Source: Saccharopolyspora aridisoli (GTDB lineage Bacteria > Actinomycetota > Actinomycetes > Mycobacteriales > Pseudonocardiaceae). Taken from it: a stretch of 64,000 nt of DNA. The translations under genes and the position numbers were made by a program. The notes below the pieces were generated by a model. It was not told where the DNA came from and searched no databases. It saw nothing but the letters and a program-made list of their open reading frames with translations. Positions 1 through 64,000 of the stretch are shown piece after piece; position 1 is the stretch's first letter, and each line of letters starts with the position of its first letter. The stretch spans positions 218,213-282,212 of the forward strand of contig NZ_SMKV01000003.1 of the NCBI RefSeq assembly GCF_004348445.1. The letters run 5' to 3'.

Positions 1-420
1 GGCGATGGCCTCGACCATCACGCCTTCCAACGCGCCCTGCCGGAGCTCACCGCCCAGCAGGCGCAGCAGGAACGACTGCTCCGCCTCGGTGGCCCTCCCG
101 AGCAGCGCGCTCAGCGCGTCGGCTCGTCGTTGCCCTGATCCGGCGCCGCTGATCGTCCGCACTTCGCCGACCGCCGCTTCGACCTCGCCGATGGTCAACC
201 GGGGGTCGGGCGCTGGTGAGACCTGCAACGCGGACAACGTCGACCAGCCGACCCCGGCCCGTCCGCCGGGGAGTTCGCCCGCCAGAAGCGCCGTCGCCGC
301 GGCGACCTCCGCGGGTTCCAACCGCCGCAGCAGCGCGGCGATCGCCGATGTCTTCGCCTTGCGCGAGGACGTCGCCGCGACCTCCGCGGAGGCCGCGACG
401 ACGTCCGAGAGCAGCACCAT
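1..420 (-). CDS. ATP-dependent DNA ligase, N-terminal part (runs off the window)
   Basis: This is the first 140 codons of a gene read leftward from an ATG at 420; the rest lies outside the window. The protein opens MVLLSDVVAASAEVAATSSR and contains the segment FLLRLLGGELRQGA at about residues 117-130. Both match, from memory, the N-terminal DNA-binding domain of actinobacterial ATP-dependent ligases such as M. tuberculosis LigB. Such ligases seal nicks using ATP and usually have a nucleotidyltransferase core of about 500 residues; the catalytic lysine motif would lie beyond the edge. The frame is open through all 420 bases. fumC ends 52 bases beyond its start on the same strand, so fumC is the upstream neighbour. 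Confidence 0.85.
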   Translation of the reverse strand, partial: MVLLSDVVAASAEVAATSSRKAKTSAIAALLRRLEPAEVAAATALLAGELPGGRAGVGWSTLSALQVSPAPDPRLTIGEVEAAVGEVRTISGAGSGQRRADALSALLGRATEAEQSFLLRLLGGELRQGALEGVMVEAIA

Positions 421-471
421 GGGTCCATGGTGCGCACCACTCCGACAATTCGCGGGAGGGCCAGCGGCCAG

Positions 472-1866
<1,395 letters not shown>

Positions 1867-1977
1867 GTTCGAAGTGTCCCGCCGATCGGCCGGCGGGGTC
1901 AGCGTGGCACGCCCCACCGGCCGGGGCGTGCCCCAGGGAACGGCCCGATCTGGAACGATCTAGGTGGGTGATCTGAC

Positions 1978-2006
1978 AGCCCGCTCCCGGAGGGCGGGAG
2001 CGGGCT
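1978..2006 (-). terminator. Rho-independent-type hairpin downstream of the first protease
   Basis: A perfect 12-bp stem (1978-1989 with 1995-2006) encloses a 5-base loop (GAGGG). It lies 12 bases beyond the stop codon of the protease at 2019-2792 and before fumC, and would end protease transcription on the minus strand. There is no strong T run. Confidence 0.7.
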
Positions 2007-2018
2007 TCGCAGAAGGGA

Positions 2019-2792
2019 TCAGCCGATGGTGGAGGAGATCCAGTCCTTGTAGGCGGTGGCGTCGGTGTAGACCGAAGGAGCCGTGCCGCAGACCGGGACC
2101 GGGCTGCCGAGGCGGCTGGTCACGCCGGTGAGCTTCCAGTCGCCGGGGGTGCCCTCCAGCTGCGGGCCGCCGGAGTCGCCGAAGCAGGCGTTGGCCAGGA
2201 GCTCCTGGCTGGCGGTGCAGATCTCGGTGGGGCCGTCGATGGAGCTCAGCGTGCACTGCGAGTCGGGGGCGACCTGGGTCTCCAGCTCCTGCAGCTGTTC
2301 CGGCGGTTCGCCGCAGCCGCGCACAGGGCAGGTCACGCCCCAACCGATGATGCGCGACGGGGTTCCTCGGGCGCCGGAGGCGTCGGCGATGTCGACCGGC
2401 GTCTCGGACACCGCCTGGTCGAGCTTGAGCAGCGCGATGTCGCCGTTGGGGGTGTTGGTCTCGTAGTCCGGGTGCACGACGACCTCGGAAACACCTGCTT
2501 CGGTGCCTCCGCTGCTCCAGGTCGGGCTGCCGATCCGCAGGTCGAGGTCGGCCGGTGCCGCGTCGGCGACGCAGTGCGCCGCGGTGAGCACCCACTGCTC
2601 GTCGATCAGCGAGGCGCCGCAGCTGTGCGAACCCGAACGTTGCAGCGAGGACATCCATTCGTAGGGCTCGGTGGCGTCGTGACCGCCGACGATCAGCGCG
2701 CCCGGGTTGTCGATGGCCTGCGCCGCCGGCGCGAAACCGGCGCCGAGCGCGAGCGCTGCGACGCCGCTGAGCAGCGCGGATGATTTCTTCAC
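2019..2792 (-). CDS. Secreted chymotrypsin-fold (S1) serine protease
   Basis: The 257-aa protein has a Sec signal peptide at residues 1-26 ending AQA, a short propeptide, and an activation sequence IVGG at 34-37. The catalytic triad is visible: His73 in TAAHC, Asp118 in GDIALL and Ser207 in GDSGGP. Eight cysteines in the mature domain suggest several disulfides. The pocket residue equivalent to chymotrypsin 189 is Asn201, not Asp, so tryptic cleavage after Arg/Lys is not expected, even though such proteins are often labelled trypsin-like. A paralogue with the same organisation lies at 4226-4972, beyond the reductase gene. A terminator follows at 1978-2006. The substrate is unknown. Confidence 0.9.
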   Translation of the reverse strand: MKKSSALLSGVAALALGAGFAPAAQAIDNPGALIVGGHDATEPYEWMSSLQRSGSHSCGASLIDEQWVLTAAHCVADAAPADLDLRIGSPTWSSGGTEAGVSEVVVHPDYETNTPNGDIALLKLDQAVSETPVDIADASGARGTPSRIIGWGVTCPVRGCGEPPEQLQELETQVAPDSQCTLSSIDGPTEICTASQELLANACFGDSGGPQLEGTPGDWKLTGVTSRLGSPVPVCGTAPSVYTDATAYKDWISSTIG

Positions 2793-2974
2793 AGAGATTC
2801 CCTCCCCGACGTGATCCCCTTCCCCCGGAAGTTAGGGGTGGGGTGCGGGACCAGGTACCGCCGCACGCCGCAGCGATCTGCGCTGATCGGCCCAGAATCG
2901 GAGGTGGGCGGACACATCGGCCGGAGCCGACTAGCCTGAGATTCGTATCACAGGGCCTGCGACGGGATGCCGAG

Positions 2975-3946
2975 ATGGCGCACGAGGTCGATCTGCTGGT
3001 GGTGGGTGCCGGTCCGACGGGACTGTTCGCCGCCTATTACGCCGGGTTTCGCGGGATGTCGGTGGCGCTGGTCGACGCGCTGCCGGAGCCGGGTGGCCAG
3101 GTGACTGCGATGTACCCGGAGAAGATGATCTTCGATGTGGCGGGCTTCCCGGAGATCCGGGGACGCGACCTGATCGCCGCGCTGGTCGAGCAGGCCGAAC
3201 AGTACGGCCCGCGCTACCTGCTCGGGCGTCCCGCCGTCTCGTTGTCCGATGTGGACGGCGGCTTGCTGGTCGACGTCGGCGAGGGCGAGGAGGTCCGGGC
3301 CGGGGCGGTGCTGGTCACGGTCGGCATCGGCGAGTTCACACCGAGACCTCTTCCGGCGGGAGGTGAGTGGATCGGCAAGGGCGTCGTGCACTTCATCCCC
3401 GAGCTGTCCGCGCACTCCGGGCACGACGTGGTCGTCGTCGGCGGCGGCGACTCGGCGTTCGACTGGGCGTTGGCGCTGCAACCGGTGGCCCGCAGCGTCA
3501 CGCTGGTGCACCGGCGGACCCGCTTCCGCGCCCACGAGGGCCTGGTCGCCAAGGTCGAGCAGCTGGGCATTCCGCTGATCGTCCCGGCCGAGGTCGCCGA
3601 AATCCGCGGCGACGCGGCCGGTCTCATCGAGGTTGCCATCGACGTCGACGGGCAACGACGCGTACTGCCCGCGCAAACGGTCGTCGCGGCGCTGGGTTTC
3701 ACCGCCGATCTCGGCCCGATCGAAGCCTGGGGACTGGACCTGGAGAAGCGCTCGATCCTGGTCGACACGACGATGCGCACCAGCCGCGCCCGCGTCTACG
3801 CCGCAGGTGATGTCGCCGCCTACCCGGGAAAGGTCAAGCTCATCGCCACCGGCTTCGGCGAAGCCGCCACGGCGGTCAACAACATCGCCGTCGAGCTCAA
3901 CCCCGACGCCCACCTCTTCCCCGGCCACTCCTCGAACCTCAGTTGA
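2975..3946 (+). CDS. Ferredoxin/flavodoxin-NADP+ reductase, thioredoxin-reductase-like type
   Basis: This 323-aa flavoprotein has an FAD-binding Rossmann motif GAGPTGL near its start, a second dinucleotide motif GGGDSAFDWA for NADPH, and a C-terminal FAD motif containing YAAGDVAAYPGK. The CxxC redox pair of true thioredoxin reductases is absent between the two nucleotide domains. That absence is the mark of the TrxR-like ferredoxin-NADP reductases (YumC type), which pass electrons between NADPH and ferredoxin or flavodoxin. I chose the ATG at 2975 because it gives the family start MAHEVDLLVVGAG; the open frame extends upstream without similarity. A possible -10 TAGCCT lies at 2933-2938. The gene stands alone between divergent and convergent protease genes. 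Confidence 0.87.
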   Translation: MAHEVDLLVVGAGPTGLFAAYYAGFRGMSVALVDALPEPGGQVTAMYPEKMIFDVAGFPEIRGRDLIAALVEQAEQYGPRYLLGRPAVSLSDVDGGLLVDVGEGEEVRAGAVLVTVGIGEFTPRPLPAGGEWIGKGVVHFIPELSAHSGHDVVVVGGGDSAFDWALALQPVARSVTLVHRRTRFRAHEGLVAKVEQLGIPLIVPAEVAEIRGDAAGLIEVAIDVDGQRRVLPAQTVVAALGFTADLGPIEAWGLDLEKRSILVDTTMRTSRARVYAAGDVAAYPGKVKLIATGFGEAATAVNNIAVELNPDAHLFPGHSSNLS

Positions 3947-3960
3947 GGGTTCGGCTCGTC

Positions 3961-4141
3961 CTGCGTGGCGGTGCGGGCGGCGGAACCTGAGATGCCCTCT
4001 GGACTCCGGGCGCCACTCCTGATGCGTGCCCGGCACGGCGTCCTGATGCGTGCCCGGCACGGCGTCGCGGCGTCCTCGCCAGACGACGTCTCAGAACCCG
4101 CGGCGGTGCCGTTCGGTCCTCACGGCTCGCGGCTTCGCCGC
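3961..4141 (+). repeat. Dispersed intergenic element, copy A
   Basis: Copy A lies between convergent genes. Landmarks shared with other copies are a left block around CGGAACCTGAGATGCC, a middle block GCACGGCGTCGCGGCGTCCT (4055-4074), and a right block CAGAACCCGCGGCGGTGCC. It ends in a hairpin GCGGC-TTC-GCCGC (4129-4141). It contains an exact tandem duplication of 24 bases (4019-4042 and 4043-4066). It aligns best with copy G read on the opposite strand. Confidence 0.8.
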
Positions 4142-4175
4142 TCGCGAACCTCCTGAAAGCGCCCAAGGGTGGAAA

Positions 4176-4205
4176 CGGCACCCGGGAACGATGTCCCGGG
4201 TGCCG
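4176..4205 (-). terminator. Terminator hairpin after the second protease
   Basis: A 12-bp perfect stem (4176-4187 with 4194-4205) with a 6-base loop is followed on the minus strand by TTTCC. It lies 20 bases beyond the protease stop codon at 4226. Confidence 0.78.
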
Positions 4206-4225
4206 CGTCAGGGGTGCTGAACGGG

Positions 4226-4972
4226 TCAGCTGCCGGTGTTCTGGTTGATCCAGTCGGCGAAGGCGGTCACGTCGGTGTAGATCGACGGGCCGGTGGCGCA
4301 GGTGGAGTCTCCGTTGCCGGAGCGGCTCGTGGCGCCGATCAGCTCCCAGCTGCCCTGGGTGCCCTTGATCTGCGGGCCGCCCGAGTCGCCGTAGCAGGCG
4401 CCGGAGTTGCCGCCCGGGTTGTCGGTGCAGATCTCGCCCGCGCCGTCGATGCCGGTGCAGCCGGCGTCGTCGACGACGCTGGTGTCGAGCTCCTGCAGGT
4501 TCGATGGAACTTCACCGCAGCCGGTCTCCGGGCAGGTCTGCCCCCAGCCGATGATGCGGCTCGGGGTGCCCGCGGCACCCGACTCGGCGGCGATCGAGAT
4601 CGGGGCGGCGGACAGCTGCTTGTCCAGCTGGAGCACCGCGAGGTCGGCGCTGTCGTGCACCTGGGTCTTGGTCACGGCGGCTTCCTCGCCACCGGTGGTG
4701 TTGTCGTTGCTGCCCACGCGGACCGTGAAGTCACCGCCGCCCTGAACGCAGTGCGCGGCCGTCACCACCCAGTCCGGCTTGATCAGCGCGCCCCCGCAGA
4801 TGTGGCTGCCCTGCTGCTGCAGCGAGACCATGAACGAGTAGGTCTCGGTCGCGTCGTGACCACCGATGATCATCGGGTCGACGTCGTCACCGGCGGCGAC
4901 GGCGGGCATGCTCAGCGCGCCCACTGCGCTGACCGCGGCGACCGCGGAGATGAGAGCCGAACGAATGCGCAT
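4226..4972 (-). CDS. Secreted chymotrypsin-fold (S1) serine protease, paralogue
   Basis: The 248-aa protein has a signal peptide at about residues 1-26 and an activation site IIGG at 35-38. The catalytic triad is His74 (TAAHC), Asp110 (SADLAVL) and Ser197 (GDSGGP). The position equivalent to chymotrypsin 189 is Gly191, preceding Ala192-Cys193, so trypsin specificity is unlikely and a neutral P1 residue is more plausible. Many blocks (GGHDATE, GTPSRIIGWG, LQEL) match the protease at 2019-2792, showing an old local duplication with the reductase gene in between. It has its own terminator at 4176-4205. It is probably an exoenzyme; the substrate is unknown. Confidence 0.9.
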   Translation of the reverse strand: MRIRSALISAVAAVSAVGALSMPAVAAGDDVDPMIIGGHDATETYSFMVSLQQQGSHICGGALIKPDWVVTAAHCVQGGGDFTVRVGSNDNTTGGEEAAVTKTQVHDSADLAVLQLDKQLSAAPISIAAESGAAGTPSRIIGWGQTCPETGCGEVPSNLQELDTSVVDDAGCTGIDGAGEICTDNPGGNSGACYGDSGGPQIKGTQGSWELIGATSRSGNGDSTCATGPSIYTDVTAFADWINQNTGS

Positions 4973-5079
4973 GTGTGTCGAATCCTCCGGGTACCCCGGC
5001 TCCGAAGGCCGGCTGGCCGCTGACGCTAACGGCGCCCCCGACCCCGGCGTACCGACGAAGGTCGTAGGGGCGAACCGAA

Positions 5080-5118
5080 AAGGCGGTGGCCCGCGGACAA
5101 TCCGCAGGCCACCGCCTT
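5080..5118 (-). terminator. Strong terminator after glpX
   Basis: A long hairpin pairs 5080-5091 with 5107-5118 (12 bp), continues with 5093-5097 paired to 5101-5105, and has a 3-base loop. On the minus strand it is followed by TTTTCGGTT. It lies 49 bases beyond the glpX stop. Confidence 0.85.
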
Positions 5119-5166
5119 GATCAAGATCGGTTCAGCCGGTTTTTCCCGGTTTCCCGATGAGGGCGA

Positions 5167-6177
5167 CTACTCGCCGCTCTCACCCAGGTCCACGTTGGCG
5201 TACTCGCGCAGCTTGGCGAGCTTGTGCGAGGCGTCGACGACGCGCGTCGTCCCGGACTTCGACCGCATCACGATCGACTGCGTGGTGCACCGGTCGGCGC
5301 GGTAGTGCACGCCGCGCAGCAGCGCGCCGTCGGTGATGCCGGTCGCCACGAAGAACATGTTGTCGCCGCGCACCAAGTCCGAAGTGGTCAGCACCTGGTT
5401 CGGGTCGTGACCGGCTTCGCGCAGCTTCGCCCGCTCCTCGTCGTCGCGCGGCCACAACCGGCCCTGGATCTCACCGTCGAGGCACTTCAGCGCGCACGCG
5501 GTGATGATGCCCTCCGGAGTGCCGCCGATGCCCAGGAGCATGTCCACGCCGCTGTTCGGGCGGGCCGCCGCGATCGCGCCCGCCACGTCGCCGTCGGAGA
5601 TGAACTGCACGCGAGCCCCGGACTCGCGGACCTCCTTGACCAGCTGCTCGTGCCGCGGCCGGTCCAGCACGCACACCGTCACGTCGGAGACGTCGACGTG
5701 CTTGGCCTTGGCGACCCGGCGGACGTTCTCCGAGATCGGGGCGCTGATGTCGATGACGCCCGCGGCTTCCGGGCCGACGGCCATCTTCTCCATGTAGAAC
5801 ACCGCGGACGGGTCGAACATGGTGCCGCGCTCGGACACCGCCAGCACCGCCAGCGCGTTCGGCATGCCCTTGCTGAGCAGCGTCGTACCGTCGATCGGGT
5901 CCACGGCGACGTCGACCTCCGGGCCTTCCCCGTTGCCGACCTCCTCGCCGTTGTAGAGCATCGGCGCTTCGTCCTTCTCGCCCTCGCCGATGACCACTGT
6001 TCCGCGCATCGACACGGTGCCGATGAGCTTGCGCATGGCGTCCACCGCGGCTCCGTCACCCGCGTTCTTGTCGCCGCGGCCGACCCAGCGGCCACCGGCC
6101 AACGCGGCTGCTTCGGTCACGCGGACGAGTTCCATCGCCAAGTTGCGATCGGGTGCTTCCGGGTGTCGTTGCGTCAT
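5167..6177 (-). CDS. glpX: Fructose-1,6-bisphosphatase, class II
   Basis: The enzyme hydrolyses fructose 1,6-bisphosphate to fructose 6-phosphate, the committed gluconeogenic step, and is the usual actinobacterial FBPase. The 336-aa product shows the family metal and substrate motifs: [11 protein letters not shown] near the N-terminus, [14 protein letters not shown], and [16 protein letters not shown] start it at the ATG at 6177 (MTQRHPEAP) because GGGGAGG lies about 6 bases upstream on the coding strand. The alternative ATG at 6201 has no ribosome site. A strong terminator follows. The divergent neighbour is the DUF4245 gene, an arrangement conserved in mycobacteria. Confidence 0.96.
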
Positions 6178-6354
6178 CGCGCCCTCCCCGTTGTGAGGCA
6201 TCGTCGGTACCGCCCGAGGCCGGCGGGAAAACGCCCCGCGCTCAGGCTTGTTGGCTGCGATCTTCCCAGATCATCGGGGTGCGGGGAGCACTCGCGTGGG
6301 GCAGCCCACTCCCTCTGCCCCTGCCCGCTGAGCTGCGGTGCTGCCGGTGAGAGC

Positions 6355-6948
6355 ATGGGTGCCGTGGCTGAACCCCGCAACCAGCAACCGGCTCCGCCCC
6401 GCCCGCCGCGGACCATGTCGGCGATGCTCTTCGCCATCCTGCCGTTGGTGCTGGTCTCGTTCGGCGTCGCAGGCCTGTTCACGCAGTGCTCGTTCACCCC
6501 CACCGGCCCCACGGTCGACAACGGATCGGTGCCCACGGTGAACGTTCAGGCCGAGCTGCACGACGCCGCAGCGGGAGTGGACTTCCCGGTGGTCGATCCG
6601 AAGCTGCCCGGCAGCTGGCGGGCCAACTCCAGCAACAGCACGACGCTGCCCTCGCACACCGAGGTCGTCCGGGTCGGCTGGCTGACCGGCGACGCGCAGT
6701 ACCTGCGCCTGGCCCAGTCCAACGCCGCCGAGGAGGAGCTGGTCGCCGGTGAGACGCGGCGAGCCCCGCAGGCGCTCGGAGCCGTCGAGGCAGGTGGTCG
6801 CCAGTGGGTCCGCTACCAGGGCGTTCGCGACGAGCAGGCGTGGGTGACCGAGCGCGACGGCGTCCGCCTGCTGATCACCGGCAACGCCCGCGAAGCGGAG
6901 TTCCGCACCTTGGCCGAAGCAGCCCTCACGGCCCCGCCGGTGCCCTGA
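6355..6948 (+). CDS. DUF4245 family membrane-anchored protein
   Basis: The 197-aa protein has one N-terminal membrane segment (about residues 22-41, MLFAILPLVLVSFGVAGLFT) after a short Pro-rich cytoplasmic tail. The rest is an extracytoplasmic domain containing FPVVDPKLPGSWRANSS and GRQWVRYQG. This layout, and its position divergent from glpX, fit the DUF4245 family (Rv1100 in M. tuberculosis, from memory). The function is unknown. Two starts are possible, ATG at 6355 or GTG at 6364, and neither has a strong ribosome site. The gene ends shortly before xseB, which is convergent. Confidence 0.82.
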   Translation: MGAVAEPRNQQPAPPRPPRTMSAMLFAILPLVLVSFGVAGLFTQCSFTPTGPTVDNGSVPTVNVQAELHDAAAGVDFPVVDPKLPGSWRANSSNSTTLPSHTEVVRVGWLTGDAQYLRLAQSNAAEEELVAGETRRAPQALGAVEAGGRQWVRYQGVRDEQAWVTERDGVRLLITGNAREAEFRTLAEAALTAPPVP

Positions 6949-6986
6949 CGGCCACCAACCGCGGCCATCGGGTGCCCAAAACCGGG

Positions 6987-7241
6987 TCAGGCGTCGTCTT
7001 CGACCGCGGCGAGGGCGCGTTCGACGCGTTCGCGCGCACCGGCGAGGTGGCGTTCGCAGACCGCCGCCAGCGCTTCGCCCTTCTCCCAGAGGGCCAGCGA
7101 GTCCTCCAGGGACAGCCCGCCGGCCTCCAGCTGCTTGACGACCTCCGCCAGCTGATCGCGCGCGTCCTCGTAGCCGAGCTCGGCGACCTCCGGGTGCTCG
7201 GCGACCGGGTCGAAGTGCTCGTCCTGCTGGTTCTCGGTCAC
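6987..7241 (-). CDS. xseB: Exodeoxyribonuclease VII small subunit
   Basis: The 84-aa protein contains the typical small-subunit core [20 protein letters not shown] followed by [17 protein letters not shown]. It forms a long helical hairpin that packs on XseA; the complex degrades single-stranded DNA to acid-soluble oligonucleotides. Its start overlaps the end of the upstream 131-aa gene by 4 bases, so the three genes xseA, the unknown gene and xseB form one leftward operon. The acidic C-terminus (AAVEDDA) is usual in actinobacteria. Confidence 0.94.
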
Positions 7242-7633
7242 GGGGTGGGGCTCTCCACATTCGCTCGCACGGACACCACCGCGGTGGCGATCGCCTGGTC
7301 GTAGCCGACGAAGGCCTCGGCGAACTCCGCGCCGTCACCTTCGCGCACCGCGTCGTTGATGCGCAGCTGGGCCTCCGCGACCCTACGTCGGTGGGCCGAC
7401 GCCGCCCACCAGGTGGGGCCCACGTGCTCCGAGGTCGCGTCGATCAAGGCTCGCAGCCTGCCGGGCAGGTCCTTGCGCTCGGCCGAATCGCACCCGCCTA
7501 GGAGCGCAACCCAGGTTCCCTCCGCCGTGACCTCGGCGGCCTCGGCGCAGCGCCGGACCTCGCCCGCCCGCTCGGCGCTGCGCGTCGCGCCCACGGTGAG
7601 GGGGAGGAACGAGGGCTCCTGCTTCGGGTGCAC
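7238..7633 (-). CDS. Unknown 131-aa protein inserted between xseA and xseB
   Basis: This reading frame (GTG start at 7633) fills the gap between xseA and xseB, overlapping xseB by 4 bases and leaving 14 bases to xseA. The protein looks soluble, with an Arg/Glu-rich helical middle ([20 protein letters not shown]) and a C-terminal part containing [21 protein letters not shown] see no signal peptide, membrane segment or catalytic motif and do not recognise the family. In M. tuberculosis xseB and xseA are adjacent, so this gene is an addition. Codon use looks like that of its neighbours. Tight packing suggests co-expression with exonuclease VII, but a shared function is only inference. Confidence 0.72.
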
Positions 7634-7647
7634 GTGGAATTCCTTGG

Positions 7648-8871
7648 TCAGTCCGGTACGACGGCGTGGACCGCGCCGTCGGCGACCCGCACCCGCAGCC
7701 GGGTGCCCGGCGGCGCGTCATCGACGGAGCGCAGCACCCCGTCGACCTCGTCGGTCTCCTCGATGCGCTGCACGATCGCGTATCCACGAGCCAGAGTGGC
7801 CGCAGGGCCCAGGGTCGTCAAGCGTGATCGTGTAGCGCTCAACGCGTGACCCTCGGTGGTGAGCACCGTGCTCATCGCCCGCCGGGAGCGTTCGCGCAGC
7901 ATCGCGACCTGCTCGGAGCGCTGCTGCAGCGGGCGGTGCGGGTCGGCCAGCGCGGGCCGGCTGCGCAGCTGGTCGAGCAGCCTGCGCTCACGATCCACCC
8001 ATCCGTGCAACGCCCGCCGAGCCCGGTCGCGAAGCTGCCGGATGCGCTGGCCCTCCTCGGCCACGTCGGGCACCACGCGCTTGCCCGCACCCGTCGGTGT
8101 GGAACAGCGCACATCGGCGACGTGGTCGAGCAGCGGTGAGTCCGGTTCGTGCCCGATCGCGCTGACCACCGGGGTCTTGCAGGCCGACACCGCTCGGCAC
8201 AGCGTCTCGTCGGAGAACGGCAGCAGGTCCTCGACGCTGCCGCCGCCGCGCGCCAGCACGATCACGTCGACCTCGGGCATCCGGTCGAGCTCCTCGAGCG
8301 CGGGCAGGATCTGGGGCACCGCGCTGGTGCCCTGCACGGCGACGTTGCGGACCTCGAACTGCACGGCCGGCCAGCGCAGCTGCGCGTTGGTCAGCACGTC
8401 GTGCTCGGCGGCCGAGGCGCGGCCGGTGATCAGGCCGACCCGGTTGGGCAGGAACGGCAGCGGCCGCTTGCGCGCCGGGTCGAACAGGCCCTCGGCCTTG
8501 AGCAGCTGTCGGAGCCGTTCGATGCGGGCCAGCAGCTCGCCGATGCCGACGGCGCGGATCTCGTCGACCCGCAGGCTCAGCGTGCCGCGACCAACGAAGA
8601 AGGTCGGCTTGCCGTGCACCACGACCCGGCTGCCATCGGTCAGCGGCGGGTCCATCTTGCGCAGCAGCGACGACGAGCAGGTCAGGGTCAGCGACACGTC
8701 CGCGGAGGGGTCGCGGAGCGTCAGGAACGCCGTCTGCGCGCCGGACCGCATCGAGATCTGGGTGATCTGCCCTTCGACCCAGATCTGCCCGAGCCGGTTG
8801 ATCCAGTCGGCGATCTTGCGGGCCACCGTCCGCACCGGCCACGGTTCCTCAGCACTGGTAGGCGAACTCAG
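7648..8871 (-). CDS. xseA: Exodeoxyribonuclease VII large subunit (probable CTG start)
   Basis: The catalytic subunit of Exo VII has an N-terminal OB-fold ([19 protein letters not shown] region), the catalytic core with [15 protein letters not shown] and [15 protein letters not shown], a coiled-coil segment, and a C-terminal LARGYAIV block. The first conventional start codon is GTG at 8835, but that would drop the conserved residues before VRTVA (P-W-P-V in this protein). The frame stays open upstream to a TGA at 8908-8910 and holds no ATG, GTG or TTG. A CTG at 8871 lies a few bases after GGAGGA on the coding strand. I therefore propose CTG initiation, giving 407 aa. If translation begins at GTG the protein is 395 aa. 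Confidence 0.88.
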
Positions 8872-8924
8872 CGTTCCTCCTCTTCTCGCGGTGTTTGTGC
8901 TTCCTGGTCATTCTGCTTGGCGCG

Positions 8925-9069
8925 GGTGGGCGAACCTGAGCGGCTCCGCGGACTCCGCGCGGCACTCCTCATGAGCATGTCGATGCGCGGCGTCGCGGCG
9001 TGCTCGGCACGAAGTACTCCCGACGGTGCCAACTGCTCAGTTGGTGGAGGAGGAAGCGACTTCGTCGCT
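8925..9069 (+). repeat. Dispersed intergenic element, copy B
   Basis: Copy B lies between xseA and the 152-aa gene. It has the core GATGCGCGGCGTCGCGGCGT (8982-9001). It also holds a hairpin CCAACT/AGTTGG (9029-9034 with 9039-9044) and the terminal hairpin AGCGAC-TTC-GTCGCT (9055-9069). The stem differs from copy A but still pairs. Confidence 0.78.
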
Positions 9070-9072
9070 CGT

Positions 9073-9531
9073 CTACTGCTCGCGCAGGCGGGTGAGGCGG
9101 TTGCTCAGCATCCGCAGGTGCTCCGGCCGTTGTTCGTTGCGCTCCTCGTGGGCGAGCAGTTCGGTGAGGTCGTCTTCGGTGTACGAGCGCAGGCGACCGC
9201 GCAGCTGGGGAAGGCTCAACGCGTCGTAGTCGGCGAGCAGCGCGTTCCCCTCGCCCTCGTGCTCGGTGACCACCTCCGGTTCCGGGACGATGTCCTCGTC
9301 GAAGGTCGCCCACGACGGTTCTTCCTCGGGCGTGCGCAGGACCGACAGCGCCTCATCGCCCTTGATCGCGAGTTCTGTGATGTGCTGCTGCACCCGCATC
9401 GACGCCTGCAACGCCTGGCTGGCGACGGTCACGGGCATGCCGAGGAGGGTGGCCGGGAGCGCGCGGGCCTGCTCGACGGCGGTCGCCGCGAGCCCCGCCG
9501 CGACCCGCACCGGGAGGGGGAACTCTGACAT
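9073..9531 (-). CDS. Conserved lipid-droplet-associated-type protein (Rv1109c-like)
   Basis: The 152-aa protein starts at an ATG at 9531 (MSEFPLPVRVAAGLAATAVE). Its first 60 residues form an amphipathic or weakly hydrophobic helical region (LPATLLGMPVTVASQALQA). An acidic linker follows, then a C-terminal helical part LPQLRGRLRSYTEDDLTELLAHE resembling a Rho-N/SAP-like fold with charged helices. Its place between xseA and ispH, and its size, match the actinobacterial family annotated in some genomes as lipid-droplet-associated (Rv1109c position). It is likely peripheral to membrane or lipid. The biochemical role is not known. Confidence 0.75.
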   Translation of the reverse strand: MSEFPLPVRVAAGLAATAVEQARALPATLLGMPVTVASQALQASMRVQQHITELAIKGDEALSVLRTPEEEPSWATFDEDIVPEPEVVTEHEGEGNALLADYDALSLPQLRGRLRSYTEDDLTELLAHEERNEQRPEHLRMLSNRLTRLREQ

Positions 9532-9680
9532 GCGCCCAGCCTGCCGCAGAAGTGGCCGCCAGACCATCGGGTCAAGGCCGGAATGTGACCGAGGACCGAC
9601 GTTGGGTGGAACCGCGGTGGACCCCTCGATGGAGTGATGGTGCGCACCGACCGGAGGCGGAGCGGGCAGGCGCGGATCCG

Positions 9681-9686
9681 TACCCT
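9681..9686 (+). promoter_or_regulatory. TAnnnT box placed for a leaderless ispH transcript
   Basis: TACCCT lies 7 nt before the ispH ATG, the position expected for a -10 element when transcription begins at the start codon. No ribosome site precedes the ATG. Confidence 0.55.
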
Positions 9687-9693
9687 TGACGGC

Positions 9694-10722
9694 ATGACGA
9701 CCACGCCTGAGGCCCGCGACCTCGAACCCGACCCCGTTGACGACGCCGGCCGGACCAAGCGGGTCCTGCTGGCCAAGCCCCGCGGGTACTGCGCAGGTGT
9801 CGACCGCGCAGTCATCACCGTCGAGAAGGCGCTGGAGACCTACGGCCCGCCGGTCTACGTCCGCAAGGAGATCGTGCACAACCGGCATGTCGTGGACACC
9901 CTGACCGAGCGCGGCGTGATCTTCGTGGACGAGACCGACGAGGTGCCCGAGGGCGCGCTCGTGGTGTTCTCCGCGCACGGCGTGTCCCCGGCGGTCCACC
10001 AGGAGGCCGAGGAGCGCAAGCTCCGCACGATCGACGCCACCTGCCCGCTGGTGACGAAGGTGCACAAGGAGGTCAACCGCTTCGCGCGCGACGACTACGA
10101 CATCCTGCTGATCGGCCACGAGGGCCACGAGGAGGTCGAGGGCACCGCCGGTGAGGCGCCCGAGCGCGTGCAGCTGGTGGACAAGCCCGAGGACGTCGAC
10201 AAGGTGCAGGTCCGCGACCCGAGCAGGGTCGTCTGGCTGTCGCAGACCACCCTCAGCGTCGACGAGACCATGGAGCGGGTGGACCAGCTCACCGAGAAGT
10301 TCCCGACGTTGCAGGCCCCGCCCAGCGACGACATCTGCTACGCCACCTCGAACCGCCAGCAGGCGGTCAAGGTGATGGCCCCGCAGTGCGACCTGGTGAT
10401 CGTGGTGGGTTCGCAGAACTCCTCGAACTCCAAGCGGCTGGTCGAGGTCGCGCTGCAGGCCGGGGCGTCGGACTCGCACCTGGTCGACTACGCCTCGCAG
10501 ATCGAGGACGCCTGGCTGGACGGGGTGACCACGGTCGGCGTCACCAGCGGCGCGTCGGTTCCGGACGTGCTGGTGCTGCAGGTCCTGGACCACCTCGCCG
10601 AGCGCGGCTGGGGCGACGTCGAAGAGGTCACGACCGCCAACGAGAAGGTCACCTTCGCGCTGCCCCGCGAGCTCCGCAAGGACCTCGACGAGAACAAGGA
10701 CAACCCCAAGAGCGTCCGCTGA
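9694..10722 (+). CDS. ispH: 4-hydroxy-3-methylbut-2-enyl diphosphate reductase
   Basis: This is the final enzyme of the MEP isoprenoid pathway; it reduces HMBPP to IPP and DMAPP with a [4Fe-4S] cluster. The three cluster cysteines are visible at Cys33 (RGYCAGV), Cys117 (DATCPLV) and Cys215 ([10 protein letters not shown]). The substrate-binding segment [13 protein letters not shown] is also present. The 342-aa length from the ATG at 9694 is normal. The longer frame from 9634 would only add an unconserved Arg-rich tail. Electrons would come from ferredoxin, and the window encodes both a ferredoxin and a TrxR-like reductase, though no specific link is shown. It is followed by a symmetric terminator. 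Confidence 0.97.
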
Positions 10723-10740
10723 GCTGACCTCACGCGAGAG

Positions 10741-10775
10741 AGCCGCCCGGCTCCAGGACTCGGAGCCGGGCGGCT
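10741..10775. terminator. Bidirectional terminator between ispH and the DUF6542-like gene
   Basis: A 14-bp perfect stem (10741-10754 with 10762-10775) with a 7-base loop sits between two convergent genes. TCTTC follows on the plus strand. Confidence 0.85.
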
Positions 10776-10786
10776 TCTTCGCTTCT

Positions 10787-11671
10787 CTACGGGCCGGGAC
10801 GCCGGGGGCGGCCCCCCGGTGGTGGTTCCGGCGGGCGAGGCCGTCCTGGGCCGCCCTGGCGGGGCGGACGGGGGCCTCCAGCGCGCGGGTCGTTGGGGCG
10901 AGGACGTCCCGGCACGTCGCCGCGGCGCGGGGAGTCGCCCTTCGGGCGTCCCTGGGCCTCGCGCGGCCCGGTGCCCCGGGGCTCAGCGCGCCGGTCGCCA
11001 CCGCGGCCGTCGTCGCGCGGCTTGCGCTGGTCGCCGCTGGGTTTGCGCTCCCGGTCCGAGGCCGGGCGCTTGCGCGGTGCCTCGTCCCGCGCGGACTTCC
11101 TGCGCGGCGGCGGAACGGGTCTGGCCTTCTTGGTCTTGGCGTCGGGGTCGACGCCGAGGTCGAAGTCGTCGTCGTCGGTCTCGACCTTCTGCGTGACGAA
11201 CATCCGGAGCAGCCCGATGCCGAGCGCGACCGCGGTGGCTCCGGCCATGATCGGGAAGCTGGTGATCAGCGGGCGCGCGACCGACAGCGCCTTGCCCATG
11301 AAGCCCGCGCCCGAAGCGCTTCCCGATCCGGTGATGAGCACCAGCAGGGGCATCACGATGCCGAGAACGAGCGGTGGCTGCACCATCGGACCGAACACAC
11401 TTCGCCGCTGCACCAGCAGCACCGCAGCCAGACAACCGAGGAAGAAGCAGGTCTTGAAGATGAAACCGGGCTGTTTCCAGATCAAGGTGTCCAGCACGGT
11501 GCCGATCGCGGTCGGGACGGCAGCCAGCAACACGGCGCCCCACAGCGGCACCCCGTTGGTGCTGAACGCTGAGCGCGCACCCCATTCGGGCGCGCCATTA
11601 CCGGAAGTTGAAGCGCTCTGGCTCTCGCGGATCGCGGTCACGATCCCAACGGTAACGGTCCAGTACCCCAC
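10787..11671 (-). CDS. DUF6542-like membrane protein with disordered basic tail
   Basis: The 294-aa protein has about four membrane helices between residues 40 and 160 (for example AVLLAAVPTAIGTVLDTLIW, LVLGIVMPLLVLITG and AVALGIGLL). After these comes a cytoplasmic tail of about 125 residues rich in Arg, Pro, Gly and Asp, with many RPR/PRR runs. The position next to ispH and the domain order match the Rv1111c type of actinobacteria. The tail is low-complexity and probably disordered, and could bind nucleic acid or acidic lipids; that is inference. The start is uncertain: GTG at 11671 has AGAGGG nearby, and another GTG lies about 30 bases downstream. The function is unknown. Confidence 0.75.
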   Translation of the reverse strand: MGYWTVTVGIVTAIRESQSASTSGNGAPEWGARSAFSTNGVPLWGAVLLAAVPTAIGTVLDTLIWKQPGFIFKTCFFLGCLAAVLLVQRRSVFGPMVQPPLVLGIVMPLLVLITGSGSASGAGFMGKALSVARPLITSFPIMAGATAVALGIGLLRMFVTQKVETDDDDFDLGVDPDAKTKKARPVPPPRRKSARDEAPRKRPASDRERKPSGDQRKPRDDGRGGDRRAEPRGTGPREAQGRPKGDSPRRGDVPGRPRPNDPRAGGPRPPRQGGPGRPRPPEPPPGGRPRRPGP

Positions 11672-11803
11672 CGCGAGAGCCCTCTAGGGGAACGGGCGCA
11701 TCACCCCACGTCGGGTGATGGTTTCGACACCACGCGGCGTGATCGTCACGTGATCATCGTGCAGCCGAATGGATGCCGTATCGCTCGGTCGAACGTGTGA
11801 GCC

Positions 11804-11833
11804 TTGACACAGGGAGTGCGGCCATCTTAGCGT
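11804..11833 (+). promoter_or_regulatory. Promoter of the sugar ABC operon
   Basis: A consensus -35 TTGACA (11804-11809) is followed after 18 bases by a -10 TAGCGT (11828-11833). The same two hexamers at the same spacing precede the isomerase operon at 19488-19517. A LacI-type operator follows two bases later. Confidence 0.8.
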
Positions 11834-11835
11834 CC

Positions 11836-11851
11836 GAGCAATCGTTTTCTC
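11836..11851 (+). promoter_or_regulatory. LacI-family operator, site 1
   Basis: GAGCAATCGTTTTCTC is an imperfect palindrome (6 of 8 positions) centred on CG, the usual LacI/GalR shape. It sits directly after the -10 box, over the expected start point, where a bound repressor would block initiation. The exact reverse complement occurs at site 2 (19520-19535). Confidence 0.82.
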
Positions 11852-11881
11852 GCCTGCGTGAGCGACGAGACGGGGGTCGGA

Positions 11882-13468
11882 ATGAACACGGCGCCACCGC
11901 TGGTCGAGATGACCGGCATCACCAAGCGTTACGGCGGTGTGCTCGCCTGCGACGCGGTTGACCTGGCAGTTCGCGGCGGCGAGGTGCACGCTCTGCTCGG
12001 TGAGAACGGGGCGGGCAAGAGCACCTTGATGAAGGTCCTCTCCGGCGACATCACCGACCACGCCGGTGGGATCACCATCGAGGGTCACCCGGTCCAGTTC
12101 GGAAAACCCGCGGACGCGCAACACGCCGGGGTCGCGATGATCCACCAGGAACTCGACCTCGTCCCGGCCTTGAGCGTCGCCGAGAACCTCCACCTGGGAC
12201 GCGAACCGCGCACCCGGTTGGGCACCGTGGACCGGCGCGCGATGTCCGAGCGCACCCGGGAGTTGCTGCGGCGCACCGGGATCGAACTCGACCCGAACCG
12301 CCCTGTCGGCGAGCTGCGGGTCGGTGAGCAGCAGCTCGTCACCATCGCCCGCGCGCTGTCGCTGGAAGCCAAGGTGCTGATCATGGACGAGCCGACCTCG
12401 GCACTGTCCACAACGGAGGTCGACCGGCTCTTCGGCGTCATCGGCGAGCTGCGCCGCACCGGCACCGGCATCGTCTACATCTCGCACCGGATGGATGAGA
12501 TCGGCCAGGTCGCCGACCGCGCCACCGTGCTGCGCAACGGCCGCAAGGTCGCCGAGTTCGACGCGCAGGCGATGACCGCCGCGGAAGCCGCCGAGGCGAT
12601 GGTCGGCCACGCGGTGCAGACCCGCTTCCGCTCGCAGACCGTCGACATCGGCGGAGAACTGCTGAGCGTCAAGGGCTTCGCCGTCCACCCCCGCCGCGCG
12701 CGGGTCGGAAGGAGGGAACCCGACGGCATCGATCTGACCGTCCGCAGCGGCGAGATCGTCGGCCTGTGCGGACTGCTCGGAGCCGGGCGGACCGAACTGC
12801 TCGAATCGCTCTACGGCGCGGGCTCGACCGGGACCTGGGAAGGGGAGGTCTTGCTCGACGGGAAACCGGTGCGCCCGGCCGGGCCGAGGCAGGCGCTGCG
12901 CTCGGGGATCGCCTTCGTGCCGGAGGACCGGCGCAGCTCCGGGCTGGTGCTCGGGCACTCGGTGACCGCCAACACCGTGCTGTCGGTGCTGGACCGGCTG
13001 GGTGTCGCCGGAATGGTGCGCCGCAGGTCCGAACTCAGTGCGACCCGGCGCAGCGTCGACCAGCTCAAGGTCAAGCTCGACCGCATCTCCGACGCGGTCG
13101 GCACCCTCTCCGGCGGCAACCAGCAGAAGGTCGTCTTCGGGCGCATGCTGCTCACCGAGCCCCGTCTCCTGCTGCTCGACGACCCGACGCGGGGCGTGGA
13201 CATCGGTGCGAAGGCGGAGATCTACCAGTTGCTCTCGGAGATCGCCGGCCGTGGCATCGGCGTGCTGCTGGCCTCCTCGGAACTCCCCGAGCTGGTGGGG
13301 GTGTGCCACCGGGTGGTCGTGCTGCGTGGCGGGCGCAGCGTCGCCGAGTTCGACACCGCTCATGCGGGGGAGGCCGACCTGCTGGCAGCCGCGATGGGCG
13401 ATCGGAACGGGAATCCACCGGGGCCGGCGGTCGGCACCGGGCAGAGCACCGGGGGAGGTGCGAATTGA
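11882..13468 (+). CDS. Sugar ABC importer, double ATPase subunit (ribose/xylose type)
   Basis: The 528-aa protein carries two fused ABC domains, as in RbsA, AraG and XylG. The first has Walker A GENGAGKST, a signature-like region LRVGEQQLVTIARAL and Walker B VLIMDEPTSAL. The second has the degenerate P-loop GLLGAGRTE typical of this family, then TLSGGNQQKVVFGR and LLLDDPTRGVDIGAK. It powers import of a monosaccharide with the permease and binding protein that follow. I chose the ATG at 11882, with GGGGG upstream, over a GTG at 11858. It is preceded by a promoter and LacI operator, so transcription should be sugar-inducible. The permease start overlaps its stop codon. Confidence 0.94.
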   Translation: MNTAPPLVEMTGITKRYGGVLACDAVDLAVRGGEVHALLGENGAGKSTLMKVLSGDITDHAGGITIEGHPVQFGKPADAQHAGVAMIHQELDLVPALSVAENLHLGREPRTRLGTVDRRAMSERTRELLRRTGIELDPNRPVGELRVGEQQLVTIARALSLEAKVLIMDEPTSALSTTEVDRLFGVIGELRRTGTGIVYISHRMDEIGQVADRATVLRNGRKVAEFDAQAMTAAEAAEAMVGHAVQTRFRSQTVDIGGELLSVKGFAVHPRRARVGRREPDGIDLTVRSGEIVGLCGLLGAGRTELLESLYGAGSTGTWEGEVLLDGKPVRPAGPRQALRSGIAFVPEDRRSSGLVLGHSVTANTVLSVLDRLGVAGMVRRRSELSATRRSVDQLKVKLDRISDAVGTLSGGNQQKVVFGRMLLTEPRLLLLDDPTRGVDIGAKAEIYQLLSEIAGRGIGVLLASSELPELVGVCHRVVVLRGGRSVAEFDTAHAGEADLLAAAMGDRNGNPPGPAVGTGQSTGGGAN

Positions 13469-14505
13469 GCAATCAGACGGAGCAGCGGCCCGTGCCCGGA
13501 GATCTGCCCGCGCAGCGTTCCAAGCGGACCGACACCGTCGAGACCCTGTTCAAGTTCCAGAGTTTCTTCGGTCTGGTCGCGGTGTTCATCGCGGCGGTGA
13601 TCTTCTCACCCCGCAACGACGGCGAAATCCTGTTCCTGAGCAGCGACAACCTGTTCAACATCGTGCGCGCGGTCTCCGAGATCGGGATCATCGCGATCGG
13701 GCTGACCTTCGTGATCCTCATCGGCGGGATCGACTTGTCGGTCGGGTCGGTGCTGGGGCTGGCGGCGGTCGGTTCCGCCGTGCTGTTGGTCAACAGCGGG
13801 TACGGCGTGTGGGCCACGGTCGTCGTCGTGCTGCTGGCCGGAATCGCCTTCGGGTTCCTGCAGGGTGCCGCGGTGGCGCTGCTGGGGGTGCAGGCGTTCA
13901 TCGTCACCCTGGCCGGATTGCAGATCGCGCGCGGACTCGCGCGCATGTGGTCCGGCGGCGAGACCGTGCAGATCTCCTACGGAGACGGGCCGGGACAGGC
14001 CCCGATGCTGTTCTCGCTGCTGGGGGAGCGGACCTTCGGCGGCGTGGTGCCCATACCGGCGCTGATCTTCGCCGCGGTGGCCGTGATCGCGATCCTGTTC
14101 CTGCGCTCCAGCGCCTACTCCCGGCACCTCTACGCGATCGGCGGGAACGAGAAGGCGGCTCGGCTCTCGGGCGTGCCGGTGAACCGGGTCAAGATCATCG
14201 CTTTCGTCATCGCGGGGTTCTGCGCTGCGCTGGCCGGCATCGTGCACGCAGGTCAGCTCAACGCGGGCAGCCCCAACGACGGAACCGCCTACGAACTCGA
14301 CGGGATCGCCGCGGTGGTCGTCGGCGGCACCAGCCTGGCCGGCGGCCGAGGTTCGGTGATCGGCACCATCGCCGGTGCGCTGCTGCTCGGCATCCTCAAC
14401 AACATCTTGAGCCTGAACAGCGTCAACACCGATCTGCAACTGCTGATCAAGGGTCTGGTGATCGTCGCGGCGGCGGCGCTGCAGCGCCTGCGCCCCACGG
14501 CCTGA
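13465..14505 (+). CDS. Sugar ABC importer, permease (RbsC family)
   Basis: This 346-aa polytopic membrane protein has roughly 8-10 helices (for example GIIAIGLTFVILIGGIDLSV and ALIFAAVAVIAILFL). It contains the family motif GIDLSVGSVLG and the coupling-helix region YAIGGNEKAARLSGVPV. A TTG start at 13465 overlaps the stop of the ATPase gene and is preceded by GGGGAGG (13452-13458), so the two are translationally coupled. It forms the channel for the sugar imported by this system. It is 24 bases from the binding-protein gene. Confidence 0.92.
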   Translation: MSNQTEQRPVPGDLPAQRSKRTDTVETLFKFQSFFGLVAVFIAAVIFSPRNDGEILFLSSDNLFNIVRAVSEIGIIAIGLTFVILIGGIDLSVGSVLGLAAVGSAVLLVNSGYGVWATVVVVLLAGIAFGFLQGAAVALLGVQAFIVTLAGLQIARGLARMWSGGETVQISYGDGPGQAPMLFSLLGERTFGGVVPIPALIFAAVAVIAILFLRSSAYSRHLYAIGGNEKAARLSGVPVNRVKIIAFVIAGFCAALAGIVHAGQLNAGSPNDGTAYELDGIAAVVVGGTSLAGGRGSVIGTIAGALLLGILNNILSLNSVNTDLQLLIKGLVIVAAAALQRLRPTA

Positions 14506-14529
14506 GCCGGATCCACCGAAGGGAGCACG

Positions 14530-15537
14530 ATGCGCAAGACAACGAAGTCCTTGGTCGCAATCACGTGCGCCGCGGTCGCGTTCGCCGCCGCCGGTTGCGG
14601 GACGACCAGCGAGAACACCGGTCAGGTCCAGGTCCAGGACCCGACGAAGGGCTGCCAGGGCGCCAACGGCAAGTACACGATCGGGATGAGCCAGGCGAAC
14701 CTCGCCGAGCCGTACCGGGTGCGGATGGACGACGACATCCGCAAGGCCGCGCAGAAGGTCCCGCAGTTCGAGGAGGTGCAGTTCTCCGACGCTGCGAAGG
14801 ACAACTCCAAGCAGGTCACCGACGTCGAGAACTTCATGACCAAGCAGGTCGACCTGCTGATGATCTCGCCGAACGAGGCGGCGCCGCTGACCGATGTGGT
14901 GCGCAAGGCCTACAACCAGGGCATCCCCGTCGTGGTGCTGGACCGCAAGGTCGACGGTGAGGCGTACACGACCTACATCGGCGCGGACAACGTCGCCATC
15001 GGCAAGCAGGCGGGCGAGTTCTTCAAGAAGGCGCTGCTGCCGCAGGGCGGCAAGATCGTGCAGATCAAGGGCCTCTCCGGCTCCACACCGGCCGCTGAGC
15101 GGGAAGAGGGCTTCAAGCAGGGCATCGCGGGCTCCAAGATCGAGGTCGTGGCCACCGCCGACGGCGAGTGGGAGCGCTCGGTCGGGCAGCAGAAGATGGA
15201 CGCGCTGCTCAAGGCCCACCCGGACGTCCAGGCCGTGTACTCGCAGAACGATCCGATGGCCGAGGGCGCCTGGCTGGCCGCGCAGGCCGCCAACCGCCCG
15301 GACCTGAAGTTCGTGGGCATCGACGGCCTGCCGATCCCCTCCGGCGGGATCAAGGCGGTGGAGGAGGGCCGGCTGCAGGCCACGAACCTCTACCCGACGG
15401 GTGGCGCGGAGGCCGTCGAGGCGGCCAAGAAGATCCTGGTCGACTGCCAGCAGGTGCCCAAGATCCAGACGCTGGGAACCGAACTGATCACGAAGGACAA
15501 CGCGGCCGAGGTGTACGGCCGGCTCAACCAGGATTAG
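14530..15537 (+). CDS. Sugar-binding lipoprotein (periplasmic-binding type 1)
   Basis: The 335-aa protein has a lipoprotein signal peptide with lipobox FAAAGC (lipid-modified Cys23), so it is tethered outside the membrane. The mature domain follows the RbsB pattern: YTIGMSQANLAEPYRVRM at the start, a sugar-contact segment VVVLDRKVDGE, and a hinge and second lobe with VYSQNDPMAEGAW and FVGIDGLP. It delivers its ligand to the permease above. Family membership points to a monosaccharide such as a pentose, but the ligand cannot be read from sequence. AGGGAG precedes the ATG at 14530. A strong terminator at 15612-15644 closes the three-gene operon. Confidence 0.92.
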   Translation: MRKTTKSLVAITCAAVAFAAAGCGTTSENTGQVQVQDPTKGCQGANGKYTIGMSQANLAEPYRVRMDDDIRKAAQKVPQFEEVQFSDAAKDNSKQVTDVENFMTKQVDLLMISPNEAAPLTDVVRKAYNQGIPVVVLDRKVDGEAYTTYIGADNVAIGKQAGEFFKKALLPQGGKIVQIKGLSGSTPAAEREEGFKQGIAGSKIEVVATADGEWERSVGQQKMDALLKAHPDVQAVYSQNDPMAEGAWLAAQAANRPDLKFVGIDGLPIPSGGIKAVEEGRLQATNLYPTGGAEAVEAAKKILVDCQQVPKIQTLGTELITKDNAAEVYGRLNQD

Positions 15538-15611
15538 AAGCCGAAGTGGACGCGAACTCCTCCGGGTAGCAACGAGGCGCGGAACGGGCCGCGTCGCGCC
15601 GGACCGAGGAC

Positions 15612-15644
15612 AGGCCGCAGCGCTCGTTCCGAGTGCTGCGGCCT
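15612..15644 (+). terminator. Terminator of the sugar ABC operon
   Basis: A 15-bp stem (15612-15626 with 15630-15644, one G-T pair) with a TTC loop is followed by TTTTC. Confidence 0.88.
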
Positions 15645-15976
15645 TTTCGTGCCGCGAGAATCCGGAGCACTGGTTCGATACACCGAATTCCGCTGCCCGG
15701 CAGCTAAAAACACCTGGTTGGCGGCTGTCGTGAGTACGACACACCAGAGACCATCTTATTGAGTGATTTCGCGTATCGATGACTATTCCGTGCCCGTTGT
15801 TTGGTTGCCGTCCGGGAGGCCATTTCTTACGCTGCGCTAGATCGCGCTTTGAGATCTTGCCGGGTCCGAGTCGGTTGGAAACCACTGAGTTAGAGCGCAT
15901 CACGATTCACGGAACCGGAATCAGCGGCAGAACTGTCTGCGGTGGACAGCGCTGTCCGCAGGGGAGGGCGAGCACG
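15645..15976 (+). promoter_or_regulatory. Leader region of the DUF2961 gene with two inverted repeats
   Basis: This 330-base stretch without a gene is richer in A+T than its surroundings. It holds TGTCGT-GAGT-ACGACA (15726-15741), an operator-like inverted repeat. It also holds a perfect 14-bp palindrome GGACAGCGCTGTCC (15944-15957), 19 bases before the start codon and just ahead of the ribosome site GGGGAGGG. Neither resembles the LacI sites at 11836 and 19520. I cannot place a confident -35/-10 pair. Confidence 0.5.
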
Positions 15977-18295
15977 ATGACAGAACGCTCCGCACCGTCG
16001 CGAAGCGACGCCCGCCGGCGGTACCGCCGGCTCGCCGCCTACCTGGGTGTCTTCTCGCTCGCCGCTGCCGCGGTGATCGCCGACGCCGGGTTCGCGAGCG
16101 TCCGAGCCCACGCCCAGCAACCTGCGCCGCCGAGCAAGGGCCAGGTCGGCTGGGACTCCTACCGAGACCTCGACGGGATGCCGCGACTGCGCGGCGCCGA
16201 GCAGTCCTTGCAGTTCTCCAGCTACGACCGCTCCGGCGGCAACGACGACGGATTCGAGGGCACCTACTCCTGCCTGCGCGAATCGGCGCGGGGATGCGTG
16301 ATCGCCGAGCACACCGGGCCGGGTGAGATCTCCGGCCTGTGGAGCACACGCGAGCCGATGGGCGACGTCACGGCGACCGGAAACCTCGTCGTCGAGCTCG
16401 ACGGCCGCACGGTGCTCGACGCGCCGTTCGCCGACGTGGTCAGCGGCAAGGTCGGAGCGCCGTTCGTGTGGCCGCTGGTGGGCAACGCCGACGACGCCGC
16501 AGGCGGTGTGGTCAGCAAGGTGCCGATGCCGTTCCGCGAATCGATGCGCGTCACCGTGCGCAACAACCCGGACTTCTACCACGTGAACTACCGGACCTTC
16601 CCCGACGCGGAAGGTGTCGAGACCTTCGATCCCGCGGACCCGGCCACAGACGTGCTGACGAAGCTGCGGGGCTTCGGCGTGGCCGATCCGAAGAACGCCA
16701 CCGGCGGAACACCGGTGCGCAGCGACTTCGGTCTGGCCCCCGGCGGCGTGCACACCGTCGCCGAGGTGAGCGGACCGGCGCGGATCAACCAGCTGCGGGT
16801 GCGCTTGCCGCAGGTGGTTGCGGCTCCCCAGGTCGTCGACGACGGCATGGCCTTCGGTCAGGGCGGCGGCAGCCGGTTCCGGATGCGCGTGGACCCGAAC
16901 AACGAGGGCGTCCGCGTGATCCGGCGGTTCGACCCGCAGGTCGCCGACCAGGTCGCGAGCATGGCGGTCAACGGCCAGGTGGTGGGTGAGTGGCGCAGCG
17001 GTGCGGCCGCTCCCGGCCAGTGGGGAGTGCAGTCGATCGACGTGCCCGCCCACATCACCGCCGGTGAGTCCTCGGTCGAGGTCGACAACCGGTTCGTCTC
17101 GTCCTCCTTGGACGTCAACGAGTTCCGCTACGACGTGCAGAGCCTGGTCAACGGCGAGTGGGTCCGCACCGACGTGCTCGACCTCGGCCCCGGGCACCCG
17201 GGTGAGGAGAGCGCGCACGGCTACCAGATCGACAACCCGGTCTTCGAGCGCTCCCGGCTGTCCGGGAGGTACACGATCCCGCCCGAGCAGGTCGCGGCCT
17301 CCGACGAGGTGCTGACCTCCGCGCGCCTGCGCGTCACCTTCGACGGCGAGACCACTGTGGACGCTCCCATCGGCGAGTTCTTCGGCACCGGGCTCGGCGA
17401 GTACGACGTGCGCACGATGATGAGCTCGGTCGATCCCGGACAGGACGGCTGGTACACGGCGTGGTGGCCGATGCCGTTCAACGAGAGCGCCAAGGTGGAG
17501 ATCGTCAACGGCAGCGGCATCCCGATCGAGGGGGCCACGGCCGAGGTCGTCACCGGGCCCGGCGGCGTCGACGAGGGCAGCGGCCACTTCCACGCCACGC
17601 ACAAGCGCGGCAACACGGTTCCCGGTCGGGACTGGAACTTCCTCGACCCCGGCGGGGCGGGAACGTTCTACGGGGTCACCCACACCATGCGCGGCCTGAT
17701 CCCGCTCAACGAGACCAAGGCGAGCGTGCTGCCGCACTCCACGCGGCAGACGGCGTCCAACCCGCGCAACTACCTGGAGGGCGACGAGCGGTTCTACGTC
17801 GACGGGGCCGAGGAACCCGCGTGGCACGGGACCGGGACCGAGGACTTCTACGAGTCGGGCTGGTACTTCCGGTTCGGCACGACGTTCTCGATGCCGCAGG
17901 CGGGCAACCCCGGCCACGAGGTGAACCAGGACGGCTGCCAGTACGACTGCACCGGCGCCTACCGGCTGATGGTGGGCGACGCGGTGTCCTTCCGGAACGG
18001 GCTGGTCGCGGGCATCGAACACGGCCCGGCCAACGACGAACCGGGCGACTACAGCTCCACGGCCTACTGGTACGGGGCTCCGGTCGGTCGCAGCCTGCCA
18101 GCGGGCCCACCGCCACCGGAGGTACCGCCGGCCCTCCCACCGGCACCGCCGGCCCCGACCCAGCCCCCGTCACAACCGGCTCCGACGGCGCCGCAGGAGC
18201 CGGGCCGACCGACGTCCACCGGCTCGACGCCACCGGACTCGGGCACGACTGAGCCGTCGAGTGAGAGCAACGGTCTCCTGCCGAGCTCGAACTGA
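15977..18295 (+). CDS. Secreted DUF2961 (GH172-like) protein, candidate furanosidase
   Basis: The 772-aa protein has an N-terminal export segment (about residues 20-48, ending AHA) and two related jelly-roll-like halves. Both carry an MPF(R/N)ES(A/M) block (VPMPFRESMRV and WPMPFNESAKV). The family hallmark GTGTEDFYESGWYF follows, with the conserved Glu622. The region SSTAYWYG closes the domain. A Pro/Thr/Ser-rich tail of about 65 residues has no sortase motif. From memory, DUF2961 now includes glycoside hydrolase family 172, with alpha-D-fructofuranosidases and exo-alpha-D-arabinofuranosidases active on mycobacterial arabinan. The neighbouring importer, isomerase and kinase fit a pentose-releasing enzyme. 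Substrate specificity is inference. GGGGAGGG precedes the ATG at 15977. Confidence 0.82.
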   Translation: MTERSAPSRSDARRRYRRLAAYLGVFSLAAAAVIADAGFASVRAHAQQPAPPSKGQVGWDSYRDLDGMPRLRGAEQSLQFSSYDRSGGNDDGFEGTYSCLRESARGCVIAEHTGPGEISGLWSTREPMGDVTATGNLVVELDGRTVLDAPFADVVSGKVGAPFVWPLVGNADDAAGGVVSKVPMPFRESMRVTVRNNPDFYHVNYRTFPDAEGVETFDPADPATDVLTKLRGFGVADPKNATGGTPVRSDFGLAPGGVHTVAEVSGPARINQLRVRLPQVVAAPQVVDDGMAFGQGGGSRFRMRVDPNNEGVRVIRRFDPQVADQVASMAVNGQVVGEWRSGAAAPGQWGVQSIDVPAHITAGESSVEVDNRFVSSSLDVNEFRYDVQSLVNGEWVRTDVLDLGPGHPGEESAHGYQIDNPVFERSRLSGRYTIPPEQVAASDEVLTSARLRVTFDGETTVDAPIGEFFGTGLGEYDVRTMMSSVDPGQDGWYTAWWPMPFNESAKVEIVNGSGIPIEGATAEVVTGPGGVDEGSGHFHATHKRGNTVPGRDWNFLDPGGAGTFYGVTHTMRGLIPLNETKASVLPHSTRQTASNPRNYLEGDERFYVDGAEEPAWHGTGTEDFYESGWYFRFGTTFSMPQAGNPGHEVNQDGCQYDCTGAYRLMVGDAVSFRNGLVAGIEHGPANDEPGDYSSTAYWYGAPVGRSLPAGPPPPEVPPALPPAPPAPTQPPSQPAPTAPQEPGRPTSTGSTPPDSGTTEPSSESNGLLPSSN

Positions 18296-18308
18296 TCGCT
18301 CGCGAAAC

Positions 18309-18342
18309 CGGTGCCCGGATCTCACCGCAGATCCGGGCACCG
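18309..18342. terminator. Bidirectional terminator between the DUF2961 gene and lacI
   Basis: A 14-bp perfect stem (18309-18322 with 18329-18342) with a 6-base loop sits between convergent genes. ATTTCC follows on the plus strand. Confidence 0.85.
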
Positions 18343-18449
18343 ATTTCCGCTACCGGCGGATCGGTCGGGCCCGGCGTTCGCTCCTGGAACACGTCAGTCC
18401 TGGTCCAACCGCCCGTGATCGATGTCCTCTTCGTCCGGTCGGTTCGCCG

Positions 18450-19442
18450 TCAGCGGGAGGAGCTGCCGCGCGCGACCAGGTGGGCGGAGAGCGTCGTGGT
18501 GGAGGTTTCCTCGCGGTCGCCCGAGATGCGGTCGAGCAGGAGGCGGGCCGCCAGCGCACCGATGTCGTAGGCGGGCTGGGCGACGACCGACAGCGGAGGG
18601 TCGAGCAACGTGGTCCACGGAGCGTCGTCGAAGGCGACGACTCCGACGTCGCGGCCCGGCTTGAGCTTCAGCGCCGCTAACGCTTCCAGCACACCGACGG
18701 CCATCGCGCTGTTGCCCACCAGCACCGCGTCCGGCGGATTGTTCTGCCTGAGCAGCGCGTGCGCGGCCTGCTGCGCGCCGTCGGCCTTGAACTTCGACCG
18801 CCGCACCAGCGAGGTGGAGCTGGGCAGCTTCACCGCGCGCAGCCCGTCGCGGTAGCCGGCCAGCCGGTCGTCGGCCGTGGGCACCCCGCTGGGACCGGTG
18901 AGGCAGCCGATGCGGCTGTAGCCCTGCCCGGCCAGGTGCAGCGTCGCGTGCTTGGCCGCCATCCGGTTGTCGACCAGCACCGTGTCGCTCGCGCGGTCCG
19001 GAAGCGGCCGGTCCACTGCCACCACCGGCGTGCTGTGCCTGGCCAGCAGCTCGGCCGTGCCCGAGCTGCCGGTGGGCGAGAGCAGCACCCCGGCGACGCG
19101 CTCCTGCAGCGCGACGTCGACGTACTCGCGCTCCTTGTCCGGGGCGTCGTCGGAGTTGCACAGCACCAGCGAGTACCCGGCCTCGTGGGCGACGTCCTCG
19201 ACGCCTCGTGCGATCGCGGTGAAGAACGGGTTCTCCACGTCGGAGATGATCAACGCGAGCACTGCGGTCTCCTGTTTCCGCAGGTTGCGGGCGGGGCCGT
19301 TGGGCCGGTACCCGAGCTCTTCGGCTGCGGCGAGCACTCTCCCGGCGAGTTCCGGATCAACCGTCGCCTTGCCGTTGAGCGCCCGGGAGACGGTGGCCGT
19401 GGACACCCCCGCGCGGGTCGCCACGTCGCTGATCGTCGCCAC
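18450..19442 (-). CDS. LacI-family repressor of the sugar locus
   Basis: The 330-aa regulator begins with the LacI helix-turn-helix (TISDVATRAGVSTATVSRAL) followed by the hinge-helix region LGYRPNGPARNLR. A periplasmic-binding-like effector domain follows (ALIISDVENPFF and VVAFDDAPWTTLLDPPLSVV). I chose the GTG at 19442 because it gives the usual first residues and has GGGAGGAAG just upstream on the coding strand; a GTG five codons earlier is also open. It is divergent from the isomerase operon. The identical operators at 11836 and 19520 make it the likely repressor of both the importer and the catabolic genes, with autoregulation possible. The inducer is probably the imported sugar or a phosphorylated product. 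Confidence 0.93.
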   Translation of the reverse strand: MATISDVATRAGVSTATVSRALNGKATVDPELAGRVLAAAEELGYRPNGPARNLRKQETAVLALIISDVENPFFTAIARGVEDVAHEAGYSLVLCNSDDAPDKEREYVDVALQERVAGVLLSPTGSSGTAELLARHSTPVVAVDRPLPDRASDTVLVDNRMAAKHATLHLAGQGYSRIGCLTGPSGVPTADDRLAGYRDGLRAVKLPSSTSLVRRSKFKADGAQQAAHALLRQNNPPDAVLVGNSAMAVGVLEALAALKLKPGRDVGVVAFDDAPWTTLLDPPLSVVAQPAYDIGALAARLLLDRISGDREETSTTTLSAHLVARGSSSR

Positions 19443-19487
19443 GACTTCCTCCCTCACCGCTGGGCGAGTGACGGTGGGCCACCCGCC

Positions 19488-19517
19488 TTGACAGCCTGTA
19501 TTACGCCAGAATAGCGT
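19488..19517 (+). promoter_or_regulatory. Promoter of the isomerase-kinase operon
   Basis: TTGACA (19488-19493), an 18-base spacer and TAGCGT (19512-19517): the same hexamers and spacing as the importer promoter at 11804-11833. Confidence 0.82.
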
Positions 19518-19519
19518 CC

Positions 19520-19535
19520 GAGAAAACGATTGCTC
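19520..19535 (+). promoter_or_regulatory. LacI-family operator, site 2
   Basis: GAGAAAACGATTGCTC is the exact reverse complement of site 1. It sits at the same distance, two bases, after the -10 box. It lies in the intergenic region between lacI and the isomerase gene. Confidence 0.82.
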
Positions 19536-19635
19536 GCGCTGGTTCGCAAGGTCTTCCAGGCGATTCGGCCGAGAATCCGCGCACCGCCGGTTCAGCAGCA
19601 GTCAACGCCGTCTGTGAAGCGAACTTGGAGGAACT

Positions 19636-21060
19636 GTGGCTCGCATCGGTGTCGTCAGCATCTCGGACGGGCGTGGTCACGTGCACGCCCGCAACGCCGA
19701 GTTCATCCAGTCCAAACAGGACGCTCTGGTCGCCTCGCTGCGCGCGGCCGGCCACGAGGTCGTCGTCGGCGCCGATCTGGTCGCCACCAACTCCCTGGCC
19801 GTCTCCGTCGCCCGCGAGGTCGCGGCGGCCGACGTGGACGTCACCGTCCTCTACTACGCGGTCTGGTCGTTCCCGCACTTCACGATGCTGGCCGCGGACG
19901 CCACCCGCAGCCCGCTGGTGCTGGTGGCCAGCACCGACCCCACCGAGCCCGGCTTGGTCGGGATGCTCGCCGCAGGTGGCGCGCTGGACCAGATCGGCCG
20001 CAGTCACACCCGTGCCTGGGGAGCCCCTGACGACGCCGACCTGGCAACCAAGATCGGTGTGCACGCGCAGGCGTCGGCCGCGGTGAGCTCGCTGCACGGC
20101 TCCACCTTCGGCCGCTTCGGCGGACGCCCGATGGGCATGAACACCGCCGTGGCCAACACCGACCAGTGGATGCGCAAGTTCGGAGTCGACGTCGAGGAGA
20201 TCGACCAGTACGAGCTGGTGCTGCGCGCCGAGCAGGCCGACGGTGCCGAAGCGAAGAAGGCCCGCGAGTGGATCGAGCAGCACGCCGCCGGGGTGCACTA
20301 CGACGGTGACAAGCTGACCCCTGAGCTCCTCGAACGACAGATCCGCTCCTACCTGGCCATTCGCGACATCATCGACGAGCGGAACCTGGACTTCTCCGGG
20401 ATCAAGGCGCAGCCCGAGCTGACCGAGAACTTCGCGACGATGGACGTCACCGAGGCGTTCCTCAACGACCCCTACGACTGGAACGGCCCCAAGCAGCCGC
20501 ACGTGTGCGCCACCGAAGCCGACATGGACGGCGCGCTGACGATGCAGCTGTTCAAGGCCATCTCCGGCACTCCGGTGCTGTTCGCCGACGTCCGGCACTA
20601 CCACGCCGACCGCGACATCTGGGACTTGTGCAACTCCGGCCAGCACGCCACCTGGTACGCCGCGCGCAGCGACGACCCGGCCGAGAACCTCTCGAAGGTC
20701 AACTTCTACCCGGAGGTGTTCTTCTTCCCCGCGGGTGGAGCCTCGGTGCAGCACATCGCGGCCCCGGGAGAGATGACCCTCGGCCGTCTGACCAGGGAAG
20801 ACGGCGAGTACCGCCTCCAGCTGATGCTCGGCGAGTTCGAGGACTACGGCGAGGCGACGAACAAGGCGCTCGTCGACCAGTCCACACCGGAGTGGCCGCA
20901 CGCGTTCGCGCGGCTGGACGCGCCGGGCGAGGTGTTCCTGTCGAAGTTCGGGGCGAACCACATCCACGCCGTGCCCGGTGATCACCGAGCCGCGCTGCGC
21001 GCTGTGGCCGAACAGCTGGACATCCGCCTGGACGAGTGGAGCCGGGGGTCGGGGTCGTGA
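19636..21060 (+). CDS. L-fucose/D-arabinose-type isomerase
   Basis: The 474-aa protein belongs to the L-fucose/L-arabinose isomerase superfamily, Mn-dependent aldose-ketose isomerases. Likely metal ligands are Glu294 (ATEADMDGA), Asp318 (LFADVRHY) and His442 (GANHIHAVPGDH). The 24-residue spacing between Glu and Asp equals that of E. coli FucI (Glu337/Asp361, from memory). It is about 115 residues shorter than FucI, as in many actinobacterial members. L-fucose and D-arabinose share the stereochemistry such enzymes read, so D-arabinose to D-ribulose is plausible. GGAGG precedes the GTG at 19636. The kinase start overlaps its stop. Its promoter carries a LacI operator. Confidence 0.85.
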   Translation: MARIGVVSISDGRGHVHARNAEFIQSKQDALVASLRAAGHEVVVGADLVATNSLAVSVAREVAAADVDVTVLYYAVWSFPHFTMLAADATRSPLVLVASTDPTEPGLVGMLAAGGALDQIGRSHTRAWGAPDDADLATKIGVHAQASAAVSSLHGSTFGRFGGRPMGMNTAVANTDQWMRKFGVDVEEIDQYELVLRAEQADGAEAKKAREWIEQHAAGVHYDGDKLTPELLERQIRSYLAIRDIIDERNLDFSGIKAQPELTENFATMDVTEAFLNDPYDWNGPKQPHVCATEADMDGALTMQLFKAISGTPVLFADVRHYHADRDIWDLCNSGQHATWYAARSDDPAENLSKVNFYPEVFFFPAGGASVQHIAAPGEMTLGRLTREDGEYRLQLMLGEFEDYGEATNKALVDQSTPEWPHAFARLDAPGEVFLSKFGANHIHAVPGDHRAALRAVAEQLDIRLDEWSRGSGS

Positions 21061-22589
21061 GTGCTGGAGCCGGTGCGGACCGGCTTCAGCACTCACAGGC
21101 GGTCCTGCTCGGCATCGACATCGGCACCTCCAGCTCGAAGGGGGTGCTGGTCGACGCCACGGGCAAGATCATCGCGCGTGCGAGCCGACCGCACCAGACC
21201 TCGCACCCGCATCCCGGTTGGGTGGAGCACGACGCGGAATCGGTGTGGTGGGCGGATTTCCTGGAGCTGACCAGGGAACTGCTGCCCGCCGCCCAGGGCT
21301 GCGAGATCGCGGGGTTGGGCGTCAGCGGCATCGGACCGGTGCTGCTGCCCGCCGACGGCAACGGAGAACCGCTGCGCCCAGCGATCCTCTACGGCGTCGA
21401 CACCCGCGCCACCGACGAGATCGACGAGCTCACCGCCGAACTCGGCGCTGAGGAGGTCCTGCGGCGCGGCGGTTCGGCGCTGTCCAGCCAGGCGGTGGGG
21501 CCGAAGATCCGGTGGCTGGCCAAGCAGGAGCCCGAGGTCTACCGGCGCACCGAGATGCTGCTGATGTGCAGCTCCTACCTGGTGCACCGGCTGACGGGGC
21601 GGTACGTGCTCGACCACCACTCGGCCAGCCAGTGCGACCCGATCTACGACCTGCGGGCGCGGGACTGGTCCGCGGACTGGGCCGCTCGCGTCGCGCCGGA
21701 CCTGCCTCTGCCGGAGCTGGCCTGGCCGACCGAGGTCGTCGGCCGCGTCGGGGCGGAGGCAGCGGCCGAAACCGGTCTGCCGGAAGGACTGCCGGTCACG
21801 GCGGGCACGGTCGACGCGTGGGCCGAGGCGACCAGCGTCGGCGTGCGCGCTCCAGGTGACGTGATGCTGATGTACGGGACCACGATGTTCTTCGTCGAGG
21901 TCCTCGACGAGGTCAGGCCGCACCCGGCGCTGTGGGGCACCTGCGGCGCCTTCCCCGACACCTACACGCTGGCCGCCGGGATGGCGACCTCCGGTGCGGT
22001 CACCGACTGGCTGCGCGGGCTCGTCGACGGCGACTTCGCGCAACTCGTCTCGGAGGCCGCGTCGGTCCCGGCGGGCTCGCGGGGGCTGTTGCTGCTGCCG
22101 TACTTCGCCGGTGAGCGCACGCCGATCTTCGACCCGTCGGCGCGCGGCGTGCTCGCCGGGCTGACCTTGGATCACGGTCGTGCCGAGCTGTACCGGGCGG
22201 CGTTGGAGGGGATCTCCTTCGGCGTCCGGCACAACCTGGAAGCGATGGGGGAGGCGGGTGGTTCCGCGCACCGGTTGGTCGCGGTCGGTGGTGGCACGCA
22301 GGGCGGGCTGTGGACGCAGATCGTCTCCGACATCACCGGCAAGGAGCAGCAGATCCCCGCCGAGACGGTCGGTGCCGCCTACGGGAACGCCCTGCTCGCC
22401 GGCGTCGGCACCGGCACCGCAGTGGATCCGGACGCCTGGAACCCGGTCGTGGACACCGTGCGACCCAACCCGGACAACACCGAGCGCTACGAGAACTACT
22501 ACCGCCACTACCGCGACCTCTACGACTCAACGACCCGAATCGCCCACTTCCTAGCCGCAGAACAACACGCGGCCGACCAAACCCCCTGA
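21057..22589 (+). CDS. FGGY-family carbohydrate kinase (ribulo/xylulokinase-like)
   Basis: The 510-aa ASKHA-fold kinase has the N-terminal phosphate motif GIDIGTSSSKGVLVD, the catalytic-base region TAGTVDAWAEA, the adenosine motif VAVGGGTQGGLWTQIVSDI, and the C-terminal AAYGNALLAGVG. FGGY enzymes phosphorylate ketopentoses, polyols or glycerol. Its coupling to the isomerase (GTG at 21057 overlapping the TGA) implies it acts on the ketose that enzyme makes, such as D-ribulose. The product would enter the pentose phosphate pathway. No class II aldolase of the fuculose type lies nearby, which argues against an L-fucose pathway here. A GTG at 21036 is also open but less likely. Confidence 0.88.
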   Translation: MSAGAGADRLQHSQAVLLGIDIGTSSSKGVLVDATGKIIARASRPHQTSHPHPGWVEHDAESVWWADFLELTRELLPAAQGCEIAGLGVSGIGPVLLPADGNGEPLRPAILYGVDTRATDEIDELTAELGAEEVLRRGGSALSSQAVGPKIRWLAKQEPEVYRRTEMLLMCSSYLVHRLTGRYVLDHHSASQCDPIYDLRARDWSADWAARVAPDLPLPELAWPTEVVGRVGAEAAAETGLPEGLPVTAGTVDAWAEATSVGVRAPGDVMLMYGTTMFFVEVLDEVRPHPALWGTCGAFPDTYTLAAGMATSGAVTDWLRGLVDGDFAQLVSEAASVPAGSRGLLLLPYFAGERTPIFDPSARGVLAGLTLDHGRAELYRAALEGISFGVRHNLEAMGEAGGSAHRLVAVGGGTQGGLWTQIVSDITGKEQQIPAETVGAAYGNALLAGVGTGTAVDPDAWNPVVDTVRPNPDNTERYENYYRHYRDLYDSTTRIAHFLAAEQHAADQTP

Positions 22590-22851
22590 CCCGAACCCGA
22601 GCCGCCCCGGCCCGGCCCCGAATCCGGCTCGGCCCCCGGTCCCGATCCCGGCCGGTCTCGGTCCCGACCGCTTGCTCCCGGTGTCGGTTCCGAATGCGTG
22701 CGGACCCGGAACACCGCCGTGATCGGGTTCCTGGATGCGGCCGTAGCCGGGGTTCTGAATGCGGCGGTTCTCGCGGTTGGGGGTGGGGGGTGCGCGATCT
22801 TGTTAAGCTCACTCCTCCTGGTTGACGGGGTGTGAGACGTAGGAGGTCGCG
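22590..22851. other. Low-complexity intergenic stretch
   Basis: This gap is dominated by degenerate runs of CCCGGTCCCGA and CCGAATCCGGC type up to about 22690, then GGTTCTGAATGCGG-like repeats. It ends with a ribosome site AGGAGG for the next gene. I see no coding capacity with normal codon bias and no clear hairpin terminator. Confidence 0.55.
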
Positions 22852-23775
22852 GTGGCACGGCGTGTTCTCGCGGCCGGGTTGGCGCTGGTCGCGCTGGTGG
22901 TTGCCAGCTGTTCGCGGCCTGAGGCCGGTCTCGCGCCCGTTGCGCCGGTGCGGGACCTCGGTGCGCACGAGGTGGTCCGGCACCAGGTCTACGCCCAGCG
23001 CGACACCGGGGCGCTGCGCTTGGACCTGTACCTCCCGCCGCGCGCGGCCCTCGCGACGCCGCTTGTGGTCTACGTGCACGGCGGCGGCTGGGACGCGGGC
23101 GTCCGCGCCCTAGACACCGATCCGTCCGCTCCGGAATCCCTAGCGGCGCGGCGTCTTCTGGAGCGCGGCTACGCCGTGGCCACGGTGGACTACCGGTTGA
23201 CCGGGGTCGCGCAGTCGCCGGCGCAGTTCGTCGACGTCGCCGATGCGGTGCGCTGGTTGCAGGAGAACTCCTCGCGGTGGGGGCTCGACCGGAACCGGGT
23301 GGGTCTGTGGGGAGCTTCGGCAGGGGGACACCTGGTCTCGCAGCTCGGGGCGGTCGCCGGGGACCCGGCCGAGCCGGGTGGTGGGCTCACCGGGATCCGG
23401 GCGGTCGTCGACTGGTTCGGTCCCAGCGATCTCAGCGCCGAGGCGCAGCACGAGCATCCGCAGCTGCAGGACTACGCGCGCCGCGCGATCACCGGGTTGC
23501 TCGGCTGCATGCCGGTCGACTGCCCCGACGTCGCCGACGCGGCCAGCCCCGGCCGCAACATCTCCGGCGATGAGCCGCCGTTCCTGATCCAGCAGGGCAC
23601 CGCCGACTCGCTGGTGCCGCTGGACCAGAGCCTCGACTTCGCCGCGGCGCTGCGCAGCCGTGGCGTCACCGCCGAGATGCACCCCTACCAGGGCCTCGAC
23701 CACGGCTTCGGCAAAGGCCCGCAGACCACGCTCATCGTCGACACCCTCGACGCCTTCGTGCGCACGCACGTGTAG
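22852..23775 (+). CDS. Alpha/beta-hydrolase lipoprotein (esterase-like)
   Basis: The 307-aa protein has a lipoprotein signal with lipobox VASC (Cys20). The mature part is an alpha/beta hydrolase of the esterase/lipase group: oxyanion motif HGGGW, nucleophile elbow GASAGG, acid residue in GTADSLVP and catalytic His in LDHGFG. It resembles feruloyl/acetyl-esterase and peptidase-like members that act outside the cell. AGGAGG precedes the GTG at 22852. It follows the sugar kinase on the same strand after 262 bases, so it may belong functionally to the sugar locus, perhaps removing acyl groups from a polysaccharide. That link is inference. Confidence 0.83.
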   Translation: MARRVLAAGLALVALVVASCSRPEAGLAPVAPVRDLGAHEVVRHQVYAQRDTGALRLDLYLPPRAALATPLVVYVHGGGWDAGVRALDTDPSAPESLAARRLLERGYAVATVDYRLTGVAQSPAQFVDVADAVRWLQENSSRWGLDRNRVGLWGASAGGHLVSQLGAVAGDPAEPGGGLTGIRAVVDWFGPSDLSAEAQHEHPQLQDYARRAITGLLGCMPVDCPDVADAASPGRNISGDEPPFLIQQGTADSLVPLDQSLDFAAALRSRGVTAEMHPYQGLDHGFGKGPQTTLIVDTLDAFVRTHV

Positions 23776-23778
23776 TCA

Positions 23779-23839
23779 GCGGGCAGTTCTTGGTGGGAAG
23801 CGGTATTGATCATGTCCGGTTCGGACCAGAACTGCCCGC
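23779..23839. terminator. Large inverted repeat between convergent genes (small element, copy 1)
   Basis: GCGGGCAGTTCT (23779-23790) pairs perfectly with AGAACTGCCCGC (23828-23839) around a 37-base loop containing GGTTCGGACCAGAAC. The same words recur at 48681-48750 between another convergent gene pair. It probably acts as a bidirectional terminator. Confidence 0.65.
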
Positions 23840-23854
23840 ACAGCGGCGAGGGCC

Positions 23855-24790
23855 TCAGTTCTGGGTGACGTCGGCTCCGTTGAGGGACACGTCGTCCTCC
23901 CGGCGGATCTCCGCGATGTCGCCCGAGCCCGCGGTCTCGGCGAGGGGCTGGACCGAGTTGCGGAACGTCTCCAGGGCGTCGAGCTCCCGCCGCCGGGCTG
24001 AGACGAAGCGCTGCAAGTGGGTGCTGGAGAGGTTGACCGCGTCCACCGCGTTGGAGGCCGCGCGCTGCGAGCGGACGGCCTGGCTGCGGACCTGCTCGAT
24101 GTCCTCGGCGAGGGTGCGTTCGGTCGAGGCGAACATCGCCGCCGCAGCCAGCACCGCGAAACCCGTGGGGCCGCACAGGAAGACCCGCTTGCCCAGCAGC
24201 CACGACAGCAGCTGCGGGTCGGTGTCCAGCGCCGCGACGACGGCGGCGTCGGACGGCACGAACATGATCGAGCCGTAGATCGCGTCAGCCCAGCGCTGAT
24301 AGCCCTTGCTCGCCAGCTCGTTCGCGCGGGAGCGGATGTTGCGCACGTGCACCCGCAGGGCGTCGGCGCGCTCCTCGGCGTTGTCGGTCTCCATCGCCTC
24401 CGCCCACACCGCGAGGCTGGCCTTGGAGTCCACCGGAACCTGCCGTCCACCGCCGACTTCGAGCACCATGTCCGGGCGTGCCGCGCCGCCGCCTGCCAGG
24501 TCGGTCTGCAGCGTGAAGTGGATGCCCTCCCGCAGTCCCAGCGACCGCGCCGTCTCCACCAGGACCTGTTCACCCAGCTCACCGCGGCCGGTGATCGAGG
24601 CGAACGCTACCTCGTAGCGGCGCAGAGCCGCCTGCTGCGCGGTGCTGCGGGCCCGCTCGGCCTCGACCATCCGCATCGCCTCGTCGGCGCGGCGCGCGCT
24701 GTCGCCGTAGAGCCGCCAGATCAGCAACAACGCCGCCGCGACCAGCAGGATCAGCACGACGACGAACCCGACCAGAACCCCAGTTCCCAC
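23855..24790 (-). CDS. rmuC: DNA recombination protein RmuC
   Basis: The 311-aa protein has one N-terminal membrane helix (VLVGFVVVLILLVAAALLLIW), a short coiled coil, then the RmuC core. Recognisable blocks are GRGELGEQVL, a segment ending VPVDSKASLAVWAEA with the nuclease-like acidic residue, and AAAAMFASTERTLAEDIEQV. RmuC limits inversions and short inverted-repeat rearrangements in E. coli and has a restriction-nuclease-like fold; its biochemical role is poorly known. I favour the GTG at 24790, preceded by GGAGG, over the ATG at 24823. It is divergent from sbcD, another gene that deals with inverted repeats and hairpins. Confidence 0.85.
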   Translation of the reverse strand: MGTGVLVGFVVVLILLVAAALLLIWRLYGDSARRADEAMRMVEAERARSTAQQAALRRYEVAFASITGRGELGEQVLVETARSLGLREGIHFTLQTDLAGGGAARPDMVLEVGGGRQVPVDSKASLAVWAEAMETDNAEERADALRVHVRNIRSRANELASKGYQRWADAIYGSIMFVPSDAAVVAALDTDPQLLSWLLGKRVFLCGPTGFAVLAAAAMFASTERTLAEDIEQVRSQAVRSQRAASNAVDAVNLSSTHLQRFVSARRRELDALETFRNSVQPLAETAGSGDIAEIRREDDVSLNGADVTQN

Positions 24791-24984
24791 ACGACCTCCA
24801 TCCCGAGCGAGCGGACTCCGCAATCATCCAGCAAGCAGCCGACAAGATCACCCCGGCACGCAGGCACTTCGAACTGCCCGCGAGAACGGGTGCGGTTGGT
24901 GATCACGGGATCACGCTTCGGGGTGGGGGTGTGCGACACGCCGAAGTGGCCTGGGGGGTCGAGCGGCGTTGATCGGGGCGCCGC

Positions 24985-24990
24985 TAGCTT
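24985..24990 (+). promoter_or_regulatory. TAnnnT box placed for a leaderless sbcD transcript
   Basis: TAGCTT lies 7 nt before the sbcD ATG at 24998. No ribosome site is present. Confidence 0.55.
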
Positions 24991-24997
24991 GGGTGCC

Positions 24998-26182
24998 ATG
25001 CGGGTACTGCACACCTCGGACTGGCACGTGGGCCGGACGTTCCACGGCCGTGACCTGCTCGGAGATCAAGAATCCGTGCTCGGCGGACTGGCCGAGCTGG
25101 TGACCGAGGAGCAGGTCGACGTCGTGGTGGTCGCCGGTGATCTCTACGACCGGGCGGTTCCCTCCGGCGAGGCGGTGCAGACCTGCGTGCGCGTGCTCTC
25201 GCGCATCCGCGAGACCGGCGCGCAGTTGGTGATCACCTCCGGCAACCACGACTCCGCGCCCCGGGTCGGCGCGTTCGCCGAGTTCGCCGCCGCGGGCGGC
25301 CTTCACCTGCGCACCCGCATCGACCGGCTGCACGAGCCGGTGCTGATCGACGACGAGCACGGCCCGGTCGCCTTCTACGGCATCCCGTACCTCGAACCCG
25401 ACCCCGCCAAGCACGCTCTCAAGGTCAGCGCCGACGCGCCCGGCGCGAGCGCCGAGGTCGAGGGTCGCGGCCACACCGCGGTTCTCACCGAGGCGATGAA
25501 CCGCATCCGAGCCGACCTCGCCGACCGTCCACAAGGGACTCGGTCACTGGTGCTGGCGCACGCCTTCGTCACCGGAGGCGAGGGCAGCGAGTCGGAGCGC
25601 ACCATCGCCGTCGGCGGCGTCGAACAGGTACCGGGCACGGTGTTCGACGGCGTCGACTACGTCGCGCTCGGCCACCTGCACGGGCCGCAGGCCCTCGACG
25701 AGCACCTGCGCTACTCGGGAAGTCCGCTGGCCTACTCGTTCTCCGAGGCCAGGCACCACAAGTCGGTGTGGCTGGTCGACCTCGGCGCCGACGGGCTCAC
25801 CGAGGTGCGCCGCCGCGAGCTGCCGGTCCCGCGCCGGTTGGCCACCATCGAGGGCGAGCTCGACGACCTGCTGGCCGACCCCGAGCACAGCGAGGTCGAG
25901 GACTGCTACGTCTCCGCGACGCTGACCGACGAGGTCCGCCCGCTGGAGGCCATGCGCCGCCTGCAGGAACGCTTCCCCCACGCGGTGCACCTGGAGTGGC
26001 GGCCGGCTGCGGGCAAGGCCACCGCCCCGCTGCGCTACGCCGAGATCGTCCGGGGCCGCGACGACAACTCGCTGGCCGCCCGGTTCGTCGAGGACTGCAG
26101 GGGAGCCGAACCCAACGATTCCGAGCGCGCGCTGCTCGACCAGGCGCTGCACGCGGTCACCACCGCCGAGGGGGCCGAATGA
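24998..26182 (+). CDS. sbcD: Exonuclease subunit SbcD
   Basis: This 394-aa Mre11-type phosphoesterase shows the metal-binding motifs TSDWHVGR, VVVAGDLYDR, ITSGNHDS and, after the linker, ALGHLHGPQ. With SbcC it forms the SbcCD nuclease that cuts DNA hairpins and protein-blocked ends. I start it at the ATG at 24998, which gives the family start MRVLHTSDWH; the open frame runs far upstream without meaning. Its stop overlaps the sbcC start (ATGA), so the two subunits are translationally coupled. Confidence 0.95.
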   Translation: MRVLHTSDWHVGRTFHGRDLLGDQESVLGGLAELVTEEQVDVVVVAGDLYDRAVPSGEAVQTCVRVLSRIRETGAQLVITSGNHDSAPRVGAFAEFAAAGGLHLRTRIDRLHEPVLIDDEHGPVAFYGIPYLEPDPAKHALKVSADAPGASAEVEGRGHTAVLTEAMNRIRADLADRPQGTRSLVLAHAFVTGGEGSESERTIAVGGVEQVPGTVFDGVDYVALGHLHGPQALDEHLRYSGSPLAYSFSEARHHKSVWLVDLGADGLTEVRRRELPVPRRLATIEGELDDLLADPEHSEVEDCYVSATLTDEVRPLEAMRRLQERFPHAVHLEWRPAAGKATAPLRYAEIVRGRDDNSLAARFVEDCRGAEPNDSERALLDQALHAVTTAEGAE

Positions 26183-29136
26183 GGCTGCACAGCCTGGAGG
26201 TCACCGCCTTCGGCCCGTACCGCGACCACCAGGTCGTGGACTTCGACCAGCTCGGCGCCGACGGGCTGTTCCTGCTGCACGGCGACACCGGAGCCGGCAA
26301 GACCACGCTGCTCGACGCCATCGCCTTCGCCCTCTACGGCGCCGTGCCGGGCGCGCGCAACGACGCCAAGCGGCTGCGCTGCGACACCGCCGCCGACGAG
26401 GTCGGCACCAGCGTCGTGCTGGAGCTGACGATCCAGGGCCAGCGGTTGCGGCTGGAACGCAGCCCGGAGTACCAGCGCCCGAAGAAGCGCGGCGAGGGCT
26501 GCACGACCCAGCAGGCGAAGGCGTCGCTGACCTGGATCGGCGGGACGCCGGACGCGCAGCCGCCGGAGGGTCTGACCCGCATCGACGAGGTCGGCCGGAC
26601 GGTGCAGCGGTTGCTGGGCATGAGCGTGGAGCAGTTCTTCCAAGTCGTGATGCTGCCGCAGGGCGAGTTCGCGAAGTTCCTGCGCGCCGACACCGGTGAA
26701 CGCGAGAAGCTGCTGGAGCGGCTGTTCGGCACCGAGCGGTTCGGCCAGGTCGAGAGCTGGTTCATCGACCGCCGCCGCGAGCGCCGCCGCGAGGTCGAAG
26801 CGCAGTCGCAGCAGGTCCGCGAGCTCAACGCCCGCATCTCGCAGGTGTCCGGAGCTCCGCAGACCTCTGAGGTGGGCGACGAGAACTGGCTGGAGGACAT
26901 CGAGAAGCAGGCGCTGCGCGACCTGGAGAGCACCGGCGCCGAGCACGCCCGGCTCCGCCGCGAACGCGACCAGGCCGAAGCGGCGCTGACCGAGCGCCGC
27001 GAACTCGCGGAGAAGGTCCGCCGCGTCCGCCAGGCCAACGCCACGCTCGCCGAGATCGACGCCAAGCAGGCCGAGCACGACGCCTGGCGGGCCGAGCGCG
27101 CCGCCGCCGCCCGCGCGGTCCCGGTGATCACCTCGCGCCGTGCCGCCGACCGCGCCGAGCAGGAGCGCGACCGCGCGCACGCCGAGGTCACCACGTGGGC
27201 CGACCGCTGCGAGGTCGACCCCGCGACCCCGCTCGGCGAGCTGCGCACCCGAGCGGGTGCCGAGCGCGAGCGGGCAGGTGCCCTGGCGCAGCTGATTCCC
27301 GAAGCGCAGCAGCAGGAATCCGACCAGCGCACGCTCGCCGAACTCACCGCCGCGATCACGGCGGACGAGGAGCGCGAGGCCGAACTCGTCGCCCAGCGCG
27401 ACGGGCTGCCGGACCGCATCACCGAGGTCCGCGAGCGCGTCGACGAGGCCAAGCACGCCGGAGTGCGTCTGGAAACCGTTCGCGCCCGGGGCACCGAGGT
27501 CACCGCCCTGCTGACCACCGCGCGCGAAATCCCCGCCGCGCAGCGGGAACTGGAGTCGGCGAGGACCCGCGCGCAGCAGGCCGTCGACGCCCACCAGCAG
27601 GCCCGCGACAGGTTGCAGGACCTGCGTTCCCGGCGGCTGGCGGGCATGGCCGCCGAGCTCGCCACCCGGCTCGCCGACGGCGAACCGTGCCCGGTCTGCG
27701 GCTCGGCCGAACACCCGTCCCCGAAGCGCCCGGTCGACGACCAGGTGCGCGCCGAGGACGAAGAAGCCGCCCAGACCACCGAACAGCGGGCCCAGACCGA
27801 GCGGGAACGCGCCACGACCGCGGCCCAGCAAGCCGAACAGCGGATCGCTCACCTGCGCGAACGCCTCGGTGAGCACACCGAGCCCGAACTGGCCGACGAG
27901 CTGGAGCAGCTGCGCGCCGAGCAGAACCGGCTGAGCGAGACCGCCGCCGACCTCGCCCGGCGGGAAACCGAGCTGACCAAGCTGGAGTCGGCCACCGACG
28001 AGCTCGGCGAGCAGATCTCTGCGCTGCGCACCAGGATCGCCGCATCGCGCAGCGAGAACAGCGCTCTCGCCAAGGCGATCGAGGAGCGCGAGGCCAGGTT
28101 GCGAGATGGGCGAGGCGACTTCGACAGCATCGCCGGCCGCCGCGCGCACCTGCTCGACGTCGCCGACAGGCTGGAACGGCTCATCGCCGCCCGCACGGCC
28201 CGCGATGACGCCGAGCAGCGCCTCGCCGAAGCGCGCGTCGCGCTCGCCGAAGCCGCCACCGCGGCGGATTTCGCGAACGTCGACGAAGCCCTGGCCGCCG
28301 AGCGCGACGAACAGCGCCTCGCCGAGCTGGACGAGTCGCTGGCCGAGGTCGACCGCCGCGCCGCGGGTGCGCGGGACGCGCTGGCCAGCGCCGAGCTGTT
28401 CGGCGTGGACACGGACACCGAGGTCGCTCTGGAGCGGGCTTCGGAGGCGGCGACCGTGGCCCGCGAGGCCGCTGAGCGCGCGGCGGCGCTGGCCCACCGC
28501 TCCGAGCAGCGGCACGCCGAGCTCGTCGACCTCGGCGGACGGCTCCGATCGGCGTGGGCGCAGCTGGGTCCGGCGATGACCGAGCACGCCGAGCTGGAAG
28601 CCCTGGCGGACGTCGTCAACGGGCGGGGTCAAAACGCGCGCAAGATGTCGCTGCGCGCCTACGTCCTGGCGGCCCGGTTGGAGGAGGTCGCGGTCGCCGC
28701 GACCCGCCGCCTGCAGCGGATGAGCGACGGCCGCTACTCGTTCGTGCACTCCGACGCGGCCGGTGCTCGCGGCACGCGCGGCGGCCTGGGCCTGGACGTC
28801 CTCGACGACTACTCGGGCAAGGTCCGTCCGGCCAAGACGCTCTCCGGCGGCGAATCGTTCCTGGCCTCGCTGTCACTGGCGCTGGGCCTGGCTGACGTCG
28901 TCGCGGCCGAGACCGGTGGCGCGCTGCTGGACACGCTGTTCATCGACGAGGGCTTCGGCACGCTCGACGCGGACGCGCTCGACCTGGTCATGGACACGCT
29001 CGACGAACTCCGCGCAGGTGGCAGGGTCGTCGGTCTGGTCTCCCACGTCGAGGAGATGCGCCAGCGCATCGCCGTCCGGCTCAGGGTCCGCAAGTCCCGC
29101 CACGGATCAAGCCTGGAGCTGTCAGGAACTGGTTAG
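26179..29136 (+). CDS. sbcC: Exonuclease subunit SbcC (SMC-like ATPase)
   Basis: The 985-aa Rad50-type ATPase has an N-terminal Walker [16 protein letters not shown] and long coiled coils on both sides of a zinc hook, Cys504-Pro-Val-Cys507. The C-terminal half holds the signature [20 protein letters not shown] and Walker [16 protein letters not shown]. It dimerises through the hook and controls SbcD nuclease activity on hairpin and broken DNA ends. The length is usual for actinobacteria. The coiled-coil segments are rich in Ala, Arg and Glu, which creates very long spurious frames on both strands. Copy C of the dispersed element follows. Confidence 0.95.
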
Positions 29137-29160
29137 GCCACCGTTCTCCCAAATTCCAGG

Positions 29161-29275
29161 TGGCTGAACCGCAGCGGTGCCTGGAACCGGGCGCCACTCC
29201 CGAGGTGCGCCGATGCACGCGTCGCGACTCCCGCCCGGCCCCGGAGAACCGCTGAGAAGCCGCGGCGGTGCGAGC
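29161..29275 (+). repeat. Dispersed intergenic element, copy C (degenerate)
   Basis: Copy C lies between convergent sbcC and ogt. It shares GGAACCGGGCGCCACTCCC and GATGCACGCGTCGCG (from 29212) and the right block AAGCCGCGGCGGTGC with copy A. I do not see the terminal hairpin, so the copy may have lost its 3' end. Confidence 0.6.
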
Positions 29276-29299
29276 TGGGTCCCACACCTGCAGCAACGG

Positions 29300-29824
29300 C
29301 TACGCCTGCCCTTTCGACAGCTCCTGGGAGTTGCGGCGCTCGTGTTCCAGGAGCCACTTCTTGCGGTCGGAGCCCCAGCGGAACTCGCCCACCGAACCGT
29401 CGCTGCGGACGATGCGGTGGCAGGGAACGAACAGCGCTGCGGCGTTGCGCGAGCACGCCGTCGCCGCGGCCCGGACCGCGCGGGGTTTCCCGGTGAGACC
29501 GGCGAATTCGGAGTAGCTGAACAGCTTTCCGGGGGTGACGGTGCGCAGCACGTTCCACGCGTGCTGCAAGTAGGGCCCGGAGTGCTGGCTGACCGGGATG
29601 TCGTCGATGGCCTCCAGATCGCCCTCGTGGTAGGCGATGATCGCCTTGGTCACGGGGCCGAGGTCGTCTACCTGCACCAGCTCCTCGAACATCAGCGACG
29701 GCGCGACCTGCGGCAGCAGGTCATCGGTCCAGGCCGTCCAGCCGGAGGCGAGCACGAGGCCGTCGGTGTCGACCACCGCGCAGAACGGTCCCGCCGGTGT
29801 TTCCACAGTGGACCACTTGATCAC
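29300..29824 (-). CDS. ogt: Methylated-DNA--protein-cysteine methyltransferase
   Basis: The 174-aa suicide repair protein transfers the alkyl group from O6-alkylguanine to its own cysteine. The active-site motif appears as FVPCHRIVRSDGS, preceded by the helix-turn-helix region with GKLFSYSEFAGLTGKPRAVRAA and the conserved ACSRNAAAL (Asn hinge). The C-terminus (WLLEHERRNSQ) is typical. It lies 34 bases downstream of the Ada-AlkA gene on the same strand, so the two form an alkylation-repair operon. Confidence 0.94.
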   Translation of the reverse strand: MIKWSTVETPAGPFCAVVDTDGLVLASGWTAWTDDLLPQVAPSLMFEELVQVDDLGPVTKAIIAYHEGDLEAIDDIPVSQHSGPYLQHAWNVLRTVTPGKLFSYSEFAGLTGKPRAVRAAATACSRNAAALFVPCHRIVRSDGSVGEFRWGSDRKKWLLEHERRNSQELSKGQA

Positions 29825-29858
29825 GATTTCTCCCAGGGTTCGAAGGGTTCCTGCCGTG

Positions 29859-31307
29859 TCACCGGCCGTTGCTCGCGGCTTCCCACAACAGCACGCCGGC
29901 GTAGGAGCGCCACGGGCTCCACCGCCTGGCCTGCGCGGACAGAGCGGCGGGTTCTCCGGGGATTCCTAGCAGCCCCGCACCCCGCCTCAAGGCCAGATCA
30001 CCGGAAAGGAGCACATCGGGGGCCCCGAGCAACCGCATCACCACGTAGCTCGACGTCCACGGGCCCACGCCCCGGATGCGCTCCAGGTCTTCGCGCAGCT
30101 CCGCCTCGTCGCGCCCGGGGTGCAGCGCGAGCCGCCCCTCGGCGACGGCGGCCGCCACGTCCCGCACCGTTTCCGCACGTCGCCGGGGTCCGGGCAGCGC
30201 TGCGGCCGCGTGCTCGGCGAGCACCTCGGCGGTGGGGAACAGCTTGGTCACCCCGCCTTCGGGGTGCGGCAGTTCGTCACCGAGCTCCGTGACGAGCCGT
30301 TCGGTGGCCGAGCGCGCGGCGGCGACCGAGATCTGCTGGCCGACCACCGACCGCACCACGATCTCCAGCCCGTCCACCGCCCCCGGCACGCGAACCCCGG
30401 GGGAGCGCTCGACGGATTCACGCAGCAACGGGTCGGAGCCGAGCACCTCGTCGATCGCGACCGGATCGGCGTCGAGGTCCAGCAACCGGCGCAGCCTCGC
30501 CACCGCGCTGCCCAGATCCCGCAGGTCGGACAGCCGCAGCGTGCAGGAGACGTGCTTGTCCGCAGGTCGCAGCTTCGCGATGCCGGTGCCGTGGGGAAGT
30601 CGCAGCGACCGCGAGTAGCAGCCGTCCCCGGACTCCTCCATCCCGGTCAGCGCCCGGCGGACCAGGAACCGCAGCACACCTGCGATGTCGCACGGCGCGC
30701 GGAACGGCAGCCGCAGCCGCACGGTCCCCGCCCCGCTGGGCGCACCGCGCTTCTGCCCGCGCAGTTCGGTGGGCGTGCGTCCGAAGATCTCCCGCATGGT
30801 GTCGTTGAACTGCCGCAGGCTCGCGAAGCCGGCCGCGAACGCCACGTCGCTGAACGAGATGTCGGTCGTCTCGATCAGCACCCGCGCGGAATGCGCCCTG
30901 TTCGCCCGCGCCAGCCCCAGCGGGCCCGCGCCGAGCTCCGAGGTGAGCACCCTGGTCAGGTGCCGCTCGGAGTAGCCGAGCTCGTCGGCCAGGCCCTGCA
31001 CCCCGCAGCGGTCGACGACTCCGTCGCTGATCAGCCGCATCGCGCGCCCGGCGAGGTCAGCCCGCAGATCCCACTCGGGGGATCCGGGGACCGCGTCGGG
31101 CAGGCAGCGGCGGCACGCCCGGTACCCGGCGGCCTGCGCGGCGGCAGCGGTCGGGTAGAACGCGCTGTTGCTGCGCTGGGGCGTGCGAGCCGGGCAGGAC
31201 GGCCGGCAGTAGATCCCGGTCGACCGCACGGCGTGGATGAAGCAGCCGTCGAAACGCGCGTCACGTGCGGCCACGGCTCTGAACGCATCCTCTGTTCCCA
31301 CCAGCAC
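29859..31307 (-). CDS. Ada-AlkA fusion: alkylation sensor and 3-methyladenine DNA glycosylase
   Basis: The 482-aa multidomain protein begins with an Ada metal-binding domain (IYCRPSC and ACRRC supply the four zinc cysteines, one being the methylphosphotriester acceptor). An AraC-type helix-turn-helix follows (about residues 90-185, VQGLADELGYSERHLTRVL and FGRTPTELR). The C-terminal half is an AlkA N-domain plus HhH-GPD glycosylase, with VVGQQISVAAA and RIRGVGPWTSSYVVMR. Such fusions couple methyl-triggered transcription activation with base excision and are known in actinobacteria. It probably activates its own operon with ogt. Confidence 0.94.
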   Translation of the reverse strand: MLVGTEDAFRAVAARDARFDGCFIHAVRSTGIYCRPSCPARTPQRSNSAFYPTAAAAQAAGYRACRRCLPDAVPGSPEWDLRADLAGRAMRLISDGVVDRCGVQGLADELGYSERHLTRVLTSELGAGPLGLARANRAHSARVLIETTDISFSDVAFAAGFASLRQFNDTMREIFGRTPTELRGQKRGAPSGAGTVRLRLPFRAPCDIAGVLRFLVRRALTGMEESGDGCYSRSLRLPHGTGIAKLRPADKHVSCTLRLSDLRDLGSAVARLRRLLDLDADPVAIDEVLGSDPLLRESVERSPGVRVPGAVDGLEIVVRSVVGQQISVAAARSATERLVTELGDELPHPEGGVTKLFPTAEVLAEHAAAALPGPRRRAETVRDVAAAVAEGRLALHPGRDEAELREDLERIRGVGPWTSSYVVMRLLGAPDVLLSGDLALRRGAGLLGIPGEPAALSAQARRWSPWRSYAGVLLWEAASNGR

Positions 31308-31399
31308 GACCTCGATGTTCCCAGCGCGGGGGAGCGGTTACTAGCGGGAATCGGACACGGCGGGCACGACCGGGCCCGAGGGTCCGGGAGCGGAGCGCC

Positions 31400-31405
31400 T
31401 AAACT
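31400..31405 (+). promoter_or_regulatory. TAnnnT box placed for a leaderless ychF transcript
   Basis: TAAACT lies 8 nt before the ychF GTG at 31414. Confidence 0.5.
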
Positions 31406-31413
31406 CCCAAGAC

Positions 31414-32493
<1,080 letters not shown>

Positions 32494-32513
32494 TTTGCCG
32501 GGAGTGAGAAGAA

Positions 32514-34046
32514 GTGAGCAACGAAGCTGCAGCTCAACAGCGCGGAGTCTTGAAGGACGCGCCGACGCACTTGCTTCGACAACTCCGGCTGCCTTCGCGG
32601 TATGAATCCTTGATCGCGACGGTCGAGACCAAAATCGCCCAACTACTTGTCGAGCCTAGTGACGCGACGCTCGACGCCTTCCGAAAGGCTGCTCTTCATA
32701 TCCGAAGTCGTTCGCGGGGAATCTTTTTGCCGGTGTTCGCGGATTCGGGCACGGGAAAGACGACACTGGTCAGTAATCTGGAAGCCTGGATTCCAGAGCA
32801 GTACGGACCTACCGCGCGTCTAGCTGGAGGCGAGGTATCAGCAGATCGGCTGCGACAAGCCGTCGCGTCAACCGTGCAGGAGCATGGGCTTCCGGTTAAT
32901 GACAATCGCATTCTTGTGATCAACGTTGACGATCGCGAAAGTGACCCGCCTACAGATAAAGAAATCGCGCAGATCAAGTCATTCGTTCGAGAATCTGGCG
33001 AGGGTGCTTATGGGCTGGGATCCAGAACTCTAGTTGTGTGGCCCGAGACGTCACGATCTATGGCTGAGATAATGGCGAGTAACTATGAGCAGCGCGCCGG
33101 TCGGTCGCCAATCGAAATTCCGGTAAGGGTGGAGGGGCCGGGTCGCGAGGCTTGGCCCTCGTTGGCCGTCGCAACCTTAAAGCTTGTTAACTCCATTGAT
33201 CGCCTAGAGGACCTCGGGGTTCAACCCGCTAATTATGACCCAGGAGCCTTTTCCACTATAGGTGATTTCTTGGACCAGATCAGTGCCGATTTTGTCAGCT
33301 TGCTTGATGAGTTGCTGAAGTCGACACGGAAGCCTGTTCGCCTAGTGATCGTGTTCGCCAGTGAAAGCGGAAATGCTGGCGTTCTTAATCAGCTGACGAG
33401 TGGCTACCGATATGGATTGGTCGACGCCGACAAGCTTGTCGCGGCGACCCCCGCGAGTGTCATCGGTAAGTGGTGGTTGAGCCGAATGGGTCTACTTATT
33501 CAAACCATCGTGAGATTAGATGCACGCGTTGTATACGCGGGACCGTCGCTGGTCGTTCCGGTAGTCAACAGGTATGGGCCCGAGGAAGCTCGTCAACTGT
33601 TGGTCGAGCTTGGTAACGCTCAGAAGTCGCCTAGTGAAATTTCCTCGTACTTTGAGCGGTCGGACTTCGGTAAGTTGTTACAAGGGACCGCCTCGGCTAC
33701 TGCTGAGTCACGTGGTAATCCCGCAGTTGACTCGGTTGCAGCCTATGGGCTCCTAGCTGAGAGTATCGGTTTTGGTTCCGGTCGAGATAAAAAGTTCAAC
33801 AGGGCCTTTGGTGACTTCCTCAATCAGGCTCAGCCTTCGCTTGGTGAGGTGACGGTGGAGTCCAAGGCGGATGGGATTCCGCTCATACCTGACCTCAGTC
33901 TAAATGCTGATGACTACGTCTCGTGCGTTGAATTCCATTGGCGGTCGGGCGAGTACTTAGTCTCGGCGAACAGGTCTGCGGCTGCCCAGTACGTGTTGAC
34001 GAAGCTAAAGGCATACGCAACTGAACTTGGTTGGGTTTCTAACTGA
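32514..34046 (+). CDS. Low-G+C P-loop ATPase of unknown function (horizontally acquired)
   Basis: The 510-aa protein has a Walker A-like motif ADSGTGKTT (residues 76-84; the first Gly of the canonical motif is Ala) and a Walker B candidate ILVINVDD (Asp139-Asp140). I do not recognise the family. It has no signal peptide or membrane helix. Its C-terminus (EFHWRSGEYLVSANRSAAAQ) looks like a distinct small domain. Two sampled 60-base lines contain 29 and 30 G/C, against about 70% around it, and rare A/T-ending codons are common. A GTG start at 32514 lies 20 bases after ychF. Single-gene islets of this type are often phage-defence or mobile genes, but no direct evidence supports either. Confidence 0.75.
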   Translation: MSNEAAAQQRGVLKDAPTHLLRQLRLPSRYESLIATVETKIAQLLVEPSDATLDAFRKAALHIRSRSRGIFLPVFADSGTGKTTLVSNLEAWIPEQYGPTARLAGGEVSADRLRQAVASTVQEHGLPVNDNRILVINVDDRESDPPTDKEIAQIKSFVRESGEGAYGLGSRTLVVWPETSRSMAEIMASNYEQRAGRSPIEIPVRVEGPGREAWPSLAVATLKLVNSIDRLEDLGVQPANYDPGAFSTIGDFLDQISADFVSLLDELLKSTRKPVRLVIVFASESGNAGVLNQLTSGYRYGLVDADKLVAATPASVIGKWWLSRMGLLIQTIVRLDARVVYAGPSLVVPVVNRYGPEEARQLLVELGNAQKSPSEISSYFERSDFGKLLQGTASATAESRGNPAVDSVAAYGLLAESIGFGSGRDKKFNRAFGDFLNQAQPSLGEVTVESKADGIPLIPDLSLNADDYVSCVEFHWRSGEYLVSANRSAAAQYVLTKLKAYATELGWVSN

Positions 34047-34057
34047 CCTGAATCGAG

Positions 34058-34549
34058 ATTCTGCTGCGGCGCGACGGTGATGTGGGCGACTGCCGCTTGC
34101 TTCTCGGGCGTCGAGAGGTTCAGCGGTCCCGGACTGCGGCTTCGCGCGATCAGCGGCTCGACGGAGTCCTGCCGCCACTCCTGCGCGGCGGCGCTGACCT
34201 GGCCCAACAGGTCCTGCACCACGGGGTCTTCGGCGAGTCGACGCGCCACGCTGCTGTGGAACTGGGCAGCGTTGGCCTGGTCGGCGGCGTACGCCTGGAG
34301 GAAGGCCGGGTCATCGGTCAGCAGGAAAGCCTGCACGCGGTTCTCCTGCTGGGAGTAGGTCGTGACCAGGTTGGCGGTGCCGTTCTTCGCGGGCACGACC
34401 TTGGTGATCAGTTCCGTCGTCGAGTCCTCGACCCGCTGACGGAGGGCGAACATCCCGCCGGTGATCACCACGGTCACCACCATCAGTGCTCCGACGAGCG
34501 CGTAGAGGCGTCCCAGCAGGGAAAACCGTCCTCGCCGTCGTGGAGCCAT
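34058..34549 (-). pseudogene. Truncated sensor protein (CHASE3-like N-terminus), cut off by the islet
   Basis: From the ATG at 34549 the frame encodes a basic N-terminus, one membrane helix (LYALVGALMVVTVVITGGMF) and an extracytoplasmic helical domain. That domain (TTELITKVVPAKNGTANLVT and QENRVQAFLLTDDPAFLQAY) resembles CHASE3-type sensor domains of histidine kinases or chemoreceptors. After about 164 residues, at AHITVAPQQN, the frame runs into the low-G+C islet and continues meaninglessly antisense to it. No second membrane helix, HAMP or kinase domain follows. The most economical reading is that the islet inserted here and replaced the 3' part of the gene. Confidence 0.72.
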
Positions 34550-34582
34550 CCCACGAGTATGCGAGACCGGCGCGCACGACAC

Positions 34583-34870
34583 TGCTCAGGCGACGCATGC
34601 CTCGCCGGTGCGGGGAAGGCGGCCACGCCTATCTGTTGCAGGCCCTCGCCAGATCCTCACCGAACCCCTCCGAACGCGGCCTCCGCTGAGCCCGTGAGCG
34701 CGCCTTCCGGCTGCCCAGGGGCGAGGTCTCCCGGAGCGAACGGCGCAGACTGGCCGACGTGCTGAACGGCTGGCCGACCACCTCCGCGACTACGAAGCCT
34801 GACCGGCGGCCGGGTGAACCCGGGACCTTTCGGGGTTCCGTCCGACCACGGGACTGCTAGCGTCGGACGG
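34583..34870. other. Gap upstream of the D-amino-acid oxidase gene
   Basis: This 290-base stretch carries no complete gene. Around 34690-34800 a short plus-strand frame reads FRLPRGEVSRSERRRLADVL and, after a shift, LADHLRDYEA and a stop. That could be the tail of a decayed regulator, but the evidence is thin. The promoter of the oxidase gene lies at the right end. Confidence 0.35.
34858..34863 (+). promoter_or_regulatory. TAnnnT box placed for a leaderless oxidase transcript
   Basis: TAGCGT lies 7 nt before the GTG at 34871. Confidence 0.55.
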
Positions 34871-35818
34871 GTGAGTCCGGTACTCGTGATCGGCGCGGGC
34901 GTGCACGGCCTGACCTGCGGGGTCGTGCTCGCCGAAGCCGGTCGGCAAGTGCGGATCCGCACCGCTGAGCGGCCCCGCGAGACGACCTCGGCGGTCGCCG
35001 GGGCGATGTGGGGCCCGGCGCGGCTCAAACCACCGGAACGAGTCCTGTACTGGGCGACCCTCTCGCACGCCGAGTTCACCGCGCTGGCGCGCGACGAGGA
35101 CTCCGGCGTGCACCTGGCCTCCGGCCGGATGGCGGCGCGGTTCGACCTCGGCGACGTCGTCCCGCCGGAAACCAGGCTGATCCCCGACCTGCATCGGTGC
35201 GGGGAGCAGGAGCTGCCCGAGGGCTTCGTCTGGGGATGCCGGGGAACGGTCCCGCTGATCGACATGCCCCGCTACCTCGACCACCTCCTCGCCCGGTTCC
35301 AGGCGGCAGGCGGCGAGATCCTGCTGGCGTCCGTGCCGTCGCTGGCTGACGCCGTCGCCGAATCCGACACCGTCGTCAACTGCACCGGCGTCGGGGCGCA
35401 CGAACTCGTCGGCGACCCCGGCGTGCACCCGGTGCTCGGCCAGCACGTCGTGGTGCGCAACCCCGGCATCGAGGAGTACTTCATCGAGCTCAGCGAGGGC
35501 GGCGAGTTCACGTCGTGGATGCCGCACGGCGATCGCGTGGTGCTCGGCGGCATCTCCGTGGACCACGACTGGCGTCGGACACCGCGTGCCGAGATCAGCG
35601 CGCGGATCCGTCGCCGCGTCGCCCAGCTCGAACCGCGACTAGCCGACGCCGAGGTGCTGGAGGAGACAGTCGGGCTGCGGCCGGGCCGTGACTCGGTGCG
35701 GGTCGACGTCGAGCACTACGAAGGCGCCCGCATCATCCACGACTACGGCCACGCCGGTAGCGGGGTCGGGCTTTCCTGGGGCTGCGCCTTCGAGGTCGCC
35801 GACCTCGTCGAGGGCTAG
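34871..35818 (+). CDS. D-amino-acid oxidase family FAD enzyme
   Basis: The 315-aa protein starts with the FAD motif VIGAGVHGLTCGVVLAEAG and has the DAO-family blocks TSAVAGAMWGPARL, NCTGVGAHEL, HPVLGQHVVV and the C-terminal HDYGHAGSGVGLSWGCA that closes the FAD site. It should oxidise D-amino acids to 2-oxo acids, releasing ammonia and hydrogen peroxide; bacterial members may use other amines. I chose the GTG at 34871 because the FAD strand begins 4 residues later and a -10-like box sits just upstream. It stands alone; copy D follows in the convergent gap. Confidence 0.9.
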   Translation: MSPVLVIGAGVHGLTCGVVLAEAGRQVRIRTAERPRETTSAVAGAMWGPARLKPPERVLYWATLSHAEFTALARDEDSGVHLASGRMAARFDLGDVVPPETRLIPDLHRCGEQELPEGFVWGCRGTVPLIDMPRYLDHLLARFQAAGGEILLASVPSLADAVAESDTVVNCTGVGAHELVGDPGVHPVLGQHVVVRNPGIEEYFIELSEGGEFTSWMPHGDRVVLGGISVDHDWRRTPRAEISARIRRRVAQLEPRLADAEVLEETVGLRPGRDSVRVDVEHYEGARIIHDYGHAGSGVGLSWGCAFEVADLVEG

Positions 35819-35842
35819 GGGCCTGGTGGCGGGGTCGTTGGG

Positions 35843-36000
35843 CGTGGCGGTGCGGGTGGCGGGAACTGAGCGGCTTCGTGGACTCCGGGCGCCACTCCTG
35901 GTGCAAGTCCACCGATGCACGGCGTCGCGGCGTGCTCGCCACGAAGCCGCTGCAGTGCCAGCGGCGTAGGTGGTGCGAGGGGAATGCGGCTCCGCCGCAT
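35843..36000 (+). repeat. Dispersed intergenic element, copy D
   Basis: Copy D lies between convergent genes. Its core is GATGCACGGCGTCGCGGCGT (35914-35933). An internal hairpin GCCGCTG/CAGCGGC pairs 35946-35952 with 35959-35965. The terminal hairpin ATGCGGC-TCC-GCCGCAT is at 35984-36000. Confidence 0.8.
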
Positions 36001-36011
36001 CTCCACAACGC

Positions 36012-36305
36012 CTAGCCGAACTGCTCCACGACGCTGTCGATCTCCTGCGCCAGCGACGTGTCGTTGCTCGTGATGCCGCCCTTGAAGTGCGTCGACAGGT
36101 AGAACGTCACCGTCTTGTAGCGGATGTCGATGTCGGGGTGGTGGTTCTCGTTCTCGGCGATCTCGGCGATGCGCATGACAGCCTGGATGGCCTGCGGGAA
36201 CCCGGGGAAGTCGACCACGCGGACGATGTTGTCGCCGTCCCGGTGCCACTTCGGCAGGTGTTCCAGCGCCTCGGAGATCTGCGCGTCGGTGAGGAGTTCG
36301 GTCAT
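36012..36305 (-). CDS. 4a-hydroxytetrahydrobiopterin (pterin-4a-carbinolamine) dehydratase
   Basis: This 97-aa single-domain enzyme dehydrates pterin-4a-carbinolamine in tetrahydrobiopterin recycling, or acts in pterin-dependent hydroxylation. The family motif appears as NENHHPDIDIRYKTVTFYLSTH, with the two catalytic histidines, preceded by WHRDGDNIVRVVDFPGF. The ATG at 36305 has AGGGG just upstream and gives the standard length. Eleven codons upstream are open but unconserved. No phenylalanine hydroxylase gene is in the window. Confidence 0.92.
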   Translation of the reverse strand: MTELLTDAQISEALEHLPKWHRDGDNIVRVVDFPGFPQAIQAVMRIAEIAENENHHPDIDIRYKTVTFYLSTHFKGGITSNDTSLAQEIDSVVEQFG

Positions 36306-36448
36306 GCCCCTCATGGTGCCCGAGTCAGAGCTAATCGACCGCCTGCGGCGTGCCCAGTCTGAGATCGAGCTGAGAATCCGGCCGATCACTGTGAGAAGGC
36401 GCTAAGACCGGATGCTCGCGGCGGGTCGCGGTCGGCATGCTTGTCACC

Positions 36449-37132
36449 ATGTTGCCTCGGGTTCTGGTGGTCGACGACGAGCCGGGAGTGCGGACCGCGC
36501 TGCGCCGCGGGCTGTCCGCGGAAGGCATGGAGGTCAGCGTTGCCGCCGACGGCCCCGAAGCGCTGCGCCTGGCCATGACCGGTGCCTTCGACGTCGTGCT
36601 GCTCGACGTCATGCTGCCTGGCATGTCCGGGTACCGGGTGCTGGAGAGGATGCGCGAGCAGGACGTGACCACGCCGGTGCTGTTGATCTCGGCGAAGAGC
36701 GGCGAGGTCGACCAGGCCGACGGGCTCGATCTAGGAGCCGACGGCTACTTGGTCAAGCCCTTCTCCTTCCTGGTGCTCGTGGCCCAGGTGCGGGCGCTGC
36801 TGCGGCGGCGCGACAACGCGAGCCAGCAGGCGTGCCTGCGGGTCGGGGCGCTGGAGATCGACCGCAGCAACCGCGAGGTGCACTGGGACGGCCAACCGGT
36901 CACCCTCTCGCCCCGCGAGTTCGGGCTGCTCGTCGCGCTCGCCAGCCACCCCGAATCGGTGGTGCCCAAGGACGACCTGCTGCGCATGGTGTGGGGTGAG
37001 GAGCAGTTCGTCACCCGCAACGTCGTCGAGGTCTACGTCGGCTACCTGCGCCGCAAGCTCACCGCCGTGGGTGCCGGCGAACTGGTTCAGACCGTGCGCG
37101 GGCAGGGCTACCGCGTCTGCGCCGAAGCATGA
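36449..37132 (+). CDS. OmpR/PhoB-family response regulator
   Basis: The 227-aa regulator has a receiver domain with the acidic pair in VVDDEPGV, the phospho-acceptor Asp in VLLDVMLPG, and the conserved Lys in LVKPFS. A winged-helix domain follows (LSPREFGLLVALASHP to VRGQGYRVCAE). Its stop overlaps the start of the histidine kinase gene, so they form a two-component system. The ATG at 36449 is preferred; an ATG four codons earlier is open. Neither has a ribosome site. The target genes are not evident. Confidence 0.94.
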   Translation: MLPRVLVVDDEPGVRTALRRGLSAEGMEVSVAADGPEALRLAMTGAFDVVLLDVMLPGMSGYRVLERMREQDVTTPVLLISAKSGEVDQADGLDLGADGYLVKPFSFLVLVAQVRALLRRRDNASQQACLRVGALEIDRSNREVHWDGQPVTLSPREFGLLVALASHPESVVPKDDLLRMVWGEEQFVTRNVVEVYVGYLRRKLTAVGAGELVQTVRGQGYRVCAEA

Positions 37133-38448
37133 TAAGGAGGCTGCGCGGCTGGTGGCAGCGCCGCACCATCCAGTTCCGCACCAGCGTGGTGGCCACCGCC
37201 GTCGCGTTGATCGGTCTCGGAGTGGTAGCTCACGCGGGGACCGGGATCGTCAGCTGGCTGCTGATCGACTCCGTCGACGCGGACCTGAAGCGCATCGCGG
37301 GCGGCACCGCGAGCCACGTCGCCGCGGGTTCGCCCGTCGTCGGCCGACCCGACGTGCGCGTGCTCGGTGAGAACGGGGAGCCGGTCGACGGCTTGCCCAG
37401 CGCGGACCTGAGCGAGTGGCAGATCGCCGAGCTGAGCGCGGGAAGTGGCGTGCTCGACTTCGAGGCGCCCGCCGAGCTGCACCGCTGGCGAGGCGTCCCG
37501 GTCACCGACCCCGGCGGCCGGCGCCTGTTGGTGGCCGCCGAAGCCCGCCTGGTCGGCTTCGCCGACACCGCCGGGCGCACCGGGAAGCTGCTCAGCTTCG
37601 GATCGGTGCTGGCAGCGGCCCTGGTCGGCTTCGCGACCTGGCTTGTCGTGCACCGCTCGCTGCGGCCGGTCGATCGAATTCGCAGCGCCGCCGCCGGACT
37701 GCCCGAAGGCGAGCGGCTCCCGGTGCCCGAGGCCGCCGACGAGATCCGTGCGCTGGCCGAAGAGCTCAACGCGATGCTCGCCCGCCGCGACGCCGACACC
37801 GAACGGCTGCGCCGGTTCACCGGCGACGCCGCTCACGAGCTGCGCAACCCCGTCGCCTCCATCCGCGCCCAGGCCGAGGTCGCGGTCATGCACCCCGACC
37901 CGGACATCGCCCACGAGACGCTGCAGGACATCGCTCTCGAAGCGCAGCGGCTGTCCACGCTGGTGGAGAGCCTGCTCGCGCTAGCCCGCGCGGAGCGCGA
38001 GGTCGAACCGACCCGGCCGGTGGACTTGACTGCGGCCGCGCGCACGGCGGCCGAGCGGCTCGGCAGCGACGTCGAACTGGACGTGCCCGAGGGGCCGGTG
38101 CTCGTGCTGGCCTCGCCTGCCGAGGTCTCGACCGTGCTGGAGAACATCATCGGCAACGCCCTGCGTTACACCCGGACGCTGGTGCGGGTGTCGGTGCAGG
38201 CCGAACCGGGGATGGGCGTGCGGCTGCTGGTCGACGACGACGGTCCCGGCATCCCGGCTGAGCACCGGATGCGCGTGTTCGACCGGTTCTACCGCGTCGA
38301 ACCCGACCGGGCTCGCAGCACCGGCGGTGCCGGGCTCGGGCTGGCGCTGGCGGCCGAGGCGGTGCGCAGGCGCGGCGGGTCCGTGCACGCCGGCGAGGCA
38401 CCCTCGGGCGGTGCGCGCATCGAGGTCCGCTGGCCGGCCGCGCGCTGA
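37129..38448 (+). CDS. Sensor histidine kinase of the two-component pair
   Basis: The 439-aa kinase has two membrane helices (about residues 19-45 and 158-177), an extracytoplasmic sensor loop of about 110 residues between them, a HAMP segment (VHRSLRPVDRIRSAAAGLP) and the dimerisation H-box FTGDAAHELRNPVASIRAQA with the phospho-histidine. The ATPase domain shows the N box NIIGNALRYT, G1 DDDGPGIP and G2 GGAGLGLALAAEAV. It overlaps the response regulator by ATGA. The sensor loop carries no recognisable ligand domain, so the signal is unknown. Confidence 0.94.
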   Translation: MIRRLRGWWQRRTIQFRTSVVATAVALIGLGVVAHAGTGIVSWLLIDSVDADLKRIAGGTASHVAAGSPVVGRPDVRVLGENGEPVDGLPSADLSEWQIAELSAGSGVLDFEAPAELHRWRGVPVTDPGGRRLLVAAEARLVGFADTAGRTGKLLSFGSVLAAALVGFATWLVVHRSLRPVDRIRSAAAGLPEGERLPVPEAADEIRALAEELNAMLARRDADTERLRRFTGDAAHELRNPVASIRAQAEVAVMHPDPDIAHETLQDIALEAQRLSTLVESLLALARAEREVEPTRPVDLTAAARTAAERLGSDVELDVPEGPVLVLASPAEVSTVLENIIGNALRYTRTLVRVSVQAEPGMGVRLLVDDDGPGIPAEHRMRVFDRFYRVEPDRARSTGGAGLGLALAAEAVRRRGGSVHAGEAPSGGARIEVRWPAAR

Positions 38449-38469
38449 CGTCGGGCAAGATCCCTGGGC

Positions 38470-39300
38470 GTGGCGGTTCTGCGGAGTACCGGTCTGATCG
38501 AGGCCCCACGGGCCACCGTGGGGGCTGCGCTGCGGCACACGCGGACGGCTGAGACCGGGCTGACCGCCCTCGGCATTCGCGGCCGGTCGCTGACCAGCCC
38601 GGATTCGCTGCTGGTGCCCGGCGATGAACTCGCGTTCCGGCTCTTCGCTTTCGTGCTGACCACCCGCATCGTGCGGGCCGACGCCGACGGGTTGAGCTCG
38701 GTGCTGGTGGCCGGGCCGCTCGCGCGGCTGCGGCACGAGACGGTCCTGGCCCAGGTCGGTCCGCGCACGCTGCTCACAGATTCGGTGCGGTGGGCGAGCC
38801 CGTTCGGCCCGCTGGGCAGGCTCGGCGACGTCGCTGTGGGTCGCCGGTTGGTGCTCGACGTGCTGGCCGCCCGCATCCACGCCGTCCGCGAACTCGCCGA
38901 GTCCTGGGCGGCGCGGAAGATCGTCGTGGGGACCGCGATCGTGCACGAGGGGCGCCTGCTCGCTCAGCAGCGCAGCTACCCGGCCTCGCACGCCGGCCAG
39001 TGGGAGCTGCCGGGTGGACGCGTCGAACCCGGCGAGGACGAATCCGAGGCCGTGGTCCGCGAGTGCCGCGAAGAGCTCGGCGTCGAGGTCCGCCCGACCG
39101 GCCGCCTCGGCACCGATGTGCCCCTGGACAACGGCATGTTGCTCCGCATCCACACCGCGGAGCTCAAGGACCCCGCCCAGCAGCCCACAGCAGTGGAGCA
39201 CCGCGAAGTCCGCTGGGTGAGCGCCGCAGAACTGCCCGCCCTCGACTGGCTCGAAACGGACCGAGTCCTGCTGCACACCTTGCGCGAGCTACTCGGCTAG
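38470..39300 (+). CDS. SRPBCC-like domain fused to a Nudix hydrolase
   Basis: The 276-aa protein has an N-terminal half of about 145 residues resembling the SRPBCC/START fold (VLRSTGLIEAPRATVGAAL, with FVLTTRIVRADADG). A C-terminal MutT-type Nudix domain begins at KIVVGTAIVHEGRLLAQQRS. The Nudix box is complete: GGRVEPGEDESEAVVRECRE followed by ELGV. Such domains hydrolyse nucleoside diphosphate derivatives, for example 8-oxo-dGTP. The fusion suggests a ligand-binding or regulatory front domain. The GTG at 38470 lacks a clear ribosome site. It follows the kinase gene after 21 bases and might be co-transcribed. Confidence 0.87.
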   Translation: MAVLRSTGLIEAPRATVGAALRHTRTAETGLTALGIRGRSLTSPDSLLVPGDELAFRLFAFVLTTRIVRADADGLSSVLVAGPLARLRHETVLAQVGPRTLLTDSVRWASPFGPLGRLGDVAVGRRLVLDVLAARIHAVRELAESWAARKIVVGTAIVHEGRLLAQQRSYPASHAGQWELPGGRVEPGEDESEAVVRECREELGVEVRPTGRLGTDVPLDNGMLLRIHTAELKDPAQQPTAVEHREVRWVSAAELPALDWLETDRVLLHTLRELLG

Positions 39301-39670
39301 CTCAGAGGAGTTCCGCGGGATCGAGCGTCAGGGGAGGGCAGGTCGGTCCGCGGAAGAGCTGACCGGTGAGCTCTGGGGTGGTCGCGATACTCGCCGCCGA
39401 CCAGTTCCAGCAGTTCCACGCGAGCGCGTTCGTAGGAGACGTCGACTCGCGTGGAGTGCGGGATGTCGACCTTGCCGTGCTCAGCAGGCTCGTCGATGTA
39501 GTCGGTCCGGCGACTGGACCTCGACAGGCACTCGACGATGAGCAGCACTTGTTCGCCCACCGCGTCCGCTGGCAGGTCGCCGCAGGACGGAGGAGTCCGG
39601 TTCGACCCAGCGCAGCGACGGCAGCCAGCTTTCCGGGTCGAATGCGGGTGCGGCCACGGCGGCACTCCTC
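39297..39670 (-). pseudogene. Decayed Uma2 (DUF820) family nuclease-like gene
   Basis: Read leftward, one frame gives AFDPESWLPSLRWVEPDSSV and a second frame continues LPADAVGEQVLLIVECLSRS, then SRRTDYIDEPAEHGKVDIPH and RVELLELVGGEY. The pattern VEVLSPSSRRTD...K..EY...GIP is characteristic of Uma2/DUF820 proteins, with a PD-(D/E)XK-like fold, which are abundant in actinobacteria. The two parts are in different frames. The N-terminal half of the domain is missing, and the expected KxxEY residues are degraded to EPAEH. I therefore call it a pseudogene. It overlaps the end of the Nudix gene by 4 bases. Confidence 0.72.
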
Positions 39671-39849
39671 TCGACAACGGGCTCCAGGGGCTCCACCCGT
39701 TCCCGGGTCCCACCTTCGTGAAGTGGTTGCTCTGAGTGAGTGAGGGGTTTCGCGGGGTGTGTGTCGGGTAGTCCGATTTCCTGAATCGCGATCTTGTTCT
39801 CACTGGATTTATCGAGCAAATTTGATCGGCAAATGCCAGGTGGGGGAGT

Positions 39850-39855
39850 TACATT
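39850..39855 (+). promoter_or_regulatory. TAnnnT box before the YciI gene
   Basis: TACATT lies 6 nt before the ATG at 39862, in a locally A+T-rich 80-base stretch. Confidence 0.5.
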
Positions 39856-39861
39856 GAAAGA

Positions 39862-40173
39862 ATGTTTGTAGTGCTGCTGCAATACACCGCGCCAGAACCG
39901 GATATCGACGCCCAACTGGTAGATCACTACGAATGGGTCACCCAGCATTACGACGCAGGCGACTTCATCGCCGCTGGTCACCGGCACCCGCGCAACGGAG
40001 CGGTCATCATCGCTCGTGCGATGTCCCGCGGCAGGCTGGAGGCCATCCTGGCGACCGACCCGTTCGCCCTGCACAAGCTGGTCCGCTACGAGATCGTCGA
40101 GTTCCAGGCCCTGCGCACGATCCCGGAGCTGGCCGCCTACGCGGACCCGCTGACCACGGTCGCGCAGCGCTAG
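39862..40173 (+). CDS. YciI-family small protein
   Basis: The 103-aa protein matches the YciI/YCII fold (dimeric ferredoxin-like alpha+beta barrel): FVVLLQYTAPEPDIDAQLVD, a conserved His in HYEWVTQHYDAG, an FIAAGHRHPRNGAVIIARA strand, and DPFALHKLVRYEIVEFQA. The family is linked to dehalogenase-like or chlorinated-aromatic chemistry in a few cases, but most members are uncharacterised. The gene is monocistronic, convergent with the 51-aa Cys/Lys-rich gene. Confidence 0.9.
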   Translation: MFVVLLQYTAPEPDIDAQLVDHYEWVTQHYDAGDFIAAGHRHPRNGAVIIARAMSRGRLEAILATDPFALHKLVRYEIVEFQALRTIPELAAYADPLTTVAQR

Positions 40174-40191
40174 CGGCCGGCTTCCCCCGAG

Positions 40192-40211
40192 CCGCGGTGC
40201 TGGCGCCGCGG
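40192..40211. terminator. Weak hairpin between convergent small genes
   Basis: CCGCGG at 40192-40197 can pair with CCGCGG at 40206-40211 around an 8-base loop. It is the only stem in this 43-base gap and has no T run. Confidence 0.3.
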
Positions 40212-40216
40212 TCGGG

Positions 40217-40372
40217 TCACTTCGCGTCCTTCTTGGCCTTCTTCTGCGCCTTTTTGACCTCCGCCGCTTTCTGGTCCTTGAGCAGTTTGCGCAGAGCCAC
40301 GATGGGGCAGCTCTTGCACGGTGGTTGCGAATGGCAACATTTCTTCTTGACCTTGATGGTGCCTTTGCCCAC
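40217..40372 (-). CDS. Small Cys/Lys-rich protein, 51 aa
   Basis: The protein starts at a GTG at 40372 (GGAAAGAAG upstream) and reads GKGTIKVKKKCCHSQPPCKS then CPIVALRKLLK, ending in a Lys/Ala-rich helix. Four cysteines in the pattern CC-x5-C-x2-C with a His suggest a small zinc- or metal-binding knuckle, while the tail is strongly basic. It is divergent from typA. I believe similar short proteins occur in related actinobacteria, but I know no function; nucleic-acid or ribosome binding is a guess from composition. Confidence 0.75.
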   Translation of the reverse strand: MGKGTIKVKKKCCHSQPPCKSCPIVALRKLLKDQKAAEVKKAQKKAKKDAK

Positions 40373-40726
40373 GGTGCTTCTTTCCGGCGCTGGGGACGGG
40401 GGTTGAGGCCGAGGGTAGGTGAACCTAACCCGACCTGGCGAACTTGATGTTCGCCGACTGCTCGGTTGTTGCGCTGCGCACGTGCGCGTCGGTCCCGGAT
40501 GTGCTTGCACTACGCTGGAGGTGGCCGCGTGTCGACGTAGCGCCCCCGCAACCCGCGGGGTGCCGCCGGAAATGAGCTCCGCAGCAGCGGCGCAGTGGAG
40601 CCGCGGCCGGTGCCTGGAAGTCAGCAGGCGCCATGCGGGGAGATCCGCATCCGGTGCCATCGCCCAGCGGTGCATCACATCGACGAACCGCCGCGACCTT
40701 TCCGCGCCGAGCCATGGAGTACCCGC
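40373..40726. other. Divergent promoter region upstream of typA
   Basis: This 354-base gap lies between the 51-aa gene and typA. It contains a possible -10 TACGCT at 40511-40516 without a convincing -35, and a short frame in phase with typA that shows no similarity. No repeat or hairpin of note was seen. Confidence 0.4.
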
Positions 40727-42640
40727 GTGTCCGCCACCAGCGTCGCCGCCCCCACGCGCAGTGATCTGCGCAACGTAGCCATCGTCGCGCACGTCGACCA
40801 CGGCAAGACCACCCTGGTCGACGCGATGCTGCGCCAGTCCGGTGCCTTCTCCGAACGCGCCGAGCTCGTCGACCGCGTCATGGACTCCAACGACCTGGAG
40901 CGTGAGAAGGGCATCACGATTCTGGCCAAGAACACCGCGATCCGTCGCCAGACCGAAGACGGCCCGGTCACCATCAACGTCGTCGACACCCCCGGCCACG
41001 CCGACTTCGGTGGTGAGGTCGAGCGCGCGCTGTCGATGGTCGATGGCGTGACCCTGTTGGTGGACGCCAGTGAGGGCCCGCTGCCGCAGACCCGCTTCGT
41101 GCTGCGCAAGGCGCTGGCCGCCAAGCTGCCGGTGATCTTGGTCGTCAACAAGGTCGACCGCCCCGACGCGCGCTGCGCCGAGGTCGTCGAAGAGGCCCAC
41201 GACCTCCTGCTGGAGCTCGCCAGCGAGCTCGACGGCGAGGTCGATCTGGACATGGAGGCCATCCTCGACCTGCCGGTCGTCTACGCCTCCGCCCGCGCCG
41301 GCCGCGCCTCGATGGAGCAGCCCGTCGACGGCGAGCTGCCCGCCGAGGACAACCTGGACTCGTTGTTCAAGGTCCTGCTGGACCACGTGCCCGCGCCCGT
41401 CGCCGACTTCGACTCGCCGCTGAGCGCGCTGGTCACCAACCTCGACGCCTCGTCGTTCCTGGGCCGCATCGGCCTGTGCCGGATCCACTCCGGCACCATG
41501 CGCAAGGGCCAGACCGTCGGCTGGTGCCGCGAGGACGGCAGCGTCGAGAAGGTCCGCCTCACCGAGCTGCTGATCACCGAGAACCTCACCCGCGTGCCCG
41601 CCGAGGAGGCCTCCGCGGGCGACCTGGTGGCCATCGCAGGCGTCCCGGACATCACCATCGGTGACACCCTCACCGACCCGGACAACCCGAAGCCGCTGCC
41701 GCGGATCACCGTCGACGACCCGGCGATCTCGATGACCATCGGCGTCAACACCTCGCCGCTGACCGGCCGCAACGGTGGGTCCAAGATCACGGCCCGGCAG
41801 GTCAAGGCCCGCCTGGACGCCGAGCTGATCGGCAACGTCAGCATGAAGGTGCTGCCGACCGAGAAGCCCGATGCCTGGGAGGTCCAGGGCCGCGGTGAGC
41901 TGGCGCTGGCCATCCTGGTCGAGAACATGCGTCGCGAGGGCTTCGAGCTGACCGTCGGCAAGCCGCAGGTGGTCACCAAGACCATCGACGGCAAGCTGTG
42001 CGAGCCGTTCGAGCGGCTGACCATCGACGCCCCCGAGGAGCACCTCGGCGCCGTCACCCAGCTGCTGGCCGGCCGCAAGGGCCGCATGGAAACCATGGAC
42101 GGGCACGGCACCGGCCGCATCAAGCTGATCTACGTGATCCCCTCGCGCGGCCTGATCGGTTTCCGCACCGAGTTCCTCACCGAAACGCGCGGCACCGGCA
42201 TCGCCAACCACGTCTTCGAGGGCTACTTCCCGTGGGTGGGCGAACTGCGCACCCGCCACAGCGGCTCGTTGGTCGCCGACCGCTCCGGCCCGGCCACCAA
42301 CTACGCGCTGCTGCAGCTGGCCGACCGCGGCTCGTTCTTCGTGCAGCCCGGCAGCGAGGTCTACGAAGGCATGGTCGTGGGCGAGAACCCGCGCGCCGAG
42401 GACCTCGACGTGAACATCACCAAGGAGAAGAAGCTCACCAACATGCGGTCCTCGACCGCCGATGAGCTGGAGAAGCTGGCCAAGCCGCGCACCCTCTCGC
42501 TTGAAGAGGCCCTGGAGTTCTGCTCCGGCGACGAGTGCGTCGAGGTCGGCCCGGAAGCGATCCGCGTCCGGAAGATCACCTTGGACAGCACCACCCGAGG
42601 TCGCGAGCGCTCCCGCCAGAAGGCCCGCGACAACTCCTGA
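40727..42640 (+). CDS. typA: Translational GTPase TypA/BipA
   Basis: The 637-aa ribosome-binding GTPase of the EF-G superfamily has G1 AHVDHGKTT, switch II VDTPGHADFGGEVERAL and G4 VVNKVDRPDAR. Domain II, an EF-G-like domain, and the BipA-specific C-terminal domain (PSRGLIGFRTEFLTETRGTG and NMRSSTADE) follow. It acts in 50S subunit assembly and stress or low-temperature growth. I chose the GTG at 40727 (SATSVAAPTRSDLRNVAIVA), since the upstream in-frame extension from 40595 has no similarity. The next gene is the LpqW-like lipoprotein, the same order as in M. tuberculosis. Confidence 0.95.
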   Translation: MSATSVAAPTRSDLRNVAIVAHVDHGKTTLVDAMLRQSGAFSERAELVDRVMDSNDLEREKGITILAKNTAIRRQTEDGPVTINVVDTPGHADFGGEVERALSMVDGVTLLVDASEGPLPQTRFVLRKALAAKLPVILVVNKVDRPDARCAEVVEEAHDLLLELASELDGEVDLDMEAILDLPVVYASARAGRASMEQPVDGELPAEDNLDSLFKVLLDHVPAPVADFDSPLSALVTNLDASSFLGRIGLCRIHSGTMRKGQTVGWCREDGSVEKVRLTELLITENLTRVPAEEASAGDLVAIAGVPDITIGDTLTDPDNPKPLPRITVDDPAISMTIGVNTSPLTGRNGGSKITARQVKARLDAELIGNVSMKVLPTEKPDAWEVQGRGELALAILVENMRREGFELTVGKPQVVTKTIDGKLCEPFERLTIDAPEEHLGAVTQLLAGRKGRMETMDGHGTGRIKLIYVIPSRGLIGFRTEFLTETRGTGIANHVFEGYFPWVGELRTRHSGSLVADRSGPATNYALLQLADRGSFFVQPGSEVYEGMVVGENPRAEDLDVNITKEKKLTNMRSSTADELEKLAKPRTLSLEEALEFCSGDECVEVGPEAIRVRKITLDSTTRGRERSRQKARDNS

Positions 42641-42674
42641 TGTTGGCCTCTGCGGTGGTCCTCTTGCTCGGCGT

Positions 42675-42790
42675 TGCGGGCAGGGGAACCCCCAGCGGCG
42701 ATGTGGACCGCGCGCGCCTCGACTGATGCATCTCCAGTGCACGGCGTCGAGGCGTGCTCGCCACAGCACCACTGGAGAACCTGTCGTTGC
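42675..42790 (+). repeat. Dispersed intergenic element, copy E (degenerate)
   Basis: Copy E lies between typA and the LpqW-like gene. The recognisable core is GTGCACGGCGTCGAGGCGTG followed by CTCGCCACAGC (42737-42767). The left part is diverged and no terminal hairpin is visible. Confidence 0.6.
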
Positions 42791-42948
42791 TGTGGATCGT
42801 CTGAGGGTGTGACCCCGGTGACGATCATCGGACCGCTTGCGGAACCATGGAGGGCTCTCGCGCGTCCTGCGTTCGGATGATGCCGTCCGAACCCGAGGCG
42901 CGTGGCCCGGGGTGATCCTCCGGCGGCCGATGTGAGGGGAGGTTCGGC

Positions 42949-44700
42949 TTGACCCAGGGTCGACGCCGCGCACTGGGCGCGGTTCCCCTGCTGGTGACGG
43001 TCGTCAGCCTGGTCGCGGGCTGCACGGACGCGCCGCCACCGCAGCTGGTGGCGCCGAGCCCGACGACCAGCGCACCCAGCACGAGCACTCCCGCGCAGCC
43101 GATGCCGATCGAGGTCGTCGTCGGTGTCGACGAGCTCGAAGGCGGGTTCAACCCGCACACCCTGGCCGACGTGTCGCCGACGAGCTCGGCGCTCGCCAGC
43201 CTGATGCTGCCGTCGGTGTTCCGGCCCGGCCAGGACGGTGCGTTGCAGCTGGACACCAACCTGATGGAGTCCGCCGAAATCCTCCCGGGCGCGGAGAAGT
43301 TCACCGTCCGGTACCGGATCAAGCAGCAGGCCAGCTGGTCGGACGGCGCCCCGATCGCCGCCGAGGACTTCGTCTACCTGTGGGAGCAGCTCCGGTCGCA
43401 GCCCGGGGTTGCGGACCCGGCCGGCTACCGGCTGATCGACGACGTCGCCTCCAGGCAGGGCGGCAAGACCGTCGACGTCACCTTCAGCAAGCCCTTCGCG
43501 GGGTGGCGGACGCTGTTCAACAACCTGCTGCCCGCGCACCTGCTGCGCGCCGCGCCGCGCGGCTGGGGAACCGTCCTCGACGACGGCTACCCGGCTTCGG
43601 GCGGGCCGTTCGCGATCCGGCAGATCGACCTGGACCGCGGCGAGATCATCCTGGAGCGCAACGACCGCTACTGGGGTCCGCCCGCGCAGTCCGACCGGAT
43701 CGTGCTGCGCGCCATCGACAAGGCCCGCCAGGTCGAGGCGTTGCGCAGCGGAGACAGCCACCTCGCGCTGTTCAGCGCCGACGCCGGGACGGTGCGGACG
43801 CTGCGCGACCTGGGCGACCAGGTGCAGATGATGACCGTTCCGCGCCCGGCGACCATGGAGGTGCTGCTGCGGCAGGACAGCCGCGCGCTCGCCGACGTCA
43901 AGGTCCGGCGGGCCGTGCTGGCCGCGCTGGACCGCCCCGCGCTGATCGAGGCGGGAACCGGCGGCGGGCCGGGCGAGCAGTTGCAGGCGCACGCGCAGGT
44001 CCTCGCGCCGTCGGAGCACGGCTACACGCCGACCGAACCCGCGGGGGCGTTGCCGAAGCGTCCCGATCCGGCGCAGGTCGAGCGGCTGCTGGCCGAGGCC
44101 GGGTACCAGCGCACGGGCGGCTCGTGGATCCGCGACGGACGTCCGCTGAACCTCGTGATCGCCGCGCCCTTCGAGCACGAGGGCTACATCAGCATCGCCG
44201 AAGCCGCCGCCCAGCAGCTCCGCGCACACGGCATCCAGGCCACCGTGGTGACGCCCACCGGTGATCAGCTCTTCCGCGACATGCTCGCCACCGATCCGCA
44301 CTCCGCCGAGGCGGGCACCTCGGGCACCGTCGACATGGCGGTGGCGCCGCGCCCGGCCGGCGGCGATCCGGCCGCCACCATGGCCTCGTCCTACGGCTGT
44401 CCGGGTGTGGACCCGGACAGCGAGCAGCCGCTGCCCTACAACGCGGCCGGTTTCTGCGACGAGCTACTGCAGCCCACGATCGACGCGGCCCTGTCCGGCC
44501 GGATGTCGTTCCAGCAGGCGTCGGCGAACGTCGAGTCGGTGCTGTGGCGGGACGCGATCGCCTTGCCGCTCTACCAGCAGGCCCAGGTCCTGGCGCTGAG
44601 CAACGAAGCCACCGGCGTCCAGGCGGGCAACGGGTTCGCCGGGCCGTTCTCCACGGCCGCGCAATGGCTCGGAACACCAGCTGAGAACGACGGCTATTAG
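42949..44700 (+). CDS. LpqW-like lipoprotein (solute-binding protein family 5 fold)
   Basis: The 583-aa protein has a lipoprotein signal with lipobox LVAGC (Cys25), a Pro/Thr/Ser linker, then a family 5 solute-binding fold: GGFNPHTLADVSP, YRIKQQASWSDGAPIAAEDF, GGPFAIRQIDLDRGEIILER and VRRAVLAALDRPALIEAG. No peptide permease genes accompany it. In M. tuberculosis the gene after typA is lpqW, whose product regulates mannoside (PIM/LM/LAM) synthesis rather than transport; position and length favour the same role here. A TTG start at 42949 follows AGGGGAGG by 6 bases. If not LpqW, it is an orphan oligopeptide-binding protein. Confidence 0.83.
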   Translation: MTQGRRRALGAVPLLVTVVSLVAGCTDAPPPQLVAPSPTTSAPSTSTPAQPMPIEVVVGVDELEGGFNPHTLADVSPTSSALASLMLPSVFRPGQDGALQLDTNLMESAEILPGAEKFTVRYRIKQQASWSDGAPIAAEDFVYLWEQLRSQPGVADPAGYRLIDDVASRQGGKTVDVTFSKPFAGWRTLFNNLLPAHLLRAAPRGWGTVLDDGYPASGGPFAIRQIDLDRGEIILERNDRYWGPPAQSDRIVLRAIDKARQVEALRSGDSHLALFSADAGTVRTLRDLGDQVQMMTVPRPATMEVLLRQDSRALADVKVRRAVLAALDRPALIEAGTGGGPGEQLQAHAQVLAPSEHGYTPTEPAGALPKRPDPAQVERLLAEAGYQRTGGSWIRDGRPLNLVIAAPFEHEGYISIAEAAAQQLRAHGIQATVVTPTGDQLFRDMLATDPHSAEAGTSGTVDMAVAPRPAGGDPAATMASSYGCPGVDPDSEQPLPYNAAGFCDELLQPTIDAALSGRMSFQQASANVESVLWRDAIALPLYQQAQVLALSNEATGVQAGNGFAGPFSTAAQWLGTPAENDGY

Positions 44701-44734
44701 CACTCCTCGGGAGTGCCGTGGTCGTGTTGCTCAG

Positions 44735-44900
44735 CGGGCGGGGTAGCGGAACCTGACACGCCTGCTGGCTCCGGGAGATCCCGCGACTTGAGCATGCGAC
44801 ACGCGGTGCTGCGGGTGTCCTCCCCCCAGAGGCCGTGTCGGAACCCGCGGCGGTGCCGGTCGCTTCGGGTGGGGTTCGTGAAGAAGCACCTCCGGTGCTT
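44735..44900 (+). repeat. Dispersed intergenic element, copy F
   Basis: Copy F lies between the LpqW-like gene and mshB. It shows the left block GGTAGCGGAACCTGACACGC, the right block GTCGGAACCCGCGGCGGTGC, and a terminal hairpin AAGCACC-TCC-GGTGCTT (44884-44900). Confidence 0.72.
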
Positions 44901-44941
44901 GCCTGCCGCTGGGGCCTTCGTTGTTGTTGTTCTGCGGCGAT

Positions 44942-44947
44942 TAGGCT
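44942..44947 (+). promoter_or_regulatory. TAnnnT box placed for a leaderless mshB transcript
   Basis: TAGGCT lies 6 nt before the mshB GTG at 44954. Confidence 0.55.
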
Positions 44948-44953
44948 GGACCG

Positions 44954-45865
44954 GTGACGCTGACGGCCCCACCGCGGTTGCTGCTGGTACACGCGCATCC
45001 AGACGACGAGACCCTGTGGACCGGCGGGACCATCGCCCGCTACGCCGCCCGCGGCGTGCAGGTCCACGTGGTGACCTGCACCCTCGGCGAGGAAGGCGAG
45101 GTCATCCCGGAGAGCTTGCAGGGGCTGGTGTCCGACCAGGCCGATCAGCTCGGCGGCTACCGGGTCGGTGAACTCCGCTCGGCCTGCGCCGCGCTGCGGG
45201 TCACCGACCAGCGGTTCCTGGGTGGTGTCGGCCGGTGGCGCGACTCCGGGATGCTCTGGGAGCAGCCCGGCCAGGCGACTTCCCGCCCCGACGCCCATCC
45301 GCGCGCCTTCGCCGTTGGCGACCGCGAGCCGCAGGTCGCCGCGTTGGCGGAGGTCCTCGATGAGGTCAAGCCGCAGGTCGTCGTCACCTACGCCGAGGAC
45401 GGCGGCTACGGGCACCCGGACCACGTCCGCGCCCACGAGATCACGCGCGCGGCGGTCGAGAGCGTCCCTGACGTTGACCGGTTGTTCTACGCGGTGCCCT
45501 CGCGCGATGCGCTGGCCGCGGGTCTGGCCGACCTCGCCCGTACCGACGACCTGCCCTTCGACCTGCCCGAACCGCACGAGCTGGCCAGCGTCGCCGACGA
45601 GACGATCACCACCGTCATCGACGTCGCCGAGCACCTGCCCGCCAAGATCAGCGCGCTGCGGGCCCACGGCACGCAGGTCAAGGTCTGGGTCGAGCAGTGG
45701 CGCAACGGCGACGGCGTCGCCTCCTACGCGCTGTCCAACGGCGTGGCGCACCCGGTGTTGACCACCGAGCACTACGTGCTGGCCACCGGCCCGTCCGAGG
45801 GTTGCGAGGTGGACCTGTTCGGCGGACTAGGGGTGAGCGGCACCGAACCGGTGGGGGTCCGGTGA
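44954..45865 (+). CDS. mshB: GlcNAc-Ins deacetylase of mycothiol synthesis
   Basis: The 303-aa zinc-dependent deacetylase (LmbE-like family) removes the acetyl group from GlcNAc-inositol, the second step of mycothiol biosynthesis. The zinc motif AHPDDETLWTGG and the second metal motif GGYGHPDHVRAHEI are intact. The GTG at 44954 gives the family N-terminus and is preceded by a -10-like box without a ribosome site. The downstream membrane-protein gene overlaps it by GTGA, as in mycobacteria (Rv1170-Rv1171). Its presence identifies the host as a mycothiol-producing actinobacterium. Confidence 0.95.
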   Translation: MTLTAPPRLLLVHAHPDDETLWTGGTIARYAARGVQVHVVTCTLGEEGEVIPESLQGLVSDQADQLGGYRVGELRSACAALRVTDQRFLGGVGRWRDSGMLWEQPGQATSRPDAHPRAFAVGDREPQVAALAEVLDEVKPQVVVTYAEDGGYGHPDHVRAHEITRAAVESVPDVDRLFYAVPSRDALAAGLADLARTDDLPFDLPEPHELASVADETITTVIDVAEHLPAKISALRAHGTQVKVWVEQWRNGDGVASYALSNGVAHPVLTTEHYVLATGPSEGCEVDLFGGLGVSGTEPVGVR

Positions 45866-46224
45866 CGGGTCGGGAGATGACCCTGTTCGGCTTCCTGCTG
45901 CTCGACGCGGTCCTGCTGGCCATCCTCGAGCTGATGTACCTGCCGCTCTACATCGGCTCGGTGCAGTTCCCGATCACCGCCGCCGTGGCTGCCGTGACGA
46001 CTCCGCTGCTGGTCGCCGAGGCCGGCCGGATCTCCCGCAGCCGCCGCGTCGCGGGCGCGCCGCTGGTGCTGTGGTTCGCGGTGGTGCTGGTGTTCGGCGT
46101 GTTCGGGCCCGGCGGTGACGTGGTGCTGCTCGGCAGCGACTGGCGCACCCTGCTGCTCATCGCCGGAGGCGCCCTGCCCAGCGCCATGATGCTCGGCATC
46201 GTCCTCGCCGCACCCGCGCGGTGA
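45862..46224 (+). CDS. Conserved four-helix membrane protein (Rv1171-like)
   Basis: The 120-aa protein consists almost entirely of four hydrophobic helices: LFGFLLLDAVLLAILELMYL, ITAAVAAVTTPLLVAEAG, GAPLVLWFAVVLVFGVFG and LLLIAGGALPSAMMLGIVLA. A short basic loop SRSRR lies between helices two and three. The GTG at 45862 overlaps the mshB stop, implying translational coupling. The family and position match the hypothetical membrane protein that follows mshB in mycobacteria. A link to mycothiol export or metabolism is only suggested by context. Confidence 0.83.
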   Translation: MTGREMTLFGFLLLDAVLLAILELMYLPLYIGSVQFPITAAVAAVTTPLLVAEAGRISRSRRVAGAPLVLWFAVVLVFGVFGPGGDVVLLGSDWRTLLLIAGGALPSAMMLGIVLAAPAR

Positions 46225-46347
46225 TCTCGGGCGAGGATGCCTCGTCGACACCACCGGGGGAGTACCGCAGTCTTCGTGTGGGCGAACACCGCGTTCTCGC
46301 CCCCGGTCGTCGGCCTCGGTTCGGCAGAATGGGCACCGGGAGGACCG

Positions 46348-47106
46348 ATGGCCGAAGTGATGACCGATGAACGCGTCGCCGCCGCGCTGCGGCCGTTCGT
46401 GCGGGCCGCGACGCCCGTGCTCGCCGCGCTGCGCGCGGCCGACCCGGTTCGGCTGCGCGGGCGGGAGATCGACGCCCTGGGCGACGGGGCGATCCACAAG
46501 CTGCTGCGGCAGCTCGACTCGATGCAGTTGCCCGGCAGCTCCACTTGGGACGCGATGAGCGTCGACGAGCGCTGCCACTGGTGGACGCTGCGCGTCGGCC
46601 GGTTCCTCGCACTGGCGGCCGGGCTGCCCCGGTTCGGCGGGGCGATCACGTCCCGGCTGCCGATGCGCAACGCCCTGGGCATCACCGGGCAGAGCCTGGT
46701 GCTGTGCGCGATCGCGGGCGAGCACGGGGTGACCGATCCCGCGGTCAAGGTCCAGCTGATCGCCGAGGTGCTGCTTGGGCGGAAGATCAGCCGCGAGCTG
46801 GCCGCCGGTTCCGCCGCGGACGACGCGCGCACGCAGGAGCTCACCGAGGACATCGACGCCTCGAAGCGCAAGCACGGCAGAGCGACCGTGAAGGCCGTCG
46901 TGCGCACGGTGTGGCGCATGGCACGTGCGGTGTGGGAGTTCGACTCCGAACTCGACAAGAGACCCCAGGGACGGGTGCACCACAAGCTCCTGGGGAACCT
47001 TCCCGTGGTCGGCGTCGTCGGTGGTTACCTGGGGGAACGCTCGGCCCTCAAGCGGATCGGCCGGAAGGGGGCGGAGTGGTTGCTCCAGAATGGTTTACGC
47101 CGTTAA
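46348..47106 (+). CDS. Hypothetical protein, possibly EcsC/DUF697-like
   Basis: The 252-aa protein starts at the ATG at 46348, with GGGAGG upstream. It has a helical N-terminal half with a Trp-rich patch (STWDAMSVDERCHWWTLRVG) and a central moderately hydrophobic segment, RFGGAITSRLPMRNALGITG followed by QSLVLCAIAGEHGV. The C-terminus is basic (LGERSALKRIGRKGAEWLLQ). The central segment recalls EcsC/DUF697-type membrane-associated proteins, but I am not sure. No catalytic motif was seen. It lies alone between the mshB operon and fdx, on the same strand. Confidence 0.68.
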   Translation: MAEVMTDERVAAALRPFVRAATPVLAALRAADPVRLRGREIDALGDGAIHKLLRQLDSMQLPGSSTWDAMSVDERCHWWTLRVGRFLALAAGLPRFGGAITSRLPMRNALGITGQSLVLCAIAGEHGVTDPAVKVQLIAEVLLGRKISRELAAGSAADDARTQELTEDIDASKRKHGRATVKAVVRTVWRMARAVWEFDSELDKRPQGRVHHKLLGNLPVVGVVGGYLGERSALKRIGRKGAEWLLQNGLRR

Positions 47107-47246
47107 CGCCCGCGGCGTAGAGTCGTCGGGACTCCCGAGCTGTGGGACCAGTTACGCGCTCAGGGGGGTTCGAGAGATACTGTCAGCAGTCGCGCCAGGA
47201 GATTCCTGAGCGTGCGTTGGACAACGCTTCGAGCAGGAGTGCAACC

Positions 47247-47567
47247 GTGACCTACGTGATCGCCGAGCCCTGCGTGGACGTGCTCGACAAGGCATGCATC
47301 GAAGAGTGCCCTGTCGACTGCATCTACGAGGGCGGGCGGATGCTCTACATCCACCCCGATGAGTGCGTCGACTGCGGTGCCTGCGAGCCGGTCTGCCCGG
47401 TCGAGGCCATCTACTACGAAGACGACGTGCCGGACGAGTGGGCCGCCTACACGAAGGCGAACGTGGACTTCTTCGACGAGCTCGGCTCGCCGGGTGGCGC
47501 TGCGAAGGTGGGCAAGGTCAACAAGGACGTCGAGCCCGTCACGAGCCTGCCGCCTCAGGGCGAATGA
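47247..47567 (+). CDS. fdxA: 7Fe ferredoxin
   Basis: The 106-aa ferredoxin has a [3Fe-4S] cluster set (Cys in [20 protein letters not shown]) and a [4Fe-4S] set ([12 protein letters not shown]). The C-terminal extension typical of actinobacterial 7Fe ferredoxins ends SLPPQGE. It shuttles electrons for reductive enzymes in the cytosol and is a possible donor for IspH or partner of the ferredoxin reductase at 2975, though neither pairing is shown. The GTG at 47247 follows AGGAG by 7 bases. dapC overlaps its stop by ATGA, as in M. tuberculosis (fdxC-dapC). Confidence 0.95.
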
Positions 47568-48709
47568 GTTCCGTGACCGGCCCGGGCGCAGCCGCGTCCG
47601 GGCCACGGCTCCCTGACTTCCCCTGGGACTCGCTGGCACCGCACAAGGCGACCGCCAACGCCCACCCGGACGGCATCGTCGATCTGTCCGTGGGCACCCC
47701 GGTCGACCCGGTTCCGGCGAAGCTCCAGGACGCGCTGGCCGCCGTGGCAGAGGTGCCGGGCTACCCGGCCACGCACGGCACACCGGCCCTGCGCGAGGCG
47801 GCCGTGGAGTCGCTGCGCAGGCGCTACGGCATCACCGGTCTGGAACCGGACGCGGTGCTGCCGACCATCGGCTCCAAGGAGCTGGTCGCGTGGCTGCCGA
47901 CTCTGCTGGGCGTGGGGCCCGGCGACCTCGTCGCCATCCCGGACCTGGCCTACCCGACCTACGAGGTCGGCGCGAAGATCGCCGGTGCCGAGGTCGTCCG
48001 GCTCGCCCCTGGTGAGCTGCCGCCCGCCGGGACCAGGCTGCTGTGGCTGAACTCGCCGTCCAACCCGACCGGACGCGTGCTCACCGCCGACGAGCTCGGC
48101 CGGATGGTGCGCGCCGCCCAGGACATGGGCGCCGTGGTGGCCTCAGACGAGTGCTACCTGGCGCTGGGCTGGGACGCCGAGCCGGTCTCCGTGCTGCACC
48201 CCTCGGTGGGCGCGGCGCGCGACGGCCTGCTGGCCGTGCACTCGCTGTCGAAGTCGTCGAACCTGGCCGGCTACCGAGCTGGGCTCGTCACCGGTGATCC
48301 GGTGCTGGTCGCGCGGTTGCTGGAGCTGCGCAAGCACGCCGGGATGATCGTTGCGCGCCCGGTCCAGGAGGCGGTCACCGCCGCGCTGCGCGATGACGAG
48401 CACGTCGCCGTTCAGCGCGAGCTCTACGCCGCCCGCCGCGCCGTGCTGCGTCCCGCGCTGGAATCGGCCGGGTTCACCATCGAGCACTCGGAGGCCGGGC
48501 TGTACCTGTGGTCGACCCGGGGCGAGGACGCCTGGGCGACTGTGGAATGGCTCTCGCAGCGAGGGATCCTGGCCGCACCGGGCACGTTCTACGGACCCGA
48601 CGGCTCCCGCCACGTCCGCATCGCGATGACGGCCACCGACGAGCGGATCGCCAGCGCGGCGAAGCGCTTGGGCGCTGATCGGGCAGTTCTGACCCGAACT
48701 GCCCCGTGA
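47564..48709 (+). CDS. dapC: Succinyldiaminopimelate transaminase
   Basis: The 381-aa PLP enzyme (fold type I aminotransferase) converts N-succinyl-2-amino-6-ketopimelate to N-succinyl-LL-diaminopimelate in lysine and peptidoglycan precursor synthesis. The PLP lysine is in [15 protein letters not shown]; other blocks are [12 protein letters not shown] and [12 protein letters not shown]. The start overlaps the ferredoxin stop. The last nine codons and stop are formed by an intergenic-type inverted repeat (48681-48704), so the C-terminus (AVLTRTAP) is probably recent and non-essential. dapD and dapE are 1.3 kb and 5.9 kb away. Confidence 0.94.
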
Positions 48710-48750
48710 TCCCGTCTCTTCTGCGCGATCGGTTCGGACCAGAACCGCCG
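48681..48750. repeat. Small inverted-repeat element, copy 2, overlapping the dapC 3' end
   Basis: GGGCAGTTC (48681-48689) pairs with GAACTGCCC (48696-48704) around TGACCC, inside the dapC coding end. After a spacer, GGTTCGGACCAGAACCGCC (48731-48749) repeats the words seen at 23819-23837. The two copies share the halves in the same order, both between convergent genes, and probably serve as terminators. Confidence 0.65.
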
Positions 48751-48757
48751 GGCGGAC

Positions 48758-49681
48758 TCACACCTCGGCTGCGGTTCCGCTGAGGGCGTTCCAGGTCTCC
48801 GGCCACCGGGCGCGGCGTTCTGCTCTGCGGACTTCCTCGCGTTCCACGAGACGTCCCGCGACGAAGGCGATTCCGGCGTCCGGACGTGGTCCGAAGTCGT
48901 CCAGCAGCGCCCGGATCCGCTCCTCCGCCACGCAGGCGTCCTGGTGCTCGCCGAGGACGTCCTGGAAGCCCTTAATGGCCTTGATCAGCCGCTTCACCGG
49001 GGCACCGAGCAGTGGTTCGGCGAGCTCGGCGGTGTAGCGGACCTTCTTGCCGTCGATGCGCAGCGCGTGCAGCTCGGCGTCGGCGGGCTCGGCCGGAAGC
49101 CGTTCGACGGCCTTGCGCAGCTTGCCGAACTGACGCCGCACGAGGCAGCGGAGCTGCGACGTTGCGTCCACATCGGAGCCCCGGCCGCGAAGTTCCCGCG
49201 TGGCCCGGGCCAGCAGGTCCAGCAGGTCTTGGTAGCGGTCGCTGTCCAGCGCGGCCAGCATGTCGTCCCTGGCCCGCAGGTACTCGGTGTCGAGGCCGGA
49301 AACCAGCTGCTCGGCGGCACTCCGCTCGGCCTCGGGGAGACCGGTGAACTCCGAGCGGAGCCGTTCCAGCAGGACGTCCAGGTCCCGGACCGGGCCGAGA
49401 GCCCTGCCCAGCCAGCCCAGCTCGGCGCGCAGCGGTTCGGACTCGTCGCGGTCCAGGAACGGCCGCGCGGAGCGCAGCATCGCGCGCATCCGCCGCACCG
49501 ACACCCTCATCTGGTGCAGTTCCTCGGGATCCTCCCCGACGCGCGTCCCGGCGTCGTGCGCCCGCAGCGCCCGCAACCGGGCGTCCAGCCCGGCGCGGAC
49601 GTGAGCCGCGATTGACGCCTCGCGCCCCACCTCCGCGGGCTCAGCGGAGAGCACGTCCTCGAGGAGCCGGGAAACAGCCAT
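48758..49681 (-). CDS. CHAD domain protein
   Basis: The 307-aa all-helical protein has the conserved histidine alpha-helical domain: LHQMRVSVRRMRAMLRSARP, GRALGPVRDLDVLLERL, ELHALRIDGKKVRYTAELAE and FQDVLGEHQDACVAEERIR. CHAD domains bind inorganic polyphosphate through conserved basic residues; many are fused to CYTH phosphatase domains, but this one stands alone. I chose the ATG at 49681 (MAVSRLL) over 49702. It is convergent with dapC. The actual role, perhaps polyphosphate granule binding, is inferred from the family. Confidence 0.9.
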   Translation of the reverse strand: MAVSRLLEDVLSAEPAEVGREASIAAHVRAGLDARLRALRAHDAGTRVGEDPEELHQMRVSVRRMRAMLRSARPFLDRDESEPLRAELGWLGRALGPVRDLDVLLERLRSEFTGLPEAERSAAEQLVSGLDTEYLRARDDMLAALDSDRYQDLLDLLARATRELRGRGSDVDATSQLRCLVRRQFGKLRKAVERLPAEPADAELHALRIDGKKVRYTAELAEPLLGAPVKRLIKAIKGFQDVLGEHQDACVAEERIRALLDDFGPRPDAGIAFVAGRLVEREEVRRAERRARWPETWNALSGTAAEV

Positions 49682-49743
49682 CCCCCATGCTAGACCGAAC
49701 AACTCACCCGACAGCCTGCTCCGAACGGACCAAACTCAGCGGA

Positions 49744-49778
49744 AAGGGCCCCTCCCACCTGCGATGGGAGGGGCCCTT
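49744..49778 (-). terminator. Terminator downstream of dapD
   Basis: A 14-bp perfect stem (49744-49757 with 49765-49778) and a 7-base loop are followed on the minus strand by TCC after the stem Ts. It sits between dapD and the CHAD gene, beyond copy G. Confidence 0.78.
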
Positions 49779-49795
49779 CCCGAGATCCGACGCGA

Positions 49796-49960
49796 GCGGC
49801 GGAGCCGCGAGGAGCGAAAGCCACTCTCGCGACCTGCACCGCCGCGGGCTCTGGGACGTCGCCTCGTGAGGGCACCGCGACGCCGTGCATCGGCCGGCAC
49901 GCGGTGGCGCCGGGAGCCAGGAGGCGTCTCAGGTCCCGCTACCTGCGCGGCGGAGCGAGA
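49796..49960 (-). repeat. Dispersed intergenic element, copy G (opposite strand)
   Basis: Read on the minus strand it starts with GTAGCGGGACCTGAGACGCC, has the core GATGCACGGCGTCGCGGTGC, the right block CAGAGCCCGCGGCGGTGC, and ends in the hairpin GCGGC-TCC-GCCGC (49808-49796). It matches copy A along its whole length. It lies just downstream of dapD in the dapD direction. Confidence 0.8.
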
Positions 49961-49984
49961 CGACCGCAGGCAGTGAAGACCCGA

Positions 49985-50971
49985 TCAGTCGTTGATGTGC
50001 AGCGCTGCGTTGAGCTCCACCTTGCCCCCGGTGCGGGTGGTGACCTCGACCGCGCCGGTGGTGGAGTTGCGGCGGAACAGCAGGCCGTCGTTCCCGGAGA
50101 CCTCGGAGGCCTTGGTAAGCGTGCCGTCCGGCAGCGTGATCTTGGTGCCGGCCGTGACGTACAGGCCCGCCTCGACGACGCAGTCGTCGCCCAGCGAGAT
50201 GCCGATGCCGCCGTTGGCGCCGATCAGGCAGCGCTCACCGATGGAGATGACCTCCTTGCCGCCGCCGGACAGCGTGCCCATGATCGACGCGCCGCCGCCG
50301 ACGTCCGAGCCGTCTCCGACCACGACACCGGCCGAGATGCGGCCCTCCACCATGGACGCGCCCAGCGTCCCGGCGTTGAAGTTCACGAAGCCCTCGTGCA
50401 TCACGGTCGTGCCGCTGGCCAGGTGCGCGCCCAGCCGGACGCGGTCGGCGTCACCGATGCGCACGCCGGAGGGGACCACGTAGTCGACCATGCGCGGGAA
50501 CTTGTCGATGCTGTAGACCGTCACCGGGCCGCGCGCACGCAGCCGCAGCCGGGTCGCTTCGAAGCCCTCCACCGGGCACGGCCCGTGGTTGGTCCACACG
50601 ACGTTGGCGAGCAGGCCGAACTGGCCGTCCAGGCTCACCCCGTGCGGGCGCACCAGGCGGTGCGAGAGGAGGTGGAGTCGCAGGTAGACGTCGTGCGCGT
50701 CGGCCGGAGCGTCGGCCAGCTTGGCGATGTCGACGCGGACCGCGACGACATCAACGCCCCGGGCGTCATCCCGCCCGAGCAACGCGACACCGGCCTCGCC
50801 GAGGGACTCGGCGGCCTGGCCCGCGGTCAGCTTGGTCGTGCCGGACTGGCCCGACTCGCTCAGCTTGACGGTGGGGAACCAGGTGTCGAGAACCGTGCCG
50901 TCGTCGGTCACGGTCGCCAGGCCCACGCCGTGGGCACCCGTGGTCTGCGGGTCGGGGATGTTCGCGCTCAT
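49985..50971 (-). CDS. dapD: Tetrahydrodipicolinate N-succinyltransferase
   Basis: The 328-aa trimeric left-handed beta-helix enzyme transfers succinyl from succinyl-CoA to tetrahydrodipicolinate. The hexapeptide-repeat region is clear ([39 protein letters not shown], then [20 protein letters not shown]). An N-terminal domain of actinobacterial type precedes it. The ATG at 50971 (MSANIPD) is the likely start; the frame is open 28 codons upstream. It provides the substrate for DapC and DapE, both in the window on the opposite strand. Confidence 0.95.
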
Positions 50972-51024
50972 GCCCAAAACGGTAATCGGCAACCCGGTGC
51001 TCGGCCCGCACGGGGTGGGGGCGT

Positions 51025-51474
51025 TCAGTCCTTCAGCACACCCGGGAGGTGGCATCCGGTGGTGACCGCCAGGATCGTGGCGCGCGAGGTGCCGAAGGTG
51101 TAGACAGCGCCGTAGGAGTCGTTGCCGGTGATCTCGTGATCGCCCGTGCGGTTGACGATGATCTCCGGTTCGCCGAAGCCGTACTCCGCGGTGATCGACC
51201 GGACGATGGACACCGCGCTCGGCCAGTCCAGGTCAGCGACCGGCTGAGCGGCCCGCCAGGACTGCAGCACCCGGCTCTCGGCGTCGGCACCGGCGAACTC
51301 CGAGCAGTCCACCTTCGCCTCAGGAGCCGACACCGTCCAGCGCAACGGCCCGACCAGGCGATCCAGCAGGTCTCTCAGGCGCTGCTGCATCTGCTCGTAC
51401 TGCGCGCTGATCTGCTCGATGCTCGGACGCTGCTGAAGCGCACTTCGCGGGTCCAGCACGGGTACCCCCGTCAC
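51025..51474 (-). CDS. LppA-like protein lacking a signal peptide
   Basis: The 149-aa protein is a clear paralogue of the lipoprotein at 51909-52421. It shares [20 protein letters not shown] near the start, a CSEF/CPDF block, the segment [15 protein letters not shown], and a C-terminal TGCHLPG. It begins at a GTG at 51474 directly in the mature domain, and no in-frame ATG, GTG or TTG exists upstream until the preceding gene. As annotated it has no signal or lipobox and may be cytoplasmic or a decayed copy. It is the last gene of the five-gene leftward cassette. A role as an immunity-type partner is inference from context. Confidence 0.68.
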
Positions 51475-51568
51475 GGTCGGACGTAGATCCGGACGTAGAG
51501 GAATGATGCCGGACCGCCGATCTTGGCCGGACCCGGCATCCCTGTGATCTCCCTGTGATGCTCGACAC

Positions 51569-51904
51569 TCAGCCGAACAGGTCCAGCACGAAGGTCATCA
51601 GCACCAGCGCGACCAGCGGTCCAGCCACGAGCCCCACCAGCCCGACGACCACCGCGGTGCCCGTCGAGCCCGGTCGGCGGACCCGGAACCACAGCAACGC
51701 CGGCCCGGCCAGCAGCACGAGCACGGACACCGCCGTGGCGATCCCGGAGGGCGTGCAGCCGCCGTGCCCACCCGGGTGGCAGGGCACGGCCGAGCTCCAG
51801 ATGCCGATGAACGCGGTGAAGGCCGCGATCGGCAGCGCCGCGAGCGTGGCCAGCACGGCGAAGACCACCGCCGCCGTGCGGCCGCTCGTGCCGGGTGCGC
51901 TCAC
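51569..51904 (-). CDS. Small membrane protein of the effector cassette
   Basis: The 111-aa protein has three hydrophobic helices (AAVVFAVLATLAALPIAAFT, IATAVSVLVLLAGPALLWF and TAVVVGLVGLVAGPLVALVL). An extracytoplasmic loop between the first two contains two cysteines (AVPCHPGGHGGC). I do not recognise the family. It starts 4 bases after the stop of the LppA-family gene, so it is co-transcribed with it. It could protect the membrane or help localise the neighbouring lipoprotein; this is speculation. Confidence 0.7.
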   Translation of the reverse strand: MSAPGTSGRTAAVVFAVLATLAALPIAAFTAFIGIWSSAVPCHPGGHGGCTPSGIATAVSVLVLLAGPALLWFRVRRPGSTGTAVVVGLVGLVAGPLVALVLMTFVLDLFG

Positions 51905-51908
51905 GGCC

Positions 51909-52421
51909 TCACCCCTTCGCCGACTGCAGCAGGTGACACCCGGTCCGCACGCTCAGGACCGTGTTGGCAGCCGCACCGAGCTGCAACCGGGCGCCGTAGG
52001 GGTTGTGCAGCTCGATCTTGTGGTCGCCCGGCCGGTCGGTGACCACGTGCAGCTCGGTGAACCCGCGAGAAGCACCCACCTCGGTGGCGATCTGCAGAGC
52101 TCGCGCCCACTGCTCGTCCGGGATGCCGCCCTCCTGCATCCACGTGGCCAGGGTGCGCTGCTCGGCACCTCGCACGTCGGCGAAGTCCGGGCACGCCGAC
52201 TCACCGGTGTTGCCCTCGTCGGTGAACTCCGGCAGCCCGATCTCGGCGACCAGCCGTTCCCGCAGCTCCTGCTGCATCTGGTCGTAGTCGGCCGCGACCT
52301 CCTCCATGCTGGGGCGCTGCCGCAGTGCGTTGAGCTGGTCTTCCATGCTTCCCCCGTCGGGTCCGCCGGCGCACCCGGAGAGGAGCGCGGCGCTGAGGAT
52401 CAGTGTGGCGAATCGCCTCAT
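51909..52421 (-). CDS. LppA-family lipoprotein
   Basis: The 170-aa protein has a lipoprotein signal with lipobox LLSGC (Cys17), then SMEDQLNALRQRPSMEEVAA, a CPDF block, a segment HVVTDRPGDHKIELHNPYGA and C-terminal TGCHLL. It looks like the LppA family of actinobacterial lipoproteins, whose function is unknown. Its ATG overlaps the stop of the DUF1023 hydrolase gene (ATGA), a tight coupling typical of effector-immunity pairs. A second, signal-less paralogue follows 435 bases downstream of its stop. Immunity to the hydrolase is a testable inference. Confidence 0.77.
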   Translation of the reverse strand: MRRFATLILSAALLSGCAGGPDGGSMEDQLNALRQRPSMEEVAADYDQMQQELRERLVAEIGLPEFTDEGNTGESACPDFADVRGAEQRTLATWMQEGGIPDEQWARALQIATEVGASRGFTELHVVTDRPGDHKIELHNPYGARLQLGAAANTVLSVRTGCHLLQSAKG

Positions 52422-54163
52422 GAGAACAGGTCCTTGATGTCGGAAACCCGGTCGCTGCCCCAGTCCTCGACCGCCGAAGCGCCTTCTTGGACCTGGTGCG
52501 GGACGTAGGACAGCCCGTCGCCCACGCCGTTGGTCTTCCCCTCCACCACGTTCTCCGGCACGCCGCCGACCACCGAGGCGATGTTGTGCTGGCTGGTGGT
52601 GTCCGGATCGAGGTAATCGCTGTGCCCGGTGACCTGCCCGCCCTCGTCGGACTTCTCGGTCGACAGATCGGTGAACCCGTCCATGTGCGACGGGTCGCCG
52701 CCGAAGCGGGCGAAGTCGGCGACCGGGTCGTCCTCGGCCTCCAGCCGGTAGGTGTGGCCCTCCGGGACGTGCAGGTCCTCAATGTCGTTCGTGCCGACAC
52801 CGGGGGAGCCGTAGATGATCGCGTCGTCCACGCCGTGCCCGCCGCTCTGCAGCGCGTAGCCGGTGGTGGTGGAGCCGTAGGAGTGGCCGATCGCGGTCAG
52901 GTGCGGATCGGTCTCGCGAGAGCTGTTGATGCCCCTGTAGAACTCGTTGAGCGCCTCCCCGCCCTCCTCGGCCGACTTCGAGCTGGCCACGGAATCGCCC
53001 AGCAGGTCGGTGGTCTCGGACTCCTGCGGGGCCTCGTAGCCGAGCCAGAACACACCGGCGACCTCGCCCTCCTTGCCGGATCGCATCATCTCCCGCTGCG
53101 ATTCGGCGACCAGTTCCTGGGTCTCGGCGTCGGCGCCCTTGAGGCTGCCCTCGACGGTGGTGGTGTACCCGGGGGTGAAGACCGAGACGTGGTCGGCGGT
53201 GTCCACGTCGCCCACGGCAACGGCGGTCTTCAGCCGCTCACCACCGGCGTCGAGGACCAGGAGCTGCCGGTTATCGCGGGCGATGGTGTCCTCGACTGCG
53301 TCCAGGCCCTTGAGCTTCGCGTCGATCCGGTCGGCCTCCTCCTGCTCGTCCTCGCTGATCCCGCCCTGCGCCAGGCGGTTCCGCTGGCTGCGCAGCTGCG
53401 TCCGGGTGTCGTCGAGGTTCGCGCGGTTCGCCGCGTCGCGCACGACCGCCGGGATGCCGTCGCGGTTGCCCAGCCACGCGGGCGGGTTCTCCCGCAGCGC
53501 CGAGCGCTGCTCGTCGGACAGCGACTTCCACCAGTCGGCGTTGGCCTGAGCGGTGTTGTGCGGCGGTTTTCCGGCGGAGGCGCCGAGCGCCTCCAGCTCG
53601 TCGGTCTTGGCCGCGTCGGCCAGTGATGTGCCCTTCCCGGGTTCGATCCGGTCCTCGTCCGCGGCGGCGAGGCTCTTGGCGAGTTCGGCGTCGATGGCTT
53701 CGGCCTGGTCGAGGACCTCCTCGATCTCGGCGACCAGGTCGTCGCGGACGCGGGTGCGTTCGGCCTTGACCTGTTCCAGCTGGTCGGCCGGGACGTTCTG
53801 GGGTGGGGCGACGTCGCGGACGCCGCCGTCCTCGGTGATCTGGAAGCCGTGGGCCCGGGCCTCGTGGTCGGTGGTGTCGACGCGGCGCTTGAGCGCGGTG
53901 ACGTCGTCGGCGGCGGTGGCGACCGCCGCCCGGACCGTGGCCACCTCGGCGACCAGCAAGCGCATCTCCTCCAGCAGCCGCCTGTGCTGCTCGGCGGAGC
54001 GCTGGGCGGCCTCGCCGGTCCAGCCGTCGGGGCTGCGGGCGCCGTCGAGCTCGTCCTGCAGGTTGGTCAGGTCGTCCCGGCGCTTGCCGAGATCGCGGTG
54101 CACCGCGTCGAGGCGGTCGGCGTTCCAACGCCGCACGTCGGCGTAGCTGACCATCCCGTTCAC
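52418..54163 (-). CDS. DUF1023 alpha/beta hydrolase with WXG/LXG-like N-terminus (candidate type VII effector)
   Basis: The 581-aa protein has an N-terminal helical region of about 110 residues with a WXG-type turn (PDGWTGEAAQ) and a long middle helical linker (about 120-270). The C-terminal DUF1023 hydrolase shows the nucleophile elbow AIGHSYGSTTTG (Ser428), an acid residue near Asp478 in AEDDPVADF and His514 in GHSDYLDPDT. There is no Sec signal, consistent with type VII export. The GTG at 54163 overlaps the stop of the EspC-like gene. Related proteins in actinobacteria are predicted secreted lipases or esterases. The combination resembles LXG toxins, but toxicity is unproven. Confidence 0.8.
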   Translation of the reverse strand: MNGMVSYADVRRWNADRLDAVHRDLGKRRDDLTNLQDELDGARSPDGWTGEAAQRSAEQHRRLLEEMRLLVAEVATVRAAVATAADDVTALKRRVDTTDHEARAHGFQITEDGGVRDVAPPQNVPADQLEQVKAERTRVRDDLVAEIEEVLDQAEAIDAELAKSLAAADEDRIEPGKGTSLADAAKTDELEALGASAGKPPHNTAQANADWWKSLSDEQRSALRENPPAWLGNRDGIPAVVRDAANRANLDDTRTQLRSQRNRLAQGGISEDEQEEADRIDAKLKGLDAVEDTIARDNRQLLVLDAGGERLKTAVAVGDVDTADHVSVFTPGYTTTVEGSLKGADAETQELVAESQREMMRSGKEGEVAGVFWLGYEAPQESETTDLLGDSVASSKSAEEGGEALNEFYRGINSSRETDPHLTAIGHSYGSTTTGYALQSGGHGVDDAIIYGSPGVGTNDIEDLHVPEGHTYRLEAEDDPVADFARFGGDPSHMDGFTDLSTEKSDEGGQVTGHSDYLDPDTTSQHNIASVVGGVPENVVEGKTNGVGDGLSYVPHQVQEGASAVEDWGSDRVSDIKDLFS

Positions 54164-54453
54164 CGCCCTGCCGCGTCGATGGCGCGGGCGTTGTCGGAAT
54201 CGTCGTCCTCGTAGTTCTTCGCGGCCGCGGCGAGCGATTCGCCGTGCGCGGTCGCCTTGTCGCTCCACGTCGTGAGCGCGCGTTGCCAGCTCTGGGCGAC
54301 CCGGGTGGCCGCGCCCTCGCTCTTCCCACCGGGAAGAGCTTCGGCGATGTCGGCCGCCGGTTCGCCGAGCTCGATCCGCGCCGCCTGCTCACCGGCGAGG
54401 TCCGCGCTGCGCCCCGCGTGGTGCAGCGCTTCCGGTTCCGCCCTCAACCCCAT
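54160..54453 (-). CDS. WXG100/EspC-like small secreted partner
   Basis: The 97-aa all-helical protein has the length and Ala-rich composition of WXG100/EspC (ESX secretion-associated) proteins. It has a central Trp region (AQSWQRALTTWSDKA) in place of a strict WXG, and a C-terminal YEDDD matching the YxxxD/E type VII export signal. It overlaps the DUF1023 hydrolase gene and is likely its co-secreted or chaperone-like partner. No EccC or other secretion machinery gene is in this window, so export would use a system encoded elsewhere. Confidence 0.75.
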   Translation of the reverse strand: MGLRAEPEALHHAGRSADLAGEQAARIELGEPAADIAEALPGGKSEGAATRVAQSWQRALTTWSDKATAHGESLAAAAKNYEDDDSDNARAIDAAGR

Positions 54454-54568
54454 GTCAGCCTCCGCTAGCCCACCAGTTCGATGCGGGAGCCTAGCCCGCT
54501 GATCATCGGTTCGATGGGAGTTCCGGCGATCCGGTTCCCACCGATGCGGCCAGCGCAGGTCAGCGGGG

Positions 54569-54574
54569 TAGCCT
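54569..54574 (+). promoter_or_regulatory. TAnnnT box placed for a leaderless dapE transcript
   Basis: TAGCCT lies 7 nt before the dapE GTG at 54582. Confidence 0.55.
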
Positions 54575-54581
54575 GCCGGTC

Positions 54582-55658
54582 GTGACCGCTTCGTTGGACC
54601 TCACGTCGGACCCCGTCGAGCTGACCGCCGCGCTGGTGGACATCCCCAGCGTGTCCGGGTCGGAGAAGAACATCGCGGACGCGGTGGAGGAGGCGCTGCG
54701 CGCGCAGGCCCCGCACCTGGAGGTGGTCCGCAACGGCGAAGCCGTGCTCGCGCGCACCAACCTCGACCGGGATGCCCGCGTCGTGCTGGCCGGGCACCTC
54801 GACACCGTGCCGATCAACGACAACCTGCCATCCCGGCGCACCGGGTCCGGTGACGACGAGCTGCTGCACGGTTGCGGTACCACCGACATGAAGAGCGGCG
54901 ACGCCGTGATGCTGCACCTCGCGGCCACGCTCACCGAACCGCGTCACGACCTGACCTTCGTGTTCTACGACTGCGAGGAGATCGAGGCCGAGCGCAACGG
55001 CCTCGGCCGCATCGAGCGCGAGCTGCCGGAGTGGCTCGACGGCGATCTCGCGGTGGTGTGCGAGCCGTCCAACGCTGCGATCGAGGCGGGTTGCCAGGGC
55101 ACCATCCGCGTCGAGGTCCGCACCACCGGCACCCGTGCGCACACCGCCCGCGCCTGGATGGGGGAGAACGCCATCCACGCGGCGCAGCCGATCCTGCAGC
55201 GGCTGGTGGACCACACGCCGCGCAACCCGGTGATCGACGGGCTCCAGTACCGCGAGGGGCTGCAGGCCGTGAAGATCACCGGCGGGATCGCGGGCAACGT
55301 CGTTCCGGACTCCTGCGTGGTCACCGTCAACCACCGGTTCGCTCCCGACAAGTCCGCCGAGCAGGCCGAGGCCGAGCTGCGGGAGCTGTTCTCCGGCTAC
55401 GAGGTCGTGGTCACCGACCTGTCAGCGGGTGCCCTCCCGGGTCTCACGTCCCCGGCCGCCGCGGAGCTGGTCGAGGCGTCGAACTCCGAGCCGGTCGCCA
55501 AGCTCGGCTGGACCGACGTCGCCCGCTTCGCCGCCCGAGGCCTCCCCGCGGTCAACTTCGGCCCCGGCAACCCGACCCTCGCCCACACCCGACGAGAACA
55601 CGTCCGCACCACCGAGATCCGCCACTGCGCCACCACCCTCCACCGCTTCCTCTCCTGA
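54582..55658 (+). CDS. dapE: Succinyl-diaminopimelate desuccinylase
   Basis: The 358-aa M20-family zinc amidohydrolase removes succinate from N-succinyl-LL-DAP. It has the metal motifs [24 protein letters not shown] with bridging Asp, the catalytic Glu pair in [10 protein letters not shown], and C-terminal [16 protein letters not shown] carrying the last ligand. The GTG at 54582 gives the normal N-terminus. It is divergent from the effector cassette and close to dapC and dapD, so three succinylase-branch genes lie within 8 kb. Confidence 0.95.
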
Positions 55659-55711
55659 CCCAACCCCACCTGGGGCGACGGATTACCGCGGTGTTCGGGT
55701 CACTGAGGGGA

Positions 55712-56641
55712 TCAGGCGGTGCCCAGGACCTCGGTGTCGGCTGGTTCCTCGGTCGCGCGTTGCTCGGGGAGGGCCGGTGCGGGGGCGGGTTCTTGCGGGA
55801 GTTCGGCGGCTCGGCGTTCGGCTTCGGTGAGTTCGGGAGCTTCGGGCTCTCCTGGTTCCTCCGTGGGGGTTTGGTGCTTCTCGCCGGTCGGCTGCTGGAG
55901 GCGGTCGACGAACTGCAGGAGTTCCACCGGGAACGGGAGGACCAGGGTCGAGTTCTTCTCGGCCGCCACCTCCACGACCGTCTCGAGCAGCCGCAGCTGC
56001 AGGGCGGCCGGGGTGTCGGCCATGACGTGCGCGGCGTCGGAGAGCTTGCGGGAGGCCTGGTACTCGCCGTCCGCGGAGATCACCCGCGAGCGGCGCTCGC
56101 GCTCGGCTTCGGCCTGACGAGCGATGGAGCGCTTCATCGACTCCGGCAGCGAGACGTCCTTGATCTCCACCCGGTCGATGTGCACACCCCATCCCAGCGC
56201 CGGGCTGTCGATCATCAGCTCCAGGCCCTGGTTGAGCCGTTCGCGGTTGGACAGCAGGTCGTCGAGGTCGCTCTTGCCGATGATCGACCGCAGCGAGGTC
56301 TGCGCGACCTGGCCCACCGCGAACAGGTAGTCCTCGACGTTGATCACGGCGCGCGCCGCGTCCTCGACCCGGAAGTAGACCACCGCGTCCACCCGGACCG
56401 TGACGTTGTCGCGCGTGATGCCCTCCTGCGCGGGCACGGGCATCGTGACGATCTGCAGGTTGACCTTCTGCAGCCGGTCCACCCCGGGAACGATCATGGT
56501 GATCCCGGGGCCGCGAGTGCGTTCCTGCAACCTGCCGAAGCGGAACACCACGCCCCGCTCGTACTGCTTGACCACCTTGGCGCTCGAGGCGACGCCGATC
56601 AAACCGACCACGAGGATTGCGATGAGCAGTTCGATGAGCAT
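55712..56641 (-). CDS. Slipin-type SPFH (stomatin/prohibitin) membrane protein
   Basis: The 309-aa protein has an N-terminal membrane-hairpin segment (LIELLIAILVVGLIGVASSA). The SPFH domain follows: VVKQYERGVVFRFGRLQERT, GITRDNVTVRVDAVVYFRVE and TSLRSIIGKSDLDDLLSNRE. A helical region QAEAERERRSRVISADGEYQ and an acidic Pro/Glu-rich tail of about 60 residues come next. Such proteins form large membrane-associated oligomers and microdomains. The ATG at 56641 is preceded by AGGAG. No NfeD-like protease partner is adjacent, which is unusual for slipins in operons. Confidence 0.92.
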   Translation of the reverse strand: MLIELLIAILVVGLIGVASSAKVVKQYERGVVFRFGRLQERTRGPGITMIVPGVDRLQKVNLQIVTMPVPAQEGITRDNVTVRVDAVVYFRVEDAARAVINVEDYLFAVGQVAQTSLRSIIGKSDLDDLLSNRERLNQGLELMIDSPALGWGVHIDRVEIKDVSLPESMKRSIARQAEAERERRSRVISADGEYQASRKLSDAAHVMADTPAALQLRLLETVVEVAAEKNSTLVLPFPVELLQFVDRLQQPTGEKHQTPTEEPGEPEAPELTEAERRAAELPQEPAPAPALPEQRATEEPADTEVLGTA

Positions 56642-56862
56642 GACCAGCTCCTGGGCTCGCGGAGGAACGGCCCGACGGCGCACGAACGCCTGCGTAGATC
56701 GCGGAGCAGATCTGCGTGTCGCGCCCGGCTCGCGTCGCCGGCGCCGCTAGATCTTTTCTTTCGATCGTACGCCGCGAGACCGCTCTGTGAATCCCCCGTG
56801 AACAGGCATTTCACCCGGGCTGTGCAGCGGCGGGGCGGTTCGGAGAACGATCGGTGCGTGCG

Positions 56863-56868
56863 TAGGCT
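56863..56868 (+). promoter_or_regulatory. TAnnnT box placed for a leaderless LOG gene transcript
   Basis: TAGGCT lies 7 nt before the ATG at 56876. Confidence 0.55.
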
Positions 56869-56875
56869 CGACGCC

Positions 56876-57661
56876 ATGACAGTCGATGGCCAGTGGGGTG
56901 AACCCAACGGTGCGGAACGTCCGCACGAGAAGCAACGCGGCCCCGTGGTGCTGCGCCGCTCGAGGTTGAGCGAGCCGACCACCACCGACCAGCGCCTGCT
57001 GGACTCCAGAGGTCCTTCCGACTGGGTGCACACCGACCCGTGGCGGGTTCTGCGCATCCAGGCCGAGTTCGTCGAGGGCTTCGGCGCGCTGTCGGAGGTT
57101 CCGCGCGCGGTCACCGTCTTCGGTTCCGCCCGCACACCGCGGGAGCACCCCGAGTACGCCGCCGGCGTGGAGCTGGGCCGGGCGCTCGCGGGCATCGGCT
57201 GCGCGGCCATCACCGGCGGCGGACCCGGCACGATGGAGGCCGTCAACCGCGGCGCCTCGGAGGCCGGTGGCCTGTCGATCGGCCTGGGCATCGAGCTGCC
57301 CTTCGAGCAGGGCCTGAACCCGTGGGTCGACCTGGGTGTCAACTTCCGGTACTTCTTCGTCCGCAAGACGATGTTCATGAAGTACGCGCAGGCGTTCATC
57401 TGCCTGCCAGGTGGTTTCGGCACCATGGACGAGCTGTTCGAGGCGCTGACCCTGGTGCAGACCAAGAAGGTCACGAAGTTCCCGGTGGTGCTGTTCGGCA
57501 GCGACTACTGGCAGGGCCTGTACGACTGGATCCGCGACCGGATGCTCGAAGGCGGCAAGATCGGCGAGCAGGACATGTCGCTGCTGCACGTCACCGATGA
57601 CATCGACGACGCGGTGTCGATCGTGCAGGAGGCGTACGGGGCGTGGGAGGCGGCGCATTGA
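56876..57661 (+). CDS. LOG-family (TIGR00730) protein, longer paralogue
   Basis: The 261-aa protein has a Rossmann-like lysine-decarboxylase-like fold with ITGGGPGTMEAVNRGASEAG and LPGGFGTMDELFEALTLVQT, the PGGxGTxxE signature of cytokinin-activating LOG phosphoribohydrolases. It carries an extra N-terminal 70 residues. Members hydrolyse nucleoside 5'-monophosphates such as cytokinin ribotides, or act on purine nucleotides; the physiological role in bacteria is mostly unknown. The next gene is a second LOG protein starting at a TTG that overlaps this stop codon. Confidence 0.9.
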   Translation: MTVDGQWGEPNGAERPHEKQRGPVVLRRSRLSEPTTTDQRLLDSRGPSDWVHTDPWRVLRIQAEFVEGFGALSEVPRAVTVFGSARTPREHPEYAAGVELGRALAGIGCAAITGGGPGTMEAVNRGASEAGGLSIGLGIELPFEQGLNPWVDLGVNFRYFFVRKTMFMKYAQAFICLPGGFGTMDELFEALTLVQTKKVTKFPVVLFGSDYWQGLYDWIRDRMLEGGKIGEQDMSLLHVTDDIDDAVSIVQEAYGAWEAAH

Positions 57662-58200
57662 GCAACGACGTTTCGGTCTGCGTCTACTGCGCGTCCGGGC
57701 CGGTGCCGCAGCACTACCTGGACCTGGCCGCCGAGGTCGGCCAGAAGATCGCCAAGCGCGGCTGGACCCTGGTCTCCGGTGGCGGCAAGGTCTCGATGAT
57801 GGGTGAGGTCGCCCGCGCGGTCCGCGCCGACGGTGGCCGCACCATCGGCGTCATCCCGCGCGCCTTGGTCGACCTCGAGGTCGGGGACACCGACTCCGAC
57901 GAGCTGCTGGTCGTGGACACCATGCGTGAGCGCAAGGGCCTGATGGACGCCCACGCGAACGCGTTCCTGACGCTGCCCGGCGGCATCGGGACCTGCGAAG
58001 AGCTATTCGAGATCTGGACAGCTCGCTACCTGGGCATGCACAGCAAGCCGGTGGTGCTGCTGGACCCCGACGGGCACTTCCAGGGCCTGCTGGACTGGCT
58101 CCACGGGCTGGTGCGGACCGGTTTCGCCTCGCAGAGCTCGCTGGACGTGCTGACCGTGACCGCCGACGTCGACGAGGCGCTGGACGCCCTGGTCGGCTGA
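57658..58200 (+). CDS. LOG-family (TIGR00730) protein, short paralogue
   Basis: The 180-aa protein contains VCVYCASGP, the phosphate loop VSGGGKVSMMGEVARAV, RERKGLMDAHANAFLTLPGG and the signature LPGGIGTCEELFE, matching single-domain LOG enzymes (Rv1205 of M. tuberculosis, from memory). LOG releases free cytokinin base from the ribotide. The TTG at 57658 overlaps the preceding stop and follows GGGAGG by 7-8 bases. Two different LOG genes in one operon suggest either a heteromeric enzyme or different substrates. Confidence 0.92.
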   Translation: MSNDVSVCVYCASGPVPQHYLDLAAEVGQKIAKRGWTLVSGGGKVSMMGEVARAVRADGGRTIGVIPRALVDLEVGDTDSDELLVVDTMRERKGLMDAHANAFLTLPGGIGTCEELFEIWTARYLGMHSKPVVLLDPDGHFQGLLDWLHGLVRTGFASQSSLDVLTVTADVDEALDALVG

Positions 58201-58206
58201 GCGCGT

Positions 58207-58560
58207 TCAGGCCGCGCCGACCGCCGTGCGGATCAGGTGGGTGAGCGCCGGCAGCGGGATGTCCGGGCGGACCTCGCCGAGCACCGGCGCGAGCCGTATC
58301 CAGAACGACTGGACGCGGGGAGCGCTGGGCCGCTCGGTGGCCAGCTCGTCGACGAGCTCGGCGAGCCGCCACTTCGCCTCGTCCAGGTCCAGGCTCGACT
58401 CGGGGTGCTCGTCGAGGACTTCGACGAGCGAGTTCAGGTAGACGCGGACCTGGTCCAGGGCGGACAGCTGGGCTGCGAGCTCGGAATCGTCCTGGTCGTT
58501 CGGGGCACTCCGGGCGAGCAGGCCGGCGCCGTTGGTCGGTTCGGCTTCGCGGTCGGCCAC
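58207..58560 (-). CDS. Hypothetical 117-aa helical protein
   Basis: The GTG at 58560 is preceded by CAGGAG at 9 bases. The protein has a disordered, Asp/Ser-rich start and then three or four helices (ALDQVRVYLNSLVEVLDEHP and LDLDEAKWRLAELVDELATE, ending PALTHLIRTAVGAA). I see no enzyme motif, signal or membrane segment, and I do not recognise the family. It is convergent with the LOG gene, with only six bases between the stops. It might be a small cytoplasmic adaptor; no function is proposed. Confidence 0.68.
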   Translation of the reverse strand: MADREAEPTNGAGLLARSAPNDQDDSELAAQLSALDQVRVYLNSLVEVLDEHPESSLDLDEAKWRLAELVDELATERPSAPRVQSFWIRLAPVLGEVRPDIPLPALTHLIRTAVGAA

Positions 58561-58775
58561 GGGTATCGGCTCCTGATCGGATCGGCCGGGGGAGAGCGGG
58601 TCTCCGTTTCTCGATCTCCGAGTGTGCTCGGGGTCCACCGTTCGGAGCCTCCGTTCGGGTACATGCCACCCGAACGGCCGACTCACTTCGTTGTGATTCA
58701 CATCATGCCGGTCCTGATCGCGAAAGGACCTTGGTCCTCTTGTGTGGAGGCGGTGACAGTGCAGCGAAATATCCG

Positions 58776-58781
58776 TAGAGT
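58776..58781 (+). promoter_or_regulatory. TAnnnT box placed for a leaderless padR transcript
   Basis: TAGAGT lies 8 nt before the GTG at 58790. Confidence 0.5.
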
Positions 58782-58789
58782 CACTACCT

Positions 58790-59119
58790 GTGAAGGCTGA
58801 TGCGCTCCGCGGCCACTTGGACGCCCTGCTCCTGGCCACCCTCGACGGCAAGGCGTTGCACGGTTACGCGATCATCGAGGCTTTGCAGGATCGCAGTGGT
58901 GGCGCCCTCGACCTGCCCACCGGCACGGTCTACCCGGCGCTGCGCAGGCTCGAGCGAGCCGGATTCGTGCAGAGCTCCTGGAGCACCGTCGGCGGACGCC
59001 AGCGGCGCACGTACCGGCTCACCCAGGCGGGATCTCAAACTCTCCAGGCGGAGCGTCGCGCCTGGCGGGAGTTCACCCACGCCATAGAAGGCGTCCTGAC
59101 CGCTCCGGCCAAGACCTGA
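58790..59119 (+). CDS. PadR-family transcriptional regulator
   Basis: The 109-aa protein is a winged-helix PadR regulator: DALLLATLDGKALHGYAIIE, the recognition region TGTVYPALRRLERAGFVQSS, and the wing GGRQRRTYRLTQAG followed by a dimerisation helix. Short PadR proteins often repress an adjacent efflux or membrane gene. Here the next genes are the DivIVA-like protein and tag, and no transporter follows, so the target is unclear. A -10-like box sits 8 nt before the GTG, suggesting a leaderless mRNA. Confidence 0.92.
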   Translation: MKADALRGHLDALLLATLDGKALHGYAIIEALQDRSGGALDLPTGTVYPALRRLERAGFVQSSWSTVGGRQRRTYRLTQAGSQTLQAERRAWREFTHAIEGVLTAPAKT

Positions 59120-59174
59120 CGCTCGGTTCCCGGCTGTCTGACGGACGGTCGGTGGGCCGTGCCACGATTGGTTC

Positions 59175-59531
59175 GTGGCTAGTGCGCTCATCTACCTGTT
59201 CGTGGTGCTGGCGGTCGCGGCCGTGGTGTACCTGCTGGCTTCGCTGGTCTTCGGGCGCGGTGAGCAGCTCGCGCCATTGCCGCCCGGCTCCACGCCCACC
59301 CGACTGCCCGCAGCCGACGTCGAGGGCTCCGACGTGCGCGCGGTCCGGTTCCAGCAGGTCCTGCGGGGCTACAAGGTCGCCGAGGTCGACTGGGTGCTGG
59401 AACGCCTGGCCGGCGAGCTCGACGAGCTGCACGGCCGGGTCGCGGTCCTGGAGCGTCAGCTCGACGCCGCCGGGCAGGAGCTGGACAAGGCCCGCAACGC
59501 GGTGACCGACGGCGGTGACGGTGATGAGTGA
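59175..59531 (+). CDS. DivIVA-domain membrane protein (Rv1209-like)
   Basis: The 118-aa protein has an N-terminal membrane helix (ALIYLFVVLAVAAVVYLLAS), a short linker, then a DivIVA-like segment (VRFQQVLRGYKVAEVDWVLE) followed by a coiled coil to the C-terminus. The segment F-x-x-x-x-R-G-Y-x-x-x-x-V-D is characteristic of DivIVA/Wag31 proteins that sense membrane curvature. Unlike Wag31 it is membrane-anchored. It overlaps tag by 8 bases. The same pair, Rv1209-tagA, occurs in M. tuberculosis. Confidence 0.87.
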   Translation: MASALIYLFVVLAVAAVVYLLASLVFGRGEQLAPLPPGSTPTRLPAADVEGSDVRAVRFQQVLRGYKVAEVDWVLERLAGELDELHGRVAVLERQLDAAGQELDKARNAVTDGGDGDE

Positions 59532-60102
59532 CGGCGCGGCGGTCGTCGGCGAGGACGGCCGCGCGCGGTGCCCGTGGGGCGCCGGGCAGCCGGACTACGC
59601 CGCTTACCACGACCAGGAGTGGGGCGTCCCGCTGCGCGGTGAACCGGAGCTCTACGAGCGGATCACCTTGGAGTCGTTCCAGTCCGGCCTGTCCTGGCTG
59701 ACGATCCTGCGCAAGCGCCCCGCGTTCCGGGAGGCGTTCGCGGGCTTCGACCCGGCCGCCGTCGCCCGGTTCGGCGAGGACGATCGGCAGCGGCTGCTGG
59801 GCGACGCCTCCATCGTCCGCAACCGGACCAAGATCGACGCTGCCATCCACAACGCGCGCGCCGTCCTGGAGCTCGACCGGCCGCTGGACGACCTCCTCTG
59901 GTCGTCCGCCCCGCCGCCGCGTCCGGACTCCGAGCGCCCGGTCAAGCTCGGCGACGTCCCGGGCATCACCGACGAGTCCCAGTCGATGGCCAAGGAGCTC
60001 AAGCGCCGCGGCTTCGTCTTCGTCGGCCCCACCACCTGCTACGCCCTCATGCAGGCCACGGGCATGGTCGACGATCACCTCAGGGACTGCTGGCGGGCCT
60101 GA
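59524..60102 (+). CDS. tag: DNA-3-methyladenine glycosylase I
   Basis: The 192-aa enzyme excises 3-methyladenine from alkylated DNA. It begins with the zinc-snap region RCPWGAGQPDYAAYHDQEWG. The active-site Glu lies in LESFQSGLSWLTILRKRPAF, and the C-terminal half has KRRGFVFVGPTTCYALMQAT with further zinc ligands. The ATG at 59524 overlaps the DivIVA-like gene. It is the second 3-methyladenine glycosylase in the window, in a different family from the AlkA part at 29859. A structured repeat (60104-60220) immediately follows the stop. Confidence 0.95.
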   Translation: MSDGAAVVGEDGRARCPWGAGQPDYAAYHDQEWGVPLRGEPELYERITLESFQSGLSWLTILRKRPAFREAFAGFDPAAVARFGEDDRQRLLGDASIVRNRTKIDAAIHNARAVLELDRPLDDLLWSSAPPPRPDSERPVKLGDVPGITDESQSMAKELKRRGFVFVGPTTCYALMQATGMVDDHLRDCWRA

Positions 60103-60103
60103 C

Positions 60104-60220
60104 CCCCGGTGGTGACGCGATTTCAATGGAAGTCGGGGAAACGATATCAATGGAAATCTGGAACCCGATTTCAATGGGAGTCAGGTCCCGGACTTCAGTG
60201 GAAAAGCGTCACCACCGGGG
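60104..60220. repeat. 15-bp inverted repeat enclosing four 24-bp-period repeats
   Basis: CCCCGGTGGTGACGC (60104-60118) and its perfect complement (60206-60220) bracket four repeat units beginning at 60119, 60143, 60167 and 60191, exactly 24 bases apart. Each unit is based on GATTTCAATGGAAGTC, which can itself form a 6-bp hairpin with loop AATG, using G-U pairs in units 1 and 3. The element lies between convergent tag and the enoyl-CoA hydratase gene, starting one base after the tag stop codon. Confidence 0.88.
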
Positions 60221-60229
60221 TACGGCGGG

Positions 60230-61012
60230 TCAGCGGCCGGTGAAGTTCGGGGTCCGCTTCTCGACGAAGGCGGCGACCGCTTCCTTGTGGTCGGCGGTGA
60301 GGCCGGCTTCGTTCTGGGCGCCCGCCTCGACGGCCAGGGCTTCGTCGAGGGCCTCCGCGGAGGCGGCCTGGACGGCCTCCTTGATGCGCGCGTAGGCGAA
60401 GGTCGGGCCCGCTGCCATCCGGGTCGCCAGCTCCATCGCGACGGTCAGCGCGTCGTCCACGACCTGGTTGACCATGCCGATGCGCAGCGCCTCGTCGGCG
60501 GGCACCGGTTGCGCCAGCAGCAGCATCTCCATCGCCCGGCCGTAGCCGATCAGCCGCGGCAGCGTCCAGGACGCGCCGGAGTCGGTCGACAGGCCGACGT
60601 TGGCGAAGGCCATCAGGAACTTCGAGCCGGTGGCGGCGATCCGCAGGTCGCTGGCGTAGGCCAGCGACGCGCCCGCTCCCGCAGCGGTGCCGTTCACGGC
60701 GGCGATCACGGGCTTGGGCATGGTCGCCAGCGCCTTGGTGATCGGGTTGTAGTGCTCTTCGACGGTCTTCAGCGGGCTCGGGTCGCCGGTGGAGAGGAGC
60801 TCGATGTGCTCCTTGAGGTCCTGGCCCGCGCAGAACGCCTTGCCCGAGCCGGTGATCACCAGGGCTCGGACCGAGTCGTCCGCCGCGGCCTCGCGCAGGG
60901 CCGTCAGCAGCGCCTGCTTGAGCTCGATGTTGAGCGAGTTGAACGACTCAGGGCGGTTCAACGTGAGCAGCCGCACACCCGCGGTGTCCTCGGTCAGCAG
61001 TACGTCGGTCAC
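60230..61012 (-). CDS. Enoyl-CoA hydratase/isomerase family protein
   Basis: The 260-aa crotonase-fold protein has the two oxyanion-hole segments (SGKAFCAGQDLKE and AAVNGTAAGAGASLAYASDL) and the C-terminal helix KEAVAAFVEKRTPNFTGR. The catalytic region after NVGLSTDSGASWTLPRLIGY has no canonical Glu pair visible at both usual positions. It may therefore be an isomerase (PaaG-like) rather than a classical hydratase. It could serve phenylacetate or fatty-acid degradation; no pathway partners are adjacent. Confidence 0.88.
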   Translation of the reverse strand: MTDVLLTEDTAGVRLLTLNRPESFNSLNIELKQALLTALREAAADDSVRALVITGSGKAFCAGQDLKEHIELLSTGDPSPLKTVEEHYNPITKALATMPKPVIAAVNGTAAGAGASLAYASDLRIAATGSKFLMAFANVGLSTDSGASWTLPRLIGYGRAMEMLLLAQPVPADEALRIGMVNQVVDDALTVAMELATRMAAGPTFAYARIKEAVQAASAEALDEALAVEAGAQNEAGLTADHKEAVAAFVEKRTPNFTGR

Positions 61013-61387
61013 TCCAAGCTCCTTGCCTTGACGTCCGTTGTGGCGGGTCGCGCGAGCACTTCCACTGTGGACCGCGCGGCCGGCGCGCCGTCCCGGGTGG
61101 ACGGTGTCCCCGCTGGTCGGCGGGATGGCCGCCGCGAGATCGGTGACACGCCGGAGCGAGACGACTCCTCACGGTGATCGCGGCGGCTTCCCGCGATGTG
61201 CCGAACGGCGTCGAAACACCCCACACGAACGGTGAGTCTGCCAGCCGTCGGCGATATTCGACCAGCGCACGGGCGACACGAGTTGATCGGTTCGGTTTCG
61301 TCCATGCCTCGGGATGGGGGAGAATGGGCGTGGACCCGAACTGGTTGTGGCGACCAGCGGGGGAAGATTTCACGGAGGGAGCACGCT
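61013..61387. other. Gap between the enoyl-CoA hydratase and DUF3117 genes
   Basis: This 375-base divergent intergenic region should hold promoters for both genes. I see no convincing -35/-10 pair, no conserved hairpin and no copy of the dispersed elements. A ribosome site GGAGGGAG lies just before the DUF3117 ATG. Confidence 0.5.
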
Positions 61388-61555
61388 ATGGCGGCCATGA
61401 AGCCCCGGACCGGTGACGGTCCCCTCGAGGTGACTAAGGAGGGACGCGGCATTGTGATGCGCGTTCCGCTTGAGGGTGGTGGGCGGCTCGTCGTCGAGAT
61501 GTCGGTCGAGGAGGCCAAGAACCTGGGCGACGCCCTGGAGTCGGCCACCGGCTGA
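61388..61555 (+). CDS. DUF3117 small protein
   Basis: This 55-aa protein (MAAMKPRTGDGPLEVTKEGR, then IVMRVPLEGGGRLVVEMSVE and a short helix) is a near-universal small actinobacterial protein of the DUF3117 family (Rv1211 in M. tuberculosis, from memory). It is predicted to be one small beta-sheet plus helix. The function is unknown. GGAGGGAG lies 6 bases before the ATG at 61388. Its position two genes after tag is conserved. Confidence 0.92.
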   Translation: MAAMKPRTGDGPLEVTKEGRGIVMRVPLEGGGRLVVEMSVEEAKNLGDALESATG

Positions 61556-61754
61556 GGCCGCCAAGCGGTTCGGGACGCGCTGCCGGCCGGACCCGGTCAC
61601 GGCGCCTCCCGGCCGAGGCGACAACTCATGATCACGTCGACGAGTGGCGAGAACGCTTCGCCGCTGTCGGGCCCCGGTGCCGAGCGCGGTGCCGGGGCTC
61701 TCGTCGGCACCAGTTCGAGTCCGCACGGCCCGGCCCGTGCAGGAAGGTCTTCTC

Positions 61755-63332
61755 GTGCCCGGTTCCTCCGTGTTCCGTTCCGCCCAGCCCGCCCGCGGGG
61801 TGGAGCCCGAGCTGCCCGTGATCCCGACCGCTCTGGTCGAAGTGGACGTGGTGCAGCGGTGGCGGGACGGAGTTCCTGGCGCGACGGCGGTCTTCGACGG
61901 CGAGTCCGGCCCGGACCTGGCCGCTGCGGCCGAACCGTTCTCTGTGGACGCCGAGGTGCTCACCGCGATCGGCGCTTCCGCGTCGGCCGGTGACGCGAAG
62001 GCGTTCCCGCTGCGCTCCGGCGGCACCGGCTGGGTCGTCGGCGTGGGTTCCGGCGAGCCGGCGAAGTGGCGCACCGCCGGTGCGGCGCTGGCCCGCTCGG
62101 TGCGCGACCGCCTCTCCAACGCTGTCGACGCCGACGCCGAGCCCGGCGATCTCGGTGAGGCGTCCGATGCCGACTACCTGCAGGTCCAGCTGCCCGACGA
62201 CACCGGCGACGAACTGGTCGGCGAACTGACCCTCGGCCTGGCGCTCGGCGGTTACCGGTTCAAGGTGACCGCCGATCCCGCGCCGCCGCGCCTGCGCAAG
62301 GTCCTGCTGGTCGCGCCGGCGGGCGCCGACGTCGCTGCGCTGCGCGAATCGGTGCGCCACGCGCGTGAACTGGCGGCGGCCACCGCGTTGGCCCGTGACC
62401 TGGCCAACGCCCCTTCCAACGTCAAGGACCCCGCCTGGTTCACCGGGCTGGCCGCTGAGCTCGCGGGTCCGGTCCCGAACCTGACCGCGACCGTGCGGGA
62501 CGAGAAGTGGCTGGCCGACAACGGTTTCGGCGGCATCCTCGCGGTCGGCGGTGGTTCGTCGCGCCCGCCGCGACTGCTTCAGCTCGACTACCGGCCGCAG
62601 GACGCGACCGGACCGCACCTGGTGCTGGTCGGCAAGGGCATCACCTTCGACACCGGCGGCATCTCGCTCAAGCCCGCCGAAGGCATGCACCTGATGCGCA
62701 CCGACATGTCGGGTGGCGCTGCGGTCATCGGCGCGCTGCTGGCGATCGCCCGGCTCGGCCTGCCGGTGAAGGTGACCGGCCTGGTGCCCTCCGCCGAGAA
62801 CCACGTCTCCGGGACCGCGTACCGGCCCGGCGACGTCGTGCGGCACTACGGCGGGAAGACCACCGAGGTCGGCAACACCGATGCCGAGGGGCGGATGGTG
62901 CTGGCCGATGCCATGGCCTACGCCGTCGACAAGCTCCAGCCCGATCTGCTGGTGGACGTCGCGACGCTGACCGGGGCGATGAAGGTCGCGCTCGGGCTGC
63001 GCACCGGCGGCCTGCTGGCCACCGATGACGAGCTGGCCGAGCGGATCACCGAGGCCGGCGCCCGGGTCGGCGAGACCTGGTGGCGTATGCCGCTGTTGGA
63101 GGACCACGCCGACGCCGTCGAGGGCTCGCTCTCCGACGTCAAGCAGACCCCGACGGGTCCCGGTGGCATCACCGCCGCGCTGTTCCTGCGCGAGTTCACC
63201 AGTGGTGCCCGCTGGGCGCACCTGGACATCGCCGGTCCCGCGCGGGCGGACAAGGACTACTCCGAGGTGACCGTCGGCGGTACCGGCTTCGCCGCCCGCA
63301 CCCTCGCCGAGCTGGCCGCTTCGCTGGCCTGA
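61755..63332 (+). CDS. pepA: Leucyl aminopeptidase (M17)
   Basis: The 525-aa two-zinc aminopeptidase has an N-terminal macro-like domain. The catalytic domain has GKGITFDTGGISLKPAEGMH with the metal-binding Lys and Asp, RTDMSGGAAV, and the family signature NTDAEGRMVLADAM. It removes N-terminal residues, with a preference for Leu, in cytosolic peptide turnover and forms hexamers. I chose the GTG at 61755 because AGGAAGG lies 7 bases upstream and it gives the normal length; the frame extends upstream in an unconserved Arg-rich stretch. Confidence 0.92.
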   Translation: MPGSSVFRSAQPARGVEPELPVIPTALVEVDVVQRWRDGVPGATAVFDGESGPDLAAAAEPFSVDAEVLTAIGASASAGDAKAFPLRSGGTGWVVGVGSGEPAKWRTAGAALARSVRDRLSNAVDADAEPGDLGEASDADYLQVQLPDDTGDELVGELTLGLALGGYRFKVTADPAPPRLRKVLLVAPAGADVAALRESVRHARELAAATALARDLANAPSNVKDPAWFTGLAAELAGPVPNLTATVRDEKWLADNGFGGILAVGGGSSRPPRLLQLDYRPQDATGPHLVLVGKGITFDTGGISLKPAEGMHLMRTDMSGGAAVIGALLAIARLGLPVKVTGLVPSAENHVSGTAYRPGDVVRHYGGKTTEVGNTDAEGRMVLADAMAYAVDKLQPDLLVDVATLTGAMKVALGLRTGGLLATDDELAERITEAGARVGETWWRMPLLEDHADAVEGSLSDVKQTPTGPGGITAALFLREFTSGARWAHLDIAGPARADKDYSEVTVGGTGFAARTLAELAASLA

Positions 63333-63417
63333 GCGCGCGCCACCGATGATGACCGGCACGCTCGCGGGCGTCGGTGATCGGCTGGTGCTCAACGTTCACA
63401 CCGTGGTGTCGGCTGGA

Positions 63418-63910
63418 CGTTCGCGGAGGCTCGTCTCGCGCTGCTGCTCGGCGCGCTGGCCCTGTTCGCCCTGCTCCACGCGCTGCAGCCGGTGCTGCCT
63501 CAGCTGGCGGACGAGCACGGCCTAACCCCGGGCGCGGCCGCGGCTGGTGTCGGCGGCGACGCTCGGACTGGCGGTCTCGGCGAACCCGCTGGGCACGCCG
63601 CCCGAGGCGATCGGCCGCCGCCACACCATGATCACGACGCTGCCATCACCGGAGTCCTCGGACTCGTGCTGCCGTGGGTGTGCTCGTTGCCGCTGATGGT
63701 CGAGCTCCGGCTGGTGCAGGGCGCGGCCGCCGCCGGGCTCGCCGCCGTCACGACCGCCTACCTGGTGGAGAGACCGGCGGCGTGCGGCTCGGCACCACCG
63801 TCGGCCGCCACGTGGGCGGTGGACGGAGTACCGCCGTGATCCGGGGTGGTGACTGGGGTGCTGCGCTGCCGCAGGACGCTGACCACCCGTCACCAGCGTT
63901 CCGGTGGTGA
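63418..63910 (+). pseudogene. Frameshifted MFS transporter remnant
   Basis: Consecutive reading frames spell parts of a major-facilitator protein. They are ALLLGALALFALLHALQPVL with PQLADEHGLTPGAAAAGV (helix 1), then after a shift SAATLGLAVSANPLGTPPEA with IGRRHTMIT (the loop between helices 2 and 3). After another shift come ITGVLGLVLPWVCSLPLMVE and LRLVQGAAAAGLAAVTTAYL (helices 3-4), then VRLGTTVGRHVGGG. At least three frame changes are needed, and only about the first third of the transporter is present before a stop at 63910. It looks like a decayed YnfM-type gene. A sequencing error cannot explain this many shifts. Confidence 0.75.
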
Positions 63911-64000
63911 ACCGGGGATCAGGTGGCGTCTGTGTCGTACGGGGGGCGTTCTCCCGGGGAGAGGGGGCGTTCGGCCGGTTTGGGGGTGGCTGCTGGGGAG

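What the first reader, a model, noticed from the sequence alone, without database searches (positions are those of the whole stretch)
3961..49960. A dispersed intergenic element with a covarying terminal hairpin (seven copies)
Copies lie at 3961-4141, 8925-9069, 29161-29275, 35843-36000, 42675-42790, 44735-44900 (plus) and 49796-49960 (minus). All are between genes. They share a left block near GGAACCTGAG, a core near GATGCACGGCGTCGCGGCGT and a right block CCCGCGGCGGTGC. Five copies end in a short hairpin with a TTC or TCC loop, and the stem differs between copies while staying paired: GCGGC/GCCGC, AGCGAC/GTCGCT, ATGCGGC/GCCGCAT and AAGCACC/GGTGCTT. Compensatory change implies selection for RNA (or cruciform) structure rather than sequence. 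No protein is encoded. Seven copies in 64 kb would mean many hundreds genome-wide. It could be a REP-like non-autonomous element, a family of 3' RNA structures or a small RNA.
Basis: seen in the sequence. Interest (0 to 1): 0.82.

Follow-up and report, generated by a model that had tools for sequence, protein, structure and literature searches.

The report
Mobile shape-keeping hairpins behind genes
This Saccharopolyspora genome carries at least 130 copies of a non-coding repeat of about 180 letters that mostly sits just behind the ends of genes and keeps one hairpin fold while the letters of its stems change in pairs; it likely spreads as a passive mobile element and is predicted to act as a folded tail on messenger RNAs, so it would offer a natural test of how a shape, rather than a sequence, is inherited and selected.

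Summary
All seven window copies match one covariance model (copy 3 weakly, E 0.004). The own genome has at least 130 copies (capped); 19 of 19 genus genomes, 30 of 120 genomes of the family and 0 of 12 of other families match. Most copies lie against a stop codon, mostly in sense. Sister species lack them, keep remnants or hold them inverted at orthologous sites, and one species shows a burst: the family disperses. In another genus copies stay at orthologous loci with paired stem changes beside downstream spacer that hardly aligns: some are probably selected. G-U pairs are hardly commoner than A-C, so pairing looks DNA-like. No Rfam family, RAYT link, autonomous copy or firm target duplication was found. 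Best reading: an ERIC-like non-autonomous mobile hairpin, partly domesticated as a 3'-UTR structure.

The parts
3954..4151 (+). copy 1; core hairpin 3967-4110, outer stem 3987-4002 with 4079-4094, terminal hairpin 4129-4141; holds an internal tandem duplication near its tip
   Evidence: stop codon of the upstream gene at 3946; site empty in S. dendranthemae and S. rhizosphaerae
8906..9070 (+). copy 2; core 8916-9030, terminal hairpin 9055-9069; antisense to both neighbours, its 3' end next to the stop codon of the minus-strand gene at 9073
   Evidence: decayed left half of an element at the same site in S. dendranthemae
29137..29280 (+). copy 3, decayed; core match 29150-29272
   Evidence: E 0.004; stop codon at 29136; an inverted copy at the orthologous site in S. 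endophytica
35819..36011 (+). copy 4; core 35846-35971 by the model, outer stem 35866-35881 with 35939-35951, terminal hairpin 35984-36000
   Evidence: the empty site in S. dendranthemae is a single CTAG shared by two convergent stop codons, here CTAG lies on both sides
42657..42800 (+). copy 5, partly decayed, right end uncertain; core 42670-42791, stem 42694-42706 with 42761-42773
   Evidence: orthologous copies, intact or decayed, in S. endophytica, S. ipomoeae, S. flava; none found in S. dendranthemae
44718..44908 (+). copy 6; core 44733-44857, outer stem 44753-44768 with 44826-44841, terminal hairpin 44884-44900
   Evidence: same site in S. endophytica, S. ipomoeae, S. flava; inverted in S. 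dendranthemae
49786..49966 (-). copy 7; core 49835-49952, outer stem 49917-49932 with 49851-49866, terminal hairpin 49796-49808
   Evidence: site empty in S. flava, S. ipomoeae, S. dendranthemae, S. rhizosphaerae; remnant in S. endophytica

Best explanation
It is a family of non-coding repeats of about 180 bp, each built on one long hairpin, that has dispersed mostly to positions just behind stop codons, most likely as a non-autonomous mobile element moved by an unidentified enzyme, and that is predicted to work as a folded 3'-UTR or intercistronic structure once it is transcribed. Shown: the family, its structure and paired stem changes, its place next to stop codons, presence, absence and inversion at orthologous sites, a set of near-identical copies in one species, and retention with paired changes at a few loci of another genus. 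Inferred: mobility in trans by a hairpin-recognising enzyme; selection on the hairpin as a shape, with Watson-Crick pairing probably also refreshed by template switching; and an effect on the mRNA (protecting the 3' end, or giving neighbouring cistrons different lifetimes, as reported for ERIC), since at several sites, by eye, a terminator-like hairpin lies further downstream, so the element would be transcribed.
For: Copy number and spread. Structure: 22-row alignment 82.7% of cells paired against 31.6-50.4% when slid; tree-based covariation test on 101 copies, 7 column pairs at E below 0.05 among all pairs, all 7 predicted, 15 of 39 in the structure-given test; corrected closing stem, C-G 82 and G-C 12 at columns 15/111. 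Position: of 101 copies (some of them orthologues of each other) 81 have the upstream gene on the same strand, 63 of these 81 with the stop within 38 nt of the core; 15 are antisense, 10 of these with the opposing stop 27-57 nt beyond the core; 4 divergent; 1 without an upstream call. Own genome: 3 of 37 divergent against 85 of 265 intergenic regions of 180 bp or more; for the 34 of 37 that face a stop, median edge-to-stop distance 7.5 nt against 28.5 for random placement in the same gaps, 0 of 1000 as low. Dispersal: empty, remnant or inverted orthologous sites; near-identical copies at unrelated sites in S. shandongensis, by eye. Retention: gatB locus in 5 of 7 genomes of genus g45, ring-hydroxylase locus in 3, acyl-CoA dehydrogenase locus in 2; at gatB 10 of 31 pairs changed on both sides and 92.3% of cells pair, against 40.0-54.8% when slid, 7 of 60 unpaired columns vary, while the spacer downstream hardly aligns.
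Against: No autonomous copy in 3.4 Mb of held sequence (two far-apart half pairs turned up, which I took for separate copies). No firm target duplication: 4 of 98 copies share a YTAR word on both sides against 1.5 expected, 86 of 2000 shuffles as high. No transposase identified. Ends differ between lineages. No expression data, so transcription and any mRNA effect are untested. Some orthologous copies inside Saccharopolyspora decay (copies 3 and 5), which fits neutral junk better than function. In g45 one gatB copy (G149) is partly broken (0 compensated and 5 broken pairs against two of its relatives). In one search the count of pairs changed on both sides is only modestly above shuffles (18 against 14.3, 10 of 500 as high), and the number of pair types is not above them (217 of 500).
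Confidence: 0.58

Rival explanations
1. A purely selfish MITE-like element with no host role. The hairpin is kept only because copies that fold are the ones that move, and paired changes come largely from template switching between the arms.
For: Turnover and decay in Saccharopolyspora; near-identical set in S. shandongensis; G-U 79 against A-C 67 of 3091 cells in 31 pairs, 8 often-mismatched pairs left out, 204 against 180 in all 39, 64 against 46 of 2799; no one-sided paired change in ten gatB comparisons, which is what one-step double changes would give.
Against: Retention at fixed spacing behind gatB (2 nt in 4 of 5), a ring-hydroxylase gene (23-24 nt in 3) and an acyl-CoA dehydrogenase gene (24 nt in 2) across species of g45, which hold one to four detected copies each, with loops kept while the neighbouring spacer is scrambled.
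Confidence: 0.25
2. A host-encoded regulatory or terminator RNA family that does not move; presence and absence reflect loss and horizontal exchange of gene neighbourhoods.
For: Sense bias (51 sense against 15 antisense among copies between co-directional genes), tight spacing to stop codons, in-place covariation.
Against: Near-identical copies at unrelated sites, clean absence with collinear flanks in four of five sister species (copy 7), inversion at three sites, two of them resting on weak matches; terminator-like hairpins downstream of the element at several sites (by eye; no terminator scan was run).
Confidence: 0.12
3. A REP/REPIN-type element moved by a RAYT (Y1) transposase.
For: A GT(A/G)G tetranucleotide sits at the 5' foot of the hairpin in 85 of 101 copies, like the REP head described in PMC2817692 (passages seen). 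14 of the 37 carriers do have some Y1_Tnp match.
Against: 23 of the 37 carriers have none, among them the own genome and G001, G002, G003, G004, G008, G013, G015, which carry 65 to 116 matches each; none of 20 Y1 loci has the element within about 1.5 kb at E below 0.05 (best E 0.055).
Confidence: 0.04
4. Chance similarity of high-G+C intergenic sequence.
For: Three window copies fold alone only moderately or slightly better than shuffles (z -2.26, -0.64, -0.82).
Against: E-values to 6e-23; no match in 12 other-family genomes or in 62 named loci of other genera; covariation.
Confidence: 0.01

Closest known systems
ERIC / IRU / RU-1 of enterobacteria
   Same: Short (127 bp) non-coding repeat between genes with a strongly paired transcript; thought mobile; co-transcribed and reported to alter stability of the upstream transcript (PMC2229807, passages seen).
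   Different: Here the stems diverge freely between copies while loops stay fixed; longer, with a second hairpin; placed against stop codons; TIR and TA duplication not established; other phylum.
REP / REPIN with RAYT
   Same: More than 100 copies, extragenic, GT(A/G)G at the foot of a hairpin.
   Different: Hairpin about 105 nt; no Y1 transposase in 23 of 37 carriers; none of 20 Y1 loci flanked by it.
MITEs in general (Correia/NEMIS, RUP, QMITE)
   Same: Short, no protein, stable fold, dispersal (PMC2229807 and PMC10969869, passages seen).
   Different: G+C rich (0.61-0.78 in the 102 matches), no clear TIR/TSD or parent IS found.
Integron attC sites (recalled)
   Same: Structure kept, stem sequence variable, placed behind stop codons.
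   Different: Not in cassette arrays; integrase not searched.

Membership tests
REP/RAYT | GT(A/G)G head at the 5' foot of a hairpin | tested here: met
   85 of 101 copies
REP/RAYT | RAYT (Y1 transposase) gene in the genome, flanked by the repeats | tested here: not met
   16 of 58 genomes have a Y1_Tnp match, the own genome none; 0 of 20 Y1 loci have the element nearby at E below 0.05
REP/RAYT | More than 100 extragenic copies | tested here: met
   at least 130 in the own genome; 0 of 37 placed copies inside a called gene
MITE | Terminal inverted repeats | tested here: inconclusive
   imperfect ends GAGGTTTTTC / AGCGTTTTTC seen in the S. shandongensis copies; ends differ elsewhere
MITE | Target-site duplication | tested here: inconclusive
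   4 of 98 against 1.5 expected; two sites with empty alleles show a doubled CTAG or TTAA, both at overlapping convergent stops
MITE | A+T rich | tested here: not met
   G+C 0.61-0.78 of the 102 matches
MITE | Related autonomous element | tested here: inconclusive
   no split or long version recognised in 3.4 Mb held; not a whole-genome test
ERIC | Imperfect palindrome of about 127 bp between genes, in transcribed regions | tested here: inconclusive
   palindrome and place met; transcription not tested
ERIC | Effect on stability of the upstream mRNA | not testable with these tools
   no expression data
ERIC | Sequence homology to ERIC | not tested
   ERIC sequence not compared
Rfam families | Match to any of 4227 families | tested here: not met
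   window 0 at gathering score; five carrier loci: 4 weak matches, none at the element; six carrier loci: 0 at E 1
Integron attC | Cassette array with integrase | tested here: inconclusive
   copies are dispersed over many contigs, not arrayed; integrase not searched

The most novel reading that the evidence does not exclude
A mobile element addressed by shape: its stems may take almost any sequence, its loops and joints are fixed, and it lands at stop codons. In some lineages it multiplies to a hundred copies and more; in others a few copies are kept as 3'-end or intercistronic control elements, a bacterial counterpart of SINEs that are born from, or turned into, functional RNAs.
Probability: 0.3. 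Interest if true: 0.82.

Novelty: new variant of a known kind. Interest (0 to 1): 0.62.

Why it matters
It gives one system, in antibiotic-producing actinomycetes probably including S. erythraea, in which a hundred and more natural variants per genome share a shape but not a stem sequence. That makes two open questions testable: whether paired stem changes reflect selection or template switching, and how a dispersed repeat becomes a gene-control element. It also warns that copies behind many genes may affect mRNA ends in industrial strains.

Tried and rejected
RAYT/IS200 mobilisation: rejected as the general mechanism. CTAG or YTAR as a strict target: CTAG near the left border in 13 of 98 copies, near the right border in 10, on both in 3; TAG enriched among adjacent stops (20 of 61 left, 13 of 31 right, background 111 of 739), but the paired-word test is not convincing. 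A first closing stem (columns 7-12 with 107-112), used in R1 and, was replaced by columns 14-17 with 109-112 because column 111 covaries with 15 (G 62.0) and not with 8 (G 0.6); the covariation test was not rerun with the corrected stem. RNAalifold on the raw alignment gave little. Autonomous version: none recognised. Literature: six answered searches and passages of three S. erythraea papers showed no description of this repeat; the library is open-access only. G-U against A-C in copies with few mismatches (49 against 22) is not used, because A-C was counted as a mismatch in choosing them.

Rows left out: of 52 matches, 37 were used (14 weaker than E 0.01 and one duplicate place dropped). The 98 copies were picked by hand at 60 bits or more, leaving out repeats of one place as far as I saw them. 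In one search, 3 of 37 copies without a facing stop were dropped, and negative distances were set to 0; element edges are core -15 and +45. Genes are from my own codon-usage caller: stops are reliable, starts approximate. G147 and G148 of the 22 genus genomes were not searched with R1.
Full report
What was checked. The seven stretches were read and aligned with 28 further places found by BLAST with copy 1 in the own genome (46 matched stretches, itself included; alignment). They are one family. The window belongs to a Saccharopolyspora close to S. endophytica (97% identity of a transporter protein); the genome has 6.0 Mb in 83 contigs.

Structure. From the base: a closing stem of 4 bp (GCGG/CCGC, GGGG/CCCC in other copies), an AAC joint, an outer stem of 16 bp, a CTCC/CTC joint, an inner stem of about 12 positions with mismatches, and a small tip hairpin. 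A 22-row alignment gave 82.7% standard pairs, against 31.6-50.4% when one side is slid, with 18 of 39 pairs changed on both sides (14.3 in shuffles). On 101 distinct copies (102 rows) a G-test with average-product correction, against 400 null alignments evolved on the tree of the copies, gave 7 column pairs at E below 0.05; all 7 are predicted pairs. This is my own imitation of R-scape, not R-scape. The closing stem was corrected afterwards: column 111 covaries with 15 (C-G 82, G-C 12, U-G 3), and 110 with 16 (G-C 84, A-U 9). Paired columns vary more than unpaired ones (mean entropy 0.80 against 0.53 bits). Three intact copies fold alone into this shape (z -3.2 to -3.8 for L064, L235, L237); three window copies do so less well (z -2.26, -0.64, -0.82).

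Distribution. The model R1 found 130 matches at E 0.01 or better in the own genome, with only 150 candidates scored. All 19 genus genomes, own included, carry it (5 to 116 matches, capped at 116), none of 12 genomes from other families of the order. Among 120 Pseudonocardiaceae genomes, 30 from 12 of 46 genera, own genus included, have it at E 0.001 (30 candidates scored per genome). One carrier, G042, has a contig of 8,212,805 bp, which I recall as the chromosome of S. erythraea NRRL 2338. G067 matches the named Actinopolyspora xinjiangensis contig by length and place.

Position. In 0.86 Mb of the own genome (a little less without overlaps) 37 copies were placed: 25 behind a gene on the same strand, 9 antisense between co-directional genes, 3 divergent, none inside a called gene; background intergenic regions of 180 bp or more were 142 co-directional, 85 divergent, 38 convergent. 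Over 101 copies of many species, some orthologous to each other: 81 sense, 15 antisense, 4 divergent, 1 without an upstream call. In the sense copies the stop codon lies a median 27 nt before the core, that is, about at the start of the conserved 5' part (18 of 81 are 47 nt or more away); in 9 of the 15 antisense copies the opposing stop lies 41-57 nt beyond the core, about at the end of the terminal hairpin. In the own genome the median edge-to-stop distance is 7.5 nt, against 28.5 for random placement in the same gaps (34 copies). At several sites, by eye, a terminator-like hairpin lies further downstream (copies 1 and 7 and others), so the element would be inside the transcript. This is inference; no terminator scan was run.

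Turnover. At orthologous sites in S. endophytica, S. ipomoeae, S. flava, S. rhizosphaerae and S. dendranthemae the element is often absent with collinear flanks (copy 4 cleanly absent in three, copy 7 in four), present as a remnant, or inverted (three sites, two of them resting on weak matches). The patterns suggest gains and also losses; one S. flava site keeps only the 3' tail. In S. shandongensis the ten copies fetched, chosen among the best matches, are by eye nearly identical over more than 200 bp at different sites. The family therefore disperses. Its ends differ between lineages, and duplications of the target are not established. Two sites where convergent genes of a sister species share an overlapping CTAG or TTAA stop have that word on both sides of the element; keeping both stops may be the reason.

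Retention. In genus g45 (7 of 7 genomes, 13 matches in all) copies sit behind gatB in five species, behind a ring-hydroxylase beta subunit in three (in two of these the next called gene is its reductase), and behind an acyl-CoA dehydrogenase gene in two; 12 of 13 copies have a same-strand stop within 32 nt upstream of the core, L246 has no upstream gene called (one protein of each kind and one reductase checked by Pfam). G143, G122 and G095 have a single detected match each, so no second copy is known that could have overwritten it. At gatB, 10 of 31 pairs changed on both sides and 92.3% of cells pair, against 40.0-54.8% when slid (five sequences only); unpaired columns vary at 7 of 60 places, while the spacer just downstream hardly aligns. 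This is the strongest sign of selection in place. The gatB copy of G149 is partly broken. The three ring-hydroxylase copies likewise have three different, complementary outer stems, read by eye.

DNA or RNA. If selection acted on RNA alone, G-U pairs should be much commoner than A-C. They are not: 204 against 180 in all 39 pairs, 79 against 67 of 3091 cells when 8 often-mismatched pairs are left out, 64 against 46 of 2799 with the corrected stem. Ten gatB comparisons show 0 to 8 double changes, 0 to 7 broken pairs and no one-sided paired change. One inner pair is G-U in 87 of 101 copies. I read this as pairing kept at the Watson-Crick level, by selection on a DNA hairpin, by template switching (PMC8794818), or both, while fixed, unreversed loops argue for selection on the whole shape.

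Verdict. A real, unlisted family (no Rfam match at the element; not seen in six literature searches), best compared with ERIC in place and presumed action, but with freely varying stems and fixed loops. REP/RAYT membership fails on the enzyme. The mover is unknown, and no mRNA effect has been tested.

Noticed in passing
window 60104-60220: Cluster of palindromic TTTCAATGGAAA-like units with 24-nt spacing inside a 34-nt inverted repeat; similar units flank element copies in S. shandongensis.
   Followed up: partly
L283-L287 (S. dendranthemae): A second palindromic repeat of about 70 bp with ends TCCCAGTTTTAGTC / GACTAAAACTGGGA lies to the right of these copies, and part of it to their left, in either orientation.
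   Followed up: no
window 3967-4110; L008: Tandem duplication of a stretch near the tip of the hairpin, two units in copy 1 and three in L008.
   Followed up: no
L244 and L247: Copies behind the ring-hydroxylase gene carry an insertion of about 55 nt in the tip region, in two species.
   Followed up: no
L216:6292-6413: Copy in S. endophytica whose two outer-stem arms seem to belong to different subtypes and no longer pair, like a recombinant.
   Followed up: no
window 2022-2190 and 4232-4400: Two similar stretches (73%) in nearby minus-strand genes, one of them trypsin-like: probably paralogues.
   Followed up: no
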